In this document: positions 1-64,000 of the stretch, one piece after another
Layout of the letters: each line of letters opens with the position of its first letter
Position numbering within the stretch: the first letter of the stretch is position 1
Source: Asanoa iriomotensis
GTDB taxonomy: Bacteria > Actinomycetota > Actinomycetes > Mycobacteriales > Micromonosporaceae
Direction: 5' to 3'
DNA: 64,000 nt
NCBI RefSeq assembly: GCF_016862515.1
Contig: NZ_BONC01000022.1
Span: 1 to 64,000 of the forward strand
Notes under the pieces: model-generated
The model's database searches: none
The model's input: only the letters and a program-made list of their open reading frames with translations
What the model was told of the DNA's origin: nothing
Made by a program: the position numbers and the translations under genes

Positions 1-603
1 GTACAGGTCGTAGGCCCGCCCCACGCTCAAAAGGGACTCGCCGCTAGCGACACGTTCGTAGATGTCCACCACAGCAGCAGGGTCCTCACACCACGCCTGC
101 TTGGCGTAACGCACACCTTCCGTCGCCCAGAAGGCGGGCAGCGGCCCATGATGCGCCTTGTTGTCGCGGATCATCATGATCCCGCGATACGTCGTCCGCT
201 TGACCGTCTTGGACTTCTCCGCATTCGCGTGCTGCGCCACCAGCGTCACGACACGACCCGCGAAATCGGTCCGCCCGAACTGCGGCTCACTGATGGAGAT
301 CACGTCGCCGCCAGCGGAGCGGATAGCGAGCAGGATCTCAGCCTGAGCGTCCAAATCGTCCCGCCGGTCCAGCCGGGACGACTCGGTGACAATCACGGTA
401 GAGTAGTCGCCACGCGCAATGTCCGCGATCATCTCACGCAACGCCGGTTCCTGCGTCCCATGACTCGCCGAGTAGCCATGAAGCCGGAACCACTTGACGA
501 TCGTGACACCGCGCTCAACGGCGTCACCCTCGATCACCTTGATCTGAGACGCCTCGTCCTGACTACCAGTGCTGACCCGCACGAACCCCGCGCCGAGTGC
601 CAC
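1..603 (-). CDS. Serine site-specific recombinase, C-terminal part beyond window edge
   Basis: Reading leftward from a GTG at 603, preceded by the purine-rich GAAGGGAG, 201 codons stay open to the window edge. The N-terminus carries the resolvase signature FVRVSTGSQDEASQ, with the presumed nucleophile Ser11, followed by SSRLDRRDDLDAQ, the usual Arg-rich catalytic segment. A stretch typical of the Recombinase (PF07508-like) domain follows (about residues 145-200). This is therefore a serine integrase/transposon-type recombinase acting on DNA through a phosphoserine intermediate; its zinc-ribbon and coiled-coil parts would lie off the window. The gene starts about 55 bp from the point where a methyltransferase gene loses its reading frame, as expected if this is the integrase of an element inserted there. 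Family call is strong; the subtype (phage, ICE or other) cannot be told. Confidence 0.85.
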   Translation of the reverse strand, partial: MALGAGFVRVSTGSQDEASQIKVIEGDAVERGVTIVKWFRLHGYSASHGTQEPALREMIADIARGDYSTVIVTESSRLDRRDDLDAQAEILLAIRSAGGDVISISEPQFGRTDFAGRVVTLVAQHANAEKSKTVKRTTYRGIMMIRDNKAHHGPLPAFWATEGVRYAKQAWCEDPAAVVDIYERVASGESLLSVGRAYDLY

Positions 604-988
604 GCGTAGCTCCCTTCAGGAGACCTAGCCACGTGTGCATACTACCCGACAGGTATCGGTCGTTGTCGACGTAGACGATGCGCGCCTCCGGCGCGATCCG
701 CTGTGCGACCTCGTGGGTGTTGTCGGCGGTCGGCAGGCCGGTGCCGACGTCGAGGAACTGGCGGATGCCGGCCTCACCGGCCATGAAGGTGACGGCACGA
801 CGCAAGAACGCCCGCGAAAACCGCGCCGCGTCGACGATGCCTGGAAAGACGGTGCGTACCTGGTCGCCGACGGCACGGTCGACGGCGAAGTTGTCCTTGC
901 CGCCGAGCCAGTAGTTCCACACGCGCGCGGAGTGCGGCACCGAACTGTCAAGGCGGGGGCCGCTGTCAGCGGCCGCGTCGTTGGTCAC
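563..988 (-). pseudogene. SAM-dependent methyltransferase (DUF574-like), truncated at an insertion junction
   Basis: From a GTG at 988 the protein reads as the N-terminal part of the actinobacterial DUF574 (Methyltransf_19-like) methyltransferases: SVPHSARVWNYWLGGKDNF, then FLDVGTGLPTADNTHEVAQ (SAM-binding motif I) and IVYVDND. Family members normally continue with a Pro-Ile-Val-Leu stretch, but here similarity stops abruptly after codon 110 (position 659). Unrelated residues then follow to a stop at 563, inside the recombinase gene. I read this as the 5' half of a gene split by the recombinase-bearing element; the 3' half would lie beyond the left edge. The product is unlikely to bind SAM properly or be active. 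The exact crossover (about 656-660) is inferred from loss of family similarity, not from a known att site. Confidence 0.7.
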
Positions 989-1335
989 ATGCCCACGATA
1001 GTTGTTGCGCGACGTACGGAGTAGCCCGCTCCTCGCCGGCTCAAGAGTCCCAGCTGGACGGTCCACATGCGGCTGGCGCGGCCATACGTGCCCTGTCGCC
1101 GGTTCACGATCAGGCACCAGACCGCGCAGAGCGGGTGGACCGGCTGAAGGTCGACGGCTCCGAGGTCATCCCAAGCGCCGTCGCCGTTCAGCCAGGCGGG
1201 ACCGTGCTCACGGGCGAAGCCGGATGGCGGCAGCCGAACGGCGGCGGCGGGTTCGTCGCCGATCCGCTGCGACCCGGCCGGGACCGGGCGGCGGTCGCGG
1301 GAGCAGAAGTCGCGGTCATGGAATAGAAGAAAATC
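989..1335. other. Intergenic stretch without a supported gene
   Basis: Between the methyltransferase start and the tRNA terminator I see no reading frame with a recognisable domain or a convincing ribosome binding site. The open frames here are short, overlapping and of GC-skewed composition. It presumably holds the methyltransferase promoter on the minus strand, but no clear -35/-10 pair stands out. Confidence 0.5.
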
Positions 1336-1370
1336 GAAGCCCTGACCGCGTTTGCAATGGTCAGGGCTTC
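1336..1370 (-). terminator. Intrinsic terminator of tRNA-Pro
   Basis: A perfect 12-bp stem (GAAGCCCTGACC / GGTCAGGGCTTC) encloses an 11-nt loop. On the minus strand it is followed by TTTTCTTCTATTC. It lies directly downstream of the tRNA gene on the same strand, so it very likely ends that transcript. Confidence 0.8.
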
Positions 1371-1377
1371 TTCGTTG

Positions 1378-1451
<74 letters not shown>

Positions 1452-1568
1452 TTGCCGGTCAGGGTGTTGCGACCCCCTCGGCAGCCGCTACAGAGTAGCG
1501 CATCGGGGGTGTCCGGCGTGCAGCGTGGTCCGTAGTGTCAGGCTCGGTCGGTGGGGCGGGAGGGGCTC

Positions 1569-2459
1569 ATGGGCGGTTTGGACGCTATCGGGAACACGCC
1601 GCTCGTGGCGGTCGAGCTTGGCGGCGGGCCCGTGTGGGTCAAGGTCGAGGCCGCAAACCCGACCGGCTCGTACAAGGACCGCATGGCCCTGGCCATGATC
1701 GAGGCCGCCGAGCGGGACGGGCGGCTGCTGCCGGGGCAGACCGTGGTCGAGTACACCGGCGGCAGCACCGGGTCGTCGCTCGCCTTCGTCTGCGCCGTCA
1801 AGGGGTACCCGCTCAAGATCGTGTCGTCCGATGCCTTCGCGGCCGAGAAGATCAGGACCATGCGGGCGTTCGGGGCCGACGTCGAGCTGATCCACAGCCC
1901 GGACGGGATCACGCCGCGGCTCATCCCCGCGATGGTCGCGCGGGCTAAGGAGATCGCCGACGAGACCGGCGCGTTCTGGACCGATCAGTTCAACAACACC
2001 GACATGACCGACGGCTACCGGCGGATGGGCGAGGAGATCCTCGAGCAGGTGAAAAGCTTCGATTCATTCTGCGGGTACGTGGGCACCGCCGGCGCCTTCC
2101 TCGGTGTCACCCGGGCGATCAAGCAACGCCTGCCCGACCTCCACCGCGTCGCCGTCGAGCCGGCCGAGTCCGCCGTGCTCTCCGGCGGCGCCGCCGGCAC
2201 CCACCACATCGAGGGCGGCGGCGTCGGTTACTGGCCGCCGCAGCTCACCCGTGACGACTTCGACGAGGTCGTCGCCATCCCCGACGCTGAGGCGTTCGCC
2301 TCCGCCCGCGAAGCCGCACGCCGACACGGCATCTTCAGCGGCCCCTCCACCGGCGCCAATCTCGCTGCGGCCCGGCAGGTCGCCGCCAGAGGCCGGAGCG
2401 TCGTCACGGTCCAGGTCGACAGCGGCCTCAAATACCTGACCGGCCCCCTCTACGCCTGA
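1569..2459 (+). CDS. PLP-dependent cysteine synthase family protein
   Basis: A 296-residue fold-type II PLP enzyme of the O-acetylserine sulfhydrylase/cystathionine beta-synthase family. Near the N-terminus are GLDAIGNTPLV and PTGSYKDRMA, where the Lys should form the PLP Schiff base. YTGGSTGSSLAFV follows, and GYVGTAGAFLGV and FSGPSTGANLAAA supply the phosphate- and pyridine-binding loops near the C-terminus. The ATG at 1569 is chosen because GGAGG lies five bases upstream; an in-frame GTG at 1551 is less likely. The usual TSGNT substrate loop appears as TGGSTGSS, so the true amino-acid substrate may not be O-acetylserine. It stands alone between the tRNA and a convergent gene, so the neighbours give no pathway clue. 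Confidence 0.85.
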   Translation: MGGLDAIGNTPLVAVELGGGPVWVKVEAANPTGSYKDRMALAMIEAAERDGRLLPGQTVVEYTGGSTGSSLAFVCAVKGYPLKIVSSDAFAAEKIRTMRAFGADVELIHSPDGITPRLIPAMVARAKEIADETGAFWTDQFNNTDMTDGYRRMGEEILEQVKSFDSFCGYVGTAGAFLGVTRAIKQRLPDLHRVAVEPAESAVLSGGAAGTHHIEGGGVGYWPPQLTRDDFDEVVAIPDAEAFASAREAARRHGIFSGPSTGANLAAARQVAARGRSVVTVQVDSGLKYLTGPLYA

Positions 2460-2575
2460 AGCGGGACCACCACCAGCACCGATTCGCCGGGTACCGCATC
2501 AGGCACCGCGGGCGAGCACAGCCACCGACAGCGGGGCCAGAGCCGAAGGGCTTCGACTCCACGCCGCAGCGTCGC

Positions 2576-3910
2576 TCAACAACCACCAGCGCGGAACAGC
2601 GTGCACGCGCGCCTGAGCCAGCAAGCCAACGCGGTGCTAGAGCCGGATCGCCTGAACAGAACGATCAACGACGCCCCGAACAGCACCAGGAAGCCGCCCG
2701 CGTACGACATCGGGAGTAGAGGACCGCCCGTGATCGGTAGTGCGCCCACCGGCGGCGGCTGCTCGATGTAGTCGTAGACCGCTCGCGCCAACTCACGCAC
2801 CGTCGCCGCGCCCAACGGCTCCGGGCCCGCGGTCAGGAACGCGACCGCGATCTCCGTACCCGGGATGAGGTAGTAACCCACGTCGTGCGACACGTCGGTC
2901 AGCTCGCCGGTCTTGTGCGCGACCGGCACCCCCGACGGCAGCGCCGCGGGGATCTTGCCGTTCAGTGTCTGCTCGAGCATGAAGCTGAGCATCAGGTCGC
3001 GGTTCACGGGGCCGAGCACCTGGCCCGACCAGACCGCGCCCAGCAGCGAGATCACGTCGTCCGGGCTCGTGTAGTTCTCCGGCGGCGGCGTCGCGAGCAT
3101 CTTGCGCCCGAGCACCGTCTCCCGTTGGTTCATCGAGTCGATCAGCGCGTTGAGCGGCGCGAAGCCGCCCAGATAGTCGATCAGCACGTTCGTCGCCGTG
3201 TTGTCGCTGTATTTGATCATGTACTGGGCCAGCCGGAACAGCGTCACCTCCTGCGGGAAGTCCTCGTGCTGCAACTCGCCGGTGCCGCCGACGACGTCAG
3301 AGGGCAACACCAACACCGTGTCCGGGTACGCGGCCTGCCCGCAGTCGATCCGGCGCATCAACTCGACCAGCACCCACAGCTTGATCACGCTCGCCGCCTT
3401 CGGGCGGAACCGGCCGGCAACCGACACCTGCTGCTCGCCGAACCGGCCCGACAGGTCGCGCACCGACACGCCCGCGGTGACCGGCGCGGCATCGACGATC
3501 GCCTGCAGCCGCGACGCCAACGGAAGCAGGCGCCGGCCCAAGGACGAGGAGACAGGCGGCTGCGGGCTGGTCACCGTCGGCCCGCTCAAGGTCCGCCGCC
3601 CGATCTCCAGGGTCCCCGTCGAACGACCGACCAACGGCACCCGATACCGGAACGACTGCCCTTCGAAGGTGATCCGCCCGACCGCGGCACCACCCGCCAC
3701 GCGCATCCCGGGGTTGTAGACCCGCCCGGTGTCGACCGCGCACGACCGCCAACGGACCGTCCGCGCGCCCACGTCGACCGAGAAGATCCCGTCACCCGCC
3801 GGCATCCAGACGAGAGCCCCGGGCGCCGACCCAGGCGGACCGGCCAGTGCGGGCGAGGCGGGCGCGACCAGCAGGACGACCGCCATCAACGCCGCGTACC
3901 AACGCGCCAT
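2576..3910 (-). CDS. Secreted class A beta-lactamase-fold serine hydrolase with LPxTG-like anchor
   Basis: 444 residues from the ATG at 3910, which has GGGAGG just upstream. A Sec signal peptide (MARWYAALMAVVLLVAPASP) is followed by an N-terminal beta-rich region and then the penicillin-recognising fold (Beta-lactamase2-like). SVIK gives the SxxK nucleophile pair, SDN occurs in YSDNTATNVL and KTG in AHKTGELTD. The ExxLN omega-loop motif of true class A beta-lactamases is not evident, so deacylation and resistance are uncertain. Near the C-terminus is LPITG followed by a hydrophobic segment and Arg residues, like a sortase signal, though a further 20 or so residues follow. It is probably an extracellular wall-linked or membrane-linked peptidase/beta-lactamase relative. 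It is convergent with the PLP enzyme. Confidence 0.8.
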   Translation of the reverse strand: MARWYAALMAVVLLVAPASPALAGPPGSAPGALVWMPAGDGIFSVDVGARTVRWRSCAVDTGRVYNPGMRVAGGAAVGRITFEGQSFRYRVPLVGRSTGTLEIGRRTLSGPTVTSPQPPVSSSLGRRLLPLASRLQAIVDAAPVTAGVSVRDLSGRFGEQQVSVAGRFRPKAASVIKLWVLVELMRRIDCGQAAYPDTVLVLPSDVVGGTGELQHEDFPQEVTLFRLAQYMIKYSDNTATNVLIDYLGGFAPLNALIDSMNQRETVLGRKMLATPPPENYTSPDDVISLLGAVWSGQVLGPVNRDLMLSFMLEQTLNGKIPAALPSGVPVAHKTGELTDVSHDVGYYLIPGTEIAVAFLTAGPEPLGAATVRELARAVYDYIEQPPPVGALPITGGPLLPMSYAGGFLVLFGASLIVLFRRSGSSTALACWLRRACTLFRAGGC

Positions 3911-3994
3911 CCAGACCTCCCGAAGGTCCACACAACGTGCCCATGAGAACACGGAGCGTAGTTTCGGAAGGCGGCGGCACGCCGTCGAATTGAA

Positions 3995-5197
3995 TCAATA
4001 GACCATAATGAGGTACGCCGTGAAGACCGCCGTCGCCGTGACGGCGAAGGCGCGGTGGCGCGCGGTGACCACCGTCGCCGGCCGCTCGAACCGGCGCACC
4101 AGCACGACCAGCAGGCCGAGCGCCACCGCCAGCACCGGGAACCAGGCGAACCGCTGTGCCACCCACCCGCCGGCCAGCGGCGCGTCGGTCAGCCCCGCGA
4201 ACCGGCCCAGCGACGCCGCGAACGCCGACACGCCGACCAGCGCCGTCTGGTGCCAGCAGAAGATCGTCATCGCGCACAGGTTGAGCACCGCGACCACCGT
4301 CCACAGACCGCCGTGCCGGTGCAGCAGCCGGTCGAACCGGTCCCGCAGCAGGATCGCCGCGCCCGACTGGACGGCCGCGAGCGCCGGCACGAGCAGTGAC
4401 GGCGGGTTCGAGTTGGACCGGCCCGCGCCCGGCACGGTCACCATGCTCGCCGGATAGCGAAAGACCACCAACAGCGCCACGAACAGCGCGGCGCCGCCGC
4501 CGAGCAGCCGCCACGCGGTGGCCCGGGTGATCCCGCCGCGCGCCCACGCCACGCCGAGCTGGTAGGTGAACATCCACGCGGGTACGACCGTCAGATAACC
4601 GGCCCAGTCCGGCACGAGGTGCAGCCCGTAGCGGGCGACGTCGACCACCGCGACCGCCCCCGCCATCGGCAGCGCCGCCGTCCAACCCCAGCGCCGGTCG
4701 AGCCGCATCGCCAGCGGTGTGAGCGCCGTCACCACCGCGTAGATGCCGATGAACCAGAACGGCTGCACCAGCAGCACCGCCCAGGTGCGCAACGTCGCCG
4801 GCGCCACACCGGCCAGCGCCGCCACCGGCAGGGCGGCGCTGACCAGCGCGACCGCGGCGACCACCGGCCACGCCAGCCGCAGGAGCCGCCGCCGCAACCA
4901 GGCCCGGTCGGTCCCTCCGCCGGCCCGCCAGCGGGTCAGGCTCTGGCCCGCCGCGTACCCGCCGACGAGAAAGAACAGGCCGAGCATCTGCAGCACCCAG
5001 CTCAGCGGCGCCAGCCAGGCGGCGACCCGCAGCGGGCTGTCGACGACCAGCCCTCCGTCGGGCCCGGGGCTGAGTCCTTCGACCAACCAGTGTCCACAGA
5101 CGACACCGAGAATCGCCAATGCCCGCAAGCCGTCGATGGCCCGTTCCCGAGCGGGAAGAACAGTGGCGACCGGCGAGGGGGAAGTCGTCACGGTCAT
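3995..5197 (-). CDS. Acyltransferase 3 family membrane protein
   Basis: 400 residues from the ATG at 5197 (an upstream in-frame start at 5272 is possible). After a short cytoplasmic lead, RAIDGLRALAILGVVCGHW matches the first helix of acyltransferase-3 (PF01757) proteins, with the expected Arg and the catalytic-type His after the helix. About ten hydrophobic helices follow, with basic loops such as LRRRLLRLAWP. The family transfers acetyl, succinyl or longer acyl groups onto sugars, peptidoglycan or antibiotics at the membrane. No glycosyltransferase or polysaccharide genes are adjacent, so the acceptor is unknown. It is divergent from the rho-like gene. Confidence 0.8.
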   Translation of the reverse strand: MTVTTSPSPVATVLPARERAIDGLRALAILGVVCGHWLVEGLSPGPDGGLVVDSPLRVAAWLAPLSWVLQMLGLFFLVGGYAAGQSLTRWRAGGGTDRAWLRRRLLRLAWPVVAAVALVSAALPVAALAGVAPATLRTWAVLLVQPFWFIGIYAVVTALTPLAMRLDRRWGWTAALPMAGAVAVVDVARYGLHLVPDWAGYLTVVPAWMFTYQLGVAWARGGITRATAWRLLGGGAALFVALLVVFRYPASMVTVPGAGRSNSNPPSLLVPALAAVQSGAAILLRDRFDRLLHRHGGLWTVVAVLNLCAMTIFCWHQTALVGVSAFAASLGRFAGLTDAPLAGGWVAQRFAWFPVLAVALGLLVVLVRRFERPATVVTARHRAFAVTATAVFTAYLIMVY

Positions 5198-5464
5198 GGC
5201 ATCGACGCTAGGTTTGGCGACACGCCGGCACGATCCGGTGGCCGTCCGGATCAACGGTGGTGCCAGCCCCACCCGTAGGGGATCTCCCCGGGGTGCTTGC
5301 AGTGGGTTGCGGCGGCGCGCTACCGTTCAGCCAGGCCGTTCCCCCGCGGATGCCGTGCAGCCTTCTGCTGCCCCCCGGGGAGGCCCATTCATGATCGAGG
5401 CACCGCCCGATTGACCAACCGCCCCGCATCAGCGAAGACGGGGACACCCATCAAGGAGACGCGC

Positions 5465-6661
5465 GTGCGCGCTACCCCCATCGATCCACAAGAGACACCC
5501 ACCGGCCACGATCCCGTCGACGGGATCGTCGACCAGCGTGGCGACCAGTACTTCCTGCGTACCCAGGGCTATGCTCCCGGACCCAACGACGCCTACCTGC
5601 CGCCGCCGCTGGTCCGCCGGCTCGGCCTGCGCCCCGGCGACCGCGTCGTCGGCACCCTGCGCGCCGACGACAACCGCGACAGCCGCGGCAAGGCACAGCG
5701 CGGCAAGGCGAGCAAGGACCGGCCCCGCCCGGTCGACACCGTCGAGACCGTCAACGGCCGTGACCCGGAGCTGGCCCGCCGCCGCCCGGACTTCTACGAC
5801 CTCACGCCCGTCCACCCGAGCGAGCGGCTGCGCCTCGAGACCGACCCCCGGGTGCTCACCACCCGCGTGATCGACCTCGTCATGCCGATCGGCAAGGGCC
5901 AGCGGGCGCTGATCGTCTCGCCGCCCAAGGCCGGCAAGACCCTGGTGCTCAAGGCGATCGCCCAGTCGGTCCTGCGCAACAACCCCGAGTGCCACGTGAT
6001 GATGCTGCTCGTCGACGAGCGCCCCGAAGAGGTCACCGACATGCGCCGCTCGGTGCGCGGCGAGATCATCGCCTCGCCGTTCGACCGGCCGCCCCAGGAC
6101 CACACCGCGACCGCCGAGCTGGCCATCGAGCGGGCCAAGCGCCTCGTCGAGCTCGGCCGCGACGTGGTCGTCGTGATGGACTCGCTGACCCGGCTCGGCC
6201 GCGCCTACAACAACACCGCTTCGGGCAACAACAGCCGTACCCTCTCCGGCGGTGTCGGCGCCTCTGCCCTCGCCCCGCCCAAGCGGCTGCTCGGCGCGGC
6301 CCGTGCCATCGACGGCGGCGGCTCGCTGACCATCATCGCGAGCGCGCTGATCGACACCGGCTCGCGTGGCGACACGCTGATCTACGAGGAGTTCAAGGGC
6401 ACCGGCAACGCCGAGCTGACCCTCGACCGGGCCAGCGCCGACGGGCGGATCTTCCCAGCCGTCGACCTCAACGCGTCCAGCACCCGCAACGAGCACCTGC
6501 TGCTGCCGCCGGACGAGCTGGCCGCCGTGCACCTGCTGCGCCGCGCGCTGGCCGGCCGGGAGACCGCGCAGGCCCTACCGCAGTTGCTCGAACAGCTCAC
6601 CCGCACCGGCAGCAACGCCGAGTTCCTGCTCCGCACCGCCGGCCACGCCCGGGTCGGCTAG
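5465..6661 (+). CDS. rho: Short Rho transcription termination factor paralogue
   Basis: 398 residues from the GTG at 5465, which is preceded by AAGGAG at a six-base spacing. The ring-forming RNA helicase/ATPase core of Rho is intact: Walker A PPKAGKT, Walker B VVVMDSLTRLGRAY, the Q/R-loop region SGGVGASALAPPKR and LIYEEFKGTGNAEL. The N-terminal RNA-binding part is reduced to about 130 residues. The long acidic/Arg-rich insertion typical of actinobacterial housekeeping Rho (usually 600-700 residues) is absent. I therefore take it to be a second, lean Rho rather than the main terminator. It may act on specific transcripts or be a remnant of transferred DNA. The 3' end overlaps the convergent monooxygenase gene by 87 bp. 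Confidence 0.85.
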   Translation: MRATPIDPQETPTGHDPVDGIVDQRGDQYFLRTQGYAPGPNDAYLPPPLVRRLGLRPGDRVVGTLRADDNRDSRGKAQRGKASKDRPRPVDTVETVNGRDPELARRRPDFYDLTPVHPSERLRLETDPRVLTTRVIDLVMPIGKGQRALIVSPPKAGKTLVLKAIAQSVLRNNPECHVMMLLVDERPEEVTDMRRSVRGEIIASPFDRPPQDHTATAELAIERAKRLVELGRDVVVVMDSLTRLGRAYNNTASGNNSRTLSGGVGASALAPPKRLLGAARAIDGGGSLTIIASALIDTGSRGDTLIYEEFKGTGNAELTLDRASADGRIFPAVDLNASSTRNEHLLLPPDELAAVHLLRRALAGRETAQALPQLLEQLTRTGSNAEFLLRTAGHARVG

Positions 6662-7708
6662 CAAGGCCCGCAGGTCCCGCACCGCCGCCCGACCGGCGCG
6701 GTTGGCGCCGACCGTGCTCGCCGACGGGCCGTACCCCACGAGGTGGATCCGCGGGTCCGCGACCACCCGGGTGCCGTCCATCACGATGCCGCCGCCGGGC
6801 CCGCGCAGCCGCAGCGGCGCCAGGTGGTCCAGGGCGGCCCGCCAGCCGGTGGCCCAGAGGATGACGTCCACGGGCACATGAGTCCCGTCGGGCCGGACCA
6901 CGCCGTCGGGCACGATCCGCGCGAACATGGGTCGGCGGACCAGCACGCCGCGCTCCCGCGCCGCCGCCAGCTCAGGAGTCCACGGCAGGTCGGTGACGCT
7001 GACCACACTGCGCGGCGGCAGCCCGGCCCGCACCCGCTCCTCGACCTTGGCGACCACCGCGCGGCCGTACTCCTCGTTGAACGGGCCTTCCCGGAAGACG
7101 GGCTCGCGCCGGGTGACCCAGATGGTCCGGGCGTTGGCGGCGATTTCCAGCAGGATCTGGACCGCCGAGGTCCCACCGCCGACCACCACCACCCGCTTGC
7201 CCGCGAACTCGGCCGGGCCGCGATAGTCGGCGGTGTGCAACTGCCGGCCCTGGAACGTCTCGGCGCCCGGGTAGTAAGGCAGGAACGGGCGCGTCCAGGT
7301 GCCCGTGGCGTTGATCAACGCCCGGGCTCGCCAGGTGCCGTGGTCGGTCTCGACGCGCAGCCGGCCGTCGGTCTCTCCTGACACGTCCGACACGGTCACC
7401 GGCCGGCGCACGTCGAGGCCGAACCTCTGCTCGAAGGCGGCGAAGTAGGCCGGCACGGCGTCGGCGGCCCGCTCCCGCGGATCCGGCGGGTCGAAGGGCA
7501 TCCCGGGCAGGCCGAAGATCCCGTGCACGGTGGCCATCCGCAGGGTCGGCCAGCGGTGCTGCCACGCGCCGCCGGGCGCCGGGTTGGCGTCCAGTACGAC
7601 GTGGGTCAGACCTGAACCCAGCAAGTGGTACGCGCTGGACAGGCCCGCCTGCCCAGCTCCGATGACGACGACGTCGGTATCCGGCACGTTCTCGTCAACA
7701 AGGCGCAC
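6575..7708 (-). CDS. Flavin-dependent NAD(P)H monooxygenase (FMO/BVMO-like)
   Basis: 377 residues, GTG start with GGAGG seven bases upstream. The FAD-binding Rossmann motif is VVVIGAGQAGLSSAYHL (residues 13-29). GGAWQHRWPTLRM and a second dinucleotide site VVVVGGGTSAVQILLEIA (around 173) follow, and ILWATGWRAAL resembles the ATG motif of the CzcO/trimethylamine-monooxygenase group. Such proteins oxygenate soft nucleophiles or ketones using NADPH; the substrate is not apparent. The C-terminal coding region overlaps the rho-like gene tail-to-tail. It starts 30 bp after a small secreted-protein frame, with which it may be cotranscribed. Confidence 0.8.
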   Translation of the reverse strand: MRLVDENVPDTDVVVIGAGQAGLSSAYHLLGSGLTHVVLDANPAPGGAWQHRWPTLRMATVHGIFGLPGMPFDPPDPRERAADAVPAYFAAFEQRFGLDVRRPVTVSDVSGETDGRLRVETDHGTWRARALINATGTWTRPFLPYYPGAETFQGRQLHTADYRGPAEFAGKRVVVVGGGTSAVQILLEIAANARTIWVTRREPVFREGPFNEEYGRAVVAKVEERVRAGLPPRSVVSVTDLPWTPELAAARERGVLVRRPMFARIVPDGVVRPDGTHVPVDVILWATGWRAALDHLAPLRLRGPGGGIVMDGTRVVADPRIHLVGYGPSASTVGANRAGRAAVRDLRALLADPGVAGGAEQELGVAAGAGELFEQLR

Positions 7709-7738
7709 CGCCTCCGGCCATCCCGTGCGGGGCGGATC

Positions 7739-7939
7739 TCACATTCGCGGGTCGCAGGGGTCGGTCTCGAGCGGGCCGATCGTGAGGGTGAGGCCGGCCG
7801 CGCCGCTGCCCGGAGTCACCTCGATCACCGGTGCGGGTGCCGGTGCGGGCCGGTGGGCGTGGGCGGACGACGCCACGAGAGTGCCCAGCGCGAGCAGGGC
7901 GGCGGCGACGACGGGTCCGGTTCGCCTCACGCGTCGCAC
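7739..7939 (-). CDS. Small putative secreted protein
   Basis: A 66-residue frame (GTG at 7939, or GTG at 7930) encodes a clear signal peptide (TGPVVAAALLALGTLVASSAHA) followed by a Pro/Ala spacer and EVTPGSGAAGLTLTIGPLETD. This is the middle of a much longer open frame whose remainder mirrors the VWA gene, so only the signal-bearing end is credible. No strong ribosome binding site precedes either GTG. It ends 31 bp before the monooxygenase start on the same strand. Function unknown. Confidence 0.35.
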   Translation of the reverse strand: MRRVRRTGPVVAAALLALGTLVASSAHAHRPAPAPAPVIEVTPGSGAAGLTLTIGPLETDPCDPRM

Positions 7940-8122
7940 CGTACCAACGCGGGTCAAGGTCTCGGCGCGGACGCGTAACGGTCTCGGCGGCGACTCGCCA
8001 CGATCACGGAAGGACACGCCACGATCACGGTTGTCGCGCTTCGGCAACGGCTCGGCCACGACAGGAGCTTTGCGCGTACCCCGTCTGTCCAATGAAGAGG
8101 ACATGAGAGCGGGGAGGAAACG

Positions 8123-9580
8123 ATGAGGCGCACGATGGTACGCGTCGCGGCGGTTTCGATGCTGCTGGCTCTGGCCGGCTGCTCGGCCGGCGGCGGCGGT
8201 GACTCGACGAGCCGCGAGGCGTCGGCCCCGAACGCGGGCCTCGCACAGGGCGGCACCGACCGGAATCCGCTGGAGGATCCACAGTCGACATTCGCGGTCG
8301 ACGTCGACACGGCCTCCTACGGCTACGCCCGTCGCGTGATCCAGGACGGCAACCTCCCGGACCCGACGATGGTCCGGCCGGAGGAGTTCGTCAACGCGTT
8401 CGACCAGGACTACCCGGAGCCGCGCGGGGACGGCTTCGCCGTGTTCGCGGACGGCTCCCGCCCGCCGGCCGCCCACCGCACCGACGGCGACGTGCGCCTG
8501 ATGCGGGTGGGCCTGCAGACCCGCTCGGAGACCGCCGCGCGCCGACCGGACGCCTCGCTGACGTTCGTCGTCGACGTGTCGGGCTCGATGGCCGAGCCGG
8601 GCCGCTTGGACCTGGTCCGGGACGCGCTGCACACGCTGGTCGACGAGTTGCGCCCGACGGACGCGGTGGCGATCGTCGCCTTCAGCTCCGAGGCCCGCGT
8701 ACTCCGTGACATGACCCGGGTTTCCGAGAAGGCCGACCTGCACGCGGCGATCGACCGGCTGCGCCCGGACGCGAGCACGAACCTCGCGGCGGGCCTGAAC
8801 GTCGGCTACCGGGTGGCCCGCGACGGCTTCCGGGAGGGCACGTCCAACCGGGTGATCGTGCTCTCGGACGGCCTGGCCAACACCGGTTCGACCGACGCCG
8901 ACACAATCTTGCGCCAGGTGCGCGAGGAGGCGGCGAAGGAGATCGCCCTGCTCGGCGTGGGTGTTGGGAGCGACTACGGCGACGCTTTGATGGAGCGGCT
9001 GGCGGACGGCGGCGACGGCTTCGCCGTCTACGTCAGCGAGCCGTCGCAGGCCCGGGACGTGTTCGTCAACAAGCTGCCGGCGACGCTCGAGGTGCGCGCG
9101 CTGGACGCGAAGGTCCAGGTGACGTTCGACTCGCGGACGGTCCGGGACTACCGCCTGATCGGGTACGAGAACCGCGCGGTGGCCGACGAGGACTTCCGCA
9201 ACGACGCGGTCGACGGCGGCGAGGTGGGCCCGGGTCACAGCGTGACGGCCCTCTACGCGGTGCGCCTTGCCGGCGACGTCGACCTGGGCGCGCCGGTGGC
9301 CGCGGTGCGGGTTCGTTGGCTGGACCCGGCCACCCGCAACCCGGCGGAGGCCGCGCACACAGTCACGGTCTCGGACGTGGACCGCGGCTTCGAGGCTGCG
9401 GCGCCGCGCTTCACGGTCGACTACGTGGCGGCGTATCTGGCGGAGTCGCTGCGCGGCGGCGAGGACGCGATCCCACTCGCGGACCTACGGCGGATCGCGG
9501 ACCGGGCCGCCGACCGCACCGAAGACCCCGCGGTCCGCGAGCTGGCCGACCTCGTCGACCGCGCCGACGAGCTCCGCTAG
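8123..9580 (+). CDS. VWA-domain lipoprotein (YfbK-like)
   Basis: 485 residues; GGGAGG lies before the ATG. A lipoprotein signal ends in the lipobox LALAGC, so the mature protein should be anchored outside the membrane. A vWF-A N-terminal region (FAVDVDTASYGYARR) precedes the VWA domain, with the MIDAS motif DVSGS (VVDVSGSMAEPG, near residue 150) and downstream Thr and Asp ligands (STNLAAGL, LSDGLANTG). The C-terminal third matches the DUF3520-like region of YfbK-type proteins. The family binds divalent metal and protein partners at the cell surface; its process is not known. It is single-gene and ends at a strong terminator. Confidence 0.88.
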   Translation: MRRTMVRVAAVSMLLALAGCSAGGGGDSTSREASAPNAGLAQGGTDRNPLEDPQSTFAVDVDTASYGYARRVIQDGNLPDPTMVRPEEFVNAFDQDYPEPRGDGFAVFADGSRPPAAHRTDGDVRLMRVGLQTRSETAARRPDASLTFVVDVSGSMAEPGRLDLVRDALHTLVDELRPTDAVAIVAFSSEARVLRDMTRVSEKADLHAAIDRLRPDASTNLAAGLNVGYRVARDGFREGTSNRVIVLSDGLANTGSTDADTILRQVREEAAKEIALLGVGVGSDYGDALMERLADGGDGFAVYVSEPSQARDVFVNKLPATLEVRALDAKVQVTFDSRTVRDYRLIGYENRAVADEDFRNDAVDGGEVGPGHSVTALYAVRLAGDVDLGAPVAAVRVRWLDPATRNPAEAAHTVTVSDVDRGFEAAAPRFTVDYVAAYLAESLRGGEDAIPLADLRRIADRAADRTEDPAVRELADLVDRADELR

Positions 9581-9613
9581 GACCCGTTCCCGCCTGGCCG
9601 CCGCTCTGGCGGC

Positions 9614-9656
9614 AGGCTGCCGATGGAGGGTCGGGGGAACGCTCCATCGGCAGCCT
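9614..9656. terminator. Bidirectional hairpin between convergent genes
   Basis: A perfect 15-bp stem (AGGCTGCCGATGGAG and its complement) with a 13-nt loop lies between the VWA gene (ending 9580) and the haloperoxidase gene (ending 9676). Neither side has a T-run, but position and stability indicate a shared terminator. Confidence 0.7.
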
Positions 9657-9675
9657 GGGTGTGGTGCGGCGGCGG

Positions 9676-11163
9676 TCAGCCCCCGTGCAGCTTGCGTTGG
9701 ACGTAGTCGTAGGCCAGGTCGCCGACCCTCGTCCCGTAAGCTTCCGCGGCCTCGACCGACGACGGGAAGTTCTCGCCGCCCCAGACCCGGCTCTTGCCGC
9801 AGTCGTCCGCCCACGCCGTCAGGCTGGGCCACTGCAACGTCATGTCCGCGGCGGGGGTGGTGCCCGGCTCGACGAGTGACGAGCCCTTCAGGACCGGCGC
9901 GAAGATGCCCAGCGAGTCCGTGCCGATGAAGCGGCGTGCCTGCTGCGCGTACGAGAAGCACAGCGCGGCATGTGCCGACGGGTACTCAGGCGAACCGATC
10001 GACAGCGTGCTCAGGTAGCCCTGCCATTCGGCTCCCGTGATGTCGTTGACCGTGCCCTTGCCCGGGCCGCCCCACGCCGTCACCTTCTTGTCGTCGTAGA
10101 GGTGGCGGATGGCGCTGAACGGGCGCACCGAGTCGTACTTCCGCTTGTAGTACCACGACGCGATCGTGACATCGATTCCGGTGATCGCGCCCGTGACGAC
10201 ATAGTGGATGCTGTCCTCGGTGCTGAGGTTGCCGCCCACGACGATGCGGCCCGCGACGGCGCCGTACGGCCGCACCAGGTCGTCGAAGAGCTCCGCGCTC
10301 ATCTTCTTGCGGTCGTCCAGGCCCGCCGACGCCGCGAGCACCTCGTCGGCCTGTGCCTTGTACGCCTTGCGGTTGAGGAAATAGTTGCTGTCCGTGGGTC
10401 GCGGCACCCGGAGCTGGTCGGGGCTCTGGAACGAGAACGGTTTCATCCGGCCGAACTGCGGCGTCGCGAAATCCTGGACCGTGTAGACGTCGCGCTTGCG
10501 CACCGTGTTCGGCTGCCAGCGGGACGGGTCGCGGAGCTGGTCCGCCGTGTTGACCGGCTGGTAGCCCGTGTAGTCCGCGTACGGCTGCTGGTTGTACCTG
10601 CGGCCGCCTTCGTCGCCGTAGCGGTTGCTGCCGTCGTGCTTTCGGGACGCGATCGCATTCTTCGCGGCGAGAATTCCGATGCCGCTCGGAGTGGTCGGGT
10701 CGGCGGCCGTGATGTCGGGGTCTAGACCCGCTACCGACATCATTTCCAGCCACGTCGCCTTGTATTGGGGAAATACGAAGTTGAGCGAGGTGAAAGCCGA
10801 ATAGATGACCGCGATGTTCTTGTTTCTCGTCGTGTGCTCGGCCGCCGGACGGCGCCCGAGGTCCGAGAAGATGCCGACGGCGGTCGGGTGGTACGGCGAC
10901 AGGGCATCGAACCACGGCATCTCGATCAGCAGCGCGCTGTCACCGCCGTACAACATGGGACGCCCGAAGTGCTCGTCGCGTGCGACGGTGTCGAACCGCG
11001 GGTAGATCAGTCCGATCAGGGCGTTCCCGTTGTCGAGGTCGAAGGTCGGCGCCGCCGGGGCTGCCTTGACGGCGCCTGACAGCGATGCCACCAGGGCCGC
11101 GGTCGCGGCGACGGCCGCCGCGGCGCGCAGGCGCCGGCGGCCGATCCGCCCCAGAATCGTCAT
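9676..11163 (-). CDS. Vanadium haloperoxidase homologue 1, lacking the vanadate-ligating His
   Basis: 495 residues from the ATG at 11163 (GGAG eight bases upstream). A twin-Arg-rich signal (GRIGRRRLRAAAAVAATAAL) suggests export. It matches the actinomycete vanadium-dependent haloperoxidase/PAP2 superfamily in length and in TAWGGPGKGTV. Active-site motifs: KX6RP is intact (Lys340...Arg347-Pro348), PSGH appears as PSAH (Ser396, His398), but SRX5H reads SRVWGGEN, placing Asn465 where the His that bonds vanadium should be. In napyradiomycin biosynthesis, homologues perform chlorination, chloride-driven cyclisation or a non-oxidative rearrangement; this one may have lost vanadate chemistry. It faces a divergent secreted-protein gene across a cluster palindrome. 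Confidence 0.88.
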   Translation of the reverse strand: MTILGRIGRRRLRAAAAVAATAALVASLSGAVKAAPAAPTFDLDNGNALIGLIYPRFDTVARDEHFGRPMLYGGDSALLIEMPWFDALSPYHPTAVGIFSDLGRRPAAEHTTRNKNIAVIYSAFTSLNFVFPQYKATWLEMMSVAGLDPDITAADPTTPSGIGILAAKNAIASRKHDGSNRYGDEGGRRYNQQPYADYTGYQPVNTADQLRDPSRWQPNTVRKRDVYTVQDFATPQFGRMKPFSFQSPDQLRVPRPTDSNYFLNRKAYKAQADEVLAASAGLDDRKKMSAELFDDLVRPYGAVAGRIVVGGNLSTEDSIHYVVTGAITGIDVTIASWYYKRKYDSVRPFSAIRHLYDDKKVTAWGGPGKGTVNDITGAEWQGYLSTLSIGSPEYPSAHAALCFSYAQQARRFIGTDSLGIFAPVLKGSSLVEPGTTPAADMTLQWPSLTAWADDCGKSRVWGGENFPSSVEAAEAYGTRVGDLAYDYVQRKLHGG

Positions 11164-11286
11164 CGGACGTTTCTCCTTTCGATCAGCCAGCCGCGAGGCG
11201 GCCGCGCTCCATCGCGCGCGATTTCGCGGATCAGAAGCGAGATTGGCGGATTGCAGGGAGATTAACCGGCGGGGTTTGCCGAGGTC

Positions 11287-11304
11287 CACTACTTGATCGA
11301 GTAG
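11287..11304. promoter_or_regulatory. Cluster palindrome 1 (ACTACT-N6-AGTAGT)
   Basis: ACTACT-TGATCG-AGTAGT lies 124 bp upstream of haloperoxidase 1 and 84 bp upstream of the divergent secreted-protein gene. It belongs to a set of eight related inverted repeats in this region and is probably an operator serving both genes. Confidence 0.65.
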
Positions 11305-11387
11305 TCGATACTACCCGTGCCGACATTGCCGCGCGCAGATCGTCCAGGCAAGGATGGATCAAAGAAATCCAATATACGGAGGTAAAT

Positions 11388-12290
11388 ATGCGGACGGCAA
11401 TCCGGGCCGCTGCCGCGCTCCTGGTGGCGGTCGCGGCGGGCGCCTTCGTCGCGCCGGCGGCGGCCCAAGCCGCCCCGGCGCGCACCGGCGATGCGCAGTG
11501 CGAGGTGGTCCCCGTCGTCGACGGCGCCGACACCTTCACCTCGCCCGCCTCGGTCGCGTCGGGGGTGCGCACCTTCCAGGTGACGACCGCGGACCCGACC
11601 GGCATCGTGCTGGGGCTGTTCCGGCTCGACGAGGGCGTCGACATCGACGACTTCGTGGGGCTGCTGCGGGTGGCCTTCGCCGGCCAGGGCCAGGAGCGGG
11701 TCGAGGCGGGCATCGCGGTCGACGCCCAGTCCACATTGCTCGGCGGAGTCGCCGCGATAGTGGGCCGCCCGGCAACGTTCACGCAGACGCTGGTGCCCGG
11801 CACGTACTACCTGATCAACTACCGGGACATCCTGGCCAACCCGAACGGCGCCGTCGGCTTCCGACCGCTGACCGCGACCACCCACTGGGCACCGTGCGCA
11901 CCACCGGTGCCGCGCGCGACGGTCTCGATGATCGACACGCCCGACGGCCCGCGCTACCTGGCACCCACCACGATGCAGCAAGGGGCACCGATCCTGGTCG
12001 CCAACCTCTCGGGCCGGATCCAGGAGGCGGTGATCCGCCCGGTCGGACCCAACGTGACCGCCGCGGAGATCGCGCAGTTCTTCCAGGCGGTCGACAACGG
12101 TCAGCCGCCGCCGAGCTTGCCCTTCGTCGGCCTGCTGCCGCAGGGCATGCCGGTCATCGACTCACCGCTCGCGGCGATCATCCAGCCGAACTTGGCACCG
12201 GGCCGGTACGCCCTGCTCTCGTTCCTGCTCGACGACCAGGGCGTCCGCTACGCCGCACAGGGCACGGTCGTCGTCTTCGACGTCAACTGA
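11388..12290 (+). CDS. Secreted protein of unknown function
   Basis: 300 residues from the ATG at 11388, with GGAGG at 11378-11382. A signal peptide ends near APAAAQA-AP. The mature part has Cys in QCEVV and WAPCAPP, possibly a disulphide, and two similar beta-rich halves; the phrases LVPGTYYLINYRD and LAPGRYALLSFLLDD look like repeated strand/turn units. I do not recognise the family. It shares the haloperoxidase 1 promoter region and palindrome, so it may be coexpressed and act outside the cell with the exported haloperoxidase. A degenerate copy of its 3' end lies about 450 bp downstream. It ends at a strong hairpin. Confidence 0.75.
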   Translation: MRTAIRAAAALLVAVAAGAFVAPAAAQAAPARTGDAQCEVVPVVDGADTFTSPASVASGVRTFQVTTADPTGIVLGLFRLDEGVDIDDFVGLLRVAFAGQGQERVEAGIAVDAQSTLLGGVAAIVGRPATFTQTLVPGTYYLINYRDILANPNGAVGFRPLTATTHWAPCAPPVPRATVSMIDTPDGPRYLAPTTMQQGAPILVANLSGRIQEAVIRPVGPNVTAAEIAQFFQAVDNGQPPPSLPFVGLLPQGMPVIDSPLAAIIQPNLAPGRYALLSFLLDDQGVRYAAQGTVVVFDVN

Positions 12291-12305
12291 CCTGACACCA
12301 CGAGC

Positions 12306-12341
12306 GCGGCGAGTTGTACGCAGATGCGTACAGCTCGCCGC
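12306..12341 (+). terminator. Hairpin terminator of the secreted-protein gene
   Basis: A 16-bp stem beginning GCGGCGAG with one G-T wobble, followed by TTT on the plus strand, 16 bp after the stop codon. A near-identical hairpin occurs at 12740-12775. Confidence 0.75.
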
Positions 12342-12739
12342 GTTTCCGCGCACCAAGACCACCGCCGCGATCGGGACACCGGGCGGGTCCATCGCACACC
12401 GCGCGAACCTGCCGTGCAGCACCGCAATCGGCTCGGGGCTCGCGGCTCCCGACGGGCGGCTCCCGGCTCGCGGCCCGCGGCCCGCGGATCGCAGATCGCA
12501 GATCGCGGCCCCCACGGATCGCAGATCGCGGCCCTCACGGATCGCAGATCGCGGCCCTCACGGATCGCAGATCGCGGCCGCACGGGTCGCGGCCCGCACG
12601 GGTCGCGGCTCGCGGCTCGCGGCTCGCGGCTCGCCGCGATCATCCCGGCGAACTGGCGCCCAGACCGGGACGCCCTGCTCGACGACGAGGCGTGGGCTGC
12701 GCCGCAGACGGCATGGTCGTCTGACCTCATCCCACGAGC

Positions 12740-12775
12740 ACGGCGAGCCGTACGCACATGCGTACAGCTCGCCGT
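12740..12775 (-). terminator. Hairpin terminator of the first MmpL gene
   Basis: A 17-bp stem starting ACGGCGAG with one mismatch and a 2-nt loop, 12 bp beyond the MmpL stop codon. It is a near copy of the hairpin at 12306-12341. Confidence 0.65.
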
Positions 12776-12786
12776 ATCGAAGTGGT

Positions 12787-14991
12787 TCAGCGCACCGACA
12801 CCGCCGACGCGGTCGGGACGCCCGGCGGGTCGGTCTCGCGCAGGCCGAAGCGGCTGTGCAGGCGTTGCAACGGTGCCGGTGCCCACCAGGTCGCTCGGCC
12901 GCCGAGGCGCATCAGGGCCGGCAACAGAGCGCCGCGGATGAGGGTCGCGTCGATCAGGACCGCTAGGGGCAGGCCTATGCCGTACGCCTTGACGTAGGTG
13001 ATGCCCGAGACCGTGAAGGCGAGGAACACGATCGAGATGACCAGGGCGGCCGCGGTCACCATGCGCCCGATGCGTTCCAGGCCCACCGCCACCGCCGTCG
13101 TGCCGGAGCCCGTCCGCTCGTACTCCTCGCGGATGCGCGACAGCATGAATACCTGGTAGTCCATCGCCAACCCGTACGAGAGGGCGAACAGCATCACCGG
13201 GATCGTCGACGCGATCGTGCCTGTGACCGTGAAGCCGCCGAACAGGCCCGCGAGGTTGCCGTCCTGGAAGATCCACACCAGTGCGCCGAAGGTGGCGGTC
13301 AGGCTCAGCGCGGACAGCAGCAGGGCCAGGAACGGCAGCAGGACGCTGCCGGTCAGCAGGAACAGCAGGATCACCATCGTGACGGCTACGAGGAGCAGCA
13401 CCCACGGGAGCCGGTCGATCAGCACGTCGGTCGTGTCGACGCTGACCGCCGCGGCGCCGCCCACCAGGACCGGGAACGGTGCCGGCACCGCCCGCACCGC
13501 CTCGACCAGGTGCAGGGCGTCGTCCGCGTCCGCGGTGGACGGCACCACGGACAGGTAGACGCCGTCGCCGATCGCGAAACGCTGGTGCGTCGGTCCGGCC
13601 GGCGCGGCCACCGCGCCGTCGACGTAGCTGCCGCTGACCGTGTCCACCCGGCCGACGTTGGGCAGTTCCGAAAGCTGCGAGGCGTACGCGCCGACCGACG
13701 CGAACTCGGCCCGGGTCGCGACGACCTGCAGCGTGTTCAGCTCCGCGCCGTCGAAGTTCTGCCGGATCAGGGTCGTCACCTGCCGCGCCTGCGACGACTC
13801 CGGCATCGAGCGCTCGTCCGGCATCCCGAGGCGGATGCCCAGGAACGGCGCGCCGAGCAACAGCAGGAAGGCGATCACCAGGGTGGCGACCGGCAGCGGG
13901 CGGCGCATCACGAACGTCGCGAGGCGGTGCCAGAAACCCGAGTCGACGCCCCCGACGGACGCGCGCCGGCGGAACACCCGGCCACGCTCGATCCGCGGGC
14001 CGAGCACCGCGAGAAGTGCGGGCAGCACGGTGATCGAGCCGAGCGCCGACAGGATGGCGGTGATCATCGCGCCGTAGCCCATGCTGCGCACGGCCGGCAG
14101 CGGGATCAGCACCAGGCCGGACAGGACCAGGACGATGGTGACGGCCGAGAACACCACGGTGCGACCGGCGGTGACCATCGTCCGGCGGATCGCGTCCGGG
14201 GCGTCGCGACCACCCGAAAGCTCCTCCCGGTACCTGTTGATCATCAGGAGGCCGTAGTCGATGGCCAGACCGAGCCCGAGCAGCGTCACCACGCTGACCG
14301 CGAACACCGACAGGTCGGTCACCGAGGCGACCAGCCACAACACGCCGAGACCGACCAACATGGACACGAACGCCACCGACAGGGGTACGAGGGCCGCGAC
14401 GATGGCGCCGAAGACGACGACCAGCACGATCATCGTGAGCGGGAACGCGAGCGCCTCGCCCTTGGCGCCGTCCGCCTGGCTGATCTCGGTCGTCTCCTTC
14501 CAGAACATCGCCGAGCCGCCCACCCGGACGTCGAGGCCGTCGTGGGCTCCCTCGTAGCGTGGCACCAGGTCGGCCAGCACCTTGTTGACGGTCGTCTCGT
14601 CACCCCGGACCGTGGCGCCGACCAGCGCCTTGGTGCCGTCATGGCTGCGCAACTGCGGCGGCCGCCCCGCAGTCCAGTAGGAGGTCACGTTGCCGACATC
14701 GGGCTCACCGGCGAGCCGCTCGCTCAGGGCACCACCCGCGCGCACCGCCGCGGCGTCGTCGACCCCCTGCGGCGCGCTGACCACCAACGTCAGGTTGGGC
14801 GGCCCCTGACCCGCGGCGTCCAGGACCGCCGCCGCCCGCCCGGACTCGGCACCCGCGTCGGCCAGACCGCCGGCGGTCAGCTTGTCGAACAGCGTCACGC
14901 TGGCCGCGCCGCCGGCCAGGGCCAGCAGGACGGCCAAGACCAGGACCGTCCGGCTATGCCGCAGCAACAGCCGCGACAGCTTCTCCAGCAT
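12787..14991 (-). CDS. MmpL-family RND exporter
   Basis: 734 residues from the ATG at 14991, with GAGGGAG eight bases upstream (the GTG at 15000 overlaps that site). It follows the MmpL/RND plan: a first helix (TVLVLAVLLALAGGAA), an extracellular loop, a helix bundle, then the pattern repeated. Conserved signatures are GLGLAIDYGLLMINRYREEL in the first half and ALSYGLAMDYQVFMLSRIREEY in the second, carrying the Asp-Tyr pairs of the proton relay. Such proteins export lipids or lipophilic metabolites by proton motive force. It is divergent from the ECF41 gene and may serve as exporter for the meroterpenoid products or be under sigma-factor control; there is no direct evidence of its substrate. 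Confidence 0.88.
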   Translation of the reverse strand: MLEKLSRLLLRHSRTVLVLAVLLALAGGAASVTLFDKLTAGGLADAGAESGRAAAVLDAAGQGPPNLTLVVSAPQGVDDAAAVRAGGALSERLAGEPDVGNVTSYWTAGRPPQLRSHDGTKALVGATVRGDETTVNKVLADLVPRYEGAHDGLDVRVGGSAMFWKETTEISQADGAKGEALAFPLTMIVLVVVFGAIVAALVPLSVAFVSMLVGLGVLWLVASVTDLSVFAVSVVTLLGLGLAIDYGLLMINRYREELSGGRDAPDAIRRTMVTAGRTVVFSAVTIVLVLSGLVLIPLPAVRSMGYGAMITAILSALGSITVLPALLAVLGPRIERGRVFRRRASVGGVDSGFWHRLATFVMRRPLPVATLVIAFLLLLGAPFLGIRLGMPDERSMPESSQARQVTTLIRQNFDGAELNTLQVVATRAEFASVGAYASQLSELPNVGRVDTVSGSYVDGAVAAPAGPTHQRFAIGDGVYLSVVPSTADADDALHLVEAVRAVPAPFPVLVGGAAAVSVDTTDVLIDRLPWVLLLVAVTMVILLFLLTGSVLLPFLALLLSALSLTATFGALVWIFQDGNLAGLFGGFTVTGTIASTIPVMLFALSYGLAMDYQVFMLSRIREEYERTGSGTTAVAVGLERIGRMVTAAALVISIVFLAFTVSGITYVKAYGIGLPLAVLIDATLIRGALLPALMRLGGRATWWAPAPLQRLHSRFGLRETDPPGVPTASAVSVR

Positions 14992-15109
14992 GGGTCTCAC
15001 TCCCTCGGGGTCGCTTTGTCTCGACGTGCCTACGATGTGGTGGATCGCCGCGGTGTGACATCCGCCCGCGAAATGCCTGGCACGTCACACCACGAAACGA
15101 GGAGTGGCC

Positions 15110-16111
15110 ATGGGTGACGGTGCGACGGACGACGCGACCGCACTGTTCCTCGACGAACGCGACCTGCTCTTCTCTCTCGCGTACAACCTGCTCGGCAATG
15201 TCGCGGACAGCGAGGACGTCCTGCAGGACACCTGGGTCTCCTGGGCGTCCGCCCGGCGTGCGGAGGTCGCGAACCCACGCGCATACCTCGTCCGGATCGC
15301 CGTGAACGCCGCCCTGGCGCGGCTGCGCGACGCGCGGCGGTCCCGGGAACGCTACGTCGGTCCGTGGCTGCCCGAGCCGATCCTGACCGGCGCGCCCGCC
15401 ACGGACCCCGCGGTCCGCGGTGAGTCGGTGTCCCTGGCGGTGATGGTCGTCCTGGAAACGCTGACGCCCTTGGAGCGGGCCGTGTTCGTCCTGCACGAGG
15501 CGTTCGGCTACCCCCACACGGAGATCGCCGACCTGCTCGGCCGGACCCCGGTGGCGATCCGCCAGCTCGCACACCGGGCACGCCGGCACGTGCGCGACCG
15601 CCGGCCGCGTCGCCCGGCGCGCCCGCAGCAGGTCCGGGCGGCCACCGAGCGCTTCCTCGACGCCGCCCTCGGCGGCGACGTCGACATGCTGCTGGAGGTG
15701 CTGGCCCCCGGCGTGCGGCTGTTGACCGACGGCGGCGGGCGCCGCCCCGCGGCGCTGCGGGTCATCGAGGGCCGGGCGAAGGTGGTGCGCCTGATCAGCC
15801 TGAACGTCGACGGCCTGCCGCCGCTGACGGTCAGGCCGGCGCACGTCAACGGCGACCCGGCGGCGCTGCTGTTCGCCGGTCACGACCTGTACGCGGTGCT
15901 GGTGCTCGAGCTGGCCACGGACAGCGACGAGGTGAGCGGGATCTACACGATCCTCAACCCGGACAAGCTCGCCGGAGTGGCCCGGGCGGCCGGGCCACTC
16001 CCCCACGACGAGCCGGGCGGCCGTCAAGCCGCCATCGCCCGCTCGCGACCCGCCGCCAGCAGCTCGGCCGGCGGGAACACCCGCGGGCGGTTGAGCGCCC
16101 ACGGCGACTGA
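15110..16111 (+). CDS. ECF41-family RNA polymerase sigma factor
   Basis: 333 residues from the ATG at 15110 (GAGGAG just upstream). Sigma-70 region 2 (LFSLAYNLLGNVADSEDVLQD) and region 4 (FVLHEAFGYPHTEIADLLG) are followed by a SnoaL-like C-terminal domain of about 130 residues. The three ECF41 hallmarks are present: WLPEP in the linker, DGGGR (usually DGGGK) and NPDKL near the C-terminus. In ECF41 proteins that domain modulates sigma activity in place of an anti-sigma factor. The common partner genes (carboxymuconolactone decarboxylase, oxidoreductase or epimerase) are missing; the neighbour is a divergent MmpL exporter. The last 88 bp overlap the convergent terpene cyclase gene. Confidence 0.9.
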   Translation: MGDGATDDATALFLDERDLLFSLAYNLLGNVADSEDVLQDTWVSWASARRAEVANPRAYLVRIAVNAALARLRDARRSRERYVGPWLPEPILTGAPATDPAVRGESVSLAVMVVLETLTPLERAVFVLHEAFGYPHTEIADLLGRTPVAIRQLAHRARRHVRDRRPRRPARPQQVRAATERFLDAALGGDVDMLLEVLAPGVRLLTDGGGRRPAALRVIEGRAKVVRLISLNVDGLPPLTVRPAHVNGDPAALLFAGHDLYAVLVLELATDSDEVSGIYTILNPDKLAGVARAAGPLPHDEPGGRQAAIARSRPAASSSAGGNTRGRLSAHGD

Positions 16112-16794
16112 CCTTCGGCCCGGATCTGCCGGTAGATCATCCTGATGTAGATCACGTCCAGGACGAAGATGATCACGAACCAGGACAGCACGAGGTGGCG
16201 GTCCGGGAAGATGATCAGCGTGTTGAGGCCGGCGAGGAGCGAGCCCATCATCTTGCAGATCCCGACGTAGAGCGACTGTCCCGCCGACGACCGCCGCTTG
16301 ACCAGCGTCACGATGAACGCGGCGCTGATGCCGACGTTGAGCAGGCAGCCGCTGTACATGCCGAGGATGTCCCGGAACTCGCGCGCCGACAGGAACAGCT
16401 CGATCGCGGCGATCACGACCAGCGCCCAGAAGAGCTGTTTGAACAGCTTGCGGGGCAGCGACGGGAAGTCCTTGTGTCCCCAGAACATGATTTGGATGAC
16501 GATGACGATGTCGATGAGGACCCAGGCGAAGTTGGCCGGCCGTTGCGCGGGCTCCTGGTCGATCACGATCGAGTGGACGAACTCCCACGCGAAGTTGATC
16601 GCGACGACCACGACCGGTATGCCGACGAACTTGTCCACGAACGCGCGCTGGATCGCCAGCCCATAGGCCAACGCCCAGAAGGTGCCAAGGCCGACGACGA
16701 TGGTCCAGAACCAGAAGTTGCGGAAGTCGCGTGGCTCGGAGACCGCGGACGCCACGTCGGGCAGGTCGAAGATCGCCGGTGGAAGCCAGTCCAT
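16024..16794 (-). CDS. Integral-membrane terpene cyclase of the Pyr4/PaxB type
   Basis: 256 residues with about seven hydrophobic helices. VVAINFAWEFVHSIV (residues 64-78) closely matches the NFAWE-V signature of fungal meroterpenoid cyclases such as PaxB and Pyr4. Glu71 corresponds to the first catalytic acid, and Asp213 in VLDVIYIRMI fits the second (Pyr4 Glu63 and Asp218). In fungi these enzymes protonate a terminal epoxide or olefin of a prenylated aromatic and drive polyene cyclisation; bacterial relatives are known but few. The gene follows the ligase, UbiA prenyltransferase and polyprenyl synthase genes on the same strand, so its substrate is probably the UbiA product. The ribosome site (TAGG) is weak. 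No haem or flavin motif is present. Confidence 0.82.
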   Translation of the reverse strand: MDWLPPAIFDLPDVASAVSEPRDFRNFWFWTIVVGLGTFWALAYGLAIQRAFVDKFVGIPVVVVAINFAWEFVHSIVIDQEPAQRPANFAWVLIDIVIVIQIMFWGHKDFPSLPRKLFKQLFWALVVIAAIELFLSAREFRDILGMYSGCLLNVGISAAFIVTLVKRRSSAGQSLYVGICKMMGSLLAGLNTLIIFPDRHLVLSWFVIIFVLDVIYIRMIYRQIRAEGQSPWALNRPRVFPPAELLAAGRERAMAA

Positions 16795-16827
16795 CGATAG
16801 CCTACTTTCGCCGAAGGGTTGGGGAGG

Positions 16828-18414
16828 TCAGGTCCACCGGCCGGTGCCGCTCGCCCGCGCGGTGCCGAGCACCTGCTCCTGCAGGGCGAGGCGGCGCACC
16901 TTCCAGGTGGCGGTGCGCGGCACGTCCGCCCACGGCACCAGGCGCGGCTCGGCCAGCTCGGGCAGGCCGGCGACGGCGCGGGCCCAGTCCTCGGGATCGA
17001 GCGTGCCGTCCCGCATGCACAGGACCGGCACCGGCGGCTGGCCCGGCTGGGCGAGCAGGGTGACGTCCACCGCCGCCGGCAGCCGGTCCAGCAGGACGTT
17101 CTCCAGCTCGATGCAGCTGTTGCCGGGCATCATGTCGACCTCGCGGTCGAGCAGCCGGATGCGCCCGAACCCGATCCGCTCCCCGAGGTCGCCGCTGTTC
17201 CACCATGGACCCTCGGACTTGGCCTCGTAGCGGTCACTCTCGCCGAGGTAGGCCAGGCACCGGGCACGGGTGTTCACCATCAACAGCCCCGGTTTGCCGC
17301 GCGGTTGCCGCCGCCCGGTCTCCGGGTCGACAACCCGCACGCGGACGCCCGCCGCCGGCCACCCGATGTTGGTCCGGTCCCCACGGGTGTCGCCGGCGCG
17401 CACCGTGCGCCGGGTGAACAGGTTGACGATGATGCCGGTGACCTCGGACTGCCCGAGTCCCCACCCCCACACCGGAAATCGGCGGCAGGACGCGTCGAGG
17501 AACGTGCGGACGGTGCGGGCGTGCACGGCGTCGAAGGTGGTGACGTAGAGCCGCGTCTGCGCGAACAGCTCCGGCCGCCGCGCCACGAGCTCCTCCCAGC
17601 GCTGGAACATGTTCGGCAGCGCTTCCATGATCGTGGGCCGGTGCTGGTCGACCATCCGCTCGACGGTCGCGAGCCCGGGGTCGGAGATCGCCACCACCTT
17701 GCGTGGCGCCATCTTGAGCTGCGAGGCGGTCCAGGCCATCACCCGGATGTGTGCGAACGAGACCGCGGCGGCCGTCACGTCGCTGTGCCGGGTGGTCAGG
17801 AACGGGATCGGGCACCGCTCCATCCGCGCCGGGAACCGCCCGATGGCCGTGTTGGCGGTGTGCAGCACCAGCTTGGGGACGCCGGTGGTGCCGGACGTGT
17901 GCGTGGAGATCATCGGCTCGTCGGCCCCGCCGATCCGCACCGGGGCTCGGCGGCCGTCACGCAGGTCGTCGAGGGACAACGTGCCGGCGACCGGCTCGCC
18001 CACCGCGATCGTCCGCACGTTCGGATCGGCGAGCGGGCCCGCGTCCAGCAGCAGCCGGCTGCCGGCGACCACGACCGCGGGCTGCGCACGCCGGATCAGC
18101 GCCCGCACCGTCTCCACCGACGCGATCGGGGCGAGCATCACCGGCAGCGCGCCGATCCGTGCCGCACCCGCCGCCAGCAACGGCATGTCGTAGTGGTTGT
18201 CCTTGGCGACCACCACGCGGTCGCCGGCGCGCAGCCCCGCCGCGTAGAGGCAGTCGGCGAGCCGGTCCACCGTCGTCGCGAGCGCCGCGCCGTCGTACAC
18301 GGTGCCGGAATCGGGCGCGACGTCCAAAGGCCGATCCAGGTGTACGACGGTCTGCCGGCCACGTTCCGCGTGCCAGTGGAAGACATTGCCGATGTGGAAA
18401 GGGGAACGTCCCAT
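16828..18414 (-). CDS. Acyl-adenylate-forming ligase (acyl/aryl-CoA or ACP ligase)
   Basis: 528 residues; GGAG eight bases before the ATG. ANL-superfamily order is seen: the core AMP loop STHTSGTTGVPKLVLHT (about residues 171-187), WGWGLGQSEVTG (A5-like), WWNSGDLGERIG (A7-like Asp) and RLLDREVDMM in the hinge. The C-terminal catalytic Lys would fall near the TWKVRR end. It activates a carboxylic acid as the AMP ester and passes it to CoA or a carrier protein. With an ACP and KAS III in the same unit, an aminobenzoate starter is plausible, but a fatty or other acid cannot be excluded. It lies 13 bp downstream of the UbiA gene. Confidence 0.82.
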   Translation of the reverse strand: MGRSPFHIGNVFHWHAERGRQTVVHLDRPLDVAPDSGTVYDGAALATTVDRLADCLYAAGLRAGDRVVVAKDNHYDMPLLAAGAARIGALPVMLAPIASVETVRALIRRAQPAVVVAGSRLLLDAGPLADPNVRTIAVGEPVAGTLSLDDLRDGRRAPVRIGGADEPMISTHTSGTTGVPKLVLHTANTAIGRFPARMERCPIPFLTTRHSDVTAAAVSFAHIRVMAWTASQLKMAPRKVVAISDPGLATVERMVDQHRPTIMEALPNMFQRWEELVARRPELFAQTRLYVTTFDAVHARTVRTFLDASCRRFPVWGWGLGQSEVTGIIVNLFTRRTVRAGDTRGDRTNIGWPAAGVRVRVVDPETGRRQPRGKPGLLMVNTRARCLAYLGESDRYEAKSEGPWWNSGDLGERIGFGRIRLLDREVDMMPGNSCIELENVLLDRLPAAVDVTLLAQPGQPPVPVLCMRDGTLDPEDWARAVAGLPELAEPRLVPWADVPRTATWKVRRLALQEQVLGTARASGTGRWT

Positions 18415-18426
18415 GCCGAAAGCTCC

Positions 18427-19407
18427 TTATCCGGCGAACAGGTTGGCCACGGCGAGGCCGAGGAATCCGAGGTCGTAGGCCACGAACGCGGCGACCCGCG
18501 CGGTGCGCCAGCGGTCACGCGCGATCGCCAGGTAGAGCTGGGCGGCGTGCAGCGCGGTGGCCGGCACCAGGGCCGCGCCCGTCCACCAGGGCATCGTCGG
18601 CGACGTGGCGAGCGCGGCGATCGTCGTCACGGAGACGACCAGGTAGGCCACCAGCGCGCCCTTGACCACCCACATAGGCGCGGCGACGGGCAGCGTGCGC
18701 CGGCCGACCGCCGCGTCACCGTCGCGATCGCCCACATTGGAGCAGGAGACGAGCATGACCAGCCACAGGCCCATCAGCACGCCCTGCAGGACGCCGACCG
18801 ACGTCCAGCGGCCCTCCACCGCGAGGTACGGGAACAGGAACCCGCCCACGGTGCCCACCCCGAGCAGGAGCTCCGAGCCGCCGAGACGATAGCTGAACCG
18901 CAGGCCCCCGGAGTACTGCGGACCCAGCACCGCACAGGCGACGAAGATGACCACGGCGGAGAGCGGCACGTCCCAACCGAGCGCGGCGAACGCCGCGACG
19001 CCGGTGACCGCGGCGAAGGCGCCGGCGACCACCGCGAAGACGACCGCCTGGCGTTCCGAGATGGCCCCGCTGAGCAGGGGCTTGCGGCGGATGTCCCGGC
19101 GGAACCCGGGTCGGGTGTAGTTCGCCGCGTCGCTGCCGTTGCGCAGCCCGACGAGATCGTCCACCGTGGCCGTCAGGGCCACGATGCCGGCCGACGACAG
19201 GAGGAACAGGGCCAGCGCGGGCACGGCGCCCGGCCGCGCGAGCGCCGCCGGGCTCACCAGCAGCGCGGCCAGCGTCCACGGAAAGAAGTGCAGGTAGACC
19301 GATACCTTCGAGATGCGGACCAGACCCACCACGGTCTGCCAGCGCGACGGGACGAGCCGGTCCGCGGCGAGCACGGGCAGCACGCTGCCCGGTTGATTTC
19401 CGCTCAT
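18427..19407 (-). CDS. UbiA-family membrane prenyltransferase
   Basis: 326 residues with eight or nine hydrophobic helices. The first Asp-rich motif is a variant (VDDLVGLRNGSD), the second (NVGDRDGDAAVGRRTL) is canonical for UbiA enzymes, which bind the Mg-diphosphate of a prenyl donor and alkylate an aromatic acceptor. Relatives include menaquinone and aurachin-type prenyltransferases. A polyprenyl diphosphate synthase gene lies 26 bp upstream and an acyl ligase plus a Pyr4-like cyclase downstream, indicating a prenylated aromatic made for cyclisation rather than a respiratory quinone. Which aminobenzoate-derived ring is the acceptor is not shown by the sequence. Confidence 0.88.
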   Translation of the reverse strand: MSGNQPGSVLPVLAADRLVPSRWQTVVGLVRISKVSVYLHFFPWTLAALLVSPAALARPGAVPALALFLLSSAGIVALTATVDDLVGLRNGSDAANYTRPGFRRDIRRKPLLSGAISERQAVVFAVVAGAFAAVTGVAAFAALGWDVPLSAVVIFVACAVLGPQYSGGLRFSYRLGGSELLLGVGTVGGFLFPYLAVEGRWTSVGVLQGVLMGLWLVMLVSCSNVGDRDGDAAVGRRTLPVAAPMWVVKGALVAYLVVSVTTIAALATSPTMPWWTGAALVPATALHAAQLYLAIARDRWRTARVAAFVAYDLGFLGLAVANLFAG

Positions 19408-19433
19408 GTTCCTGTCTCCCTCACGAGGGATCG

Positions 19434-20507
19434 TCAGCGGTCGCGGTAGGCGACCAGCCGGGCCATCTCGATCAGCTCTTCCCGCCAGCCCGCCGCCAGC
19501 GGTGCCTGGGCGATGGCCCGGCAGCCGTCGTCGACGAGCTGGTCGATGTGTCGTTCGATGTCGACCCGCACGCCGGTCTCGCGCAAGCGGCTGCGCAGCC
19601 GGCCCGCACCCGCGTCGCCCGCGCGGACCAGGTCACGGATGCCGAGGTCGCGTTGCATGGCCGCACCCAGCAGGAGGGTCATCTTGTGCTGGGCGAGGTC
19701 GAGCCCGTCCGGCTTGCCGCTGACCTGACCGTCGCCGAACGCGTCGATGAGGTCGTCGCGGAGCTGGAACGCCTCGCCGATCGCCGAGCCGTACGCCTCG
19801 AACGCGTCGCTCAGGTCGGGCCGGCCCGCGATCGCCGCGCCCAGCTCGAGCGGCCGGTGAATCGTGTAGCGGCCGGACTTCGTCACGGCGATCCACCGCG
19901 CCAACTGGGGGTCCACCGGGAACTCGGCGGCGGCCGCGACGTGGACGTCGACGAACTGCCCGACGATCAGCTCGGTCCGCAGCTCCGCCCAGAGCGCGTC
20001 GACCAGCGGCGGGGCGGCCGCCATGAACTGGTCGGCGTACACCAGGGCCAGATCACCGGCCAGGACGGCGACGCCCTCGCCGTAGCGGCGGTCCTCGCCG
20101 CGCCAGCCGCACAGCCGGTGGGTCGCCGAGTGCCGCTCGTGCACGGTGGGCACACCCCGCCGGCGGGTCGCGGCGTCCATGATGTCGTCGTGGATCAACG
20201 CGGCGGCGTGCAGCAGCTCCAACGCCACCGCCGCCCGCAGGACCCGATGGTCCTCCGGGTCGCCGCCCGCCGCCAGGTAGCCGCTGAGGCAGAACGCCGG
20301 GCGGACCCGCTTGCCGCCGGCACCGACGAGGTCGGCGACCGATCCGACGAGGTCCGCGGCCTGGCTGTACGCCTTGGACCGCCGTTCCCGCTCGGCCCGG
20401 AAGAACTCGTGCAGCCGCTTCTCCAGCAGCTCCATCAGGTGCCCGAGAAGTTTCCGGGGTGGCGCCGCCGGGGCGTTGTTGCCCGGCTTGGTATCTATCG
20501 TGGTCAC
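19434..20507 (-). CDS. Polyprenyl diphosphate synthase 1
   Basis: 357 residues from a GTG preceded by GGGGGAG. A trans-isoprenyl diphosphate synthase with both Asp-rich motifs: LIHDDIMD (first) and QLRDDLIDAFGD (second), plus GGKRVRPAF near residue 65. It condenses DMAPP with IPP to give FPP or GGPP. Small residues precede the first motif (LLHAAALIHDD), so chain length cannot be fixed by eye. It is one of two such genes in the region; this one is coupled to UbiA and the Pyr4-like cyclase and probably supplies that branch. Confidence 0.9.
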   Translation of the reverse strand: MTTIDTKPGNNAPAAPPRKLLGHLMELLEKRLHEFFRAERERRSKAYSQAADLVGSVADLVGAGGKRVRPAFCLSGYLAAGGDPEDHRVLRAAVALELLHAAALIHDDIMDAATRRRGVPTVHERHSATHRLCGWRGEDRRYGEGVAVLAGDLALVYADQFMAAAPPLVDALWAELRTELIVGQFVDVHVAAAAEFPVDPQLARWIAVTKSGRYTIHRPLELGAAIAGRPDLSDAFEAYGSAIGEAFQLRDDLIDAFGDGQVSGKPDGLDLAQHKMTLLLGAAMQRDLGIRDLVRAGDAGAGRLRSRLRETGVRVDIERHIDQLVDDGCRAIAQAPLAAGWREELIEMARLVAYRDR

Positions 20508-20542
20508 GTAGTCTCCCCCGTGCTACGGATGCTGACGGCTGG

Positions 20543-20719
20543 CTACGAACGCTCGGTGCGTTCCACGCGCGGTGAGATCGGCACGGCGACGACGGCCGGC
20601 CATAGTGGACACAGTCCGACCAGGACCGACCCGTCGCCGACGACGATCAGGTTCCACGGCCGGTCCGGCGGGCGCGGCCGAGGAACCCGCTCGGCCGGCC
20701 CGTCCACCGTGGACGTCAT
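20543..20719 (-). CDS. Small protein coupled to the StrR-type regulator gene
   Basis: 58 residues. The ATG overlaps the regulator stop codon as ATGA, with GAGGAG upstream, the hallmark of translational coupling. The protein is Pro/Arg-rich at the N-terminus with a hydrophobic centre (LIVVGDGSVLVGLCPLWPAVVAVPI) and no recognised domain. Function unknown. Its start context is better than its composition, so it may be real but is unproven. Confidence 0.45.
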   Translation of the reverse strand: MTSTVDGPAERVPRPRPPDRPWNLIVVGDGSVLVGLCPLWPAVVAVPISPRVERTERS

Positions 20720-21711
20720 TCCTGCTCCTCGAGCTCGTTCGCGAGCGCGAGCCAGGCTCCGGCGCACGACCGGGCGAGCTCCGCCACGGACTTGCGCCAA
20801 TGGGGCGGCACGGCGCCGATGAGCTCACCCCACTGCGTGGGCTCGACGACGTGTGCGTCGACCCAGCGGACGAACGCGCGCCCGTTCTCGGCGTACTTCA
20901 CCGCGGGATCCTTGATCAGGTTGCCCCGCACCGACGGCCACTGGACGTTCTGCCGCGCGCCGACCGTCCTGCCGCGCGGCTGCGTCCCGGTCTCGTCGCC
21001 CACCGGCGGCCGCCGGTCGGCGGGGCCGCGCTGGAGCGGCAGCACCGGGTCGTGGCCGGCCTGCAGGCGCGCCCGGACGTCCCGCGCCGTACCGACCGAG
21101 ACGCCGGCCTCCTCGGCGATGGCCCGCAACGGCGCGTCGGGCTTCATGGCGATGACCGCGCTGGCCCGTCGCCGCCCCGACGATCCGTCGATCGGGCGGA
21201 CGCGCCCGTCCCGGCCCACCCTGGCGCCGTCGAGCCCCGCGGGCAGCACCATGCGACGCCGGATCGAGCTCACCGTGGTGGGCGACAGTCCGGTCGCGGT
21301 GGCGACGGCCCGGTCCGACCACTGTGGATACAACTCGAGCACGCGGGTGGCGGCCGACTCCCGATCGGCCAACGAGAGCGGCAGGCCGTGCGTGATGTTG
21401 GCGCCGACCGAGTGCAGGAACGCCGCCGCGTCGTCGCCGTCGAAGAACGTGACGGGGATGGTCTCGTCGCCGCGGAGCTTCGCCGCGCGCAACCGGTGCA
21501 TCCCGTCGATCACCCGCATCGTGCCGCGGTGCACGACGATCGGCGGCAGCTCCCGCACCGCCACCAGCAGCAGCACGTGCTCGGGATTCTCCCCGGCCAG
21601 CCGCGGCGAGTCGCCTGGTAACAACGACGACACCGAGACCCAGACGGGGTCATCCGGCGTACGCGCCAGGACTATGCTTTCTGCTTGCGGCTCCTCGACC
21701 TTGCTCGACAT
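20716..21711 (-). CDS. StrR/NovG-type ParB-like pathway-specific activator
   Basis: 331 residues from the ATG at 21711 (an in-frame GTG at 21723 is possible). A ParB/sulfiredoxin-like N-terminal part contains RVIDGMHRLRAAKLRGD and FFDGDDAAAFLHSV; the HGLPLSLADR segment follows, then a helix-turn-helix (WSDRAVATATGLSPTTVSSI). This order is that of StrR, NovG and glycopeptide-cluster regulators, which activate antibiotic genes by binding GTTCNACTG-N11-CNGTNGAAC sites. Exactly such a site occurs at 52131-52159 before the first LuxR gene. Codon 31 is TTA (21619-21621), so translation may depend on bldA tRNA. A cluster palindrome lies 140 bp upstream. Confidence 0.88.
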   Translation of the reverse strand: MSSKVEEPQAESIVLARTPDDPVWVSVSSLLPGDSPRLAGENPEHVLLLVAVRELPPIVVHRGTMRVIDGMHRLRAAKLRGDETIPVTFFDGDDAAAFLHSVGANITHGLPLSLADRESAATRVLELYPQWSDRAVATATGLSPTTVSSIRRRMVLPAGLDGARVGRDGRVRPIDGSSGRRRASAVIAMKPDAPLRAIAEEAGVSVGTARDVRARLQAGHDPVLPLQRGPADRRPPVGDETGTQPRGRTVGARQNVQWPSVRGNLIKDPAVKYAENGRAFVRWVDAHVVEPTQWGELIGAVPPHWRKSVAELARSCAGAWLALANELEEQE

Positions 21712-21850
21712 CCGGACACTCACCTATCAGTAGGTAGGGTTGGTGTATGGACGGCAGTCGATACTGCGGGCAGTGCAGCCTGCCTTCGGAATCATCGCCA
21801 GCGGGCCTCGCCAAGAGCAACACCGGCCGGGGTCGAGCGTGGGTAGTTGT

Positions 21851-21872
21851 GCACTACTCGATCAGGTAGTGC
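21851..21872. promoter_or_regulatory. Cluster palindrome 2
   Basis: ACTACT-CGATCA-GGTAGT with matching GC/GC outer bases makes a 22-bp imperfect palindrome. It overlaps the last codons of the DAHP synthase gene and lies 140 bp upstream of the StrR-type gene, which it probably controls. The nearby GCAGTCGATACTGC (21754-21767) is a second short palindrome in the same gap. Confidence 0.6.
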
Positions 21873-23067
21873 CCGACGACCAGGCCTCGATCAGGGTGGC
21901 GGCCTGCCGCGGGTTGAGCCGCGGGTCGCACAGCGACGTGTAGAAACGCTGGAGGTCGTCCTCGTCCTCCACCGGTCCACCGACGCATTCCGTCACGTCC
22001 TCCGCCGCGACCTCGATGTGCAGACCGGCGGCGCGCTGCCCGTGCGCGTCGAGGATCTCCCGGCACCGGACGGCCTCGGTGGTCATGTCGCCCAGGTAGC
22101 GGGTCTTCAGTCCGGTCGGCAGCTTCACCGTGTTGCCGTGCATGGGGTCGCTCAGCCAGATCGCCGGGTGCCCGGCGCCGGCCACGGCGCGGACGATCGG
22201 CGGCAGTGCCTCCGCGATCCGGTCCCGGCCCATCCGCACGATCAGGACGAGCCGACCGGGCTCGCGCCGCGGGTCGAGCGCCGCGCAGACCGCCAGGACC
22301 TCCTCGGGTTTCGCCCTCGGCCCGATCTTGCATCCGACCGGGTTGACCACGGACGCGAGCATGGCGATGTGCGCGCCGTCCGGCTGACGGGTGCGCTCGC
22401 CCACCCACGGCAGGTGGGTCGAGCCCAGGTAGCGATCGCCCGAGTCCGGCTCTCGCCGGATCAACCGGGACTCGTAGTCGACGACCAGCGCCTCGTGGCT
22501 CGACCACGGGCCGTCCGCCGGAACCGCGCGGCCGTCGCCCTGCCGGTAGGTCCGCACGACCCGCTGCACGAGGTCGCTGGCCTCGTACGCCCACACCATC
22601 CGGCGGGGATGGGACTTGCGCGTCTCCGACGTGCCGATGTCCGAATTGATCATGTGACCGCGGAACGACGGTATCCGCACGGCTTCGTACCATTCGGTGG
22701 CCGCGGACCGCGGTTTGGCGAACTGTCCACCCAGCCGGCCGACCCGGACGACGGTCCTGCCGCTGAGCGCGGCGAGCCGGTCGCCGAGCGAGTCGATGAC
22801 CTTCAGCTTCTCCGACGTGTGCCGCGGCGTGCACTCGTAGAAGCTTTCGGCGCAGTCGCCGAGTTGGAGCAGGAGGGCGTCGGTGTTCGCCAACGCCTCC
22901 CGCAACTGCCGAATCTCCGTCGCCGGCACCAGCGCCGGCGCCGAGGCCAGGAAGCGACAGGCTTCGTCGTACGCGGGATGGTCACGCCATTCCGGTTGCT
23001 GGACCGCCGGCAGGGTCTCCCACGGCCCGAGTGCCACGAGGTCCGCGAACGAGCCGGGCTGCTGCAT
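21862..23067 (-). CDS. Class II DAHP synthase (PhzC/plant-type)
   Basis: 401 residues; GGAGG before the ATG. Family signatures include LQLGDCAESF (metal-binding Cys), VRVGRLGGQFAKPRS, GDRYLGSTHLPWVGERTR, NPVGCKIGP and IWLSDPMHGNT. It condenses phosphoenolpyruvate with erythrose 4-phosphate, the first step of the shikimate pathway. As in phenazine clusters, a dedicated copy boosts chorismate supply, here for the PhzE/PhzD/dehydrogenase route to 3-hydroxyanthranilate. At about 400 residues it lacks the N-terminal extensions linked to feedback control in the mycobacterial enzyme. It is last in the block that starts with the DUF485 gene. Confidence 0.93.
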   Translation of the reverse strand: MQQPGSFADLVALGPWETLPAVQQPEWRDHPAYDEACRFLASAPALVPATEIRQLREALANTDALLLQLGDCAESFYECTPRHTSEKLKVIDSLGDRLAALSGRTVVRVGRLGGQFAKPRSAATEWYEAVRIPSFRGHMINSDIGTSETRKSHPRRMVWAYEASDLVQRVVRTYRQGDGRAVPADGPWSSHEALVVDYESRLIRREPDSGDRYLGSTHLPWVGERTRQPDGAHIAMLASVVNPVGCKIGPRAKPEEVLAVCAALDPRREPGRLVLIVRMGRDRIAEALPPIVRAVAGAGHPAIWLSDPMHGNTVKLPTGLKTRYLGDMTTEAVRCREILDAHGQRAAGLHIEVAAEDVTECVGGPVEDEDDLQRFYTSLCDPRLNPRQAATLIEAWSSGTT

Positions 23068-23107
23068 GTGTCCTCCAGGTCGGTGGCTCAGGACGCGCGA
23101 GCCTGGT

Positions 23108-23359
23108 TCAGGCTTGGACGCCTTTGGCCTCGAGCATCGCCACGGTGCCGGCGATGGTGGCGGCGTCGCGCATCTCCTCCTCGGTGACGAAGACGTCGTA
23201 GCGACCGCTCAGCGCGACGGCGACCTCGACCATGACGAGCGAGTCCAGGTCGAGGCTGTCGTAGGAGGTCTCGGCGGTGATGTCGTCCGGCGCTCCGTAC
23301 TGGTCGGTCATCAGCTTCAGGAGATCGTCGGTCAGGGTCTGCCGGGTGCGCGTACTCAT
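23108..23359 (-). CDS. Acyl carrier protein
   Basis: 83 residues, acidic, with LDLDSLVMVEV; Ser40 is the expected 4'-phosphopantetheine site. It is a discrete type II ACP between a KAS III and a DAHP synthase gene. It probably carries an aryl or malonyl group for the adjacent KAS III and is loaded by one of the two adenylating ligases. No phosphopantetheinyl transferase gene is in the window. Confidence 0.88.
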   Translation of the reverse strand: MSTRTRQTLTDDLLKLMTDQYGAPDDITAETSYDSLDLDSLVMVEVAVALSGRYDVFVTEEEMRDAATIAGTVAMLEAKGVQA

Positions 23360-23406
23360 GTTCGGTCTGCCTCTCTGCTCGTTCCGAATGCGAAATGAAT
23401 GAATGG

Positions 23407-24420
23407 TCAGACGACGTGCAGGTCAGGCCAGATCAGCGCCGCGGCACCCCAGGTCAGGCCGCCGCCGAACGCGGTCAGCAGGACCCGCGACCCCGGGGCC
23501 AGGGTGCCCGCGGCGGCGGCGTCGGACAGGGCGAGCGGAATCGACGCCGCCGAGGTGTTGCCGACCCGGTCGACGTTGACGACGGCCCGTTCCTCGGGCA
23601 GGCCCAGCCGCTGCGCCAGGGCCTTGAGGATCCGGATGTTCGCCTGGTGACCGACCAGGTGGTCGACGGACTCCGTCGGCCAGCCGATCCGGTCCAGCAG
23701 CGCGGACGCCGACCCGCCCATCCGGGTGACCGCCTCGGCGAACACCTTCGTGCCCTGCATGGTGAAGTAGCGGTCCCGCTGATCCGGCTCACCATTGGCC
23801 CGCTCGCGCGACCCGCCGCCCGGTATCAGGATCAGGTCCCGCCCCGACCCGTCGGAGCCGAGATCGACACCGAGCAGCACCCCGGCGCGGTCGGCGTCGG
23901 GCACGGCCGATAGCACGACCGCGCCGGCGCCGTCGCCGAAGATGACCGACGTCGTGCGGTCGGCCGGGTCGAGGATGGTCGAGTACGTCTCGGCCCCGAT
24001 GACCAGCACCCGCCGCGCCTGTCCCGCGACGATCTGGGCCGACGCGGTGGCGAGGGCGTAGACGAACCCCGAACACACCGCGGCGATGTCGTACGCGGCG
24101 ACGGTGCCGAGCCCCAGGCGCGCGGCGACCTGCGGTGCGGTGGCCGGGCAGGGGTGGTCGGGTGTCGTGGTCGCCAGCACGACCGCGTCCACGGCGCCCG
24201 GCGCCAGCGGCAGGTTCGCGGACTTCAGCGCCCGGTGTCCGGCCTCGACGGCGAGGTCGCCGGTGGCCACGCCGGGTGCCGCCCAGTGGCGGGTGCGGAT
24301 CCCGGTCCGGGTGGTGATCCACTCCTCGGAGGTGTCGAAGGTGCCGGCGAGCTCTTCGTTGGTGACCCGGCGGGGCGGCAGGTAGCTGCCCAGACCGGCG
24401 AGTGCGGCGTAGCGCGTCAT
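23407..24420 (-). CDS. KAS III-like 3-oxoacyl-ACP synthase
   Basis: 337 residues with the intact FabH triad: Cys116 in AAVCSGFVYA, His in LVGHQANIRI and Asn in VDRVGNTSAAS. It should perform Claisen condensation of an acyl-CoA/ACP with malonyl-ACP, or (as in CerJ-type relatives) O- or N-acyl transfer. PqsD, a KAS III relative, extends anthraniloyl thioesters on the way to quinolones. With an ACP, an acyl ligase and an aminobenzoate pathway nearby, extension or transfer of an aminobenzoyl group is a reasonable inference. A dedicated malonyl source is not seen. Confidence 0.88.
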   Translation of the reverse strand: MTRYAALAGLGSYLPPRRVTNEELAGTFDTSEEWITTRTGIRTRHWAAPGVATGDLAVEAGHRALKSANLPLAPGAVDAVVLATTTPDHPCPATAPQVAARLGLGTVAAYDIAAVCSGFVYALATASAQIVAGQARRVLVIGAETYSTILDPADRTTSVIFGDGAGAVVLSAVPDADRAGVLLGVDLGSDGSGRDLILIPGGGSRERANGEPDQRDRYFTMQGTKVFAEAVTRMGGSASALLDRIGWPTESVDHLVGHQANIRILKALAQRLGLPEERAVVNVDRVGNTSAASIPLALSDAAAAGTLAPGSRVLLTAFGGGLTWGAAALIWPDLHVV

Positions 24421-24462
24421 GCGAGGTGCCCCTCGGGTCGTGCGGATCAGGTCAACCGGCGC

Positions 24463-26061
24463 TCAGGAAGCACCGCGTACGCGCCGGACCACGGCGGCCG
24501 GGTCGGCACCCACCGCGTTCCCGCGCCAGGCGACGTGCTGATCGGGCCGCAGCAGGACCAGGTCGCGTTCCCATAGCCGACGCGCCCTGGCGTCGCGCAC
24601 CACGGCGTGCTTCACCGGCGCGCCCTGGGCGGCGGCCGCCTCGAGCAGCGGTGCGGCACGCCCGTCGCCGGCGAAGTCGACGAGCGTGAAGGACTCGGCG
24701 AACAGGTCGTAGATCGAGCCGCCGCCGTCGAGCAGCACGCTGGGCGGGCGCCCGCCGGGCCACGTCGTCGGCGTGTACTCCGCCGGCGTCCACACGGGTT
24801 CCGGCGCGTCCTCGTGGCAGACGACGGGCGAGTCGTTGTGGCGGTACCCCAGCTCGATCCCGCGGTACTCGTTCTCGCCGCGCGACTCGGTGAGGAAGGA
24901 TCCGACGGCAGCGGGCGCCGCGCCCTCGCGCAGCATCCGGCCCGCGGCCAGGTGCACGGACAGGTGCCGGTGCGAGGTGCGCAGGTTGCGCAGCCCCACC
25001 GGGCGGCGCTCCGCCTCGTAGCTGTCGAGCAGGCCCGGGCCGCCGTAGCCTCTGACCAGGCCGGCGACCTTCCAGGCGGCATCGACCGCGTCGCCGATCC
25101 CGGTGTTCATCCCGTAGGCGCCCGTCGGGAACATGCGGTGGGCGGAGTCGCCGGCGAGCAGCACCCGCCCGACCCGGTACCGGTCGGCGATCATGAAGCC
25201 GGGCCGCCAGCGTGAGGTCTGCAGCACCTTGTCGATCTTCAGGTCCACCCGCATCGTGTCGAGCAGGAACGCCGCTGGGTCGGCCGGCGGGGTGTCGAAC
25301 TCCGCCGGCGCCAGCCCGTTGACGTGTGCGGTCCACGTGTCGACCTCGTCCTGCGCGATGATCACGTACCGGAAGGCGAAGTAGTGCCAGAACCGGCCGT
25401 GCCGGTGCAGCGTGCTCAGGTCGCGGCTCTTGAAGTGCACCATGAAGGCGCCCGGCAGGTCCGGGACGTCGAAGCTCTCCTCCCCGATGCCCAGCGCCCC
25501 GCGGACCCGGCTCGACGCGCCGTCGCAGCCGAGCACGTACCGGGACCGCAGCGGGAGCCGTTCGTCGGTGAGCACGTCGACCAGCTCGCTGGTCACCGTG
25601 TCGTCGTCCTGGGTGAGCGACTCGAACCGCAGCCCCGGTCGCAGGTCGACGAGCGGCTCGCGCCGGCAGTGTCCACGCAGGACCGGTTCCAGATCGACCT
25701 GGGAGATCCGCTGACCGGGCTCCACCGGCTGGGTGCCGTCGTCGTGCGTGGCGATCCGGGCGCGCTCCTCCGCCACCGAGGGCAGCTTCCAGGTGGTGAT
25801 CGGGCCGCCCGCGAGACCCGTCGACCAGATCACGTCGGCCGGGTGCTCGGGCGCGACGCCGGCGGCACGGACGTCGTCCGCGATGCCGAGCTGCCGCAGG
25901 AACTCCATGCTGCGGGCGTTGACGTAGTCGAGCTTCGGGTGGTCCGAGGTCTCGAAACTCTGGTCGACGAGCACGCTCGGCACGCCGTGGCGGGCGAGCG
26001 CCAGAGCCGCGACCATGCCCACGGGGCCGGCGCCCACGATCAGAACAGGTACCGGATCCAC
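24463..26061 (-). CDS. Group A FAD-dependent aromatic hydroxylase (MhpA/PheA type)
   Basis: 532 residues from the GTG at 26061, with GGGAGG seven bases upstream; the longer open frame above it is a shadow. GxGxxG is seen in LIVGAGPVGMVAALALARHG, the DG motif in LGCDGASSRVRG, and the GD motif in LLAGDSAHRMFPTGAYGMNTG. A thioredoxin-like C-terminal domain of about 150 residues completes the phenol-hydroxylase/3-hydroxyphenylpropionate-hydroxylase plan. It hydroxylates a phenolic ring using NAD(P)H and O2. Likely substrates here are an aminohydroxybenzoate or its prenylated product. It sits 42 bp upstream of the KAS III gene. Confidence 0.9.
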   Translation of the reverse strand: MDPVPVLIVGAGPVGMVAALALARHGVPSVLVDQSFETSDHPKLDYVNARSMEFLRQLGIADDVRAAGVAPEHPADVIWSTGLAGGPITTWKLPSVAEERARIATHDDGTQPVEPGQRISQVDLEPVLRGHCRREPLVDLRPGLRFESLTQDDDTVTSELVDVLTDERLPLRSRYVLGCDGASSRVRGALGIGEESFDVPDLPGAFMVHFKSRDLSTLHRHGRFWHYFAFRYVIIAQDEVDTWTAHVNGLAPAEFDTPPADPAAFLLDTMRVDLKIDKVLQTSRWRPGFMIADRYRVGRVLLAGDSAHRMFPTGAYGMNTGIGDAVDAAWKVAGLVRGYGGPGLLDSYEAERRPVGLRNLRTSHRHLSVHLAAGRMLREGAAPAAVGSFLTESRGENEYRGIELGYRHNDSPVVCHEDAPEPVWTPAEYTPTTWPGGRPPSVLLDGGGSIYDLFAESFTLVDFAGDGRAAPLLEAAAAQGAPVKHAVVRDARARRLWERDLVLLRPDQHVAWRGNAVGADPAAVVRRVRGAS

Positions 26062-26123
26062 TCTCGACCTCCCAGGGAGGTGTGGGACGGGAGCTCGCCC
26101 GCCCCACACCGTTCGCCGTTGGT

Positions 26124-27839
26124 TCAGTGCGTCTCGCTCAGGGTCCGGCCGGCCCGGTCGAGCCCGTTGAGGCTCGGGGTGGCGGCCTGCTCCGGCTCCT
26201 GCCGGGCGGGGACGGTGGCACCGGTCAGGGACCGGACCCGCATCTCCCTGAAGGCGGCGTCGTTGCGCTCCCGGCTGGTCACCGTGCCGATCCAGCCGAA
26301 CAGGAAGCCGAGCGGGGCACCGAGCAGACCCGGTTCGAAGTCGACGAACTTGAAGTCGGCGTCCGGGAACAGCGCGGTGGGGTCGCCCGACACGCCGTTC
26401 GAGAACACGACCATGAACAGCGTCACGGCCAGGCCGCCGTACACCGTCCACATCAGACCCGAGGTGTTGTAGCGCCGCCAGAACAGCGAGTAGACCACCG
26501 CGGGCAGGACGCACGCGGCGCCCAGGTCGATCGACGTCGGGATGAAGATGTGGGTGAGCTGCGTCATCATCACCATGCCACCGACGAGGGAGGCGATGCC
26601 GATGATCAGCACGTTGCGGCGCATGTCCTTCAGCTCCGCCGGCCGGTCGTCCGGCCGGCCACGCGCGGCCCGCAGGTCCCGCGTGACGGAGGTGACCGCG
26701 TTGAGCAGGAGCACCGCGAAGATGGCGCCGACGGACAGCAGGGCGATCGCGCCGAGCGCGCCGGTCGCCCACGAGCCACCCAGCTCGTCCGTGATCTTGG
26801 GCAGGGTGATGTCGCGGTGGGCGGCCACCTTGCCGATGGCGTCACCACCGAGGATCGCCACGGCGCCCAGGCCGATGACCACCATGCACGCCCAGAACCC
26901 GATCGTGATGATCGCCGCCCAGCCGGCGGTCTGCCGCGCGGCGCGTCCGCTGCGGGCCATGAAGAACCGCATGAACAGGAAGGGCATCCCGATCGCGCCG
27001 ACGGCGATGGCGAACGCCTTCGACAGGTGGACCCACGGGTCCTGGTCGGAGTTCACCGTGGCGCCCTCGCCGAACAGGCGACCGGTGGTCAGCAGCTCGC
27101 CGCGCGGGTTCGGTGCCGCGTTGGCCTCGGCGTCGTTGAGCAGGTCGAAGATGTTCAGCTTGTACCGCGCCAGGATCGCGATCGTCAGCACCGCGACGAA
27201 CGCCATCATCAGCGAGACCTTGAGCACCAGCACCCGGGTGACGCCGGGCATGCCGCCGACGTAGACCGCCGCGATGGCGATCACGCCGACGATGCCGACC
27301 GTCAGGGCGACGACAGGCACGTCCACGGTCGGACTGGTGGTGAACATCCGGCTGGCGACGAAGCCCATCGAGCCCACCGCGATGACGTTGAACATGCCGA
27401 AGATGACCAGGGTGAGGACCGCCGACGCCATCCGCGCCGGACGTTCCCGGGCGCGGATCACGAACAGATCGCCGATCGTGTACGCGTTCAGGTTGCGCAT
27501 CGGGCCGGCGTAGATCAGCACCGCGAGCACGGTGGACATCACGAACGCGGTCAACAGGAGAATGGCGTCGAAGCCGTTCAGCGCGACGTGCCCGACGATG
27601 ATGATCACCGTGGAATACATGATGCCGCCCGCGACGTGCGCGAGGGCGTTCTGCCCCACGCCGATCCGCCGGCCGGCGAGCAGGTAGTCGGCCTGGTTGC
27701 GGATGCCGCCGCGGGCCGAGAACGCGAGTGCCAGTGCCGCGACCGCGAGCACGGCGAAGATTCCGACGGCGATCGGTGGCGCGGCCCAGGTGTTGTCGAT
27801 CGGCGCCGGCGGCGGCGCCGCGAGGATGTCGGTCCTCAT
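26124..27839 (-). CDS. Sodium:solute symporter (ActP-like)
   Basis: 571 residues, about 13 hydrophobic helices, AAGGAGG before the ATG. FSARGGIRNQADYLLAGRRIG is the SSS-family signature after helix 1; NAYTIGDLFVIRARERP and FFMARSGRAARQ are typical of the ActP branch, which imports acetate and other short carboxylates with Na+. Its start overlaps the DUF485 stop as ATGA, the classic YjcH-ActP pair. Inside a mevalonate-dependent cluster it might supply acetyl units or carry a small carboxylate; its presence could also be incidental. Confidence 0.88.
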   Translation of the reverse strand: MRTDILAAPPPAPIDNTWAAPPIAVGIFAVLAVAALALAFSARGGIRNQADYLLAGRRIGVGQNALAHVAGGIMYSTVIIIVGHVALNGFDAILLLTAFVMSTVLAVLIYAGPMRNLNAYTIGDLFVIRARERPARMASAVLTLVIFGMFNVIAVGSMGFVASRMFTTSPTVDVPVVALTVGIVGVIAIAAVYVGGMPGVTRVLVLKVSLMMAFVAVLTIAILARYKLNIFDLLNDAEANAAPNPRGELLTTGRLFGEGATVNSDQDPWVHLSKAFAIAVGAIGMPFLFMRFFMARSGRAARQTAGWAAIITIGFWACMVVIGLGAVAILGGDAIGKVAAHRDITLPKITDELGGSWATGALGAIALLSVGAIFAVLLLNAVTSVTRDLRAARGRPDDRPAELKDMRRNVLIIGIASLVGGMVMMTQLTHIFIPTSIDLGAACVLPAVVYSLFWRRYNTSGLMWTVYGGLAVTLFMVVFSNGVSGDPTALFPDADFKFVDFEPGLLGAPLGFLFGWIGTVTSRERNDAAFREMRVRSLTGATVPARQEPEQAATPSLNGLDRAGRTLSETH

Positions 27840-28189
27840 CGGAGACCTCCTTCCAGGTCGGCCCGGATCCGGTCGCTGACGGGATCCAGCCGCTTGCTGG
27901 CGAACCGCATGTAGGCCAGACAGACCACGCCCACCAGCACGAACGACAGCACCAGGAACAGGATGCCGACGTTGAGAGGACCACCGACTCCCTGCCGGAA
28001 CACGCCGGGTGCGAAGGCCGCCAGCACGATGCCGGTGAACCACCACCCGTAGAAGAGGACGCTCGCCCAGACGATGAAGGTATTCGAGCGGCGTTGCAGC
28101 GCCTGGAACTGGGCGCTGTCGTACACCGCCGAATACTGGTCGCCGGCTGTCGTCGAGTCCCCCGTGTCCACGACCCCTCCGCTACCCAT
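27836..28189 (-). CDS. DUF485 (YjcH-like) membrane protein
   Basis: 117 residues from the ATG at 28189 with AGGAGG upstream. It has two helices (FIVWASVLFYGWWFTGIVLAA and a second from VGILFLVLSF) flanked by polar ends, and LQRRSNTFIVW fits the DUF485 family. These small proteins accompany ActP-type symporters. It is the first gene of the leftward block running to the DAHP synthase. Confidence 0.85.
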   Translation of the reverse strand: MGSGGVVDTGDSTTAGDQYSAVYDSAQFQALQRRSNTFIVWASVLFYGWWFTGIVLAAFAPGVFRQGVGGPLNVGILFLVLSFVLVGVVCLAYMRFASKRLDPVSDRIRADLEGGLR

Positions 28190-28382
28190 GACACCTCCTC
28201 TGCCCAGGACGCCAGGCCCCAGCCCGCGATCCTGTGAACGGCCCCTGACGGTAGGTACTGCGACAGTCTCGATCAGTGCGGCCCGCGCCCGGCATCGCCC
28301 ATTCACGGTATGTAGGGACCACTGTGGAAAATGGCGCGGACGAGCGATGTCCGCGGCCCGGAGCGGGGTTGACCGTGGGTCC

Positions 28383-29123
28383 ATGACGTCTGCACTGACG
28401 ACCGGCGCGTGGACGTACGACGACTTCACCCGCGGCGAGCTCGATCCCGCCCGCTGGGCCGTCATGTCGATCACGGGGGCCGACGGCGGGACGCACCGGT
28501 ACGAGGACCGCAACGCGCGCGTGCGCACGGGCGACGGGCGGCTCGAGCTGACCGTCAACCCGTTCAGCCGGTTCCACGACACCGACCCGCGACAGAACAA
28601 CGCCAAGCAGATGTACCGCTCGGTGCGGCGCTTCGCCACACCGCCCGCCGGGCTGCTGACCGTCGAGGTCGAGATGGGCGTGCGGACCTACGGGCAGGTG
28701 CCGTACGACCTGCTCGACGCCTTCGGCACGGTGAACCTGTTCGACCTGGAGACCGGCGTGGTCCTCAACGCCGCCGCGACCAACGACACGGTCTACGCGG
28801 TGGTCGAACGGTTGGCGCTCCCCGGTGTCACCAGCCCGGACGAGCACTACATCCACCGGGTGGTGCTGGACGTGCCGACCGAGCCGGGGCGCCCGCACCA
28901 CTACGCCATCTCGTACCGGGCCGGTGCCCGCGAGGTGGAGTTCCACGTCGACGGCCGGCTCACCTACTGGACCCGGCTGCCCGTGCCGGTCGGCGGCTTC
29001 AACGCCGGCATGGCGCTGTTCTCCGCCCGGGACCTGTCCCGTTACCCCCGCACGCAACGCGAGCGGGGGCAGGGCGCGTCCGCCTGGTGGGGGCCGTGGC
29101 GGATCACGACCGACGTCAGATGA
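28383..29123 (+). CDS. DUF6081-like beta-sandwich protein
   Basis: 246 residues from the ATG at 28383; no signal peptide or membrane helix. WTYDDFTRGELDPARWAVM at the start, repeated aromatic beta-strand segments and a closing ASAWWGPWRITTD suggest a concanavalin-like sandwich, as proposed for the actinomycete DUF6081 group. The family assignment is from memory of the pattern. No catalytic residues can be named. It sits alone between two divergent units inside the biosynthetic region, so a role in the pathway (binding or cyclising a lipophilic intermediate) is conceivable but unsupported. Confidence 0.55.
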   Translation: MTSALTTGAWTYDDFTRGELDPARWAVMSITGADGGTHRYEDRNARVRTGDGRLELTVNPFSRFHDTDPRQNNAKQMYRSVRRFATPPAGLLTVEVEMGVRTYGQVPYDLLDAFGTVNLFDLETGVVLNAAATNDTVYAVVERLALPGVTSPDEHYIHRVVLDVPTEPGRPHHYAISYRAGAREVEFHVDGRLTYWTRLPVPVGGFNAGMALFSARDLSRYPRTQRERGQGASAWWGPWRITTDVR

Positions 29124-29817
29124 AGGTCTCCCCGCCGTCGATGCTCAGGTTGACGCCGTTGACGGACGGGTTCTCCAGCAGGAACGTGATCGCCCCCGTG
29201 CAGTCCCGCATCGTGACCGGCCGCTTCGTGAGCGCCCGCGCCACCGCCGCGTCCCGGGCGGCCGGCTTGTCGCTCCAGAATGGAGTGTCGGCGACGATGC
29301 TCGGGTGCAGCGCGTTGACCCGGATCGGGGCCAGCTCCATCGCCAGCGTCCGGACCAGCGCGCCGATGCCGCCGTTGGCGGTCGTCACGGTCGTGGAGCC
29401 CGGATAGGGCCGGTGACTCGCGAGGCCGCCGATCAGCACGACGGCGCCGTGCTCCGGCATGCGCGGTGCGAGGACGGACAGGACGGTGGTGTAGCCGACG
29501 AGCTTGACGGTCAGCAGCCGGGCTGCGTCGGCGGGCCGGTAGTCGCGGACCCTGTTGTCGTCCCGGTCGAGGGCCGACAGCACGAGCCAGTCGACGCGAT
29601 CCACGTCGGACAGTTCCCGCGCGGCCCGGTCGGGGTCCGCCAGGTCCAGCGCGAGCCCACGGGTCCGTCCGCCGATCTCGTCCGCGATCCGCTTGGTGCG
29701 TTCCTCGGTGCGGCCGGTGATGACCACGTCGTCTCCCCGGTCGGCGCACGACTGGGCGAAGTCGCGTCCGATGCCCGACGTGCCGCCGATGACGACGACG
29801 TGCCTGCGCTCGCGCAT
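29116..29817 (-). CDS. SDR-fold protein with degenerate catalytic motif
   Basis: 233 residues from the ATG at 29817 (AAAGGA upstream). The nucleotide loop VIGGTSGIGRDFAQ and the C-terminal NLSIDGGE are standard for classical short-chain dehydrogenases. Aligning YPGSTTVTTANGG with the usual YPGLAAYAASK puts Val144 in place of the catalytic Tyr and Asn148 in place of the Lys; the NNAG motif is also changed (LSAL). It therefore probably does not act as an ordinary NAD(P)-dependent dehydrogenase. It may bind a cofactor structurally or catalyse another reaction. It is divergent from haloperoxidase 2 across a cluster palindrome and overlaps the DUF6081-like gene tail-to-tail by 8 bp. Confidence 0.82.
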   Translation of the reverse strand: MRERRHVVVIGGTSGIGRDFAQSCADRGDDVVITGRTEERTKRIADEIGGRTRGLALDLADPDRAARELSDVDRVDWLVLSALDRDDNRVRDYRPADAARLLTVKLVGYTTVLSVLAPRMPEHGAVVLIGGLASHRPYPGSTTVTTANGGIGALVRTLAMELAPIRVNALHPSIVADTPFWSDKPAARDAAVARALTKRPVTMRDCTGAITFLLENPSVNGVNLSIDGGETFI

Positions 29818-29919
29818 GGGATTTTCCTTTCGTCGGCCGTTCGCCGACCCTAGCCCCGCGTCGGAGCGGACGCGCACCCCGCGTTCGCGGTATTTCACGT
29901 GCCCGACGACGGATCATCG

Positions 29920-29937
29920 ACTACTCGCGTAGGTAGT
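29920..29937. promoter_or_regulatory. Cluster palindrome 3
   Basis: ACTACT-CGCGTA-GGTAGT lies 103 bp upstream of the SDR gene and 81 bp upstream of haloperoxidase 2. Its position in the shared promoter suggests joint control of both. Confidence 0.65.
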
Positions 29938-30017
29938 GGACGGACGCGAGATCCGGCGCGAATCCTGGCTCCCGGAACGCATTCGCGAACCGTGTCGAGA
30001 GCGAAGAGGACACCATC

Positions 30018-31547
30018 ATGACCGCAACCGAAGGATTCTCACCAGATCGCAGGTCGCTGCTGCTCGGCGGGCTCGGCACGGCCTCGGCCGCCGTGCTGGG
30101 CTCCCTGGCGCACAGCGGCCCGGCCGGCGCCTCCCCCGCTGCAGCGGCTGCCGACTTCGACCTCGACACCGGCAACTTCATCATCGAGCTGATCAGCCCG
30201 TTCCAGCCCGCCTTCAACGTCATCGCCCCGATGGACGTGACCGTGCTCCACCGGTTCGTCCACCTGTCGGTCACGTCGTGGTTCGACGCGACCGCGCCGT
30301 ACCACCCGACGCGGGTGGGTGTGCACTCCCGCCTCGGTCGCCGGCCCTCCAGCGAGGCCGCCACCAACCGGAACCGGACGATCGCCGCGCTGCACGCCAA
30401 CTACCAGGTCGTGAAGGGCGTGGAGCCGCGGCGGGAGCCGGACTTCCGGGCGGTGATGACCTCCATCGGGCTGAACCCGGACGACGAGTCCGAGGATCGG
30501 ACCAGCCCGGTGGGCATCGGCAACATCGCCGGCAAAGCGGTGGTCGCGGCCGCGCTGCGGGACGGGATGAACCAGCTCGGCGACACCGGCCGGCGGTACA
30601 ACCCCAGGCCGTACGCCGACTACACCGGCTACCGGCCCGTCAACACCGCGTTCGAGCTGACGAACCCGTCGCGCTGGCAGCCCGGGCTCGGCCCGCACAG
30701 CCGCCGCCTGGGCGGCGGCGGTGGCGACCTGGGCATCTTCGTCGTCCAGCAGATGGCCACACCGCAGCTGCGGCTGGCCAAGGCGCACACCTTCACCGAC
30801 CCGCGCCAGTTCACCCTCGCCCCGCCGGACCACTCCGACCACACGCGACCGCGGGACTACAAGCGCTCGGTGGACGAGATCCTGGAAGCCTCGGCCGGGT
30901 TGACCGACCGGCAGAAGGTGGCGGCGGAGTACTTCGACGACAAGACCATGGGCCTGGGTCAGTCGGTGGGCTTCGCGGCGATCGCCCACCTCGACCGCCT
31001 GACCCTGGACGAGATGATCGATCTCGGCTTCACCAGCTCGGTGGCGATCTGGGACGCCATGCTCGCCTGCTGGCACCAGAAGGTGCGGTACGACGCGGTG
31101 CGCCCGTTCAGCGCGGTCCGGCACGTGTACGGACGCCAGAAGGTGACCGCCTGGGGCGGCCCGGGCAAGGGCACGGTCGACGACATCCGCGCGGACGAGT
31201 GGTCGCCCTACCTGAACACCGGCGACCACCCCGACTACCCGTCCGGCTCCACCGTGCTCTGCTCCGCCGAGGCGCAGGCGACCCGGCGGTTCCTCGGTGA
31301 CGACGTGCTGAACCTGCGGCACGTCGCGCCCGCCGGCTCGACCCTGAAGGAACCCGGCCGCAGCCCCGCCACCGACGTCGAGCTGTTCTATCCCACCTGG
31401 GACGCCTTCGTGAAGGACTGCGCCTACAGCCGCCTGTGGGGTGGGGTGCACTTCAAGAAGACGGTCGAGCGGTCGATCCCGTTCGGCGAGCAGTTCGGCG
31501 ACCGCGCCTACGACTGGGTGCAGCGCTACATCAGAGGCCAGGCCTGA
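30018..31547 (+). CDS. Vanadium-dependent haloperoxidase 2 (NapH1-like)
   Basis: 509 residues, AGAGGA before the ATG. A Tat-type signal (DRRSLLLGGLG) implies folded export. The motifs are KX6RP (Lys355...Arg362-Pro363), PSGS (Ser409 as vanadate ligand, Ser411 in place of the acid-base His) and SRLWGGVH (Ser471-Arg472...His478, the vanadium-bonding His). All vanadate ligands are thus present. From memory, a Ser at the acid-base position also occurs in Streptomyces chloroperoxidases of napyradiomycin biosynthesis, so activity is likely: chlorination or chloronium-triggered cyclisation of a prenylated aromatic. It ends at a hairpin facing the isochorismatase gene. Confidence 0.9.
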   Translation: MTATEGFSPDRRSLLLGGLGTASAAVLGSLAHSGPAGASPAAAAADFDLDTGNFIIELISPFQPAFNVIAPMDVTVLHRFVHLSVTSWFDATAPYHPTRVGVHSRLGRRPSSEAATNRNRTIAALHANYQVVKGVEPRREPDFRAVMTSIGLNPDDESEDRTSPVGIGNIAGKAVVAAALRDGMNQLGDTGRRYNPRPYADYTGYRPVNTAFELTNPSRWQPGLGPHSRRLGGGGGDLGIFVVQQMATPQLRLAKAHTFTDPRQFTLAPPDHSDHTRPRDYKRSVDEILEASAGLTDRQKVAAEYFDDKTMGLGQSVGFAAIAHLDRLTLDEMIDLGFTSSVAIWDAMLACWHQKVRYDAVRPFSAVRHVYGRQKVTAWGGPGKGTVDDIRADEWSPYLNTGDHPDYPSGSTVLCSAEAQATRRFLGDDVLNLRHVAPAGSTLKEPGRSPATDVELFYPTWDAFVKDCAYSRLWGGVHFKKTVERSIPFGEQFGDRAYDWVQRYIRGQA

Positions 31548-31556
31548 CCCCGCGCG

Positions 31557-31583
31557 CCTGGAGAGCTGTCTCAGCTCTCCAGG
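31557..31583. terminator. Hairpin between convergent haloperoxidase 2 and isochorismatase genes
   Basis: An 11-bp perfect stem (CCTGGAGAGCT and complement) with a 5-nt loop starts 10 bp after the haloperoxidase stop and spans the isochorismatase stop codon. It can terminate both transcripts. Confidence 0.65.
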
Positions 31584-32209
31584 TGCGCCAGCACCTCGGC
31601 CAGCGACAGCGGCACCGCGCAGCGGTCGGCGGCGTAGCGCAGCGCCATGAGGTGGTCGTCGAGCGAGAGGTCCGCCAGCGCGTCCGCCACCAGGAACGGC
31701 TGGATGTCCCGGCTGAACGCGTCGCACGCGGTGATCAGGCAGCCCATGTGCGCGTACACGCCGCAGACGACGAGTTGGTCGCGGCCGGCCCGCCGCAGGC
31801 GTTCCTCGAGGTCGCTGCGGAAGAACGCGCTGTAGCGCCACTTGGTCAGCACCGTGTCGCCCGGCGCGGGAGCCACGTCGTCCGCGATGCCGCGGTCGTC
31901 CTCCGCGACGCCCATGCCGGGACCCCAGAAGTCGTGCAGCAGTCCGCGGTCGGCACTGCTCATGCCACCGGGCTGCGCGGTGTAGAACACCGGCACCCCC
32001 GCCGCGCGGGCGCTCGCGAGCAGCCTCGTGACGTTGGCGACCAGGTCGGTCACCGGTGACTGTCCCGCCGGGAACGGGCGCAGGAAGTAGCGCTGCATGT
32101 CGTGCACCAGCACCGCCGCCCGGTTCGGACGGGGTCGCCACGGCACGGTCGGGCCGGGCAGGTCACCGCCGCGGGGCATGGGGTACGGCGCGATCGGGGC
32201 CATGGGCAT
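31571..32209 (-). CDS. Isochorismatase-family hydrolase (PhzD-like)
   Basis: 212 residues; GGAGG before the ATG. The cysteine-hydrolase/isochorismatase fold shows Asp37 in [14 protein letters not shown] and Lys in [11 protein letters not shown], with [16 protein letters not shown] at the third motif. The PhzD-type first segment with N-terminal Pro-rich lead ([10 protein letters not shown]) and length (about 207 in PhzD) agree. It should hydrolyse the vinyl ether of 2-amino-2-deoxyisochorismate, giving trans-2,3-dihydro-3-hydroxyanthranilate and pyruvate. It is the last gene of the leftward aspartate-kinase operon. Confidence 0.92.
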
Positions 32210-32237
32210 GGTTCGCCTCCAGCTCGGTCCAGCGAGG

Positions 32238-33023
32238 TCAGACGTGCAGAGCGGCGCCGCCGTCCACGTACAGGTCGTGCATCGTGACGTGACCGGCCTG
32301 GTCGGAGACGAGGAACGCGACCGCCTCGGCCACGTCCCGCGGCTGGGCCACCTTGCGCAGCGGGATCCCGATCTTGTACGCGGCTGGCGTTCCCTCGATC
32401 ACCTTCGTGAAGTCCGCGCCCTCGCCGACCATCGCGCGCAGCATCGGGGTGTCGGTCGAGCCGGGCGACACGACGTTGCACCGGATCCCGTAGTCCGCGA
32501 GCTCGAGCCCCAGGCACCGGGTGAACTGCGCCGAGGCGGCCTTCGAGGCGGCGTACGCGGCCATCTCCGTGCGCGGCACACCGGCGGCGTTGGACGCCAC
32601 CGTCACGATCGAGCCGCGGCGGCGGCCGACCATCCGCCGGGCGACCGCGCGCGACACGAGGAACACCCCGCCGGCGTTGACCGAGAACGTGTCGCTCCAC
32701 TGCCGGTCGGACAGCTCGACCACCCGGCCGGTGTGCAGCACGCCGGCGGCGTTGACGAGGATGCCGATCGGCCCCAGGTCGTCCTCGACGCGCGCCACGA
32801 GCGCGTCCACGGCGTCGCCGTCGCACACGTCGACCACGTACCCGCGGGCGGCCTCGCCTTCGGCTTCGAGCTTGGTCACCACGGTGGCGAGCGCCTCCGC
32901 GTTGCGGTCCACGGCGGCGACGGTCGCGCCGGCACCGGCCAGCACGCTCGCGACCGCGGCACCGATGCCCTGTGCCGCACCGGTGACCAGTGCGACCGTC
33001 GACTCGATTCCGGTCAGTTCCAT
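32238..33023 (-). CDS. 2,3-Dihydro-3-hydroxyanthranilate dehydrogenase (DhbA/EntA-like SDR)
   Basis: 261 residues; its ATG overlaps the stop of the upstream hydroxylase (TGATG). A classical [13 protein letters not shown] (NAD site), NAAGV, Ser in VASNAAG and the intact YAASK. It resembles 2,3-dihydro-2,3-dihydroxybenzoate dehydrogenases. Next to PhzD- and PhzE-like enzymes, the substrate is most likely dihydro-3-hydroxyanthranilate, oxidised to 3-hydroxyanthranilate. No salicylate- or dihydroxybenzoate-siderophore genes are nearby. Confidence 0.87.
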
Positions 33024-34213
33024 CAGCTGCTCCCGACGGTCGTGGTGGCGTGGTCGGCGTCGTACGCGAAGAGCCATTCGTGCTGGTCCAGCCCGGAGGT
33101 GAGCTGGGCGGCGGTGTCGCGGCGGCGCTGCGCGTCCCCGTCGCCGAGGTGGAACGTCCGCGCGTTGGCCCGGGACCGGCGCTGGAGCTCGGTGACCCGG
33201 GGCAGCCGGACCTCCTCGTAGCGGCGCACGGCGGCGGCCAGACCGGCCGGGCCCGCCTCCGCCAGGCAGCGCGCGAGGACGACGGCGTCCTCGACCGCCT
33301 GGTTGGCGCCCTGCGCCTGGAACGGCAGCATCGGGTGCGCGGCGTCGCCGATGACGACCACGCGTCCCGCGCCGAGCCGGTTGATGCCGTCCCGGTCGTG
33401 CAGCGCCCACCGGCTGACCCGGTCGGCCGCCGCGATCAGCCGCGTGACGTCCGGATGCCAACCGGCGTACGCCGCCGCCAGCGCGGCGGGATCGCCCCGC
33501 GCCGTCCACGACTCCTCCCGCCAGTCGGCGGCCGGCACGGTCGCACCGAAGCTGACCTGCCGGCCGGCGGAGACCGGGTAGGACACGACGTGCTTGTCCG
33601 GCCCGAACCACAGCCGCACCGCGGGGTCGGCGAGCAGGAACGGCACCCGATGCGCCGGCACGAGTCCCCGGTAGATCGTCTGCCCCGAGTACCGCGGCGC
33701 GTCGGTCACGATCTGCTCGCGAACCACCGAGTGGATGCCGTCGGCGCCGACGACGAGGTCCGCCGCCACCGTCGCGCCGTCGGCCAGGTGCAGCCGGGCC
33801 TCGTCGCCGCCCTGCGTCACGGCCACCAGCCGCGCACCGAGGTGCACCCGGTCCGCGGCCACGACCGAGAGGAGGCCGGCCTGGAGGTCCGCGCGGTGCA
33901 CGGTGTAGTAGGGCGCGCCGAAGCGGCGGTGACACACGTCGCCCAGCGGGGTGCGCTGCAGCAGCGTCGCGTCGTCGAAGCGCCGCATCTCGATCGCGCC
34001 GGGCGCGACCGCCACGGCGCGCAGGCGGTCGCGCAGGCCCAGCCGGTGCAGCAGCCGGGTCGCGTTCGGTGCGAGCTGCACGCCGGCACCCACCTCGGTC
34101 AGGTGCGGGGCCTGCTCGTAGACGTGGCAGTCGATCCCGGCCCGTCGAAGGGCGGCGGCGAGGACGAGGCCGGCGATCCCGGCCCCGACCACCGCTACCC
34201 GCAGCTGCGGCAT
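33023..34213 (-). CDS. FAD monooxygenase (salicylate 1-hydroxylase-like)
   Basis: 396 residues, GGAG before the ATG. Motifs: [23 protein letters not shown] motif [13 protein letters not shown], and [22 protein letters not shown]. The length and these sequences place it with salicylate and 6-hydroxynicotinate hydroxylases, which often decarboxylate while hydroxylating. In this operon (GriH/GriI-type genes just upstream) it may convert 3-amino-4-hydroxybenzoate to 2-aminohydroquinone, the ring partner in dibenzodiazepinone assembly. This role is inferred from context. Confidence 0.88.
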
Positions 34214-34223
34214 GTCGTCTCCG

Positions 34224-35531
34224 TCAGTAGTAGAGGAGCGCTTTGCCCCAGTCCTCGCCGGGCCCGAACAGGCTGCGCGGCTTGACCACGTCCGGCATGC
34301 TGGTCAGCGCCTCGTGCGGGATCAGGGTGCCCGGAGCCAACCCGACGACCTCGCTGTCGACGCCGAAGACGTCCCGCACCTTGGCGGTCAGCTCGGCGAC
34401 GGCCGCGGCCCGGTGCTCAGGGGCCACCTCGATCTCGATGCGCAGCACCGCCGGTTCCGCCCGCGCCCGCCAGAACACGACGCCGTGGGAGTCCGGCAGC
34501 GAGAACACGACCTCCTCCAGCCGGTGCTGGGTGACCGTGGCCGCGCCGACCGCGTAGCCGAAGGCCGCGCGCCCGAGGACCTGGACCGTCGGGAGGTTCC
34601 AGCCGCACGCGCAGTCGGCGTAGGAGACCGACACGTTGTCCTCGAGGTTGTAGCGCAGCAGCGGCATCGCCTCGCGGAACAGCGGAGTGACCACGAGCTG
34701 GCCCTCGCCCTCCACGTCGACCGTGCCGGTGCGCGGGTCGTAGACCTCGAACAGCGCGCGGTCGGCCCACAGGTGCATCCGGCCGTTCGGGCACTCCCCG
34801 GCGAGGCTCCCGGTCTCCGTCGATCCGTACTCCTCGATCACCGGGACTCCCCACAGCCGGCTGATCCTGGCCCGGCGGGCGTCGGTGAGCGGTTCACCGC
34901 CGACGAACAGCGCGCGCAGCGCGGGGAAGTCGGCGCCGGGCCGGTGCCCGGCGGCCGCCGCGGTGGCGGCCCAGATCAGGCATTCGGTCGGCACCGACCA
35001 GGTCAGGGTGACGCCGAGGTCGTGCATGACCCGGACCACGCGGGCGTACGGCATGGCCAGCGAGCGGTTGTCGCCGGGCACCACGGTGGCGCCGTGCAGC
35101 CGGCCGGCGGCGTGCGCGAGATGCCCGGTCAGCAGCAGCGCGTACGGCGTGCGCACGAGGAAGACGTCCGCGGCCGACATCCCGATCCACTTGCGGGCGA
35201 AGCGCTCCGCCAGGTCGACCCAGTCCTCCGCCGTGTAGTACGACGGTGTCGGCTGCCCGGCCGTGCCGCTCGACTCGTGATAGGTGGCGAGCCGCTCCTT
35301 GGGCACGGCCAGCATCCCGAAGGGGTAGTTGTCCCGCAGGTCCTGCTTGCTGGTCAGCGGCAGGCCGGCGAGGTCGGCGGCGGTCGTGGGCAGCGCCGTG
35401 GACGCGAGCGACCGGCGGTAGAAGGGCGAGCGGGACGCCCAGGTGATGGTCTGCGCGAGTTGCTTCTCCTGCAGGCGCCGCAGGTCCTCCGGCCCGTGCC
35501 ACTGGCCGAGCTGGGGCAGGATCGAGGTCAC
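34224..35531 (-). CDS. PaaK-like aryl-adenylate ligase
   Basis: 435 residues from the GTG at 35531, which overlaps the amidohydrolase stop (GTGA) and has GGAG upstream. It belongs to the phenylacetate-CoA ligase branch of ANL enzymes: YHESSGTAGQPTPSYYT is the nucleotide loop, EEYGSTETG the A5 region and LRYNLEDN the A7-like segment. Probable substrate: 3-hydroxyanthranilate or 3-amino-4-hydroxybenzoate, activated as the AMP ester for amide formation, as expected for the dibenzodiazepinone scaffold. Whether the acceptor is CoA, the ACP at 23.1 kb or an amine cannot be told. Confidence 0.85.
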   Translation of the reverse strand: MTSILPQLGQWHGPEDLRRLQEKQLAQTITWASRSPFYRRSLASTALPTTAADLAGLPLTSKQDLRDNYPFGMLAVPKERLATYHESSGTAGQPTPSYYTAEDWVDLAERFARKWIGMSAADVFLVRTPYALLLTGHLAHAAGRLHGATVVPGDNRSLAMPYARVVRVMHDLGVTLTWSVPTECLIWAATAAAAGHRPGADFPALRALFVGGEPLTDARRARISRLWGVPVIEEYGSTETGSLAGECPNGRMHLWADRALFEVYDPRTGTVDVEGEGQLVVTPLFREAMPLLRYNLEDNVSVSYADCACGWNLPTVQVLGRAAFGYAVGAATVTQHRLEEVVFSLPDSHGVVFWRARAEPAVLRIEIEVAPEHRAAAVAELTAKVRDVFGVDSEVVGLAPGTLIPHEALTSMPDVVKPRSLFGPGEDWGKALLYY

Positions 35532-36289
35532 CGGGGCTCCTCTCCGAGCAGTCGATGTGCGTTGTCCCAGGCGATCTGCCGCCACTGCTCGGCCGGCATC
35601 CGCAGGGCCTGGAACTTGGCCAGCTCCACGGTCGGATGTTGGAGCGGGTACTCCGAGCCGAACACCACCCGCTGCGCGCCGAGCCGGCTCACCGCCGCCT
35701 CGGCCACGCACGTGTAGCCGCCCGAGGTCTCCAGCAGGATGTTGGCCTCGTCGCGGATCAGGGTGAGCGCGTAGAGGTCGATGTTGCCGATCCCGCTGTG
35801 GCCCAGCACGAAGCGCACCGTCGGGTGCTGCCGCGCCAGGGTGACCAGGTCGGCGACGCCCGCACCCGGACGGTCCAGGCACACGACGTAGACCGGGTGG
35901 CCGAACTCCGCCGCGACGCCGACGAGCGCGGCGACGCGGGCGTCGGCCAGGCCGATGCCGTGCACCGCGGGCGAGATCTCCAACCCGCGGAACTCGCCGG
36001 CCCGGTCCTGGTAGGCCTGCGCCGGCCGGTGCGGGTTCGCGAAGAAGAACGGCACCAGCCGCCCGCCGGTGCCCGCGCAGGCGGCGAGCACCGCGTCGTT
36101 GTCGGCGTCGGTCTCGACGTGCCCGCCCAGGACGAGCTGGCGGGAGAGCCGGTCCAGGTCGATGGTGCCGCCCGCGCACACCACGGCCCGGTCGAGCCCA
36201 CACTCATCCAATGTGGACAGCAGGCGCGCGCCGGCACCCGGCCTGGGTGCCAGGCGCACGTGGAAGTCCAGCACCGGTTGCGTGCTCAC
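35528..36289 (-). CDS. Amidohydrolase-2-like protein with altered metal site
   Basis: 253 residues from a GTG one base after the upstream stop. It has a TIM-barrel amidohydrolase-related fold (PF04909-like): LDFHVRLAP at the start, FVLGHSGIGNIDLY and VVFGSEYPLQHP near the end. The usual DxHxH is DFHVR (Asp8, His10, Arg12), and the conserved GSDxP is GSEYP, so the canonical metal-dependent decarboxylase/hydrolase site is changed. Position between the GriH-like and ligase genes implies a role with 3-amino-4-hydroxybenzoate or ring joining, perhaps without hydrolysis. Specific reaction unknown. Confidence 0.75.
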   Translation of the reverse strand: MSTQPVLDFHVRLAPRPGAGARLLSTLDECGLDRAVVCAGGTIDLDRLSRQLVLGGHVETDADNDAVLAACAGTGGRLVPFFFANPHRPAQAYQDRAGEFRGLEISPAVHGIGLADARVAALVGVAAEFGHPVYVVCLDRPGAGVADLVTLARQHPTVRFVLGHSGIGNIDLYALTLIRDEANILLETSGGYTCVAEAAVSRLGAQRVVFGSEYPLQHPTVELAKFQALRMPAEQWRQIAWDNAHRLLGEEPR

Positions 36290-36290
36290 G

Positions 36291-37394
36291 TCACTTCTCG
36301 ATGCAGAACTCGGCGATCGGGTAACCGACGTGGCGCTGCTCGACCGGCAAATAGCCGAGCACCTTCGCGCCCGGCGCCAGCTCCGTGACGTTGAGCACCG
36401 TGCCGCCCGGACCGAGCACCCGGACGTGCCAGTCGTCCTGGACGATGAGGTTCACCGTCACCCCCGAGGGCGAGACCGCGTCGATCGCGAGGAGCGGACG
36501 AGTCTCGATCTTGACCCGGCCGACCGTGACGACCCGCGCCTTGCCCTTCGCGTCGACGGCGAGCACCCGGCCGCCGGAGACGAGCTCGCTGAGGTAGTTG
36601 GTGCGCCCGTTGGCCGACAGCGTGTAGGAGTGCAGCGCGCCGGCGTTGACCCGGAACGGCCGGGTCGGCATGTACGGCAGGGGGTGGGTCTCGCTGCAGC
36701 ACAGGATCATGCCGGTCGAGTGCGAGCCGACCAGGATGCCCTCGTCGAGCCCGAAGTTCGTGCAGGTGTCGACGCAGGCGCGTTCGCCCATGCCCACCCG
36801 CCGGATCCCGGTGACCTCCAGCTCCACCAGCGACAGGTCCGCCGCCGTGCTGACCGCGGCGGCCTTGAGCTCCGTCGCCGCGCCCACCGCCGCGGGTGCG
36901 AGCATCACACCGTCGGAGCCGTGCTCGAGGACGCCGAAGACGATCTGCGCCTCCTCGACGTCCGCCACCTGGGTGATGATGCTGCCGTCCGCGCCGGCGG
37001 CGGCCGCCAGCACGATCTCCAGCGGGATCTTGGTGGGGTCCCGGAAGTAGAGCAGGCTCCACTTCTCGTGGCGGGCGGCGCGGCACGCCTCCTCGAGGCT
37101 GTCGGCGTCGACGATCTCCACGTAGCGGCCGAACTCCTGGTCGGGGAACCGGCCGGCCAGCACGGCCGGGTCGCCGTGCCGGTCCGGCTCGACGATGACC
37201 AGGTCGGCGGGCTCCAGCTTCTCGGGCAGCGGCAGGTTCCGTGGGAACAGGACCTTCTTGACCGTGGGGGGAAGCGACTCCAGATCGGCCGGGTCGGCCG
37301 CCACGATGGCGTCCACCCGCTGATGGAGGGCCTCCTCGACGATGGCCTCCTTGGCACCGTCGACGTTACGGATGTCCAGCCAACACAGCTTCAC
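36291..37394 (-). CDS. griH: 3-Amino-4-hydroxybenzoate synthase (GriH-like, DHQ synthase II family)
   Basis: 367 residues, GTG start with GGAG. It matches archaeal-type 3-dehydroquinate synthase/GriH over its length: LLYFRDPTKIPLEIVLA, GSIITQVADVEEAQIV, ERACVDTCTNFGLDEGILVG, and PFRVNAGALHSYTL. In grixazone-type pathways GriH cyclises and aromatises the C7 product of GriI to 3-amino-4-hydroxybenzoate. The GriI-like gene lies 10 bp upstream and an aspartate kinase before it, giving a full unit from aspartate. A true archaeal-type shikimate role is less likely in this setting. Confidence 0.9.
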   Translation of the reverse strand: MKLCWLDIRNVDGAKEAIVEEALHQRVDAIVAADPADLESLPPTVKKVLFPRNLPLPEKLEPADLVIVEPDRHGDPAVLAGRFPDQEFGRYVEIVDADSLEEACRAARHEKWSLLYFRDPTKIPLEIVLAAAAGADGSIITQVADVEEAQIVFGVLEHGSDGVMLAPAAVGAATELKAAAVSTAADLSLVELEVTGIRRVGMGERACVDTCTNFGLDEGILVGSHSTGMILCCSETHPLPYMPTRPFRVNAGALHSYTLSANGRTNYLSELVSGGRVLAVDAKGKARVVTVGRVKIETRPLLAIDAVSPSGVTVNLIVQDDWHVRVLGPGGTVLNVTELAPGAKVLGYLPVEQRHVGYPIAEFCIEK

Positions 37395-37404
37395 AGGTCT
37401 CTCC

Positions 37405-38241
37405 TCAGCGGATGGTCGGGGACGTCAGGGCGAGGTGGTCTTCGATGTCGTACTGCCCGGGGACTTGTGCTGGTTCGTGCACCAGCCGCGCGATCCTGGC
37501 CGCCATCCGCCCCGGTTCGTCGGCCTGGAAGACGTTGCGTCCCATCGCCACCCCGGCGGCGCCGCCGCGCAGCGCGTCGCACACGTAGGCGAGCACCGCG
37601 TCCGCGTCGGCCGCGCGTGCGCCGCCGGCGACGATGACGGGGATCGGGCAGCCGCGAACCGCGTCGGCCATCCGTTCGGGCGTACCCGCATAGTCGATCT
37701 TCACGACGTCGGCGCCCAGGTCGGCCGCGAGCGTCGCGGCGTGCGCCAGCAACTCCGGCGCCCGCCCGTCGGCGATCTGCGGTCCGCGCGCGTAGACCAT
37801 CGCGAGCAGCGGGACGTTCCAGCGGTCGCACTCCCCCGCGACGGCGGCCAGGTCGGCGACCTGCCGCGCCTCCTGCGGCGATCCGAGGTTGACGTGCACG
37901 CTGACCGCGTCGGCGCCCAGCCGCAGCGCTTCCTCGACGTCCGCGACCAGGTACTTCGCGTTCGGATCCGGCGCGTGCCGGGTGCTCGCGGACAGGTGCA
38001 CGATCAGCGACATGTCGCCGAACCAGCGGTGGTCGACGTGCCGGAGGCTGCCCTTGTGGAGCACCACGGCGTCGATGCCGCTGCCGGCCAGCTCGCCGAG
38101 GAGGGAGTTCAGCAGATCCGAGCCCAGCGGCCCGTCGGTGACGGAGTGGTCGAGCGGGACGACGACCAGCCGCCCGTCTCCGTGGCGGAACAGGCGCCGC
38201 AGGCGCAGGGCCCGGGCGAACGAGGCGTTGAGTACGGCCAT
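37405..38241 (-). CDS. griI: GriI-like class I aldolase (C7 amino-sugar acid synthase)
   Basis: 278 residues of the fructose-bisphosphate aldolase class I/ADH-synthase type. VVPLDHSVTDGP at the N-terminus, ADVVKIDYAGTPERM with the probable Schiff-base Lys, PVIVAGGARAADADAVL and GAAGVAMGRNVFQ complete the phosphate-binding barrel. GriI joins aspartate 4-semialdehyde and dihydroxyacetone phosphate to a C7 intermediate used by GriH. Gene order aspartate kinase-GriI-GriH supports this reaction. Confidence 0.9.
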   Translation of the reverse strand: MAVLNASFARALRLRRLFRHGDGRLVVVPLDHSVTDGPLGSDLLNSLLGELAGSGIDAVVLHKGSLRHVDHRWFGDMSLIVHLSASTRHAPDPNAKYLVADVEEALRLGADAVSVHVNLGSPQEARQVADLAAVAGECDRWNVPLLAMVYARGPQIADGRAPELLAHAATLAADLGADVVKIDYAGTPERMADAVRGCPIPVIVAGGARAADADAVLAYVCDALRGGAAGVAMGRNVFQADEPGRMAARIARLVHEPAQVPGQYDIEDHLALTSPTIR

Positions 38242-38256
38242 GGTGTGCTGCCTCTC

Positions 38257-39522
38257 TCAAGCGGTGGCGGAGACGAGATCCGTCGGCTCGTGCCGGTCGA
38301 GGTGGAACTCGCGGTGCAGGGTCTCGACGGCGTCGGCCGTGCGTTCCCGGGGCACGATCACGGAGATCCGCATCTGCGACGTGGAGATCCAGCTCGTCGG
38401 GATCCCGGCGGTGGCCAGCGCCGCCATGAGCCGGGCCGTGTACTCGGGACGGCTCAGCAGCCCCATGCCGACCACCGAGACCTTGCCGACGTTCTCGTCG
38501 AAGTGGACGCCGCCGCCGAAGCCGGCGGTCAGCTCGTGCAACGCGGTCCGGACCGCGTCGGCCTGGCTGCGCTTGACGGTGAACCCCATCCGGAACTCAC
38601 TCTCGTACTGCCCGGACCGGGCCACCAGGTCCACCACCGTCCCGCTGGCGGCGAGCACCGCGAACACGTCGGGCGCCAGGTCCCGGCGGATCTCGCGGCA
38701 GTGCACCAGCACGCGCGCGACGTCGGTGTCGTGGGTCACCGCCACCACGGCCCGCCGTGTCTCCAGTGGACGGACGTCCTCCCGGTCCACGACGGTCGTT
38801 CCCGGCGCCTGCGACGACGCGTTGAGGACACGCACTTCGACCCCTTCCATCGCGGCGAGCTCGATGCACCTGGTGTGCAGGACCCGCGCGCCGGCGAACG
38901 CCATCTCCGCCATGACGCCGGGATGCACCCACGGCAGGAGCCGCGCCGCGGGCAGGATGCGCGGATCGGCGCTGAACACCCCGTCCACGTCGGTGTAGAT
39001 CTCGCAGGCCGACGCCCGCAGCCGCGCCGCCAGCGCCACCGCGGTCGTGTCGGAGCCGCCGCGCCCCAGGGTGGCGATGTCGCCCCTGCGGTCGACGCCC
39101 TGGAATCCCGTGACCACCGCGACCTTGCCGGCGTCCAGCGCCTCCCGCACGCGCACCGCCTCGATGCGGGAGATGAGCGCGTCGCCGTGGCGGTCCGTGG
39201 TGTGTATCCCCGCCTGGGGCCCGGTCAGCGAGACGGCGGGCACGCCGAGCCCGTCGAGCGCGAGGGCCATCAGCGCCGCCGACTCGGCCTCGCCGACCGC
39301 CAGGAGCTGGTCCAGCTCGCGCGACGAATCCACCGCACCGACGTCGGCCGCCAGTCGCAGCAGGTCGTCCGTGCGGCTGCCGCGCGCCGAGACGACCACG
39401 GCGACCCGCGTGCCGCGCCGCCACGCCTGTGCCGTGCGGGTGGCGGCACGACGGACGTGGTCGAGCGTGCGCAGCGAAGTGCCGCCGTATTTCTGCACCA
39501 ACACATTCACGGTCGTTTTCAC
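38257..39522 (-). CDS. Aspartate kinase
   Basis: 421 residues from a GTG with GGGGAGG upstream. VQKYGGTSL is the N-terminal substrate loop; FQGVDRRGDIATLGRGGSDTTAVALAA is the kinase signature; two ACT-like regions form the C-terminal third (for example KVSVVGMGLLSRPEYTARL). It phosphorylates aspartate, feeding aspartate 4-semialdehyde. A dedicated copy at the head of the GriI/GriH operon points to precursor supply for 3-amino-4-hydroxybenzoate. No semialdehyde dehydrogenase is present, so the housekeeping enzyme must serve. Feedback-resistance cannot be judged. Confidence 0.92.
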   Translation of the reverse strand: MKTTVNVLVQKYGGTSLRTLDHVRRAATRTAQAWRRGTRVAVVVSARGSRTDDLLRLAADVGAVDSSRELDQLLAVGEAESAALMALALDGLGVPAVSLTGPQAGIHTTDRHGDALISRIEAVRVREALDAGKVAVVTGFQGVDRRGDIATLGRGGSDTTAVALAARLRASACEIYTDVDGVFSADPRILPAARLLPWVHPGVMAEMAFAGARVLHTRCIELAAMEGVEVRVLNASSQAPGTTVVDREDVRPLETRRAVVAVTHDTDVARVLVHCREIRRDLAPDVFAVLAASGTVVDLVARSGQYESEFRMGFTVKRSQADAVRTALHELTAGFGGGVHFDENVGKVSVVGMGLLSRPEYTARLMAALATAGIPTSWISTSQMRISVIVPRERTADAVETLHREFHLDRHEPTDLVSATA

Positions 39523-39728
39523 CGCCTCCCCGAAGTGGTACGCGGTCGACAGTAAATGCGGCTTCGACCGTCCGGCTACGACGCGGACGGGTGGTGCCGG
39601 CTATTCAGCGGTTTACGCCACACGGCCGCGTTAACGCGAATACGGGATGGTGCTTTCACGTCATGTGCGGACGCCTTTCGCCACCGCAGTATCGGGATGC
39701 GACCGAATCTCGTGCGAGGGGAAGCGAC

Positions 39729-41741
39729 ATGGACTGTACGGATTCGCGCACGGCTGACGCACTGGCGGGGCTCGGAACCGACGGGCGCGGCTTCGCCCTG
39801 GTCTACCGGCCGAGCGCGGGCCCGGGCGCCGGCGTGACGGTCCTGACCGGAGACGTGTCGTGTGTGGACAGTCTCGCCGACCTGCCGTTGCCCGGCGAGC
39901 CCGCCGACGGGGCGGCGCACGACCTGCTCGTGGCCGTCCCGTACCGGCAGATCACCGAACGCGGCTACGACTGCCACGACGACGGCGCACCGCTGCTGGC
40001 GATGCGGGTGCACGGGCAGGCCGAGCTGACCCGCGGGCAGGCGCTCGCGTTTCTGCCGGACGACGACGTACCGGTGTCGGGCGCGGGTTTCGACATCAGC
40101 GACGAGGACTACGCGGCGATCGTCAAGCGGGTCGTCGCGGACGAGATCGGGCAGGGCGCCGGGTCGAACTTCGTCATCCGGCGCTCCTACGTCGCCCGGC
40201 TGGACGACTACTCGGTCCGCGCGGAGCTCGCCATCTTCCGCCGGCTGCTGGCCGGCGAGGCCGGGTCCTACTGGACGTTCCTGTTCCACACCGGCGCGGG
40301 GACCTTCGTCGGTGCGTCGCCGGAGCGGCACGTCAGCATGGTCGACGGCACCGTCTCGATGAACCCCATCAGCGGGACCTACCGGCACCCGCCCGCCGGA
40401 CCGGAGATCTCCGGGCTCCTGGAGTTCCTGAACGACCCGAAAGAGGCGAACGAGCTCTTCATGGTCGTCGACGAGGAACTGAAGATGATGGCCCGCATGT
40501 GCGCGGTCGGCGGCCAGGTGCACGGTCCGTTCCTCAAGGAGATGGCGCGCCTGACCCATTCCGAGTACGTCCTCACCGGCCGCAGCGACCTCGACGTGCG
40601 CGAGGTGCTGCGGGAGACGTTGCTCGCACCGACCGTCTCCGGCAGTCCGCTGGAGAACGCGTTCCGGGTCATCACCCGCCACGAGGCGACGGGTCGCGGC
40701 TACTACGGCGGCGTCCTCGCGCTGGTCGGCCGCGACGCCGGCGGCGGCCGCACCCTGGACTCCGCGATCATGATCCGGACCGCCGAGATCGGCGGTGACG
40801 GCACGCTGCGGCTGGGCGTCGGCGCCACGCTGGTCCGCGACTCGAACCCGGAGTCCGAGGTGGCCGAGACGCGGGCCAAGGCGGCGGGCATGCTGGCGGC
40901 TCTCGGCCTCGGTGCCGCGCCCTCTGCCGGCGCGCCCGTCACCGAGGCACGGATCTCACCTGCCGAGCATCCGCTGGTACGCGTCGCGCTGGAGACCCGC
41001 AACGCCACGCTGTCCCGCTTCTGGCTGGACGGCGCGCACCGGCGAGCCCCGGTGCCGGAGCTGGCGGGCCGCCACGTGCTCGTGGTCGACAACGAGGACC
41101 TGTTCATGGGGATGCTCGGCCACCAACTGCGCGCGCTCGGCCTGCGGACGACGCTCACGCGGTTCGACGACCCGCTGTTCCCGCAGGGCTACGACCTGGT
41201 CATCGTCGGCCCCGGCCCGGGCGACCCGGGCGACGTGACCGACCCGCGGATGGCGACGCTCCGCTCACTGACCCGTGAGCTGCTCGCCGGCACCGTGCCG
41301 TTCCTGTCGATCTGCCTCGGGCACCAGATCCTCGCCGCCGAGCTGGGCTTCGACGTGGTCCGGCGCGGGGCACCCAACCAGGGCGTCCAGAAGCGGGTCG
41401 ACCTGTTCGGCCGGCCGGAGCTCGTGGGTTTCTACAACACCTACGCCGCGCGGTCGGCACACGACGTCGTGCGCCACGGTCAGCGCGGACCCGTCGAGAT
41501 CAGCCGCAACCCGGAGACCGGGGAGGTGCACGCCCTGCGCGGCGCGGGCTTCCGGTCGGTGCAGTTCCACCTCGAGTCGATCCTCACCCAGCACGGACCG
41601 CGGATCCTCGGTGACCTGCTCGTCTCGCTGCTCGGGGACGCCGAGGTCAGCGCATCCTGGGAGCGACCAGTCCGGACTCGTACGCGAAGACCACGAGCTG
41701 AGCACGGTCCCGCGCCCGCACCTTCGTCATGGCACGGTTGA
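39729..41741 (+). CDS. 2-Amino-2-deoxyisochorismate synthase (PhzE-like)
   Basis: 670 residues from the ATG at 39729 (GAGGGGAAG upstream). The N-terminal chorismate-binding domain (MSTase) includes FVGASPERHVSM, NPISGTYRHP and SAIMIRTAEI; the C-terminal class I glutamine amidotransferase has the nucleophile in SICLGHQILA and His-Glu in QFHLES. This fused order is that of PhzE, which aminates chorismate at C2 without losing pyruvate. It starts the 3-hydroxyanthranilate route completed by the PhzD-like and DhbA-like genes. It is transcribed away from the aspartate kinase operon, and its last 95 bp overlap the response-regulator gene. Confidence 0.92.
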   Translation: MDCTDSRTADALAGLGTDGRGFALVYRPSAGPGAGVTVLTGDVSCVDSLADLPLPGEPADGAAHDLLVAVPYRQITERGYDCHDDGAPLLAMRVHGQAELTRGQALAFLPDDDVPVSGAGFDISDEDYAAIVKRVVADEIGQGAGSNFVIRRSYVARLDDYSVRAELAIFRRLLAGEAGSYWTFLFHTGAGTFVGASPERHVSMVDGTVSMNPISGTYRHPPAGPEISGLLEFLNDPKEANELFMVVDEELKMMARMCAVGGQVHGPFLKEMARLTHSEYVLTGRSDLDVREVLRETLLAPTVSGSPLENAFRVITRHEATGRGYYGGVLALVGRDAGGGRTLDSAIMIRTAEIGGDGTLRLGVGATLVRDSNPESEVAETRAKAAGMLAALGLGAAPSAGAPVTEARISPAEHPLVRVALETRNATLSRFWLDGAHRRAPVPELAGRHVLVVDNEDLFMGMLGHQLRALGLRTTLTRFDDPLFPQGYDLVIVGPGPGDPGDVTDPRMATLRSLTRELLAGTVPFLSICLGHQILAAELGFDVVRRGAPNQGVQKRVDLFGRPELVGFYNTYAARSAHDVVRHGQRGPVEISRNPETGEVHALRGAGFRSVQFHLESILTQHGPRILGDLLVSLLGDAEVSASWERPVRTRTRRPRAEHGPAPAPSSWHG

Positions 41742-42309
41742 TGTGGGTCTTGGCGGTCAGCGGGCTGATCACCATGTGGTCGGCGATCTCCTCGTTGGAC
41801 AGGCCCTGCGCCGCCAGCGCGACGGCCTCACGCTCGCGGTTGGTCAGCTCGTCCATCCCCGAACCGGGCTCGACGCCCAGCGGTTGGGCGACGTACCGGC
41901 TGATCAGCATCCTGGTGATGGACGGTGCGAGCAGCGCGTCGCCGCGCGCGGCGACGCGCACGGAGTGCAGCAGGTCCTCCGGCTCGATGTCCTTGACCAG
42001 GAACCCGGCGGCGCCGGCGCGCAGTGCGTGGAACACATATTCGTCGAACCCGTAGTTGGTCAGGATGACGACGCGGACACCCGCGAGGTCGGGGTCGGCG
42101 GCGATCCGCCGGGTCGTCTCGATGCCGTCCATCACCGGCATCTGGATGTCGACGAGCGCGAGGTCGGGCTGGTGCTCCCGGGCGAGGGACAGGCCCTCCT
42201 TGCCGTTGGCGCCCTCGGCCACCACCGTGATGTCGTCCTCCGCGTCGAGCAGCGTGCGGAAGCCGTTGCGCAGGAGCGGCTGGTCGTCGAGCAGCATGAT
42301 GCGGATCAT
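41647..42309 (-). CDS. NarL/LuxR-family response regulator
   Basis: 220 residues. The receiver domain has the phospho-acceptor Asp in LALVDIQMPVMDG and the Lys in GFLVKDIEPE; the C-terminal HTH is LTNREREAVALAAQGLSNEEIADHM. Its ATG overlaps the stop of the kinase gene (ATGA), so the two form a pair. NarL-type regulators bind short inverted repeats, often ACT/AGT-like; a palindrome of that type lies before the kinase operon, so this is a candidate binder of the cluster palindromes. Confidence 0.93.
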   Translation of the reverse strand: MIRIMLLDDQPLLRNGFRTLLDAEDDITVVAEGANGKEGLSLAREHQPDLALVDIQMPVMDGIETTRRIAADPDLAGVRVVILTNYGFDEYVFHALRAGAAGFLVKDIEPEDLLHSVRVAARGDALLAPSITRMLISRYVAQPLGVEPGSGMDELTNREREAVALAAQGLSNEEIADHMVISPLTAKTHINRAMTKVRARDRAQLVVFAYESGLVAPRMR

Positions 42310-43424
42310 GAGATCTGTGCCACCGGGAGCTCGGCCTGGACGGTGAACCCGCCCTCGTGCCGGGGTTCCGCCCGCAGGCGGCCGCCGAGAGCGGTGACGC
42401 GTTCGCGCATGCCCACCAGCCCGACCCCGGGCGTCGCGGCGGAGCCCGGCTTGGCCGTGCCGTCGTCGTCGACCCGGATGGTGAGCCCGTCGGGCAGGTA
42501 GGCGATCCGGATCGACGCCGTGGCCGAGCCGGAGTGCCGAGCGGTGTTGGTCAGCGACTCCTGGATGATCCGGTAGGCGGTGCGGTCGACGGCGTCGGGC
42601 ACGCCCTGCCGGTCACCCTCGACGGTCAGCGTGGTGGTCAGCCCGATGCCGCGCGCACCCGCCAGGAGCTCCGGGAGGTGGTCGAGCCCGTGTGCGGGCG
42701 ACTCGTTCTCGTCGCGGAGCGTCTCCAGCGTCGCCCGCAGCTCCCGGCTCGCCTCGCGGCTCGCCTGCTGGATCGCGAGCAGGGACTCCGCGACCTCCTC
42801 ACCGCGCTTGCGGGCGATGTGGACCGCGACCTCGGACTGCACCTTGATGATCGAGATCTGATGGGTGAGCGAGTCGTGCAGCTCCCGCGCGATGTGCAAC
42901 CGCTCCTGGGTGGCGCGGAGCCGCGCCGTCTCCTCGCGGGTGCGCTCCGCCTCGTCGGCCCGCCGCTCCGCCAGCCGCAGCGCCTCACCCGCGGCGGCGG
43001 CAGCCACCAACCAGGCGATCTCGAGGACCTGGCGCGCCTGGGCGAGCGCCTCGGCGGCGGGGCCGTCGAGGGGCGACGCCATGATCGCCAGCGGCAGACA
43101 GACGAGCATGACCAGGCTCGCCACCAGGGAGACGATCCGGTGGCCGGCCCGGACGGCGGCATAGACCGCCCACAGGTAGCCGGCGGCGGGCACGTCGAAG
43201 CCGATCGCGTTGTAGCCCAGCACGCACAGACCCGTGACGACCAGGACGGGGATCGGCGCCCACCGGCTGATGCCCAGGGCGAGGCCGCTGATCACCAACA
43301 GGACGTAGCCGAGCACGTCGAGGTCGGTGCCGGGGTGGTCGGAGGCCAGCGCGACGATCAACAGCGCCGTCGCGATGCAGATCGCGACGGCCCAACTCCG
43401 CAGCCGAACCCGAACAGTGGACAT
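42306..43424 (-). CDS. Two-component sensor histidine kinase (HisKA_3 type)
   Basis: 372 residues from the ATG at 43424, chosen because GAGGA precedes it; the ATG at 43436 has no such site. Five or six membrane helices fill the first 150 residues without a large extracellular loop, then a coiled segment leads to the phosphoacceptor His in HIARELHDSLTHQISIIK and an HATPase domain (NTARHSG, GVGLVGMRERV). It is typical of NarX/DesK-like kinases sensing membrane or lipophilic signals, so a terpenoid product or membrane stress may be sensed. Confidence 0.9.
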   Translation of the reverse strand: MSTVRVRLRSWAVAICIATALLIVALASDHPGTDLDVLGYVLLVISGLALGISRWAPIPVLVVTGLCVLGYNAIGFDVPAAGYLWAVYAAVRAGHRIVSLVASLVMLVCLPLAIMASPLDGPAAEALAQARQVLEIAWLVAAAAAGEALRLAERRADEAERTREETARLRATQERLHIARELHDSLTHQISIIKVQSEVAVHIARKRGEEVAESLLAIQQASREASRELRATLETLRDENESPAHGLDHLPELLAGARGIGLTTTLTVEGDRQGVPDAVDRTAYRIIQESLTNTARHSGSATASIRIAYLPDGLTIRVDDDGTAKPGSAATPGVGLVGMRERVTALGGRLRAEPRHEGGFTVQAELPVAQIS

Positions 43425-43491
43425 GGCCGTCCTCATGGTGGCACTTTAGCGGCACCGGGCCGCACGGGAATCCTGCCTGCGAAGGAATGCC

Positions 43492-43513
43492 GACTACTGC
43501 ATCCACAGTAGTC
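43492..43513. promoter_or_regulatory. Cluster palindrome 4 (N8 type)
   Basis: GACTACTG-N6-CAGTAGTC, a perfect 8-bp inverted repeat (ACTACT-N8-AGTAGT when counted as the others), 68 bp upstream of the kinase start and 45 bp upstream of the divergent membrane gene. The placement suggests autoregulation of the two-component system. Confidence 0.7.
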
Positions 43514-43557
43514 CGTGCACGCTTCTGGGGAATCCTGCTGAAATCTACAATAGACAC

Positions 43558-44010
43558 ATGGCCGCGGTAGCACCGGAATCCCCGTCCTCGCCCCGGTTCG
43601 CCCGGGCCCTACGCACCGGCCCTGTGTGGTTGGTCGGCATCCTGGCCACCCTGGCCGCCGCCGTCGTGACGGAGGCGTTCACGCTCGTCGCCCGCGCCGC
43701 CGGCGTCCCGATGGACGCGGCCGGCGTCTGGGAAGATCACGCTCAGCACATTCCCGTCGGCTACATCGCCCGCAGCGTGGTGCTCTGGTCGATCGGCGGG
43801 ATCGTCCTCGCTGCCGCGCTGGACCGCTGGGCCAAGCGGCCCGTGCGCACCTTCGTCGTCGCCACGGTCGCGTTCACCGTCCTGTCGCTCGCCGCACCCG
43901 CCCTGGCCCGGGACACCGCCGTGTCCACCCAGATCGTGCTGGCCGCGGCGCACGTGCTGGCCGGCACCGTGGTCATCACCGTCCTGGCGAAGCGGCTGGC
44001 GGGGCGCTAG
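43558..44010 (+). CDS. Four-helix membrane protein (DUF6069-like)
   Basis: 150 residues with four predicted helices (VWLVGILATLAAAVVTEAF, VLWSIGGIVLAAALD, FVVATVAFTVLSLAAPAL, VLAAAHVLAGTVVITVL) and little else. It resembles DUF6069 proteins of actinomycetes. No strong ribosome site precedes the ATG. It is divergent from the sensor kinase across palindrome 4, so it is probably induced with the cluster; a role in sensing or self-protection is possible but not shown. Confidence 0.7.
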   Translation: MAAVAPESPSSPRFARALRTGPVWLVGILATLAAAVVTEAFTLVARAAGVPMDAAGVWEDHAQHIPVGYIARSVVLWSIGGIVLAAALDRWAKRPVRTFVVATVAFTVLSLAAPALARDTAVSTQIVLAAAHVLAGTVVITVLAKRLAGR

Positions 44011-44432
44011 CGGGTGGCCGCCGGCGCGCTGTGCGCCGGGGCCGGCGCCGCGCGCGATGCCACCAGGACGCTGCGGAGCACCGCCATGATGATCAGACCG
44101 TTGACCGCGTGGAGGCCGAACGCGAACTGCCCGGCGGCCGTGGTCGTGCCCTCGTCGCCGAACCCCTTGGCGATGACCGCGATCACGGGCTGCAGGAGCG
44201 CGAGGCCGGCGACCAGGCCGGACAGGCCGATGACGCGACCCGGCATCCGGGCCACGGCCGCGGCCAGCGTCAGCACGATCGCCAGGGCCACGGTGAGATA
44301 ACCGAGCGAACGGTGCGGCTTGAACGCCTCGTCGACCGGCGCGTCGTCGAACGCGCCGCTGCCGGCCAGGAAGAACTGCACGACGACGACGACCATCAAC
44401 AACGCCGCAAGTCCAGCGAACGCTTTACGCAT
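44007..44432 (-). CDS. Four-helix membrane protein (DUF6220-like)
   Basis: 141 residues from the ATG at 44432 with AAAGGG upstream. An initial helix (AGLAALLMVVVVVQFFLAG), an acidic outer loop (SGAFDDAPVDEAFKPHRSLGY) with His, and three more helices. The pattern recalls DUF6220 and other small haem- or quinone-associated membrane proteins, but no ligand set is certain. Palindrome 5 lies 65 bp upstream. It ends tail-to-tail with the preceding membrane gene. Confidence 0.65.
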   Translation of the reverse strand: MRKAFAGLAALLMVVVVVQFFLAGSGAFDDAPVDEAFKPHRSLGYLTVALAIVLTLAAAVARMPGRVIGLSGLVAGLALLQPVIAVIAKGFGDEGTTTAAGQFAFGLHAVNGLIIMAVLRSVLVASRAAPAPAHSAPAATR

Positions 44433-44496
44433 GGGAGAGCCCTTTCGGGTCGAATGGTATCGTGCCGACGATATTTCCATTAATGGTGGCCGGTGT

Positions 44497-44520
44497 CCAC
44501 GACTGCGTTTGCAGTAGTGG
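44497..44520. promoter_or_regulatory. Cluster palindrome 5 (N8 type)
   Basis: CCACGACTGC-GTTT-GCAGTAGTGG, with one mismatch across 10-bp arms, 65 bp upstream of the membrane protein gene ending at 44007 and just past the prenyltransferase stop. A further half-site, GCAGTAGG, follows at about 44531. Confidence 0.6.
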
Positions 44521-44541
44521 GTCTTCATCCGCAGTAGGCGA

Positions 44542-45432
44542 TCAGATGAAATTCACCGCGTTGGGCTTCCATTTATAGTGCGACTCGAGCTTGTAGTACT
44601 CACCGCGCGGGGTCAGCGCGACGCCGTACACGAATTTGCGGTCGTCGCCGCCGTAGGGGACGCTGCGCACGAACTTCTCGATCTCGGGTTCGACGGGAAC
44701 GGGGAGTTTCGTCAGGTCGGTGGTGGCGGCGGCATAGCAGATGCGTTCGATTTTCGGCGAGTCCCAACCGAGCGTCACGTAGAGCCCGAACGCCTTCTCA
44801 CCGAGTTTGAGCATCTGCTCGCTGGGCGTCGCCATTCCGATTTCCCGGAGGGTCGACAGAATCGTGTCCGGCGCGAAGCTCTCGGCCGGCACCTCGTTGA
44901 AGTAGACGTTCACGGTCCGGTTGGCATAGTCGATGCCCAGCACGCCGACCCGGTCGTCCAGGCCGTGGCGCGCGAAGAACCCGACGTTCTCGGCGAGGCT
45001 GCGCGGCATCGACGGTATGTCGGCGAGCTTCGACGCCTCCTGCAGGTCGTCCGGTGTGAACGCGCCGTAGATCTTCTTGAACCCGCCGACGACGCCGAAG
45101 TCGATGCCGTGGCTCTCGACGAAACACCGGTCGTGGATGTCCGCGAGCAGGGTGCCGACCGGGTGGTCCGTCTTCGGGGTGAGGCCGTGCGACAGGGCGA
45201 CGGCGTACGGGTCCCGGACGTCCGGGTGGGTCCTGAAGCGACAGTCCAACTCCCCCGCGTGCCGCAGCGCGGTGGCCACCCGGAACGCGACCACGGCGGC
45301 GGGATGCGAGAACGCGTCCTCGTACGTCGACAGGATGGGCCAGACCGTGTCCCGGTGGCAGGCCACGTCCAGCAGCCGGGCCGACTCCTCGACGGTGGCG
45401 TACAGCTCCGCCATTTCCGATGTTCCTGACAT
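44542..45432 (-). CDS. ABBA-fold aromatic prenyltransferase (DzmP/NphB-like)
   Basis: 296 residues from the ATG at 45432, with GGAGGGG upstream. No Asp-rich motif or membrane helix. The sequence follows the soluble ABBA (NphB/CloQ/phenazine prenyltransferase) pattern: GIDFGVVGGFKKIYGAF, VGVLGIDYANRTVNVYFN, LYVTLGWDSPKIERICYAA and a C-terminal YYKLESHYKW strand. DzmP, which farnesylates the amide nitrogen of dibenzodiazepinone in diazepinomicin biosynthesis, belongs here. It is the last gene of the mevalonate operon and so is made together with its prenyl donor. The N- versus C-prenylation outcome cannot be read from sequence. Confidence 0.88.
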   Translation of the reverse strand: MSGTSEMAELYATVEESARLLDVACHRDTVWPILSTYEDAFSHPAAVVAFRVATALRHAGELDCRFRTHPDVRDPYAVALSHGLTPKTDHPVGTLLADIHDRCFVESHGIDFGVVGGFKKIYGAFTPDDLQEASKLADIPSMPRSLAENVGFFARHGLDDRVGVLGIDYANRTVNVYFNEVPAESFAPDTILSTLREIGMATPSEQMLKLGEKAFGLYVTLGWDSPKIERICYAAATTDLTKLPVPVEPEIEKFVRSVPYGGDDRKFVYGVALTPRGEYYKLESHYKWKPNAVNFI

Positions 45433-45445
45433 CACCCCTCCAGGG

Positions 45446-46621
45446 CTATCGCGGCTCGTAGATGCGCTTGTGGCCGGACAGGCCGGCCAACCGGAACGGC
45501 CCCGTGGTCTCGTGCGGCACGGGGTGGTGCCCCCCGTCCGCCGGAAACGCGTGCTCGTGGATCTCGCGGTACCGGGCGTAGTCGATGTCGTGTCGCCGGC
45601 TGACCACCGCGCGGTGCGCCGCGGACCGCAGGTGCGCCCGGTAGCCCGGCACCACCCGGCCGGCGAAGAACTCGGCGACGGCGCCGGACCCGTAGCTCAG
45701 GAACCCGATCGCCTGTTCGGAGAGGTCGTCGGCGTTGTCGAGCAGCGCCGCCAGCGCCAGGAACAGCGAAGCGGTGTAGCTGTTGCCGATCACGGCGTTG
45801 TACGCCGTCGTGTGCCCGACCGCGTGGGCGACGGCGGCGTCGTCGACCTCCCGGCCGCAGCAGTTGAGCAGGTGGTGGTGCGCCTTGTGGGCCATCCGCG
45901 TGAAGGGCTGGTGGTAGCAGAAGGCGCGGAACGCGCCGAGCGGGTGACCGCCGCGCTCGGTGTAGTCCTTCCACGTGCCCTCCACCGCCTGCAGGTAGGC
46001 GGAGATGGACTCGCGCCCGTCGACCAGCGCGGTCGTGCGGTAGTTCGGCCGCCAGAAGTCCATGACGTCGGCGGTGAACAGGCCCGACGGGTCCTCGACC
46101 CGCAGCACCGCGGGTGCGGCGCTGACCAGCATCGCCACCGCCGCGGCGCCCTGGGTCGCCTCGCCGGCGCTGCCGAGGTCGTACCTCGAGACGTCGCTGG
46201 CGATCACGAGGACCTGCTCGGCGGGGTCACGATGGACGAGGCTGATCGCGAACTGCAGACCGGCCGCGCCGCCGTAGCAGGCCTGCTTGAGCTCGACCAC
46301 CCGGGTCGCCGAGGGCAGCCCGAGCAACGAATGGACGTGGATGCCGGCCGCCTTCGCCTGGTCGACGGCCGTCTCGGTGGCGAAGACGACCGTGCGGATC
46401 CGGTCGGCGCCGTGCCGCTCGACGATGGGCGCGGCGGCGGTGGCCGCCATCGTCACGATGTCCTCGTCGAGGGCGGGCACGCTCATCGAGAGCTGGCCGA
46501 TGCCCCGCTCGTACTTGCCGACGGGCGCACCGTTCTGCGCGGCCAGCGTCGCGTGTGTCAGCACGTACTCTGTCGATGCGATCGAAAGGTCGTGAATTCC
46601 GATGGCGATCTCGCCGGGCAT
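45446..46621 (-). CDS. mvaS: Hydroxymethylglutaryl-CoA synthase
   Basis: 391 residues, GGAGG before the ATG. Thiolase-fold HMG-CoA synthase: the general-base Glu and following segment lie in GKYERGIGQLSMSVP, the nucleophilic Cys in ELKQACYGGAAGLQFA and the active His in FCYHQPFTRMAHKAHHH. It condenses acetyl-CoA with acetoacetyl-CoA. No acetoacetyl-CoA synthase (NphT7 type) or thiolase is in the operon, so acetoacetyl-CoA must come from elsewhere. Confidence 0.95.
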   Translation of the reverse strand: MPGEIAIGIHDLSIASTEYVLTHATLAAQNGAPVGKYERGIGQLSMSVPALDEDIVTMAATAAAPIVERHGADRIRTVVFATETAVDQAKAAGIHVHSLLGLPSATRVVELKQACYGGAAGLQFAISLVHRDPAEQVLVIASDVSRYDLGSAGEATQGAAAVAMLVSAAPAVLRVEDPSGLFTADVMDFWRPNYRTTALVDGRESISAYLQAVEGTWKDYTERGGHPLGAFRAFCYHQPFTRMAHKAHHHLLNCCGREVDDAAVAHAVGHTTAYNAVIGNSYTASLFLALAALLDNADDLSEQAIGFLSYGSGAVAEFFAGRVVPGYRAHLRSAAHRAVVSRRHDIDYARYREIHEHAFPADGGHHPVPHETTGPFRLAGLSGHKRIYEPR

Positions 46622-46623
46622 CG

Positions 46624-47694
46624 CTAGCCTCCGATCTTCGCGGATGTGTCGGCACGCTCCAGCCGGACGTGCGCGCGCATGAGTTCCCCCGGATTCGTCT
46701 GTGCGGCGAGCAGGGACAACTCCCCGCACAACACGGTCGCGGCGGCGATCACCGCGAGCCGGCGCGCGTTCTCACCGGGTTCGCGGACGTCCCGGCAGCC
46801 GAGCCGGGTCAGGTTCTCCTCGACGAAGTCGAGTCCCTTGCCGTTGCCGACGCTCCCGACGATCAGGTTCGGCACGGTGCAGGAGAAGTAGAGGTCGCCG
46901 TCGCGGTCCTCGGCGACGGTGACGCCCTGTGAGCCTTCGACGATGTTGGCCGCGTCCTGGCCCGTGGCCAGGTAGAACCCGAGCAGCATGTTCGCGTAGT
47001 GGGCGTTGGCCGAGCGGATGCCGCCGGCCAGCAGCGTGCCGATCATGTTCTTGTGTACGTTGAGCGTGGCGATCGCGGCCGCCGTGGTGTGCAGCCGCCG
47101 GTGCACGATCTCCCGCGGCACCAGCAGCTCGGTGACCACGTTCTTGCCCCGGCCGAGGATGCCGTTGACGGCCGTCGCCTTCTTGTCGGTGCAGTAGTTT
47201 CCCGAGATCGAGCCGTACGAGACTCCCGGAACCGTCCGCAGGATGTGGTTCAGCAGCGCGTCGGCGGCCAGCGTCGCCATGTTGTGCCCCGAGGCGTCCC
47301 CGGTGCCGAAGTCGAACCGGAGGAACAGCAGGTTCGCCGTGATCTCGTGGTGGAACCCGATCAGCTCGACGAACCTGCCGCAGCCGCGCACGATCTCGCG
47401 CAGTTCGTCCAGCCGCGCGTCGACCTCCAGCGCGGCGGAGTACGCGGTCTGCGCGTCGGTCGCCCGGACGAGGACCGAGCGGGTCATCCGCTCGTCGACG
47501 AGGGTCGCGACGATGCCCGGCTCGACCATCATGGAGATCCGTGCGCCACGGCCGACCGACGGCCACAACGGCGACTCGTAGGTGGCCAGCGGCACCTCGG
47601 TCTCGGTCGTCGCCACGTTTCCGGAGACGCGCAGCGGTCCGACCCACTTCATGGGTACGCCGGCCACCGCGGTCGTGTCCTGGTCGTTGCTCAT
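46624..47694 (-). CDS. Hydroxymethylglutaryl-CoA reductase (class I type)
   Basis: 356 residues; its ATG overlaps the phosphomevalonate kinase stop. Signatures of the class I catalytic domain are present: GNYCTDKKATAVNG with the catalytic Lys, FDFGTGDASGHNM and NIVEGSQGVTVAEDRDG. It reduces HMG-CoA to mevalonate with NADPH. No membrane anchor, as in Streptomyces mevalonate clusters. Confidence 0.95.
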   Translation of the reverse strand: MSNDQDTTAVAGVPMKWVGPLRVSGNVATTETEVPLATYESPLWPSVGRGARISMMVEPGIVATLVDERMTRSVLVRATDAQTAYSAALEVDARLDELREIVRGCGRFVELIGFHHEITANLLFLRFDFGTGDASGHNMATLAADALLNHILRTVPGVSYGSISGNYCTDKKATAVNGILGRGKNVVTELLVPREIVHRRLHTTAAAIATLNVHKNMIGTLLAGGIRSANAHYANMLLGFYLATGQDAANIVEGSQGVTVAEDRDGDLYFSCTVPNLIVGSVGNGKGLDFVEENLTRLGCRDVREPGENARRLAVIAAATVLCGELSLLAAQTNPGELMRAHVRLERADTSAKIGG

Positions 47695-48803
47695 GCTTCG
47701 CTCCCGTTCGTGGGCTGGACGCGGACCGGCACGGGCAGCACCCCGGCCGCGGCCCACGTCTCCCGTAGCCGTGCGATGTCCTTCGTCGCCGCCGGGTCCA
47801 GCAGGGCGATGCCGCAGTCGCCTCCGCCGGCGCCCGACGGTTTGGCCGCGCCGCCGACGGCCTCGGCCGCGTCGCAGAGCGCGGTGAGCCTGGTGGTGAA
47901 GATGCCGAGGCCGACCTCGTCGTCCAGGTCGGCGAGCACCTGGCGGGCGCCGCGCACCTGGCGCAGCAGCCCGTCGTCGTCGCCCTCGTCGAGAGCGCGG
48001 ATCGCCGCCCGCACCCGCGCGCCGCTCCGCTCCAGGAAACGCCGGTGCGCCGTGCCGCCCCGCCAGGCCCGCGCGTCGAGGCGGCCGGCGAGCACGGACG
48101 TGTGCGCCGGGTCTCCGGTCCAGCCGACCTCGAGCGCGAGGGCGCGCGGCGGTCGCAGCGTGCGCACCCCGAAGCCCGGCCACCGCGCCCGCAGGGTCCG
48201 CCCGACGCCGTCGCGCCGGGCCATCTCACGCACGGCGGCGCGGTCGGGCGCCTGGTAGGCGATCCAGCCGCCCCAGGCGCTGGCCGCGAGGTCGCCGCCG
48301 GAACCGCCGGCGTCGCGGCGCACCGCCGCCAGCATCGCCAACCGGAAGCGCTCCTCGGGCGTCAGGCCCAGGCCGGCGTAGGCCGCGACCGCGGCCACGG
48401 TGGCCACGGTCACGGCGCCGCTGGAGCCCAGCCCGAACTTGGTGCCGTCGCGGTGCAGGCGGCTGCTGATCGAGACGTGCATCGCCGGCGGGGACTGGCC
48501 GCGCTCGGTCAACAGCGCGTCGACCACCTCGATCGCCGACACGACGTGGCCGAGGCTGTCCCGTGCCCGCTTCTGGTCGCCGACCTCGACTCCCTCGAGA
48601 CCGCCGTCGCGTCGCCGCAGCCGCGTCGGTCCCGGGCACAGATCGGACTCGACGCGTACGCCGGTGTCGCCGGTGGGGGACACGGTGACCGTCACGTGCC
48701 GGTCGACGGCGACCAGGAGCGCCGGATGACCCGGTTCCAGGACCGCGTACTCGCCGGCGACGAACAGCTTGCCGGGTGCCCGCCGGCTGACGGTGCCGGT
48801 CAC
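47691..48803 (-). CDS. Phosphomevalonate kinase
   Basis: 370 residues, GTG start overlapping the upstream stop. GHMP kinase fold: RRAPGKLFVAGEYAVLEPGHPAL at the N-terminus (typical of the phosphomevalonate branch), TKFGLGSSGAVTVATVAA as the ATP loop, and KPSGAGGGDCGIALL near the C-terminus. It makes mevalonate 5-diphosphate. Its place between the decarboxylase and HMG-CoA reductase genes is where actinomycete operons usually have a type 2 IPP isomerase next, which is missing here. Confidence 0.93.
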   Translation of the reverse strand: MTGTVSRRAPGKLFVAGEYAVLEPGHPALLVAVDRHVTVTVSPTGDTGVRVESDLCPGPTRLRRRDGGLEGVEVGDQKRARDSLGHVVSAIEVVDALLTERGQSPPAMHVSISSRLHRDGTKFGLGSSGAVTVATVAAVAAYAGLGLTPEERFRLAMLAAVRRDAGGSGGDLAASAWGGWIAYQAPDRAAVREMARRDGVGRTLRARWPGFGVRTLRPPRALALEVGWTGDPAHTSVLAGRLDARAWRGGTAHRRFLERSGARVRAAIRALDEGDDDGLLRQVRGARQVLADLDDEVGLGIFTTRLTALCDAAEAVGGAAKPSGAGGGDCGIALLDPAATKDIARLRETWAAAGVLPVPVRVQPTNGSEA

Positions 48804-49801
48804 GGCCCGTCTCCCGACCGGAGCGCGGCCCCGGGCCCGCGCCGGGCGATGACCACCGTGCAGCCCGGCGCGGCCTCACCCATGGTCGCGGCGACCCGCG
48901 CCGCGTCGGCGGGGTGGCAGAGCACCTTCACGTTCGGCCCGGCATCCATCGTCGCGTACGCCGGCACCCCGTCGGCCCGCAACCGCAGGACGCCGTCGAG
49001 CACGGCGACGGTGGCGGGTGACAGGTAGCGCACCGCCGGGCGGGCGGCGAGCATCGTGGCGTGCATGCCGAAGGCGTTCCGCTCGGCGATCTCACCGACC
49101 GCGTCGAGGTCGCCGCGGTTCAGCGCCGCCCGCATGTCCGCCAGGTCGGTCGTGCCCGCCCGCGCCCATGGCCAGTAGAGCGGCGAGGTCTCGACCGTGC
49201 GCCGCATCGCCGTGCGGCTGGACACCGCTTTCGGGCCCGCGTTGACCACCGCGATCACCAGCGCCGGGTCGAAGTCCGGCACCGGCACCGGTTCCGCGTA
49301 GGAGTTGAGGTCCGCGTCCGCGGCGTCGCCCCGGCGCGCGTACAGGATGGCGAAGTCGCCGAAGATCGAGCGGGCCGCCGACGCGGATCCGCGCCGGGCC
49401 AGGCGCGACAACGCGGTGGGGTCGAGGTCGAGGCCGTACGCCGCGGCGGCGGCGACGGCCAGGGCCGCGAACCCGCTCGCCGACGAGGCGAGGCCGGCCC
49501 CGGTGGGCACGGCGTTGCGGGTGTCCACAGTGGCGCGTTCCGGGCGGCCCGCCGTCTTGCGCACCAGGTCCAGGAACTCCGTGATCCGCAGCCGCTGCTC
49601 GCCCTCGGCGGTCGCGCCGTCGAAGGTGACCGTGTCCGTCGGCTCGCCGGGGGTGACCCGCACGGTGGTCACGGTCGGGAACACGTCCAACGTCATCGAG
49701 AGGCTGTCGACGTTGGGGATCACGAGCTTCTCGTCGCGCTTGCCCCAGTATTTGACCAGCGCGATGTTGGGGTGGGCGACCGCGGTGTGGTCAGGTGCCA
49801 T
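48800..49801 (-). CDS. mvaD: Diphosphomevalonate decarboxylase
   Basis: 333 residues. HPNIALVKYWGKRDEKLVIPNVDSLS is the decarboxylase-specific GHMP start; ASSASGFAALAVAAAAAYG the ATP loop; TMDAGPNVKVLC the C-terminal motif with the catalytic Asp region. It converts mevalonate diphosphate to IPP using ATP. Its start overlaps the mevalonate kinase stop by 11 bp, suggesting coupling. Confidence 0.95.
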   Translation of the reverse strand: MAPDHTAVAHPNIALVKYWGKRDEKLVIPNVDSLSMTLDVFPTVTTVRVTPGEPTDTVTFDGATAEGEQRLRITEFLDLVRKTAGRPERATVDTRNAVPTGAGLASSASGFAALAVAAAAAYGLDLDPTALSRLARRGSASAARSIFGDFAILYARRGDAADADLNSYAEPVPVPDFDPALVIAVVNAGPKAVSSRTAMRRTVETSPLYWPWARAGTTDLADMRAALNRGDLDAVGEIAERNAFGMHATMLAARPAVRYLSPATVAVLDGVLRLRADGVPAYATMDAGPNVKVLCHPADAARVAATMGEAAPGCTVVIARRGPGAALRSGDGP

Positions 49802-50876
49802 GGATCGCGAACCTCCCCACCGGTACGACCCAGGTGCGGGTGGCGCCGGCCGACCTCAGGTGCGCGGCGACCGCGGCCGCGCCGGGCGGATCGGCCGCCA
49901 GCGCGATGATGCAGCCGCCCAGCCCGCCGCCGCTGACCTTGGCGCCCAGACCGCCGGCCGCGAGGGCCGCGTCGACCATCGTGTCGATGCGATCCGTGCT
50001 GATCCCGACCTCGCGCAGCAGCCGATGGTTCTCGGTCAGGCGCGCGCCGAGGTCGTCGACCCGGCCACGGCCCAGGTCGTACAACGCCGCGTTCGTCAGT
50101 CGCGACACCTGGCGCACGAACGCGTCCAGCCGCTCCGGTGCGCCCTCGAACCCGCGCCGCACCAGCTCCACGGCGTCCCTGGTCCGGCCGCTCACACCGC
50201 TGTCCGCGATGACGAACAGGGCGTCGAAGCCCCAGGGCCGGCGTGCGCCCGGGCCCCGCCCGGTCCATCGTGGATGGTCATGGTGGACCGCCGCCGTCAT
50301 CGCGACGGGCAGTTCGCGCGCCACGCCGTCCCGGAACCAGATGGGCGAGGTCGCGCCGGTGGAGAGCGCGTCGATGCCGCTCGCCCGGCCGTGCGCCATC
50401 GTCTCCGAGACCTGGACGAGGTCGAACACCGTGCGGGCGTCGAGCGTGCGGCCGAAGAGGTCCGCCAGCGCGAGCACGGCCGCCCGCGCGCAGGCGGCGC
50501 TCGATCCGAGCCCGGCGCCCCGGGGCACCGCCGACTCGACGAGCACGTCGACGGACATCGGTTCCGTCACGGCGGCGCGCTCCTTGAACGCCGACACGAG
50601 CCCGCGCAGGTCGTCCGACCCGAACGGTGTCGACGACCCGCCGTCGGATCCGGTGACGGCGAAGGAGACGCGGTCGGTGCCGTCGGCCCGGTCCGGACGC
50701 CGGGTCGCCGTGGCGGTCGCCGCGAGCTGGGGCAGCGGGATGGCCAGCGCCGGCGCGCCGTACACGACCGCGTGCTCACCGAGCAGGATGGCCTTGCCGT
50801 GCGCGCGGCCGACGCCCTCGGCCCGCGGCTCGTCCGCCGCGGGCCCGCGGACAGTGAAGGTGAGCGGGTTCGCCAT
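49791..50876 (-). CDS. Mevalonate kinase
   Basis: 361 residues from the ATG at 50876, sharing a base with the synthase stop (TGATG). GHMP signatures: GRAHGKAILLGEHAVVYGAPAL, PRGAGLGSSAACARAAVLA and KVSGGGLGGCIIALA. First kinase of the pathway, phosphorylating mevalonate at O5. Order synthase-mevalonate kinase-decarboxylase-phosphomevalonate kinase is as in other actinomycete mevalonate operons. Confidence 0.95.
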   Translation of the reverse strand: MANPLTFTVRGPAADEPRAEGVGRAHGKAILLGEHAVVYGAPALAIPLPQLAATATATRRPDRADGTDRVSFAVTGSDGGSSTPFGSDDLRGLVSAFKERAAVTEPMSVDVLVESAVPRGAGLGSSAACARAAVLALADLFGRTLDARTVFDLVQVSETMAHGRASGIDALSTGATSPIWFRDGVARELPVAMTAAVHHDHPRWTGRGPGARRPWGFDALFVIADSGVSGRTRDAVELVRRGFEGAPERLDAFVRQVSRLTNAALYDLGRGRVDDLGARLTENHRLLREVGISTDRIDTMVDAALAAGGLGAKVSGGGLGGCIIALAADPPGAAAVAAHLRSAGATRTWVVPVGRFAIHGT

Positions 50877-51964
50877 CACTGCGTCCGCTGCGTCGCTCGG
50901 ATCGCCATCTCGGCGAGTTGGTGTTTGGCGTACGCGGTGGCGGTGCTCGCCGCCAGGGCGAGCATGGCCCGCTCCGCCCGGTGCGCGATCTCCTGCTCGA
51001 TCCGCTCCACGGCGCCGACGTCGACGAGGATGGCGCGGACCCGGGCCAGATCGGCATCGGACAGCTCCCGGCCGATGGTCGCCCGGACGAACCGTGCCGC
51101 GGCGGGGTCGTGCTCGTCGCCGAGCTTGAGGGCCGTGGCGAGCAGGACCGTGCGCTTGCCCTCGCGCAGGTCGTCACCCGACGGCTTGCCGGTCACGGCC
51201 GGGTCCCCGAACACGCCCAAGAGGTCGTCACGGAGCTGGAACGCGACACCGATGTCCGCGCCGAACGCCCGGTAGGCGGCGACGAGGTCGGCGTCCGCGC
51301 CGGCGATCGCGGCGCCGAAGTGCAGCGGGCGTTCGACGGTGTACGAGGCCGTCTTGTACCGGATGACGCGCAGCGCGCGGTCGACGTCCTCGTCGCCGCT
51401 CATCTGGGTGATCAGGTCGTGGAGCTGGCCGTACATGACCTCGGTGCGGACGGCGGACCACACCGGGGAGATCCGGGTGTGCGCGTCCTCCGGCAGCCCG
51501 GACGAGCGGACCAGGACGTCGGCCCAGATCAGCGCGAGGTCGCCGATCAGGATGGCGGTGCCGTTGCCGAAGGACTCGGGGTCTCCCGAGAAGCCCCGCG
51601 CCCGGTGCCGCTCCGCGTAGGTCACGTGCGCGGCCGGGTGACCGCGGCGGGTCCGGGACGCGTCGATGATGTCGTCGTGGATCAGTCCCGACGCGTGCAG
51701 CAGCTCGAAGCCCGCGCACGCCGTCAGCACTGCGGCCGCCACCGGGGCCTCCGGGTCGCCGCCGGCACCGAGCCAACCCAGCCACGCGAAGGCGGGCCGG
51801 ATGCGCTTGCCGCCGCGCAGCACATAGCTCTCGAGCTCCGCCACGGTCGCGGCGAAGTCCTCTCCGAATGCGTCAGCTTCCGCGCGGCGCGCGGTGAAGA
51901 AGTCCCGCATCGCGACGTCGACAGCGGCGGCTCCCATAGCCGCACCGAGATAGCTGACGGTCAT
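50876..51964 (-). CDS. Polyprenyl diphosphate synthase 2 (FPP/GGPP synthase)
   Basis: 362 residues from the ATG at 51964 with GGGGGAAAAG upstream. First Asp motif LIHDDIID, second QLRDDLLGVFGDP, the last form common in actinomycete enzymes. GGKRIRPAF lies near residue 55. It is the first gene of the mevalonate operon and should supply the prenyl donor (FPP if the product is farnesylated) to the ABBA enzyme at the operon end. Chain length is not decidable by eye. Palindrome 6 lies 75 bp upstream. Confidence 0.92.
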   Translation of the reverse strand: MTVSYLGAAMGAAAVDVAMRDFFTARRAEADAFGEDFAATVAELESYVLRGGKRIRPAFAWLGWLGAGGDPEAPVAAAVLTACAGFELLHASGLIHDDIIDASRTRRGHPAAHVTYAERHRARGFSGDPESFGNGTAILIGDLALIWADVLVRSSGLPEDAHTRISPVWSAVRTEVMYGQLHDLITQMSGDEDVDRALRVIRYKTASYTVERPLHFGAAIAGADADLVAAYRAFGADIGVAFQLRDDLLGVFGDPAVTGKPSGDDLREGKRTVLLATALKLGDEHDPAAARFVRATIGRELSDADLARVRAILVDVGAVERIEQEIAHRAERAMLALAASTATAYAKHQLAEMAIRATQRTQ

Positions 51965-52038
51965 TGTCTTTTCCCCCGCCGGACTGCCCAATTGTGGTTC
52001 GGCATGGCACGACGGTAAGCGCCGGTCGGGGCCGTGCC

Positions 52039-52058
52039 CACTACTCGCGCGAGTAGTG
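52039..52058. promoter_or_regulatory. Cluster palindrome 6 (perfect)
   Basis: A perfect 20-bp palindrome containing ACTACT-CGCGCG-AGTAGT, 75 bp upstream of the mevalonate operon start and 144 bp upstream of the divergent LuxR gene. It is the best-formed member of the set. Confidence 0.75.
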
Positions 52059-52130
52059 CGGGCTAGCACCGGCATCCCCGCCGCACCGCCCCGGATGCAC
52101 GTATAACTGAGTGGACCCGTGCGCCGCGCC

Positions 52131-52159
52131 GTTCAACTGACGGGTCTGGACAGTTGAAC
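52131..52159. promoter_or_regulatory. StrR/NovG-type operator
   Basis: GTTCAACTG-N11-CAGTTGAAC is a perfect 9-bp inverted repeat with 11-base spacer, identical in form to the published StrR/NovG consensus (GTTCRACTG-N11-CRGTYGAAC). It lies 43 bp upstream of the LuxR-type gene start at 52202. The StrR-family regulator at 20.7-21.7 kb is the obvious ligand. Confidence 0.88.
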
Positions 52160-52201
52160 ACGCCCGTCGGACGACTCTCCAGAGAAACGCGGGGTGGCAC
52201 C

Positions 52202-54586
52202 ATGAATGCCTTGGTGGGACGTGATCACATTCTGTCCTCATTGGCCGGACAATTGGAAGCCACCCGGCACGGAGCCGGCGGTTGTGTGGTGGTCGACGGG
52301 CCGTTCGGCGTCGGCAAGACCCATGTGTTGAAGGCCGCCGGGATCGAGGGGGCCGAACGCGGCCTGACCGTGGTCGCGGGCCGGACCAGCATCACGGACC
52401 AGCCGATCCCCATCCACCTGCTGATCAGTTTCCTGCGGCACGCGACCGCCGACCGCGCCGACCTCGACGACCTGGTGCGCCCGGGCCGGAACCCGTTCTG
52501 GCTGATGGACCGCGTCGGCGAACTGGCGGCCGTCGCGGCACGCCGCCACCCGCTCGTGGTCGTCCTCGACGACGCCCAGCGCATCGACGACGTCAGCGCA
52601 CTGGCGTTGCGCGCGCTCGTGCAGTCGCTGGCCTCGTCGCCGGTGCTCTGGCTGCTCGCCCGGCGACCGGCCCGCACCGAGCCGCTCACCCAGTCGGTCT
52701 TCGAGTGGTTGATCGACAACGCGGCCACGCGCGTCACGCTCGGGCCGCTCGAGGACGAGGCCGTCGCCGACCTGTGCGCGTCCTTCCTCGGCGCCAGGCC
52801 GGACGCCTCCGTGCTCGGCTGGGCCGCCCGCTGCGGCGGCAACCCGCGGCTGATGGAGAACGTCTTCAGCGCCCTCATCAAGGCCGGACAGATGATCATC
52901 ACCGACGGCGCGGCCTCCGTGGTGGCGGAGCGCCTGCCCGACGGCGTGCGCACGATGGTGCACGACCTCCTGGACGGGTTCTCGCCCGCGGTCCGCCAAC
53001 TCCTCGTCGCCGGCGGCCGGATCGGGGCCGCCTTCACGGCCGAGGAGGCGGCGGCAGAACTGGGCGACCCGTCCCTCGACCTGTCCTCGGCCGTCGACGA
53101 AGCCGTGCGGGTGGGCCTGGTCCGGCGCGACGGCGCTGCCCTCACGTTCCACCACGAGGTGATCGGGGAGGCGCTCCGGCCCGCGGTGTCGTCACCCGCT
53201 CCCCTGCCGCGGCCGTCCCCACCCACGACGGCCGCCTGCGGCTGCGCGGACCTGACGACGGAGGCCATCTCCCTGGTGGCGCGCGACGAGGATGGTCCAC
53301 GCGCACTCGCCCGTGCCCTGCGACTGCTCGCCGGCGCGGGCCGCGGCGCGCAGGCCCACCGCCTCGCGGACCTCGCCCTGCGTACCGGCTTCGAGGCGGC
53401 GGCCGAGGCGCGCCTGGTTCTCGACCTGGTGCCCGGGCTGCGGGACGCCGACGGTCACGGCATGGCGGCGACGTTGCTGACGCGGACGTTGGCGCGGCCG
53501 GACATCTGCGAGCTGGACCGGGCCAAGCTCAACCGGGCCCTCGCGGAGACACCGCACGCCGGCCGGGCCAGCTGGGACGGCGGGCGGCACTCCTGCGAGC
53601 GACCACTGTGGACGTGGCTGGTCCGGGCCCTGGTCGCCGCCGACCAGTTCGAGGAGGCGACGGCCGTCCTCGACGCGGTCCGGCGGGAGGCGAACGAGCG
53701 GGGCACCACGGTGTCGGCCGCCCTGTGGCACGGCCACCGGGCCGACCTGTTGCTCGCTCTCGGGCAGCTCGACGAGGCGCGGACGGCAGCCGGCGCGGCG
53801 GTCCGGCTGGCCGACCGGTCGGCACCGGCCGACTCCGTGCCGGCCCGCCTCGTCCTGGCCGGCCTCAGCCTGCACGACGGCGACCTGGTCTCCGCCGGCG
53901 ACCAGCTCCGCGGCGTCGAACAGGGCGGCGGCGTGGCGACGGCGGACAGGGCGCGCCTCGACTGGACCCTCGCGCGGTTCCACGCCGCCGGCGGTCGCCC
54001 GTCGACGATGGTCTTCGACGATCCGCTGCTGTTCACCGAGACGCCGACGGCGGCAGCGGCGCTGGTCCGGCAGGCGAAGGAGCTCGGGCTCCGCACGGAG
54101 GCGCAGGCGGCGGCCGACGTAGCCGCACAGGTCGCGCGGCGCAATCCCGCTGTGCAGTCGTTGGCCGCCGGTGCCGCGCACGCCGACGGCGTCCTGCGCG
54201 ACGACCCGGCCGCCCTGCACCGCGCGGCGGACCTCTACCGGCTCGCCGGGCGTCCGCTGGCGGCGGGCGCCGGACTCGACGACGCGGCGCGGGTGGCCCG
54301 CGGCGGCGGGGTGCGACTCCTCGGGACGAAGCGTCCCGACGCGCACAGCGTGCGCCGGCTCGGTCCGGAACGGCCGAAGTCAGGCTGGGAGAGCCTGACC
54401 ACCGCGGAGCTGAGGGTCGTGCGCGCGATCGTCGACGGCAGGACGAACAGGGAAGCCGCGAGCATGCTGTTCCTGTCGCCCCATACCGTCGACACCCATC
54501 TGCGGCGGGTCTTCTCGAAGCTCGCGATCAAGAGCCGCGTGGAACTGACCAAGAGCTTCATCGCGTACGAAGCGCGGGTCAGCTAG
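52202..54586 (+). CDS. LAL-type LuxR transcriptional regulator 1
   Basis: 794 residues from the ATG at 52202. A full large ATP-binding LuxR protein: Walker A GPFGVGKTHV near residue 32, Walker B LVVVLDDAQRIDD, a helical repeat middle, and the C-terminal LuxR HTH (LTTAELRVVRAIVDGRTNREAASMLF). Such regulators usually activate antibiotic operons. It has a StrR operator and palindrome 6 in its promoter, placing it below the StrR-type activator. It converges with the second LuxR gene, overlapping by 8 bp. Confidence 0.92.
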   Translation: MNALVGRDHILSSLAGQLEATRHGAGGCVVVDGPFGVGKTHVLKAAGIEGAERGLTVVAGRTSITDQPIPIHLLISFLRHATADRADLDDLVRPGRNPFWLMDRVGELAAVAARRHPLVVVLDDAQRIDDVSALALRALVQSLASSPVLWLLARRPARTEPLTQSVFEWLIDNAATRVTLGPLEDEAVADLCASFLGARPDASVLGWAARCGGNPRLMENVFSALIKAGQMIITDGAASVVAERLPDGVRTMVHDLLDGFSPAVRQLLVAGGRIGAAFTAEEAAAELGDPSLDLSSAVDEAVRVGLVRRDGAALTFHHEVIGEALRPAVSSPAPLPRPSPPTTAACGCADLTTEAISLVARDEDGPRALARALRLLAGAGRGAQAHRLADLALRTGFEAAAEARLVLDLVPGLRDADGHGMAATLLTRTLARPDICELDRAKLNRALAETPHAGRASWDGGRHSCERPLWTWLVRALVAADQFEEATAVLDAVRREANERGTTVSAALWHGHRADLLLALGQLDEARTAAGAAVRLADRSAPADSVPARLVLAGLSLHDGDLVSAGDQLRGVEQGGGVATADRARLDWTLARFHAAGGRPSTMVFDDPLLFTETPTAAAALVRQAKELGLRTEAQAAADVAAQVARRNPAVQSLAAGAAHADGVLRDDPAALHRAADLYRLAGRPLAAGAGLDDAARVARGGGVRLLGTKRPDAHSVRRLGPERPKSGWESLTTAELRVVRAIVDGRTNREAASMLFLSPHTVDTHLRRVFSKLAIKSRVELTKSFIAYEARVS

Positions 54587-56453
54587 CCGCACCGTGCGCG
54601 TGCGCCGATCGGTATTGCGCGTCGTCCTCCATCGAGTAGATCGCGGCCGTGCCGGTGTAGGTCGCCGCGCCACGGACGAGCTCGACCCGCGTGCCGATGC
54701 CCAGCTTCTTGTAGATCTTTCTCAGGTGGTAGTTGACCGTGTGCTGCGACAGGTGCACCTGCTTGGCGATCTGCCGGTTGGTCAGGCCCACGCTCACCAG
54801 GTAGGCGATGCGCTGCTCCATGTCGGACAGCGTCGACCAGCAGGCGGCCAGTGGCGAGCCGGCGGCCTCGGAGTACGGCCCGGCGGCCTGCCGGCCATCC
54901 ACCGGGGCCTTGGCCGCGTAGAGCTTGGCGAGCTCCTCGGTCGCCAACGCCACCGAGATCGGGTCGGGCGACTGCACGATGATCAGCGACAACGCCGCCG
55001 GAGCGCTGTTGGCCAGCGCGTTGGCGTGCATGGCGGTCAGCCCGACGATCGAGACACCGGGGTTGTCGCGCGCGAGACCGTCCACCGTCTCCAGCACGCT
55101 TCGCTCGAGTCGCGAATCGCCGACGTCACGCGCGAGCAGCACCAGGAATGCGGCGGCACTCGGCACCTCGATGTAGAGACTGCGCAACGTCGCGAGACAG
55201 CGGTATCTGTCGGACAACAGTTGGGCGCCCGCGTGGGGTCCCGCTTTCTTGACCGCGATGAGCACATCGGTCCACGCGTATTGCGCGGAATCCAATGCCG
55301 CGTGGCCCGCCAGGCCCTCCTGCGCCAGTTTGGAATATCCTTCGGCCCTGGGCAGGTCGCCCATATAGAACGAGGCGATGCTGAGCACGGAGAAGGCCAA
55401 CGGCCGGAGCATCGGAACCGCGTCGCGCCCTATCGCGGCGGTCGCCGACGCCGCCTCACGGCGCGCGTCTCCGATGCGGCCGGCTTGGAGATAAAGCCGC
55501 GACCTCATCACCGCGGGCGCGGCCGTCCAGACCGGCTCGGGAAGTGCGCGCAATCCGTCCTCGACGTCACCGATCAGCGATTCGGCTTTGTCGAACTCGC
55601 GGAGATTGGCGAACTTGCCGGCCAGCGGAAGCTGGAAATGCAGCCGCCACACCGGATCGACGCCTTCGCTGGAGCGCACGGCGGAGCGCCCCAGGCTGAT
55701 GCCCTCGGCCAGCCGTCCCGCGCGCCAGCGCAGGTTGGACCGGGTGGTGAGTGCCATGGCCGCAGCGATGTCGCCCGGTCGGCTGCCGCGCTCCCCCAGG
55801 ATCCTCGCCGCGACCCGCTCGGCTTCGTCGGCGTCGAACAGCGAGTAGCCAAGCAGCAGCGACGCTTCCGCATCGAGCCGGGCGGCGGGCGAACTGGCCG
55901 GGTTCGCCAGCACCTCGCGCGCGACGCGGACACCGGCGGCCGCGTCGCCGCCGATCACCAGGCTGTGCGCGGGCGAGCACGATCCGCCGGCGGGTGCTCT
56001 GACCTGGGTGGACGCCGGGCTCGGGCGCTCGCTTTGCCATGGAACCTGGTCGTCCTTGTGCTCGTGCAACCCGATCGCCTCGCGCCGCAGCGTGTCGCGG
56101 ACCGGCGCGGGCATGGAGTCGATGGTCCCCTGGAGGAGAAAATCGCTCCTGAACGCCAACCGGTGCGCCGCGGCGACGATGAACCCGGCGGCCATCGCCT
56201 CTTCCAGCGGCGAGAGCAACGTGGCGGCCGGTCGGTCGAGCATTCTGCAGACGTCCTCCAGCAGAAAGGACCGTCCCAACGCGGCCGCGACCTTCAGAAA
56301 GTGCTGACAGCCCGCGCTCAGCACATTCAGTCGCCGCAGGGTCGCCCGGTCCCCGTCGTCGAGCGACCCGCCCGACACCGCCGCCCTGCCATTTGTTACA
56401 TTACTTTCGGTCGATTCTGGAATTCCATTCTCCGACGCGCGTCCCGTTGTCAT
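54579..56453 (-). CDS. LuxR-family regulator 2, lacking the ATP-binding domain
   Basis: 624 residues from the ATG at 56453 (GGGGGGAT upstream). The protein begins in what is normally the region after the NTPase: ATLRRLNVLSAGCQHFLKVA and LEDVCRMLDRPAATLLSPLEEA match the post-ATPase part of LAL proteins. TPR-like helices follow and the HTH is LSDMEQRIAYLVSVGLTNRQI. No P-loop is present, and the upstream 380 bp contain none in any frame I could recognise, so it is probably a naturally short LAL relative. It may partner with or antagonise regulator 1. Confidence 0.87.
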   Translation of the reverse strand: MTTGRASENGIPESTESNVTNGRAAVSGGSLDDGDRATLRRLNVLSAGCQHFLKVAAALGRSFLLEDVCRMLDRPAATLLSPLEEAMAAGFIVAAAHRLAFRSDFLLQGTIDSMPAPVRDTLRREAIGLHEHKDDQVPWQSERPSPASTQVRAPAGGSCSPAHSLVIGGDAAAGVRVAREVLANPASSPAARLDAEASLLLGYSLFDADEAERVAARILGERGSRPGDIAAAMALTTRSNLRWRAGRLAEGISLGRSAVRSSEGVDPVWRLHFQLPLAGKFANLREFDKAESLIGDVEDGLRALPEPVWTAAPAVMRSRLYLQAGRIGDARREAASATAAIGRDAVPMLRPLAFSVLSIASFYMGDLPRAEGYSKLAQEGLAGHAALDSAQYAWTDVLIAVKKAGPHAGAQLLSDRYRCLATLRSLYIEVPSAAAFLVLLARDVGDSRLERSVLETVDGLARDNPGVSIVGLTAMHANALANSAPAALSLIIVQSPDPISVALATEELAKLYAAKAPVDGRQAAGPYSEAAGSPLAACWSTLSDMEQRIAYLVSVGLTNRQIAKQVHLSQHTVNYHLRKIYKKLGIGTRVELVRGAATYTGTAAIYSMEDDAQYRSAHAHGAAS

Positions 56454-56835
56454 AATCCCCCCGAGATTATGCGCCATACTCTTACTGGACAGCCCCCGAA
56501 TTTGATCATCGTAGCACAGGTGTTGTCGGCCATCTATCTCGAAGTTGCCAGTCCACGGCCTGGCTGTTGTCAGGATTCACGGCGAGGCCGTAGAATGCCG
56601 GTCAGCCTCTGCCGATATCGGACAGAAGCAAGCAATTGCCATCATCGATTCCCCACCCCCATCTGCGTGTGACGCCGGTTACTCTATTCGACGTCTATAG
56701 AGCGCGGTCTACAACAGATGGAGTACCGCGCCCACAGTAGTCGATGGCACAAATTGTCTTCATCCGTATGGCGACGTGGGCAAGAACCGTCACGAGCATT
56801 GAGTCGTTGGGTTCAATGACGCGTGAGGAGAAGAG
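56454..56835. promoter_or_regulatory. Long divergent promoter region with palindrome 7
   Basis: 382 bp between LuxR regulator 2 and the second MmpL gene, visibly more AT-rich than its surroundings near 56400-56520. No gene is supported in it. At 56721-56742 it contains AGTACC-GCGCCCAC-AGTAGT, a degenerate member of the N8 palindrome class, 94 bp before the MmpL start. Confidence 0.55.
56721..56742. promoter_or_regulatory. Cluster palindrome 7 (degenerate, N8 type)
   Basis: AGTACC-GCGCCCAC-AGTAGT: the right half-site is exact and the spacer matches palindrome 4 at its 3' end (CCAC), but the left half has two mismatches. It would control the second MmpL exporter. Confidence 0.45.
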
Positions 56836-59004
56836 ATGCCTACCGAGACCCGCCGCACGGACGGGGCCTTGGCGGCGCTGGCCCGGTTCTGTTTCCGGCG
56901 ACGCCGCCTGGTCCTCCTGACCTGGGTCGTCGGCGTGCTGGCGCTGGCGTTCCTCGGCTTCCGCTTCGGCGCCCCCTCCGACAACGCCTACTCCGGTGGC
57001 GACTCCCACTCGGCCAAGGCGCAGGCGCTGATCGAGCAGCACTTTCCCGACCGGCAGGGCGACACCCTCACGCTCGCGATCAAGACGACGAACGGCATCG
57101 ACGACCCCGCCACCCGGCAACGGATCGAGCGGGTCATCGCCGACCTGACGGCCTCACCCGTCACGGGACCGGTGACCTCGCCCTACGAGGATCCGACCCT
57201 GGTGACGCAGGATCGCCGGATAGCCCGGACAACCGTCCCGCTGACCGACATGGACGTGCCGAAGGCCGAGGTCAAGCCGCTCGTCGACATCGTCAAGGAC
57301 GCGTCCGGCGACGGCCTGACGCTGGGGCTCGGCGGTGACAAGGCCGAGAAGGCGGAGACACCGCCGCAGGGTCCGGCCGAGGCGGTCGGCCTGCTCACCG
57401 CCGCGGTGATCCTGTTCATCGCGTTCGGTTCGCTGGTCGCGATGGGCCTGCCGCTCGTCGTCGGCCTGATGGCGGTCCTCGGCGGCATCGGCGTGATGAA
57501 GCTCGTCGGCCATCTCGCTCCCTCGCCCGACTTCACCGTGCTCGTCGCCGTCCTGATCGGGCTCGGCGTCGGCATCGACTACGCCCTGTTCATCCTGACC
57601 CGCTACCGCGACAGCCTGCACGAGGGCGACGACCCCGAGCGCGCGACGGTCAAGGCCATCGCCACCGCGGGCCACGCGGTCCTGTTCGCGGGTACGACCG
57701 TCGTCATCGCCCTGCTGGGCCTGATCGCCATGGGACAGCGGATGATGACCGGTGTCGCGATCGGCGCGTCGACGGCCGTCCTCGTCACGATGATCGCCGC
57801 GGTGACGCTCCTGCCGGCGTTCCTCGGCTTCATCGGCCGCCGGATCGACTCCCTGCGCCTCCCCCGCCGCACTCCCCGCGCGAGCGCCGCCCCGTCGGCG
57901 GACCGCCGGACGCTGGCCGAACGGTGGGCGGGCGTGGTGCAGCGCCGGCCCCTGGTCGCCGCACTGCTCGCCGGCGCGATCCTGCTCGTCCTCGCCTCGC
58001 CGGCGTTGTCGATGCGGTTGAGCCTGCCGGACGCCAGCGTGCAGCCGCACGACCGCAGCAGCTACACCTCGCACCAGATCCTCTCCGAGGGATTCGGTCC
58101 CGGTTACGGCGCGCCGATGGTCTTCGCGGCCAGGGTCGACTCGCCCTCCACCGACCTGGGTCCCGTCGTCGAAGCGGTCCGGAGCACCGACGGCATCGCG
58201 TTCACCACGCCACCCGCGGTCAGCCAGGACGGTCAGGCCGCCATGTTCATGGCCTTCCCGAAGACCGGCTACCAGGACGAGGCGACCACGGACCTGGTGC
58301 ACGAGCTCCGCGACGACGTGCTGCCCGGCGCGGCCGGCGGCACCGAGGTCTTCCTGGGCGGCCCGAACGCCGGCGCGATCGACTTCGCCGAGGAGACCAG
58401 CTCCCGCCTGCCCCTGATGATCACGGTCGTGATCGTGCTGTCGCTGCTCCTGCTGGTGCTGCTCGTCCGGTCGGTGACGATCGCGCTGCAGGCGGCCGTG
58501 ATGAACCTGCTCTCGATCGGCGCGGCGTACGGCGTACTCGTGGCAATCGTCCAATGGGGATGGTTGGGCTCGGCTCTTGGCTTCCCCACTGAGATGCCGA
58601 TCACGACCTGGGTTCCGATGATGATGTTCCCGCTGCTGTTCGGCCTCTCGATGGACTACGAGGTCTTCCTGATCTCGCGGATCCGCGAGGAGTACGAACG
58701 CACCGGCGACACCCGCCTGGCCGTCACCCGCGGCTTGGCCAAGACCGCGAAGGTGATCACCGCCGCCGCGGCCATCATGATCGCCATCTTCACGACGGCC
58801 GTGCTCGGCCCCGACGTATCCGTGAAGCAGATCGGTCTCGGCATGGCGATCGCGGTGCTCGTCGACGCCACCATCATCCGGATGATCCTCGTGCCGGCGG
58901 TCATGGAACTCTGCGGCGACGCCAACTGGTGGATGCCCGGACGCCGGTCACGGAAGATCGCCTCGGCACCCCCGGCCGAGGTCGAGGAAGCGGCAAGAGT
59001 CTGA
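56836..59004 (+). CDS. MmpL-family RND exporter 2
   Basis: 722 residues, GAGGAGAAGAG before the ATG. It has two RND halves: GLGVGIDYALFILTRYRDSLHEG in the first and LFGLSMDYEVFLISRIREEYERTG in the second supply the paired Asp-Tyr proton-relay signatures; the N-terminal helix FRRRRLVLLTWVVGVLALAFL is typical. Adjacent to the regulators and preceded by a cluster palindrome, it is the better candidate for exporting the lipophilic meroterpenoid or conferring self-resistance. It ends at a strong hairpin. Confidence 0.9.
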   Translation: MPTETRRTDGALAALARFCFRRRRLVLLTWVVGVLALAFLGFRFGAPSDNAYSGGDSHSAKAQALIEQHFPDRQGDTLTLAIKTTNGIDDPATRQRIERVIADLTASPVTGPVTSPYEDPTLVTQDRRIARTTVPLTDMDVPKAEVKPLVDIVKDASGDGLTLGLGGDKAEKAETPPQGPAEAVGLLTAAVILFIAFGSLVAMGLPLVVGLMAVLGGIGVMKLVGHLAPSPDFTVLVAVLIGLGVGIDYALFILTRYRDSLHEGDDPERATVKAIATAGHAVLFAGTTVVIALLGLIAMGQRMMTGVAIGASTAVLVTMIAAVTLLPAFLGFIGRRIDSLRLPRRTPRASAAPSADRRTLAERWAGVVQRRPLVAALLAGAILLVLASPALSMRLSLPDASVQPHDRSSYTSHQILSEGFGPGYGAPMVFAARVDSPSTDLGPVVEAVRSTDGIAFTTPPAVSQDGQAAMFMAFPKTGYQDEATTDLVHELRDDVLPGAAGGTEVFLGGPNAGAIDFAEETSSRLPLMITVVIVLSLLLLVLLVRSVTIALQAAVMNLLSIGAAYGVLVAIVQWGWLGSALGFPTEMPITTWVPMMMFPLLFGLSMDYEVFLISRIREEYERTGDTRLAVTRGLAKTAKVITAAAAIMIAIFTTAVLGPDVSVKQIGLGMAIAVLVDATIIRMILVPAVMELCGDANWWMPGRRSRKIASAPPAEVEEAARV

Positions 59005-59018
59005 CCCTTCCTCGAGGA

Positions 59019-59075
59019 GGAGCGCGGGGGGTCCCCCTGGCCATTGTCCCTGGCCGTTGTCCCCGCGCTCCTTTT
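59019..59075 (+). terminator. Terminator after MmpL exporter 2
   Basis: An 11-bp stem (GGAGCGCGGGG / CCCCGCGCTCC) with a 31-nt loop is followed by TTTT, starting 15 bp after the stop codon. Confidence 0.75.
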
Positions 59076-59085
59076 CGATGTCCGG

Positions 59086-59120
59086 ACTACAAGCCCGGGT
59101 AGTGGTCAACTACCCGGGCT
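59086..59120. promoter_or_regulatory. Cluster palindrome 8 with nested hairpin
   Basis: ACTACA-AGCCCG-GGTAGT (59086-59103) is followed directly by a mirrored ACTACCCGGGCT (59109-59120), which pairs with AGCCCGGGTAGT as a perfect 12-bp stem around GGTCA. It lies 95 bp upstream of the SARP gene. It may be an operator, a transcript hairpin, or both. Confidence 0.55.
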
Positions 59121-59197
59121 GCTCGTTGATCCCCGTTACTCCTTCTGGCGATGATGCCTAGGGTGGCGTTCGCATCCGCGCGAGGGAAGGGGTATGT

Positions 59198-61561
59198 ATG
59201 CGGCCCGCAGCCGTGACGGTCCGGGCGTTGGGTGCGGTGGAGGCGACGGTCGCCGGCCGGCTCGTCGACCTCGGCACGCCGAAACAACGGGCGCTGCTCG
59301 CGCTGCTGGTCGCTCGGCTCGGCCAGCCGGTGACGGTCGAGATGATGCAGGACGCGTTGTGGTCGGGCGACCCGCCACCGTCGGCGGCCGCTTCGCTGCA
59401 CGCGTACGTGGCCAACCTGCGCCGGGTGCTCGAGCCTGGACGCGCGCCCCGGACCCCGGCGACCGTCCTGCGCACCTGTCCGCGGGGGTACGTGCTGGAC
59501 AGGAGCGCCGTCGACGTCGACGCCGACCGGTTCGGCGAGCATGCCGCGGCCGGCTGGCAGGCGTGGGATCGCGGGGAGCCGGGGCAGGCGCTGACCGCGT
59601 TCGAGGCCGGGCTGGCGCTGTGGCGTGGGCAGGCCTATGTCGAGGCGGTGCATGCTCCCGACGTGGTGCCGGAGGTGGCCCGGCTGGAGGAGCTGCGGCT
59701 GTCGGTCGTCGAAGCGCGCTGTGCGGCGCTGCTCGCGGTCGGTGCGCACCAGTCGGTGGCGGAGCTGGAAGCCCTGGCGAAGGCCCATCCGCTGCGCGAG
59801 CGCGGGATGGAGCTGTTGAGCCTGGCCCTGTACCGGGCCGGGCGGCAGGCCGAGGCCCTGGACGTGCTGCGGACCCTCCAACGGCGACTCGCCGACGAGC
59901 TCGGCATCGATCCCGGACCCTCGCTGCGGCACCTCGAGCGCGAGATCCTCAACCAGTCGCCGGCGCTGGACCGCGACCCGGCCGTCCGGACCACGAGCCC
60001 GGTCGCCGCACCCGCCGCGCCGCGGACGGACGACGGGGTCTTCGTGGGCCGCGTCGGGGCGCTTCGGCATCTCGAGGTGGCACTCGCCGACGCGGCGGTC
60101 GGGCGGGGACGGGTGGTCGCCGTGTCCGGCGAGCCGGGGATCGGTAAGACCCGGTTGCTGCGGCGGTTCGCCGACCGGGCGGCAGCGGAGGTGCTCTGGG
60201 TCAACTGTCCCGAGCACGCCGACGCGCCGCCGCTGTGGCCGTGGGAGCAGATCCTGCGGGCAGCGGGTGGCCACCGCTTCGACGCGGCCGCAGGCACGAC
60301 GGTGCGGCGGTTCGACGCGATCGTCCACCACCTGACGGAGGCCGCACGGGCGGCGCCGCTGGTCGTCGTCCTCGACCACGTGCACCGCGCGGACCCGGAT
60401 TCCCTCCGGCTCCTCGCGCACCTGGCGGAGTCGGTGCCGGCGAGCCGGCTGCTGCTGGCCGTCTCCTACCGGTCGGGCGAGGCGGAGCCCCTCGCCGAGG
60501 CCATGGCGGCGCTGGCCCGCACGGGGATGACGCGGATCGAGCTGCGTGGCCTGAGCGCGCGGGAAACCCGGATGCTGGCGAGCACGATCCTGCGTCGCGA
60601 CGTCAGCGTGCCGGTCGCCGAGGCGCTGCGCGCCCGCTCCGACGGCAATCCGTTCTTCCTGCGCGAGCTGGTCACGTCCCGGGAAGAACACCCGGACCAG
60701 GCGCATCCGGTGCCGCCAGCGGTGCGCGAGGTCGTGACGCGGCGGGTCGCCCGGTTGCCCCGCACCGCCGCCGACTTCCTGGCCGTGGCCGCGGTCGCCG
60801 GCCGGGGGTTCGACATCGAGGTGACCGCCGAAGCCGCCTCGATCGAGCTCGAGGCGGCTCTGGAGGCCGTCGACGCCGCGGTCGCGGCGGGCCTGATCGT
60901 CGAGGACCCGCGGCGACTGGGTTGGTTCCGCTTCAACCATGCGCTGGTCGCCGAGACGCTGTACGAGCGGACCGGGCGACTGCGCCGGGCCCGCCTGCAC
61001 CGGCGGATCGGCGCGGCGGCGGCCCGCGCGTGGGCGGGCGCCTCCGACCTCGCCGCCGAGGTCGCCCGGCATTGGCTGCTCTGCGCCGAGCTGGACCCGG
61101 GCACGGCCGCCGTGGCCTCGACACACGCCGCCGCGGCGGCACGCGTCGCCGACACCCGGCACGCCTTCGACGACGCCGTCGACTTATGGCGGCAGGCCCT
61201 GGTCGCCGCAGACCTCGCAGCGGACCTGGACACGTACCCGCTGCTGATCGGTCTGGGCACGTCGCTGTGCCGCGGGGGCCAAGCCCGCGACGGGCTCTCC
61301 GTCTTCGTCCAGGCGATGGACGCCGCCGGGCAGCCGGATTCCGGACGGCTGGTGGACGCGGCGACCACCGCGCTGCGCGAGTCGGTCCCGTACCCGGTCG
61401 ACTACACAAGGCTGGTCCTCGTGCTCGAACGCGCGTTGCCGCGGATGACCGAACCCGCGCAGCGCTCGTCGGCGCTCGCCTGCCTCAGCGCCGCCCGCCG
61501 CCGCGACGCTGCGGGGCTCGGCGTCGACCACCTCGAGCCGCACCTGTACGCGGCCTCCTAA
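59198..61561 (+). CDS. SARP-family regulator with ATPase domain
   Basis: 787 residues, GGGAAGGGG before the ATG. An OmpR-like winged helix (LLALLVARLGQPVTVEMMQDALW) and a bacterial transcriptional activation domain (BTAD; RCAALLAVGAHQSVAELEALAKAHPLRERGMELL written in part) make up the first 250 residues. An AAA ATPase module (GEPGIGKTRLLRRF; LVVVLDHVHRADP) and helical repeats follow. At 787 residues it is shorter than AfsR-like regulators near 1,000, and the tail ends abruptly after LSAARRRDAAG. Codon 663 is TTA (61184-61186), a likely bldA control point. It converges with the idi gene, overlapping in the stop codons. Confidence 0.88.
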   Translation: MRPAAVTVRALGAVEATVAGRLVDLGTPKQRALLALLVARLGQPVTVEMMQDALWSGDPPPSAAASLHAYVANLRRVLEPGRAPRTPATVLRTCPRGYVLDRSAVDVDADRFGEHAAAGWQAWDRGEPGQALTAFEAGLALWRGQAYVEAVHAPDVVPEVARLEELRLSVVEARCAALLAVGAHQSVAELEALAKAHPLRERGMELLSLALYRAGRQAEALDVLRTLQRRLADELGIDPGPSLRHLEREILNQSPALDRDPAVRTTSPVAAPAAPRTDDGVFVGRVGALRHLEVALADAAVGRGRVVAVSGEPGIGKTRLLRRFADRAAAEVLWVNCPEHADAPPLWPWEQILRAAGGHRFDAAAGTTVRRFDAIVHHLTEAARAAPLVVVLDHVHRADPDSLRLLAHLAESVPASRLLLAVSYRSGEAEPLAEAMAALARTGMTRIELRGLSARETRMLASTILRRDVSVPVAEALRARSDGNPFFLRELVTSREEHPDQAHPVPPAVREVVTRRVARLPRTAADFLAVAAVAGRGFDIEVTAEAASIELEAALEAVDAAVAAGLIVEDPRRLGWFRFNHALVAETLYERTGRLRRARLHRRIGAAAARAWAGASDLAAEVARHWLLCAELDPGTAAVASTHAAAAARVADTRHAFDDAVDLWRQALVAADLAADLDTYPLLIGLGTSLCRGGQARDGLSVFVQAMDAAGQPDSGRLVDAATTALRESVPYPVDYTRLVLVLERALPRMTEPAQRSSALACLSAARRRDAAGLGVDHLEPHLYAAS

Positions 61562-62133
61562 CGGTCGGCCGCGAGGGCGGCGGCCTCCGGCAGGCGGCCG
61601 GCGGCTTCGGTCGCGACGGCGAGCACGCCGCTCAGCCAAGGGGAATACCGGTCCGGGTGCTCGGCGAGGTCCGCGCGCAGCCGTTCCGCCGGCACGAGAC
61701 GGACGTCGGCGACCTCGGCCGGATCGAGCCGCAGCGGCAGGTCAGCGGGCACCCGACCTATCACGACGTGGTCGTACTCGTGCTCGACCCGACCCGTCCG
61801 CGGATCCTCCGCCCGATAGGGATACACCCCGGCCGCGTGCAGTGGCACGCCTTCCACGCCGAGCTCCTCGATCAGCCGCCGGGCGGCGGCGTCGTGCACG
61901 CTCTGGCCCGGGGCCGGGTGACCGCAACACGCGTTGGCCCAGCGCCCGGCGAACCGGGTCTTCACCGCGGCGCGCTGCTGCACCAGAACGCGCCCGCGAT
62001 CGTCCAGCAGCACCACGGAGAACGCCCGATGCAGCCGGCCGGGCGCGGCGTGCGCCTCGGCGACCGTGCAGGAACCGATGGCGACACCGTCCGCGTCGAC
62101 CAGCTCCACCAACTGCGCTTCGCGGGTCGTCAC
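61558..62133 (-). CDS. idi: Isopentenyl-diphosphate isomerase, type 1
   Basis: 191 residues, GTG start overlapping the upstream stop (GTGA). Nudix-fold Idi: HRAFSVVLLDDRGRVLVQQRA, then RWANACCGHPAPGQSV with the catalytic Cys and metal-binding His, RRLIEELGVEG as the Nudix-like helix, and EHEYDHVVIG with the catalytic Glu. It interconverts IPP and DMAPP. As the mevalonate operon has no isomerase, this gene likely completes it, although it sits 10 kb away. Confidence 0.94.
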   Translation of the reverse strand: MTTREAQLVELVDADGVAIGSCTVAEAHAAPGRLHRAFSVVLLDDRGRVLVQQRAAVKTRFAGRWANACCGHPAPGQSVHDAAARRLIEELGVEGVPLHAAGVYPYRAEDPRTGRVEHEYDHVVIGRVPADLPLRLDPAEVADVRLVPAERLRADLAEHPDRYSPWLSGVLAVATEAAGRLPEAAALAADR

Positions 62134-62882
62134 GCGTCGAACTCCGCGAGCACGCCGTCCCAGAGGGCCGTGCGGGCGCGGATCGCCGCCACACTCACCT
62201 CGGCGGCCTCGGCCTCGCGCACCGGGTCACCGTCGCACATCGACGCGAGCAGCCGCAGCGCGAGGGGTCCGTGCTCGTCGTGGTCCAGGGCGATGTGCCG
62301 GTCCAGGTAGTGCCGGAACACCGGCGCGTTGGCGAGCACGTCGTCCACATTGGCGCGTACGGCCGAGAACACGTCGGGCAGCAGGTTCTCCCGACCGTGG
62401 CAGAACGACGAGGCCACCTCGTGCGGTGCGCCGTTCATCGCCACGTCGAGGGTGTGACCGACGAAGGCTCGCACACTCGGGGGGATGTCGGCGTCCTTGA
62501 GCGCCGCCAGGGGCGCGAGTCCACTGTCGAGCGCGGCGAGGAACCCGTCGATCGGTCGCGCGTCGGCGCCGATCTCGTCCATCGCCCTGCGGTAGAGCTC
62601 GAAGTGGCTGACGTACCCGCCGCCGATGTCCTCGTCGGTCTCCTCCGCCAGCACGATCTCCATGATGAACCTGCCGTGGTCGGCACGCCCGCGCGGCCGC
62701 CACGGCAGGGTCACGGTCGTCACCTCCGCCTGGAGGCGCTTGAGGAGAGTGAAGAAGTCCCACACCGCGAACACGTGGTGCTTCATGAAGATCCGCAGCC
62801 GCTCCTCGGTGGTGATCTGCGAGTAGAGAGGATGGCCGATCAGCTCGACACGTGCTGTGTCGAATACCGCGGGCGCAGTCAC
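62130..62882 (-). CDS. DUF3050 haem-oxygenase-like protein (putative diiron oxidase)
   Basis: 250 residues, GTG with GGAGG upstream. It matches the DUF3050 pattern: MKHHVFAVWDFFTLLKRLQ, IVLAEETDEDIGGGYVSHFELY, FCHGRENLLPDVF and YLDRHIALDHDEHGPLALRLL. The Glu/His pairs fit the metal-binding helices of haem-oxygenase-like diiron oxidases (HDO), enzymes that perform N-oxygenation, desaturation or decarboxylation. It is translationally coupled to idi, so it is probably part of the pathway; oxidation of an aminophenol ring is one possibility. The metal ligands are inferred, not aligned. Confidence 0.75.
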   Translation of the reverse strand: MTAPAVFDTARVELIGHPLYSQITTEERLRIFMKHHVFAVWDFFTLLKRLQAEVTTVTLPWRPRGRADHGRFIMEIVLAEETDEDIGGGYVSHFELYRRAMDEIGADARPIDGFLAALDSGLAPLAALKDADIPPSVRAFVGHTLDVAMNGAPHEVASSFCHGRENLLPDVFSAVRANVDDVLANAPVFRHYLDRHIALDHDEHGPLALRLLASMCDGDPVREAEAAEVSVAAIRARTALWDGVLAEFDA

Positions 62883-62989
62883 CTTGTCCTCCTCGACGCT
62901 CGGAGTTTCACGGGTTGCTCACGAGCATCGACGACCGCGGTTGCGGACCACTGTGCGGCGGGTTGGCGCCGGCTTGGCTACGGGACCCG

Positions 62990-63325
62990 CGTCTTGGCGC
63001 CGACTTGGTGCGGTCTCAGAGCACGGGGCCGACGACCCACCGCCGCCTCAGCCCATCCGGACCAACGACCCGCCGCGGCCTCAGCCCACCCGGACCAACG
63101 ACCCGCCGCCACCTCAGCCCACCGAGCCAGCGACGTGGCAGCGTCTCAGCCCGCCGGGCCGACGACCCGCCGCCGCCTCAACCCACCGGACCAACGGACC
63201 GGCGCGGTCTCAGCCCACCGGACCAACGACCTGGCGCCGTCTCAGCGCGCCGGGCCAACGGACCGGCGCGGTCTCAGCCCATCGGGTGAGACGACCTGGC
63301 GCCGTCTCAGCGCGCCGGGCCTACG
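62990..63325. repeat. Degenerate 32-bp tandem repeat array
   Basis: About ten head-to-tail copies of a 32-base unit of the form CGGACCAACGACCYGSCGCC-GTCTCAGCSCAC fill the gap between the DUF3050 gene and panD. Copies differ at several positions, with alternate copies more alike (ACCTGGCGCCG versus ACCGGCGCGG). The array keeps several frames open but shows no start site or coding bias. The preceding 62883-62990 holds no gene; it includes the promoter of the DUF3050-idi pair. Confidence 0.7.
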
Positions 63326-63744
63326 GCCTCGCCCGCGACCTGGTCGCCGGGGACGAGGCCGTACCCGTCGGGGACCTTGGCCGGGTCGGCGCCCGTGTCC
63401 ACGATCTTGTTGCGGTCGTCCACGAAGACCACCCGCGGGGTGAAGCCGCGGGCCTCGGCGTCCGGCAGCCAGGCGTAGGCGACCAGGATGACCTTGTCGC
63501 CCGGGCTGATCAGGCGGGCGGCCGCGCCGTTGATGCCGATGACGCCCGAGTCGCGCGGGCCTTCGATGACATAGGTGGTCAGGCGCGCGCCGTTGTCGAT
63601 GTCGAGGACGTCCACCCGCTCGCCGGGCAGCAGGTCCGCCGCCTCCATCAGGTCCGCGCTGATCGTGACCGAGCCCACATAGTGCAGGTCGGCCTGCGTC
63701 ACCGTGGCGCGGTGGATCTTGGACTTCATCATCGACCTGAACAC
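63307..63744 (-). CDS. panD: Aspartate 1-decarboxylase precursor
   Basis: 145 residues from the GTG at 63744, with GGGAGAGG upstream. [27 protein letters not shown] contains the self-cleavage site Gly-Ser, which leaves the pyruvoyl group on the new alpha chain; [20 protein letters not shown] is the conserved C-terminal part. It makes beta-alanine for pantothenate/CoA. Usually near 130-140 residues, so complete. It may support CoA and ACP cofactor supply, but is probably a housekeeping neighbour. (Longest motif here: residues 2-20 and onward, quoted in part.). Confidence 0.93.
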
Positions 63745-63866
63745 GGTGCGGACCTCTCCCAAGGCTCGGGGCAGCGCTCGTAAGAACACGTCATCCTCCG
63801 CCACCATTTCCGGCGCCGGACGCCGGCGTGTGCGGGCAGTGACATCCCGCACACGGCCTCAGCGCC

Positions 63867-64000
63867 TCAGTGCGCCGGTGCGCCGCTCAGGTCGAAGCGA
63901 CCGTTCGGGTCCCAGTGCCGCTTCAGCGCCACCAGGCGGGCATGGACGTCGGCCGGGTACGCCGTCGCCCGGTGTTCGACCCGGCCGTCGCCCGGGGTGA
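63867..64000 (-). CDS. C-terminal end of a BBE-type FAD-linked oxidase
   Basis: The last 44 codons of a gene entering from the right edge end in PADVHARLVALKRHWDPNG-RFDLSG, which is the berberine-bridge-enzyme (BBE) domain terminus of FAD-linked oxidases. The FAD domain and covalent-attachment residues lie outside the window, so function cannot be refined. Confidence 0.75.
   Translation of the reverse strand, partial: TPGDGRVEHRATAYPADVHARLVALKRHWDPNGRFDLSGAPAH

Follow-up and report, generated by a model that had tools for sequence, protein, structure and literature searches.

Two spacer classes of inverted repeats in a diazepinomicin-like gene cluster of Asanoa iriomotensis as putative operators of two LuxR-type regulators

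Introduction

Which protein, or which proteins, would read the ACTACT/AGTAGT inverted repeats that stand before the genes of a biosynthetic cluster in Asanoa iriomotensis? The stretch of DNA analyzed here, referred to as the window, comprises 64,000 nucleotides (contig NZ_BONC01000022.1, positions 1 to 64,000). A first-pass annotation had listed eight such repeats, five with a 6-base spacer and three with an 8-base spacer (6-spacer and 8-spacer dyads below), and had favored the NarL-type response regulator of the window as the reader of them all. We consider it probable that the repeats are operators of two cluster-specific LuxR-type regulators, LAL1 for the 6-spacer class and the response regulator for the 8-spacer class.

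Results

The window is diazepinomicin-like: a DzmP-type prenyltransferase, PhzE/PhzD-like proteins, DHQS II/DeoC and mevalonate genes are all present. In the dzm cluster of Micromonospora, the ABBA farnesyltransferase gene adjoins that of HMG-CoA synthase, near a two-component sensor gene, and PhzE/PhzD-like genes are found (PMC3871700); the prenyltransferase context and the PhzE/PhzD-like genes are common to that cluster and the window. Genes for a Pyr4-type cyclase, UbiA and a SARP further distinguish the window from the dzm cluster as described there. The window has two haloperoxidase genes, a word absent from the main text of the dzm paper, which in its accessible part makes no mention of operators (PMC3871700). 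The extra genes suggest a product other than diazepinomicin. We compared the window with 14 related clusters, giving a set of 15 from six genera.

All eight repeats exist, at coordinates 0–2 bases away from those first annotated (Table 1). Two perfect hexamer arms are found only at 11288, 43493 and 52040, the other named sites having one or two mismatches. Their distance from gene starts had been given as 45–145 bp, which is roughly right; the distances to likely starts range from about 19 to 145 bp, and the site at 29920 is 22 bp upstream of SDR1. The site at 44499 overlaps the longest DUF6220 ORF, and a perfect inverted repeat with 12-bp arms, AGCCCGGGTAGT-N5-ACTACCCGGGCT, overlaps the one at 59086. 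A possible ninth site, at 39578–39595, is absent from the first-pass annotation and was found at three mismatches; it scores below 4 with the relatives' matrix, and what speaks for it is its position and its distance from a −10-like hexamer.

Table 1. Dyads and regulator or target genes in the window (HK, sensor kinase; PWM, score with the matrix of the 6-spacer class)
Feature	Coordinates	Strand	Location	Remarks
6-spacer dyad ACTACTTGATCGAGTAGT	11288..11305	.	VHPO1(-)/hyp1(+) gap	PWM 29.5; third half-site ACTACCC, 4 nt beyond dyad toward hyp1
6-spacer dyad	21853..21870	-	130 bp upstream of StrR-like gene	PWM 30.7; overlaps DAHPS stop; third half-site 5 nt beyond
6-spacer dyad	29920..29937	.	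SDR1(-)/VHPO2(+) gap	PWM 27.3; same place in G397
Candidate degenerate 6-spacer dyad	39578..39595	.	AspK(-)/PhzE(+) gap	-10-like TACTGT 23 nt past dyad, AspK side
6-spacer dyad ACTACTCGCGCGAGTAGT	52040..52057	.	FPPS-mevalonate-prenyltransferase operon(-)/LAL1(+) gap	PWM 37.2; -10-like TACCGT 22 nt past dyad, FPPS side; equivalent site in 14/14 relatives
Weak 6-spacer dyad with third half-site	59086..59103	+	upstream of SARP	PWM 10.1
8-spacer dyad ACTACTGCATCCACAGTAGT	43493..43512	.	57 bp upstream of HK(-), 46 bp upstream of DUF6069(+)	matrix score 25.2
8-spacer dyad	44499..44518	-	at or upstream of DUF6220(-) start	matrix score 17.7
8-spacer dyad AGTACCGCGCCCACAGTAGT	56722..56741	+	95 bp upstream of MmpL2(+)	matrix score 25.4
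StrR-like regulator	20716..21723	-		only HTH_23 in Pfam
NarL-type response regulator	41647..42309	-		receiver + GerE; proposed reader, 8-spacer class
HisKA_3 sensor kinase	42306..43436	-		PF07730 9.9e-16; partner of response regulator
ABBA prenyltransferase (DzmP-type)	44542..45435	-		query for finding related clusters
LAL1	52202..54586	+		AAA_16 + GerE (LuxR); proposed reader, 6-spacer class
LuxR2	54579..56477	-		GerE regulator; likely start 56453; alternative reader, 6-spacer class
MmpL2 transporter	56836..59004	+		proposed 8-spacer target
SARP with AAA domain	59198..61561	+

With at most two mismatches, five 6-spacer and three 8-spacer sites are seen in the window, against 0.13 and 0.14 expected from shuffled windows, in keeping with the earlier judgment that chance occurrence is improbable. 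The genome-wide motif search proposed at that time finds enrichment in the window, which holds four of the six best matches to the 6-spacer pattern and the top three to the 8-spacer pattern in 8.57 Mb. Specifically, ACTACTN6AGTAGT with at most one mismatch occurs at six places in the genome (8,569,428 bases), four of them inside the window (binomial P 4.6e-8) and both perfect ones among these, and the 8-spacer pattern with at most two mismatches occurs at five places, three inside (P 4.1e-6), P values that flatter because both patterns were derived from the window's own sites. Only the three window sites match the 8-spacer pattern with at most one mismatch. The genome totals lie below those of a reversed-pattern control (6 versus 22 and 5 versus 20 for the 6- and 8-spacer patterns); the signal is a concentration in the window, with no genome-wide excess.

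The related clusters are an independent test. A matrix built from 34 6-spacer sites of the relatives recovers the five named sites of the window and nothing else above a score of 4. Control loci totaling 584,887 bases (among them the prenyltransferase loci G015, G200, G373, G196, G008 and L072–L087, minus L072, L073 and L078) contain no match of either class; a LAL1 match at 1e-8 is absent from the same prenyltransferase loci, here with L072, L073 and L078 included. Weak near-matches to the dyad arms do occur in those loci. We also enumerated dyads over the 15 clusters (4096 hexamers by 21 spacers, dyads with at least eight sites), ranking each dyad against the other spacers of the same hexamer; the first enumerations, which lacked this comparison, mostly picked up GC-rich codon patterns and were uninformative. 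CACTAC-N8-GTAGTG, the core of the 6-spacer dyad, ranks first, with 51 sites in 15 of 15 clusters where about one would be expected, judging from the other spacers. Among the 19 genomes behind the loci, all 29 zero-mismatch places of the relatives-derived pattern are inside clusters, all of them in the 14 genomes with LAL1, and the five genomes without LAL1 have no such place. With one mismatch allowed, the totals of some genomes (G398, G400 and G415) are no higher than those of the reversed control, and control matches are found in 12 of 394 genomes. The idea of a region-specific operator family is supported by the clustering in the window and by the relatives. That the sites reflect chance and base composition, with favorable hexamers chosen, would agree with genome totals no higher than the reversed control, but we give it practically no credence in view of the clustering, the retention in 14 relatives, the top rank among dyads and the empty control loci.

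The 6-spacer dyad is found at the LAL1|FPPS/PTase promoters in all 15 clusters and at AspK in all 14 relatives; its AspK counterpart in the window is very degenerate. A −10-like TANNNT lies 22–23 nt past the dyad at 15 of 15 AspK and 15 of 15 FPPS/PTase promoters, against a chance rate of 0.5% in the gaps between mapped genes. The same spacing is seen in 12 of 30 other directions; of the ten StrR promoters examined, just one shows it. A third half-site stands beside the StrR dyad in all 11 clusters that have StrR. The name StrR, taken up from the first-pass annotation, is one that we assume for a gene whose only Pfam match is HTH_23; it is a probable second-tier target. The SARP gene is a possible target of the 6-spacer class; the SARP promoter of G397 has no match to the dyad at 59086.

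In class II activation of the LuxR/lux box type, a GerE-domain dimer binds a palindrome that is centered near −42.5 and reaches into the −35 region. The 6-spacer dyad is like the lux box in being a palindrome at the predicted −35 region, with starts that are predictions here, and its position relative to the −10 is one that a class II activator might occupy. Inverted repeats that are perfect or nearly so, including the 12-bp perfect arms at 59086, could instead be repressor operators or structural elements (hairpins, attenuators), and a site at −35 might also obstruct RNA polymerase. We find this improbable, because the dyad stands where a −35 element would be, at a near-fixed distance from the −10, one dyad often lies between divergent genes, and each spacer class has its preferred inner bases.

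Who would read the 6-spacer dyad? LAL1 (794 amino acids; PF13191 3.4e-16, PF00196 1.1e-12) falls in the class of large ATP-binding LuxR (LAL) regulators, whose size range entered the assignment. LuxR2, with GerE alone above the cut-off and no ATPase recognized in the Pfam search, was not filed as a LAL. Both genes are present in 14 of 14 relatives, and because they co-occur in all 15 clusters and LAL1 has no homologue outside them (at 1e-90 in 396 genomes of the phylum, two candidates per genome scored among the rows listed, only its own was found), sequence does not separate the two. The 6-spacer class best fits LAL1 as its reader: unlike LuxR2, LAL1 shares an intergenic region with a 6-spacer dyad in 15 of 15 clusters. 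LuxR2, alone or as a heterodimer with LAL1, is a less likely reader, though a serious one, as it has a GerE domain with a helix (TVNYHLRK) unchanged in 14 of 14 relatives and its gene is near LAL1 in most mapped clusters. Its promoter has no 6-spacer site listed, and its upstream alignment shows a conserved start, ATGACAACG, and by eye no conserved dyad; these counterpoints, like the missing ATPase domain, are not decisive.

Other regulators of the window were considered as readers of the 6-spacer dyad and rejected. The dyad is unchanged in G406–G410 despite a response regulator of about 53% identity; StrR was not detected in the stretches of four relatives, one of them on a truncated contig; and the SARP is about 69% identical in one relative and 36% in another, and was not detected in 12.

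The response regulator has the receiver and output domains of the NarL/FixJ class (PF00072 5.5e-27, PF00196 5.2e-15) and, as in that class, an adjacent kinase gene, which overlaps its own; its score stays below the NCBIfam cut-off for the NarL equivalog (167.4 of 250 bits). The geometry of the 8-spacer dyad is the 7-2-7 of NarL-like sites, and the dyad co-varies with this protein. Where the response regulator is at least 76% identical, the 8-spacer site is found upstream of HK in 9 of 10 clusters, at 56–59 bp in seven and at 68 and 88 bp in two (measured from the alignment start), and 92–95 bp upstream of MmpL2 in 10 of 10. G398 has no such site upstream of HK, which in that cluster lies behind the prenyltransferase gene. 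In the five clusters with a regulator of about 53% identity (G406–G410), the site is absent at HK and MmpL2 (0 of 5; Fisher P 3e-4 for MmpL2): the 8-spacer operators are replaced, and the 6-spacer dyad stays as it is. Training sites for the 8-spacer matrix came from the HK and MmpL2 promoters and were chosen by position from the top three candidates, not always the best-scoring one, which makes the matrix scores at these promoters circular; training left out the three window sites and the MmpL2 site of G401. Lowering the cut to 13 adds scattered matches in the relatives and one in the window, at 62863–62882 (13.7).

The regulator helix reads TARTHVSH in the five swapped clusters versus TAKTHINR or TAKTHVNR elsewhere. 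Exact TACGCN6GCGTA is found at nine sites in the five (DUF6220/RR, 5 of 5; MmpL2, 4 of 5, the fifth being one base off) and nowhere in the other ten; with one mismatch, matches are scattered elsewhere in several clusters. G399 has both regulator types, and upstream of its second kinase-regulator pair lies TACGTCGAAACGCGTA, one base off and only suggestive because of those scattered matches. In G401, which lacks an exact TACGC site, a second regulator of 53% identity has a different helix, TVKTYVSR.

The replacement of the 8-spacer operator along with the regulator, while the 6-spacer dyad stays, makes two regulators the most likely explanation of the two spacer classes, as had been offered earlier as one of two options. 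By the same token, the NarL-type response regulator fits the 8-spacer class only and not the family as a whole. That it binds both classes in two modes seems to us very improbable: both half-sites contain TAC, both proteins have GerE helices and its own operon's promoter has an 8-spacer site, but only one class follows the diverged regulator, and the inner bases are CG in the 6-spacer and GC in the 8-spacer class.

Discussion

Under the scheme with two regulators, a LAL1 dimer would bind the 6-spacer class CCACTACTCGNNCGAGTAGTGG, which would stand where a −35 element normally does, centered about 43 bp upstream of the predicted transcription start. LAL1 would activate precursor supply and assembly (the FPPS-mevalonate-prenyltransferase operon, the AspK-DeoC-DHQS operon, PhzE and the haloperoxidases), and through the additional third half-site it would also activate second-tier regulators (StrR, perhaps the SARP). 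The 8-spacer class, TACYGCN-NN-NGCRGTA, would be the 7-2-7 site of the response regulator, which would control its own kinase-regulator operon and the membrane/export genes MmpL2, DUF6069 and DUF6220. What the sequences show is the sites, how well they are conserved, their near-fixed positions and their co-variation with the response regulator; the binding partners, the activation and the division between synthesis and export are inferred.

E. coli NarL and the window regulator are alike in having receiver and GerE domains and a HisKA_3 partner (PMC4549865). Their sites are likewise inverted TAC-initial heptamers 2 bp apart, and the 8-spacer sites share the TAC-N10-GTA frame with an engineered NarL site, TACCCCTAAAGGGGTA; the heptamer is TACYGCR in the window versus TACCCCT for NarL, as far as that paper gives it (PMC4549865). 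Unlike those of NarL, the targets proposed here belong to a biosynthetic cluster: a kinase operon, an MmpL and small membrane proteins.

LAL1 differs from LuxR in its ATPase domain and in that no autoinducer domain was found, and its proposed site differs in sequence from the lux box. To our knowledge, sharp operators of LAL regulators seem scarce. LAL1 is like SCO6993 of Streptomyces and MalT in combining an N-terminal ATPase with a C-terminal GerE domain (PMC9628970). According to that paper, no consensus site could be predicted for SCO6993, and MalT uses a short box, in contrast to the sharp palindrome conserved here over six genera (PMC9628970). Literature on diazepinomicin clusters, LuxR, vanadium haloperoxidase, LAL, NarL, or ACTACTCG with regulator (15 of 230 matches listed) did not, in its accessible text, describe these operators.

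If 15 clusters share one operator, it would offer a direct means of waking silent diazepinomicin-type clusters, and the regulon would help to draw cluster borders. Two related helix-turn-helix proteins in one cluster would allow tests of how cross-talk is avoided, and a natural operator swap, if true, would open the residue-base code of NarL-type regulators to testing. It is tempting to go further, with confidence and doubt about evenly balanced, and to propose that two regulators with LuxR-type helices recognize almost the same half-site, ACTAC/TAC, in one cluster, and that a 2-bp difference in spacing together with two inner bases keeps them separate. The five clusters would then be a natural specificity switch, in which the export-side helix and operators differ (TARTHVSH/TACGC versus TAKTHINR/TACYGC) and the synthesis-side operators stay fixed; such a switch, if true, yields predictions as to which base each helix residue reads. 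All five are from Streptomyces, and their swap may be one event.

The cluster and its relatives

Bases 1-64000 of this 109,433-base contig (genome 8,569,428 bases in 187 contigs) encode, according to Pfam scans, a shikimate/chorismate-derived meroterpenoid cluster. It contains precursor genes (class II DAHP synthase, DHQS II, DeoC aldolase, aspartate kinase), PhzE-like genes (chorismate-binding plus GATase), isochorismatase genes, a mevalonate operon, an ABBA prenyltransferase, two VCPO-type haloperoxidases and MmpL transporters. In the part of the literature consulted, the diazepinomicin cluster has an HMG-CoA synthase and a two-component sensor beside its prenyltransferase (PMC3871700), an arrangement that is nearly the same in the window.

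A profile search of genome contigs with a prenyltransferase alignment gave 30 loci. Fourteen of them (L058-L071; Phytohabitans, Micromonospora, Actinocorallia, Actinomadura, Actinacidiphila, Streptomyces) carry the same kind of cluster, including the regulators LAL1 (ATPase plus GerE) and LuxR2 (GerE, no recognised ATPase), while the stretches at the other 16 have no LAL1 match. Larger stretches of the 14 were taken and gene-mapped. Among the 15 clusters (these 14 and the window's), MmpL1, the Pyr4-type cyclase, UbiA and SARP (12787-20507 and 59198-61561) occur only in the window and in Phytohabitans suffuscus, at approximately 69-88% identity, as do an AMP ligase and a GGPP synthase on the gene map. 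The pattern is that of a terpenoid module added to a diazepinomicin-type core, so the product is perhaps a different one. The Phytohabitans cluster (G397, L108-L111) also has extra ABBA prenyltransferase-like stretches near a NUDIX gene, matching the window's at 51-56% (joined coordinates 70961-74238). In the window, two similar inverted repeats with GTACGCA-NN-TGCGTAC cores and longer arms (12305-12342 and 12740-12775, approximately 435 bp apart) sit in the gap between the convergent hyp1 and MmpL1.

Regulators and operator-like dyads of the window (score: 6-spacer matrix)
Feature	Position	Score
6-spacer dyad	11288	29.5
6-spacer dyad	21853	30.7
6-spacer dyad	29920	27.3
6-spacer dyad	52040	37.2
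6-spacer dyad	59086	10.1
8-spacer dyad	43493	
8-spacer dyad	44499	
8-spacer dyad	56722	
StrR-like regulator	20716-21723	
Response regulator	41647-42309	
Sensor kinase	42306-43436	
LAL1	52202-54586	
LuxR2	54579-56477	
SARP	59198-61561	

The 6-spacer dyad

All eight promoter dyads reported by the first-pass annotation are present, with starts off by 0-2 bases, and its view that chance is an improbable source holds: with up to two mismatches the window has five 6-spacer (ACTACT-N6-AGTAGT) and three 8-spacer sites, against 0.13 and 0.14 in shuffles. Genome-wide, the 6-spacer form with at most one mismatch occurs at six places, four inside the window (binomial P 4.6e-8), and the 8-spacer form with at most two at five places, three inside (4.1e-6), both values being flattered because the patterns were drawn from the window itself. 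The expected enrichment is thus borne out as concentration in the window but not as a genome-wide excess, since genome totals fall below reversed-pattern controls.

A search of 19 whole genomes behind the loci for ACTACYCRNNCGRGTAGT with at most one mismatch gave 29 zero-mismatch places. Every one of these falls inside a cluster of the 14 genomes that carry LAL1, and the five genomes lacking LAL1 have no such place; one-mismatch places are found outside clusters too, with the reversed control equal or higher in some genomes. Among 394 genomes of the class, the 20-base form (at most one mismatch) hit the window's own genome and one other place; the reversed control matched 12 genomes. Across the 15 clusters (1.154 Mb), every hexamer dyad with a spacer of 0-20 and eight or more sites was scored against the remaining spacers of that hexamer in matching codon phase. 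CACTAC-N8-GTAGTG comes out on top (51 sites, 15/15 clusters, other-spacer mean 1.08), and shifted versions of it come next. A matrix built from 34 sites of relatives, picked by arms only, has an inner C (92%) and G (82%) and an outer C (86%) at unselected positions. Beyond the tabulated 6-spacer sites nothing exceeds a score of 4 in the window, nor does anything in 40 kb of the same contig, and no match of at least 15 occurs in 584,887 bases of control loci.

In 15/15 clusters a 6-spacer site occupies the gap that separates LAL1 from FPPS or from the prenyltransferase, and in 14/14 relatives one precedes AspK; the AspK site of the window is degenerate (matrix score below 4). A -10-like TANNNT begins 22-23 nt past the dyad at 15/15 AspK and 15/15 FPPS/prenyltransferase promoters; of 30 other promoter directions examined, 12 have it as well (chance 0.13% over all positions, 0.53% in gaps between mapped genes). 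From these predicted -10 positions, the dyad centre would fall near -43, as expected for a class II activator. A third half-site, ACTACCC, stands 4-5 nt past the dyad on the StrR side in all 11 clusters with StrR, and likewise at hyp1 (window and G397) and at the SARP site 59086; with GCTACCC at two further sites, it is found at 16 of 56 sites (chance per side 0.12% over all positions, 0.27% in gaps).

Which protein reads this dyad? StrR is undetected in G399, G400, G403 and G404, the last of which is truncated. Apart from the window, only G397 has a high-identity SARP, and the match in G401 reaches 36%. Every one of the 15 clusters has both LAL1 and LuxR2. Gene arrangement weakly favors LAL1 as the predicted reader, since its gene shares the dyad's intergenic region in 15/15 clusters and no dyad is seen before LuxR2.

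The 8-spacer dyad and a possible operator swap

The 8-spacer matrix was built from eight kinase and eight MmpL2 sites of relatives, chosen at matching positions from the top three dyads upstream of each gene, not always as the top-scoring one. The G398 kinase, which sits behind the prenyltransferase gene and has no 8-spacer site before it, and the G401 MmpL2 site were left out; the matrix recovers the latter. The three window sites, none in training, score 25.2, 17.7 and 25.4, and a fourth match (62863-62882) 13.7; weaker matches (13 and up) are scattered elsewhere in relatives. The profile reads as two TACYGCR heptamers in inverted orientation, 2 bp apart, the geometry of NarL 7-2-7 sites (PMC4549865). 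In three clusters (L134 in G403, L138 in G404, L120 in G400), a second, overlapping dyad 14 bp upstream of the conserved MmpL2 one makes half-site chains.

The sites follow the type of response regulator. Where the regulator has at least 76% identity, they end 92-95 bp before MmpL2 in 10/10 clusters and precede the kinase in 9/10 (56-59 bp in seven; 68 and 88 bp, to the alignment start, in two). The five Streptomyces clusters with a 53% regulator have none before either gene. Instead, TACGCN6GCGTA lies 94-95 bp from DUF6220 in 5/5 and 149-151 bp from MmpL2 in 4/5, G409 being one base off. The ten other clusters have no exact copy; spacers 5, 7, 4 and 8 give 0, 4, 2 and 1 copies. The regulator helix reads TARTHVSH in these five versus TAKTHINR or TAKTHVNR in the orthologous regulators. 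G399 has two regulators (81% and 54%), the latter with TARTHVSR, and carries TACGTCGAAACGCGTA, one base off TACGCN6GCGTA, between its second kinase and DUF6220; one-base-off matches are present at other places too. G401 has a second regulator (53%, TVKTYVSR) and no exact TACGC site. The first-pass annotation had named the response regulator as the best candidate reader of the family; in the 53% clusters the 8-spacer sites are absent and TACGC sites present, with the 6-spacer dyad unchanged, which argues, on comparative sequence evidence, that only the 8-spacer class goes with it and that the 6-spacer class does not.

Proposed roles

In the proposed scheme, LAL1 would activate the genes for supply and assembly, together with StrR and perhaps SARP as a second tier, and the two-component system would control itself and the membrane/export genes MmpL2, DUF6069 and DUF6220; activation, signal and this division of labour are all inferred. 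Both regulators are from known families. The portions of the literature surveyed contain no description of the operators or of their swap, which together make an unusually clean comparative case.

The longest open reading frames of VHPO1 (9676-11289) and FPPS (50876-52075) overlap operators. VHPO1 likely starts at 11163, with GGAG ahead of the start; in FPPS, the homologous part starts only well within 52075. In 59086-59120, a perfect 12-bp inverted repeat with a 5-bp loop overlaps the weak SARP site and may also be a hairpin after MmpL2.
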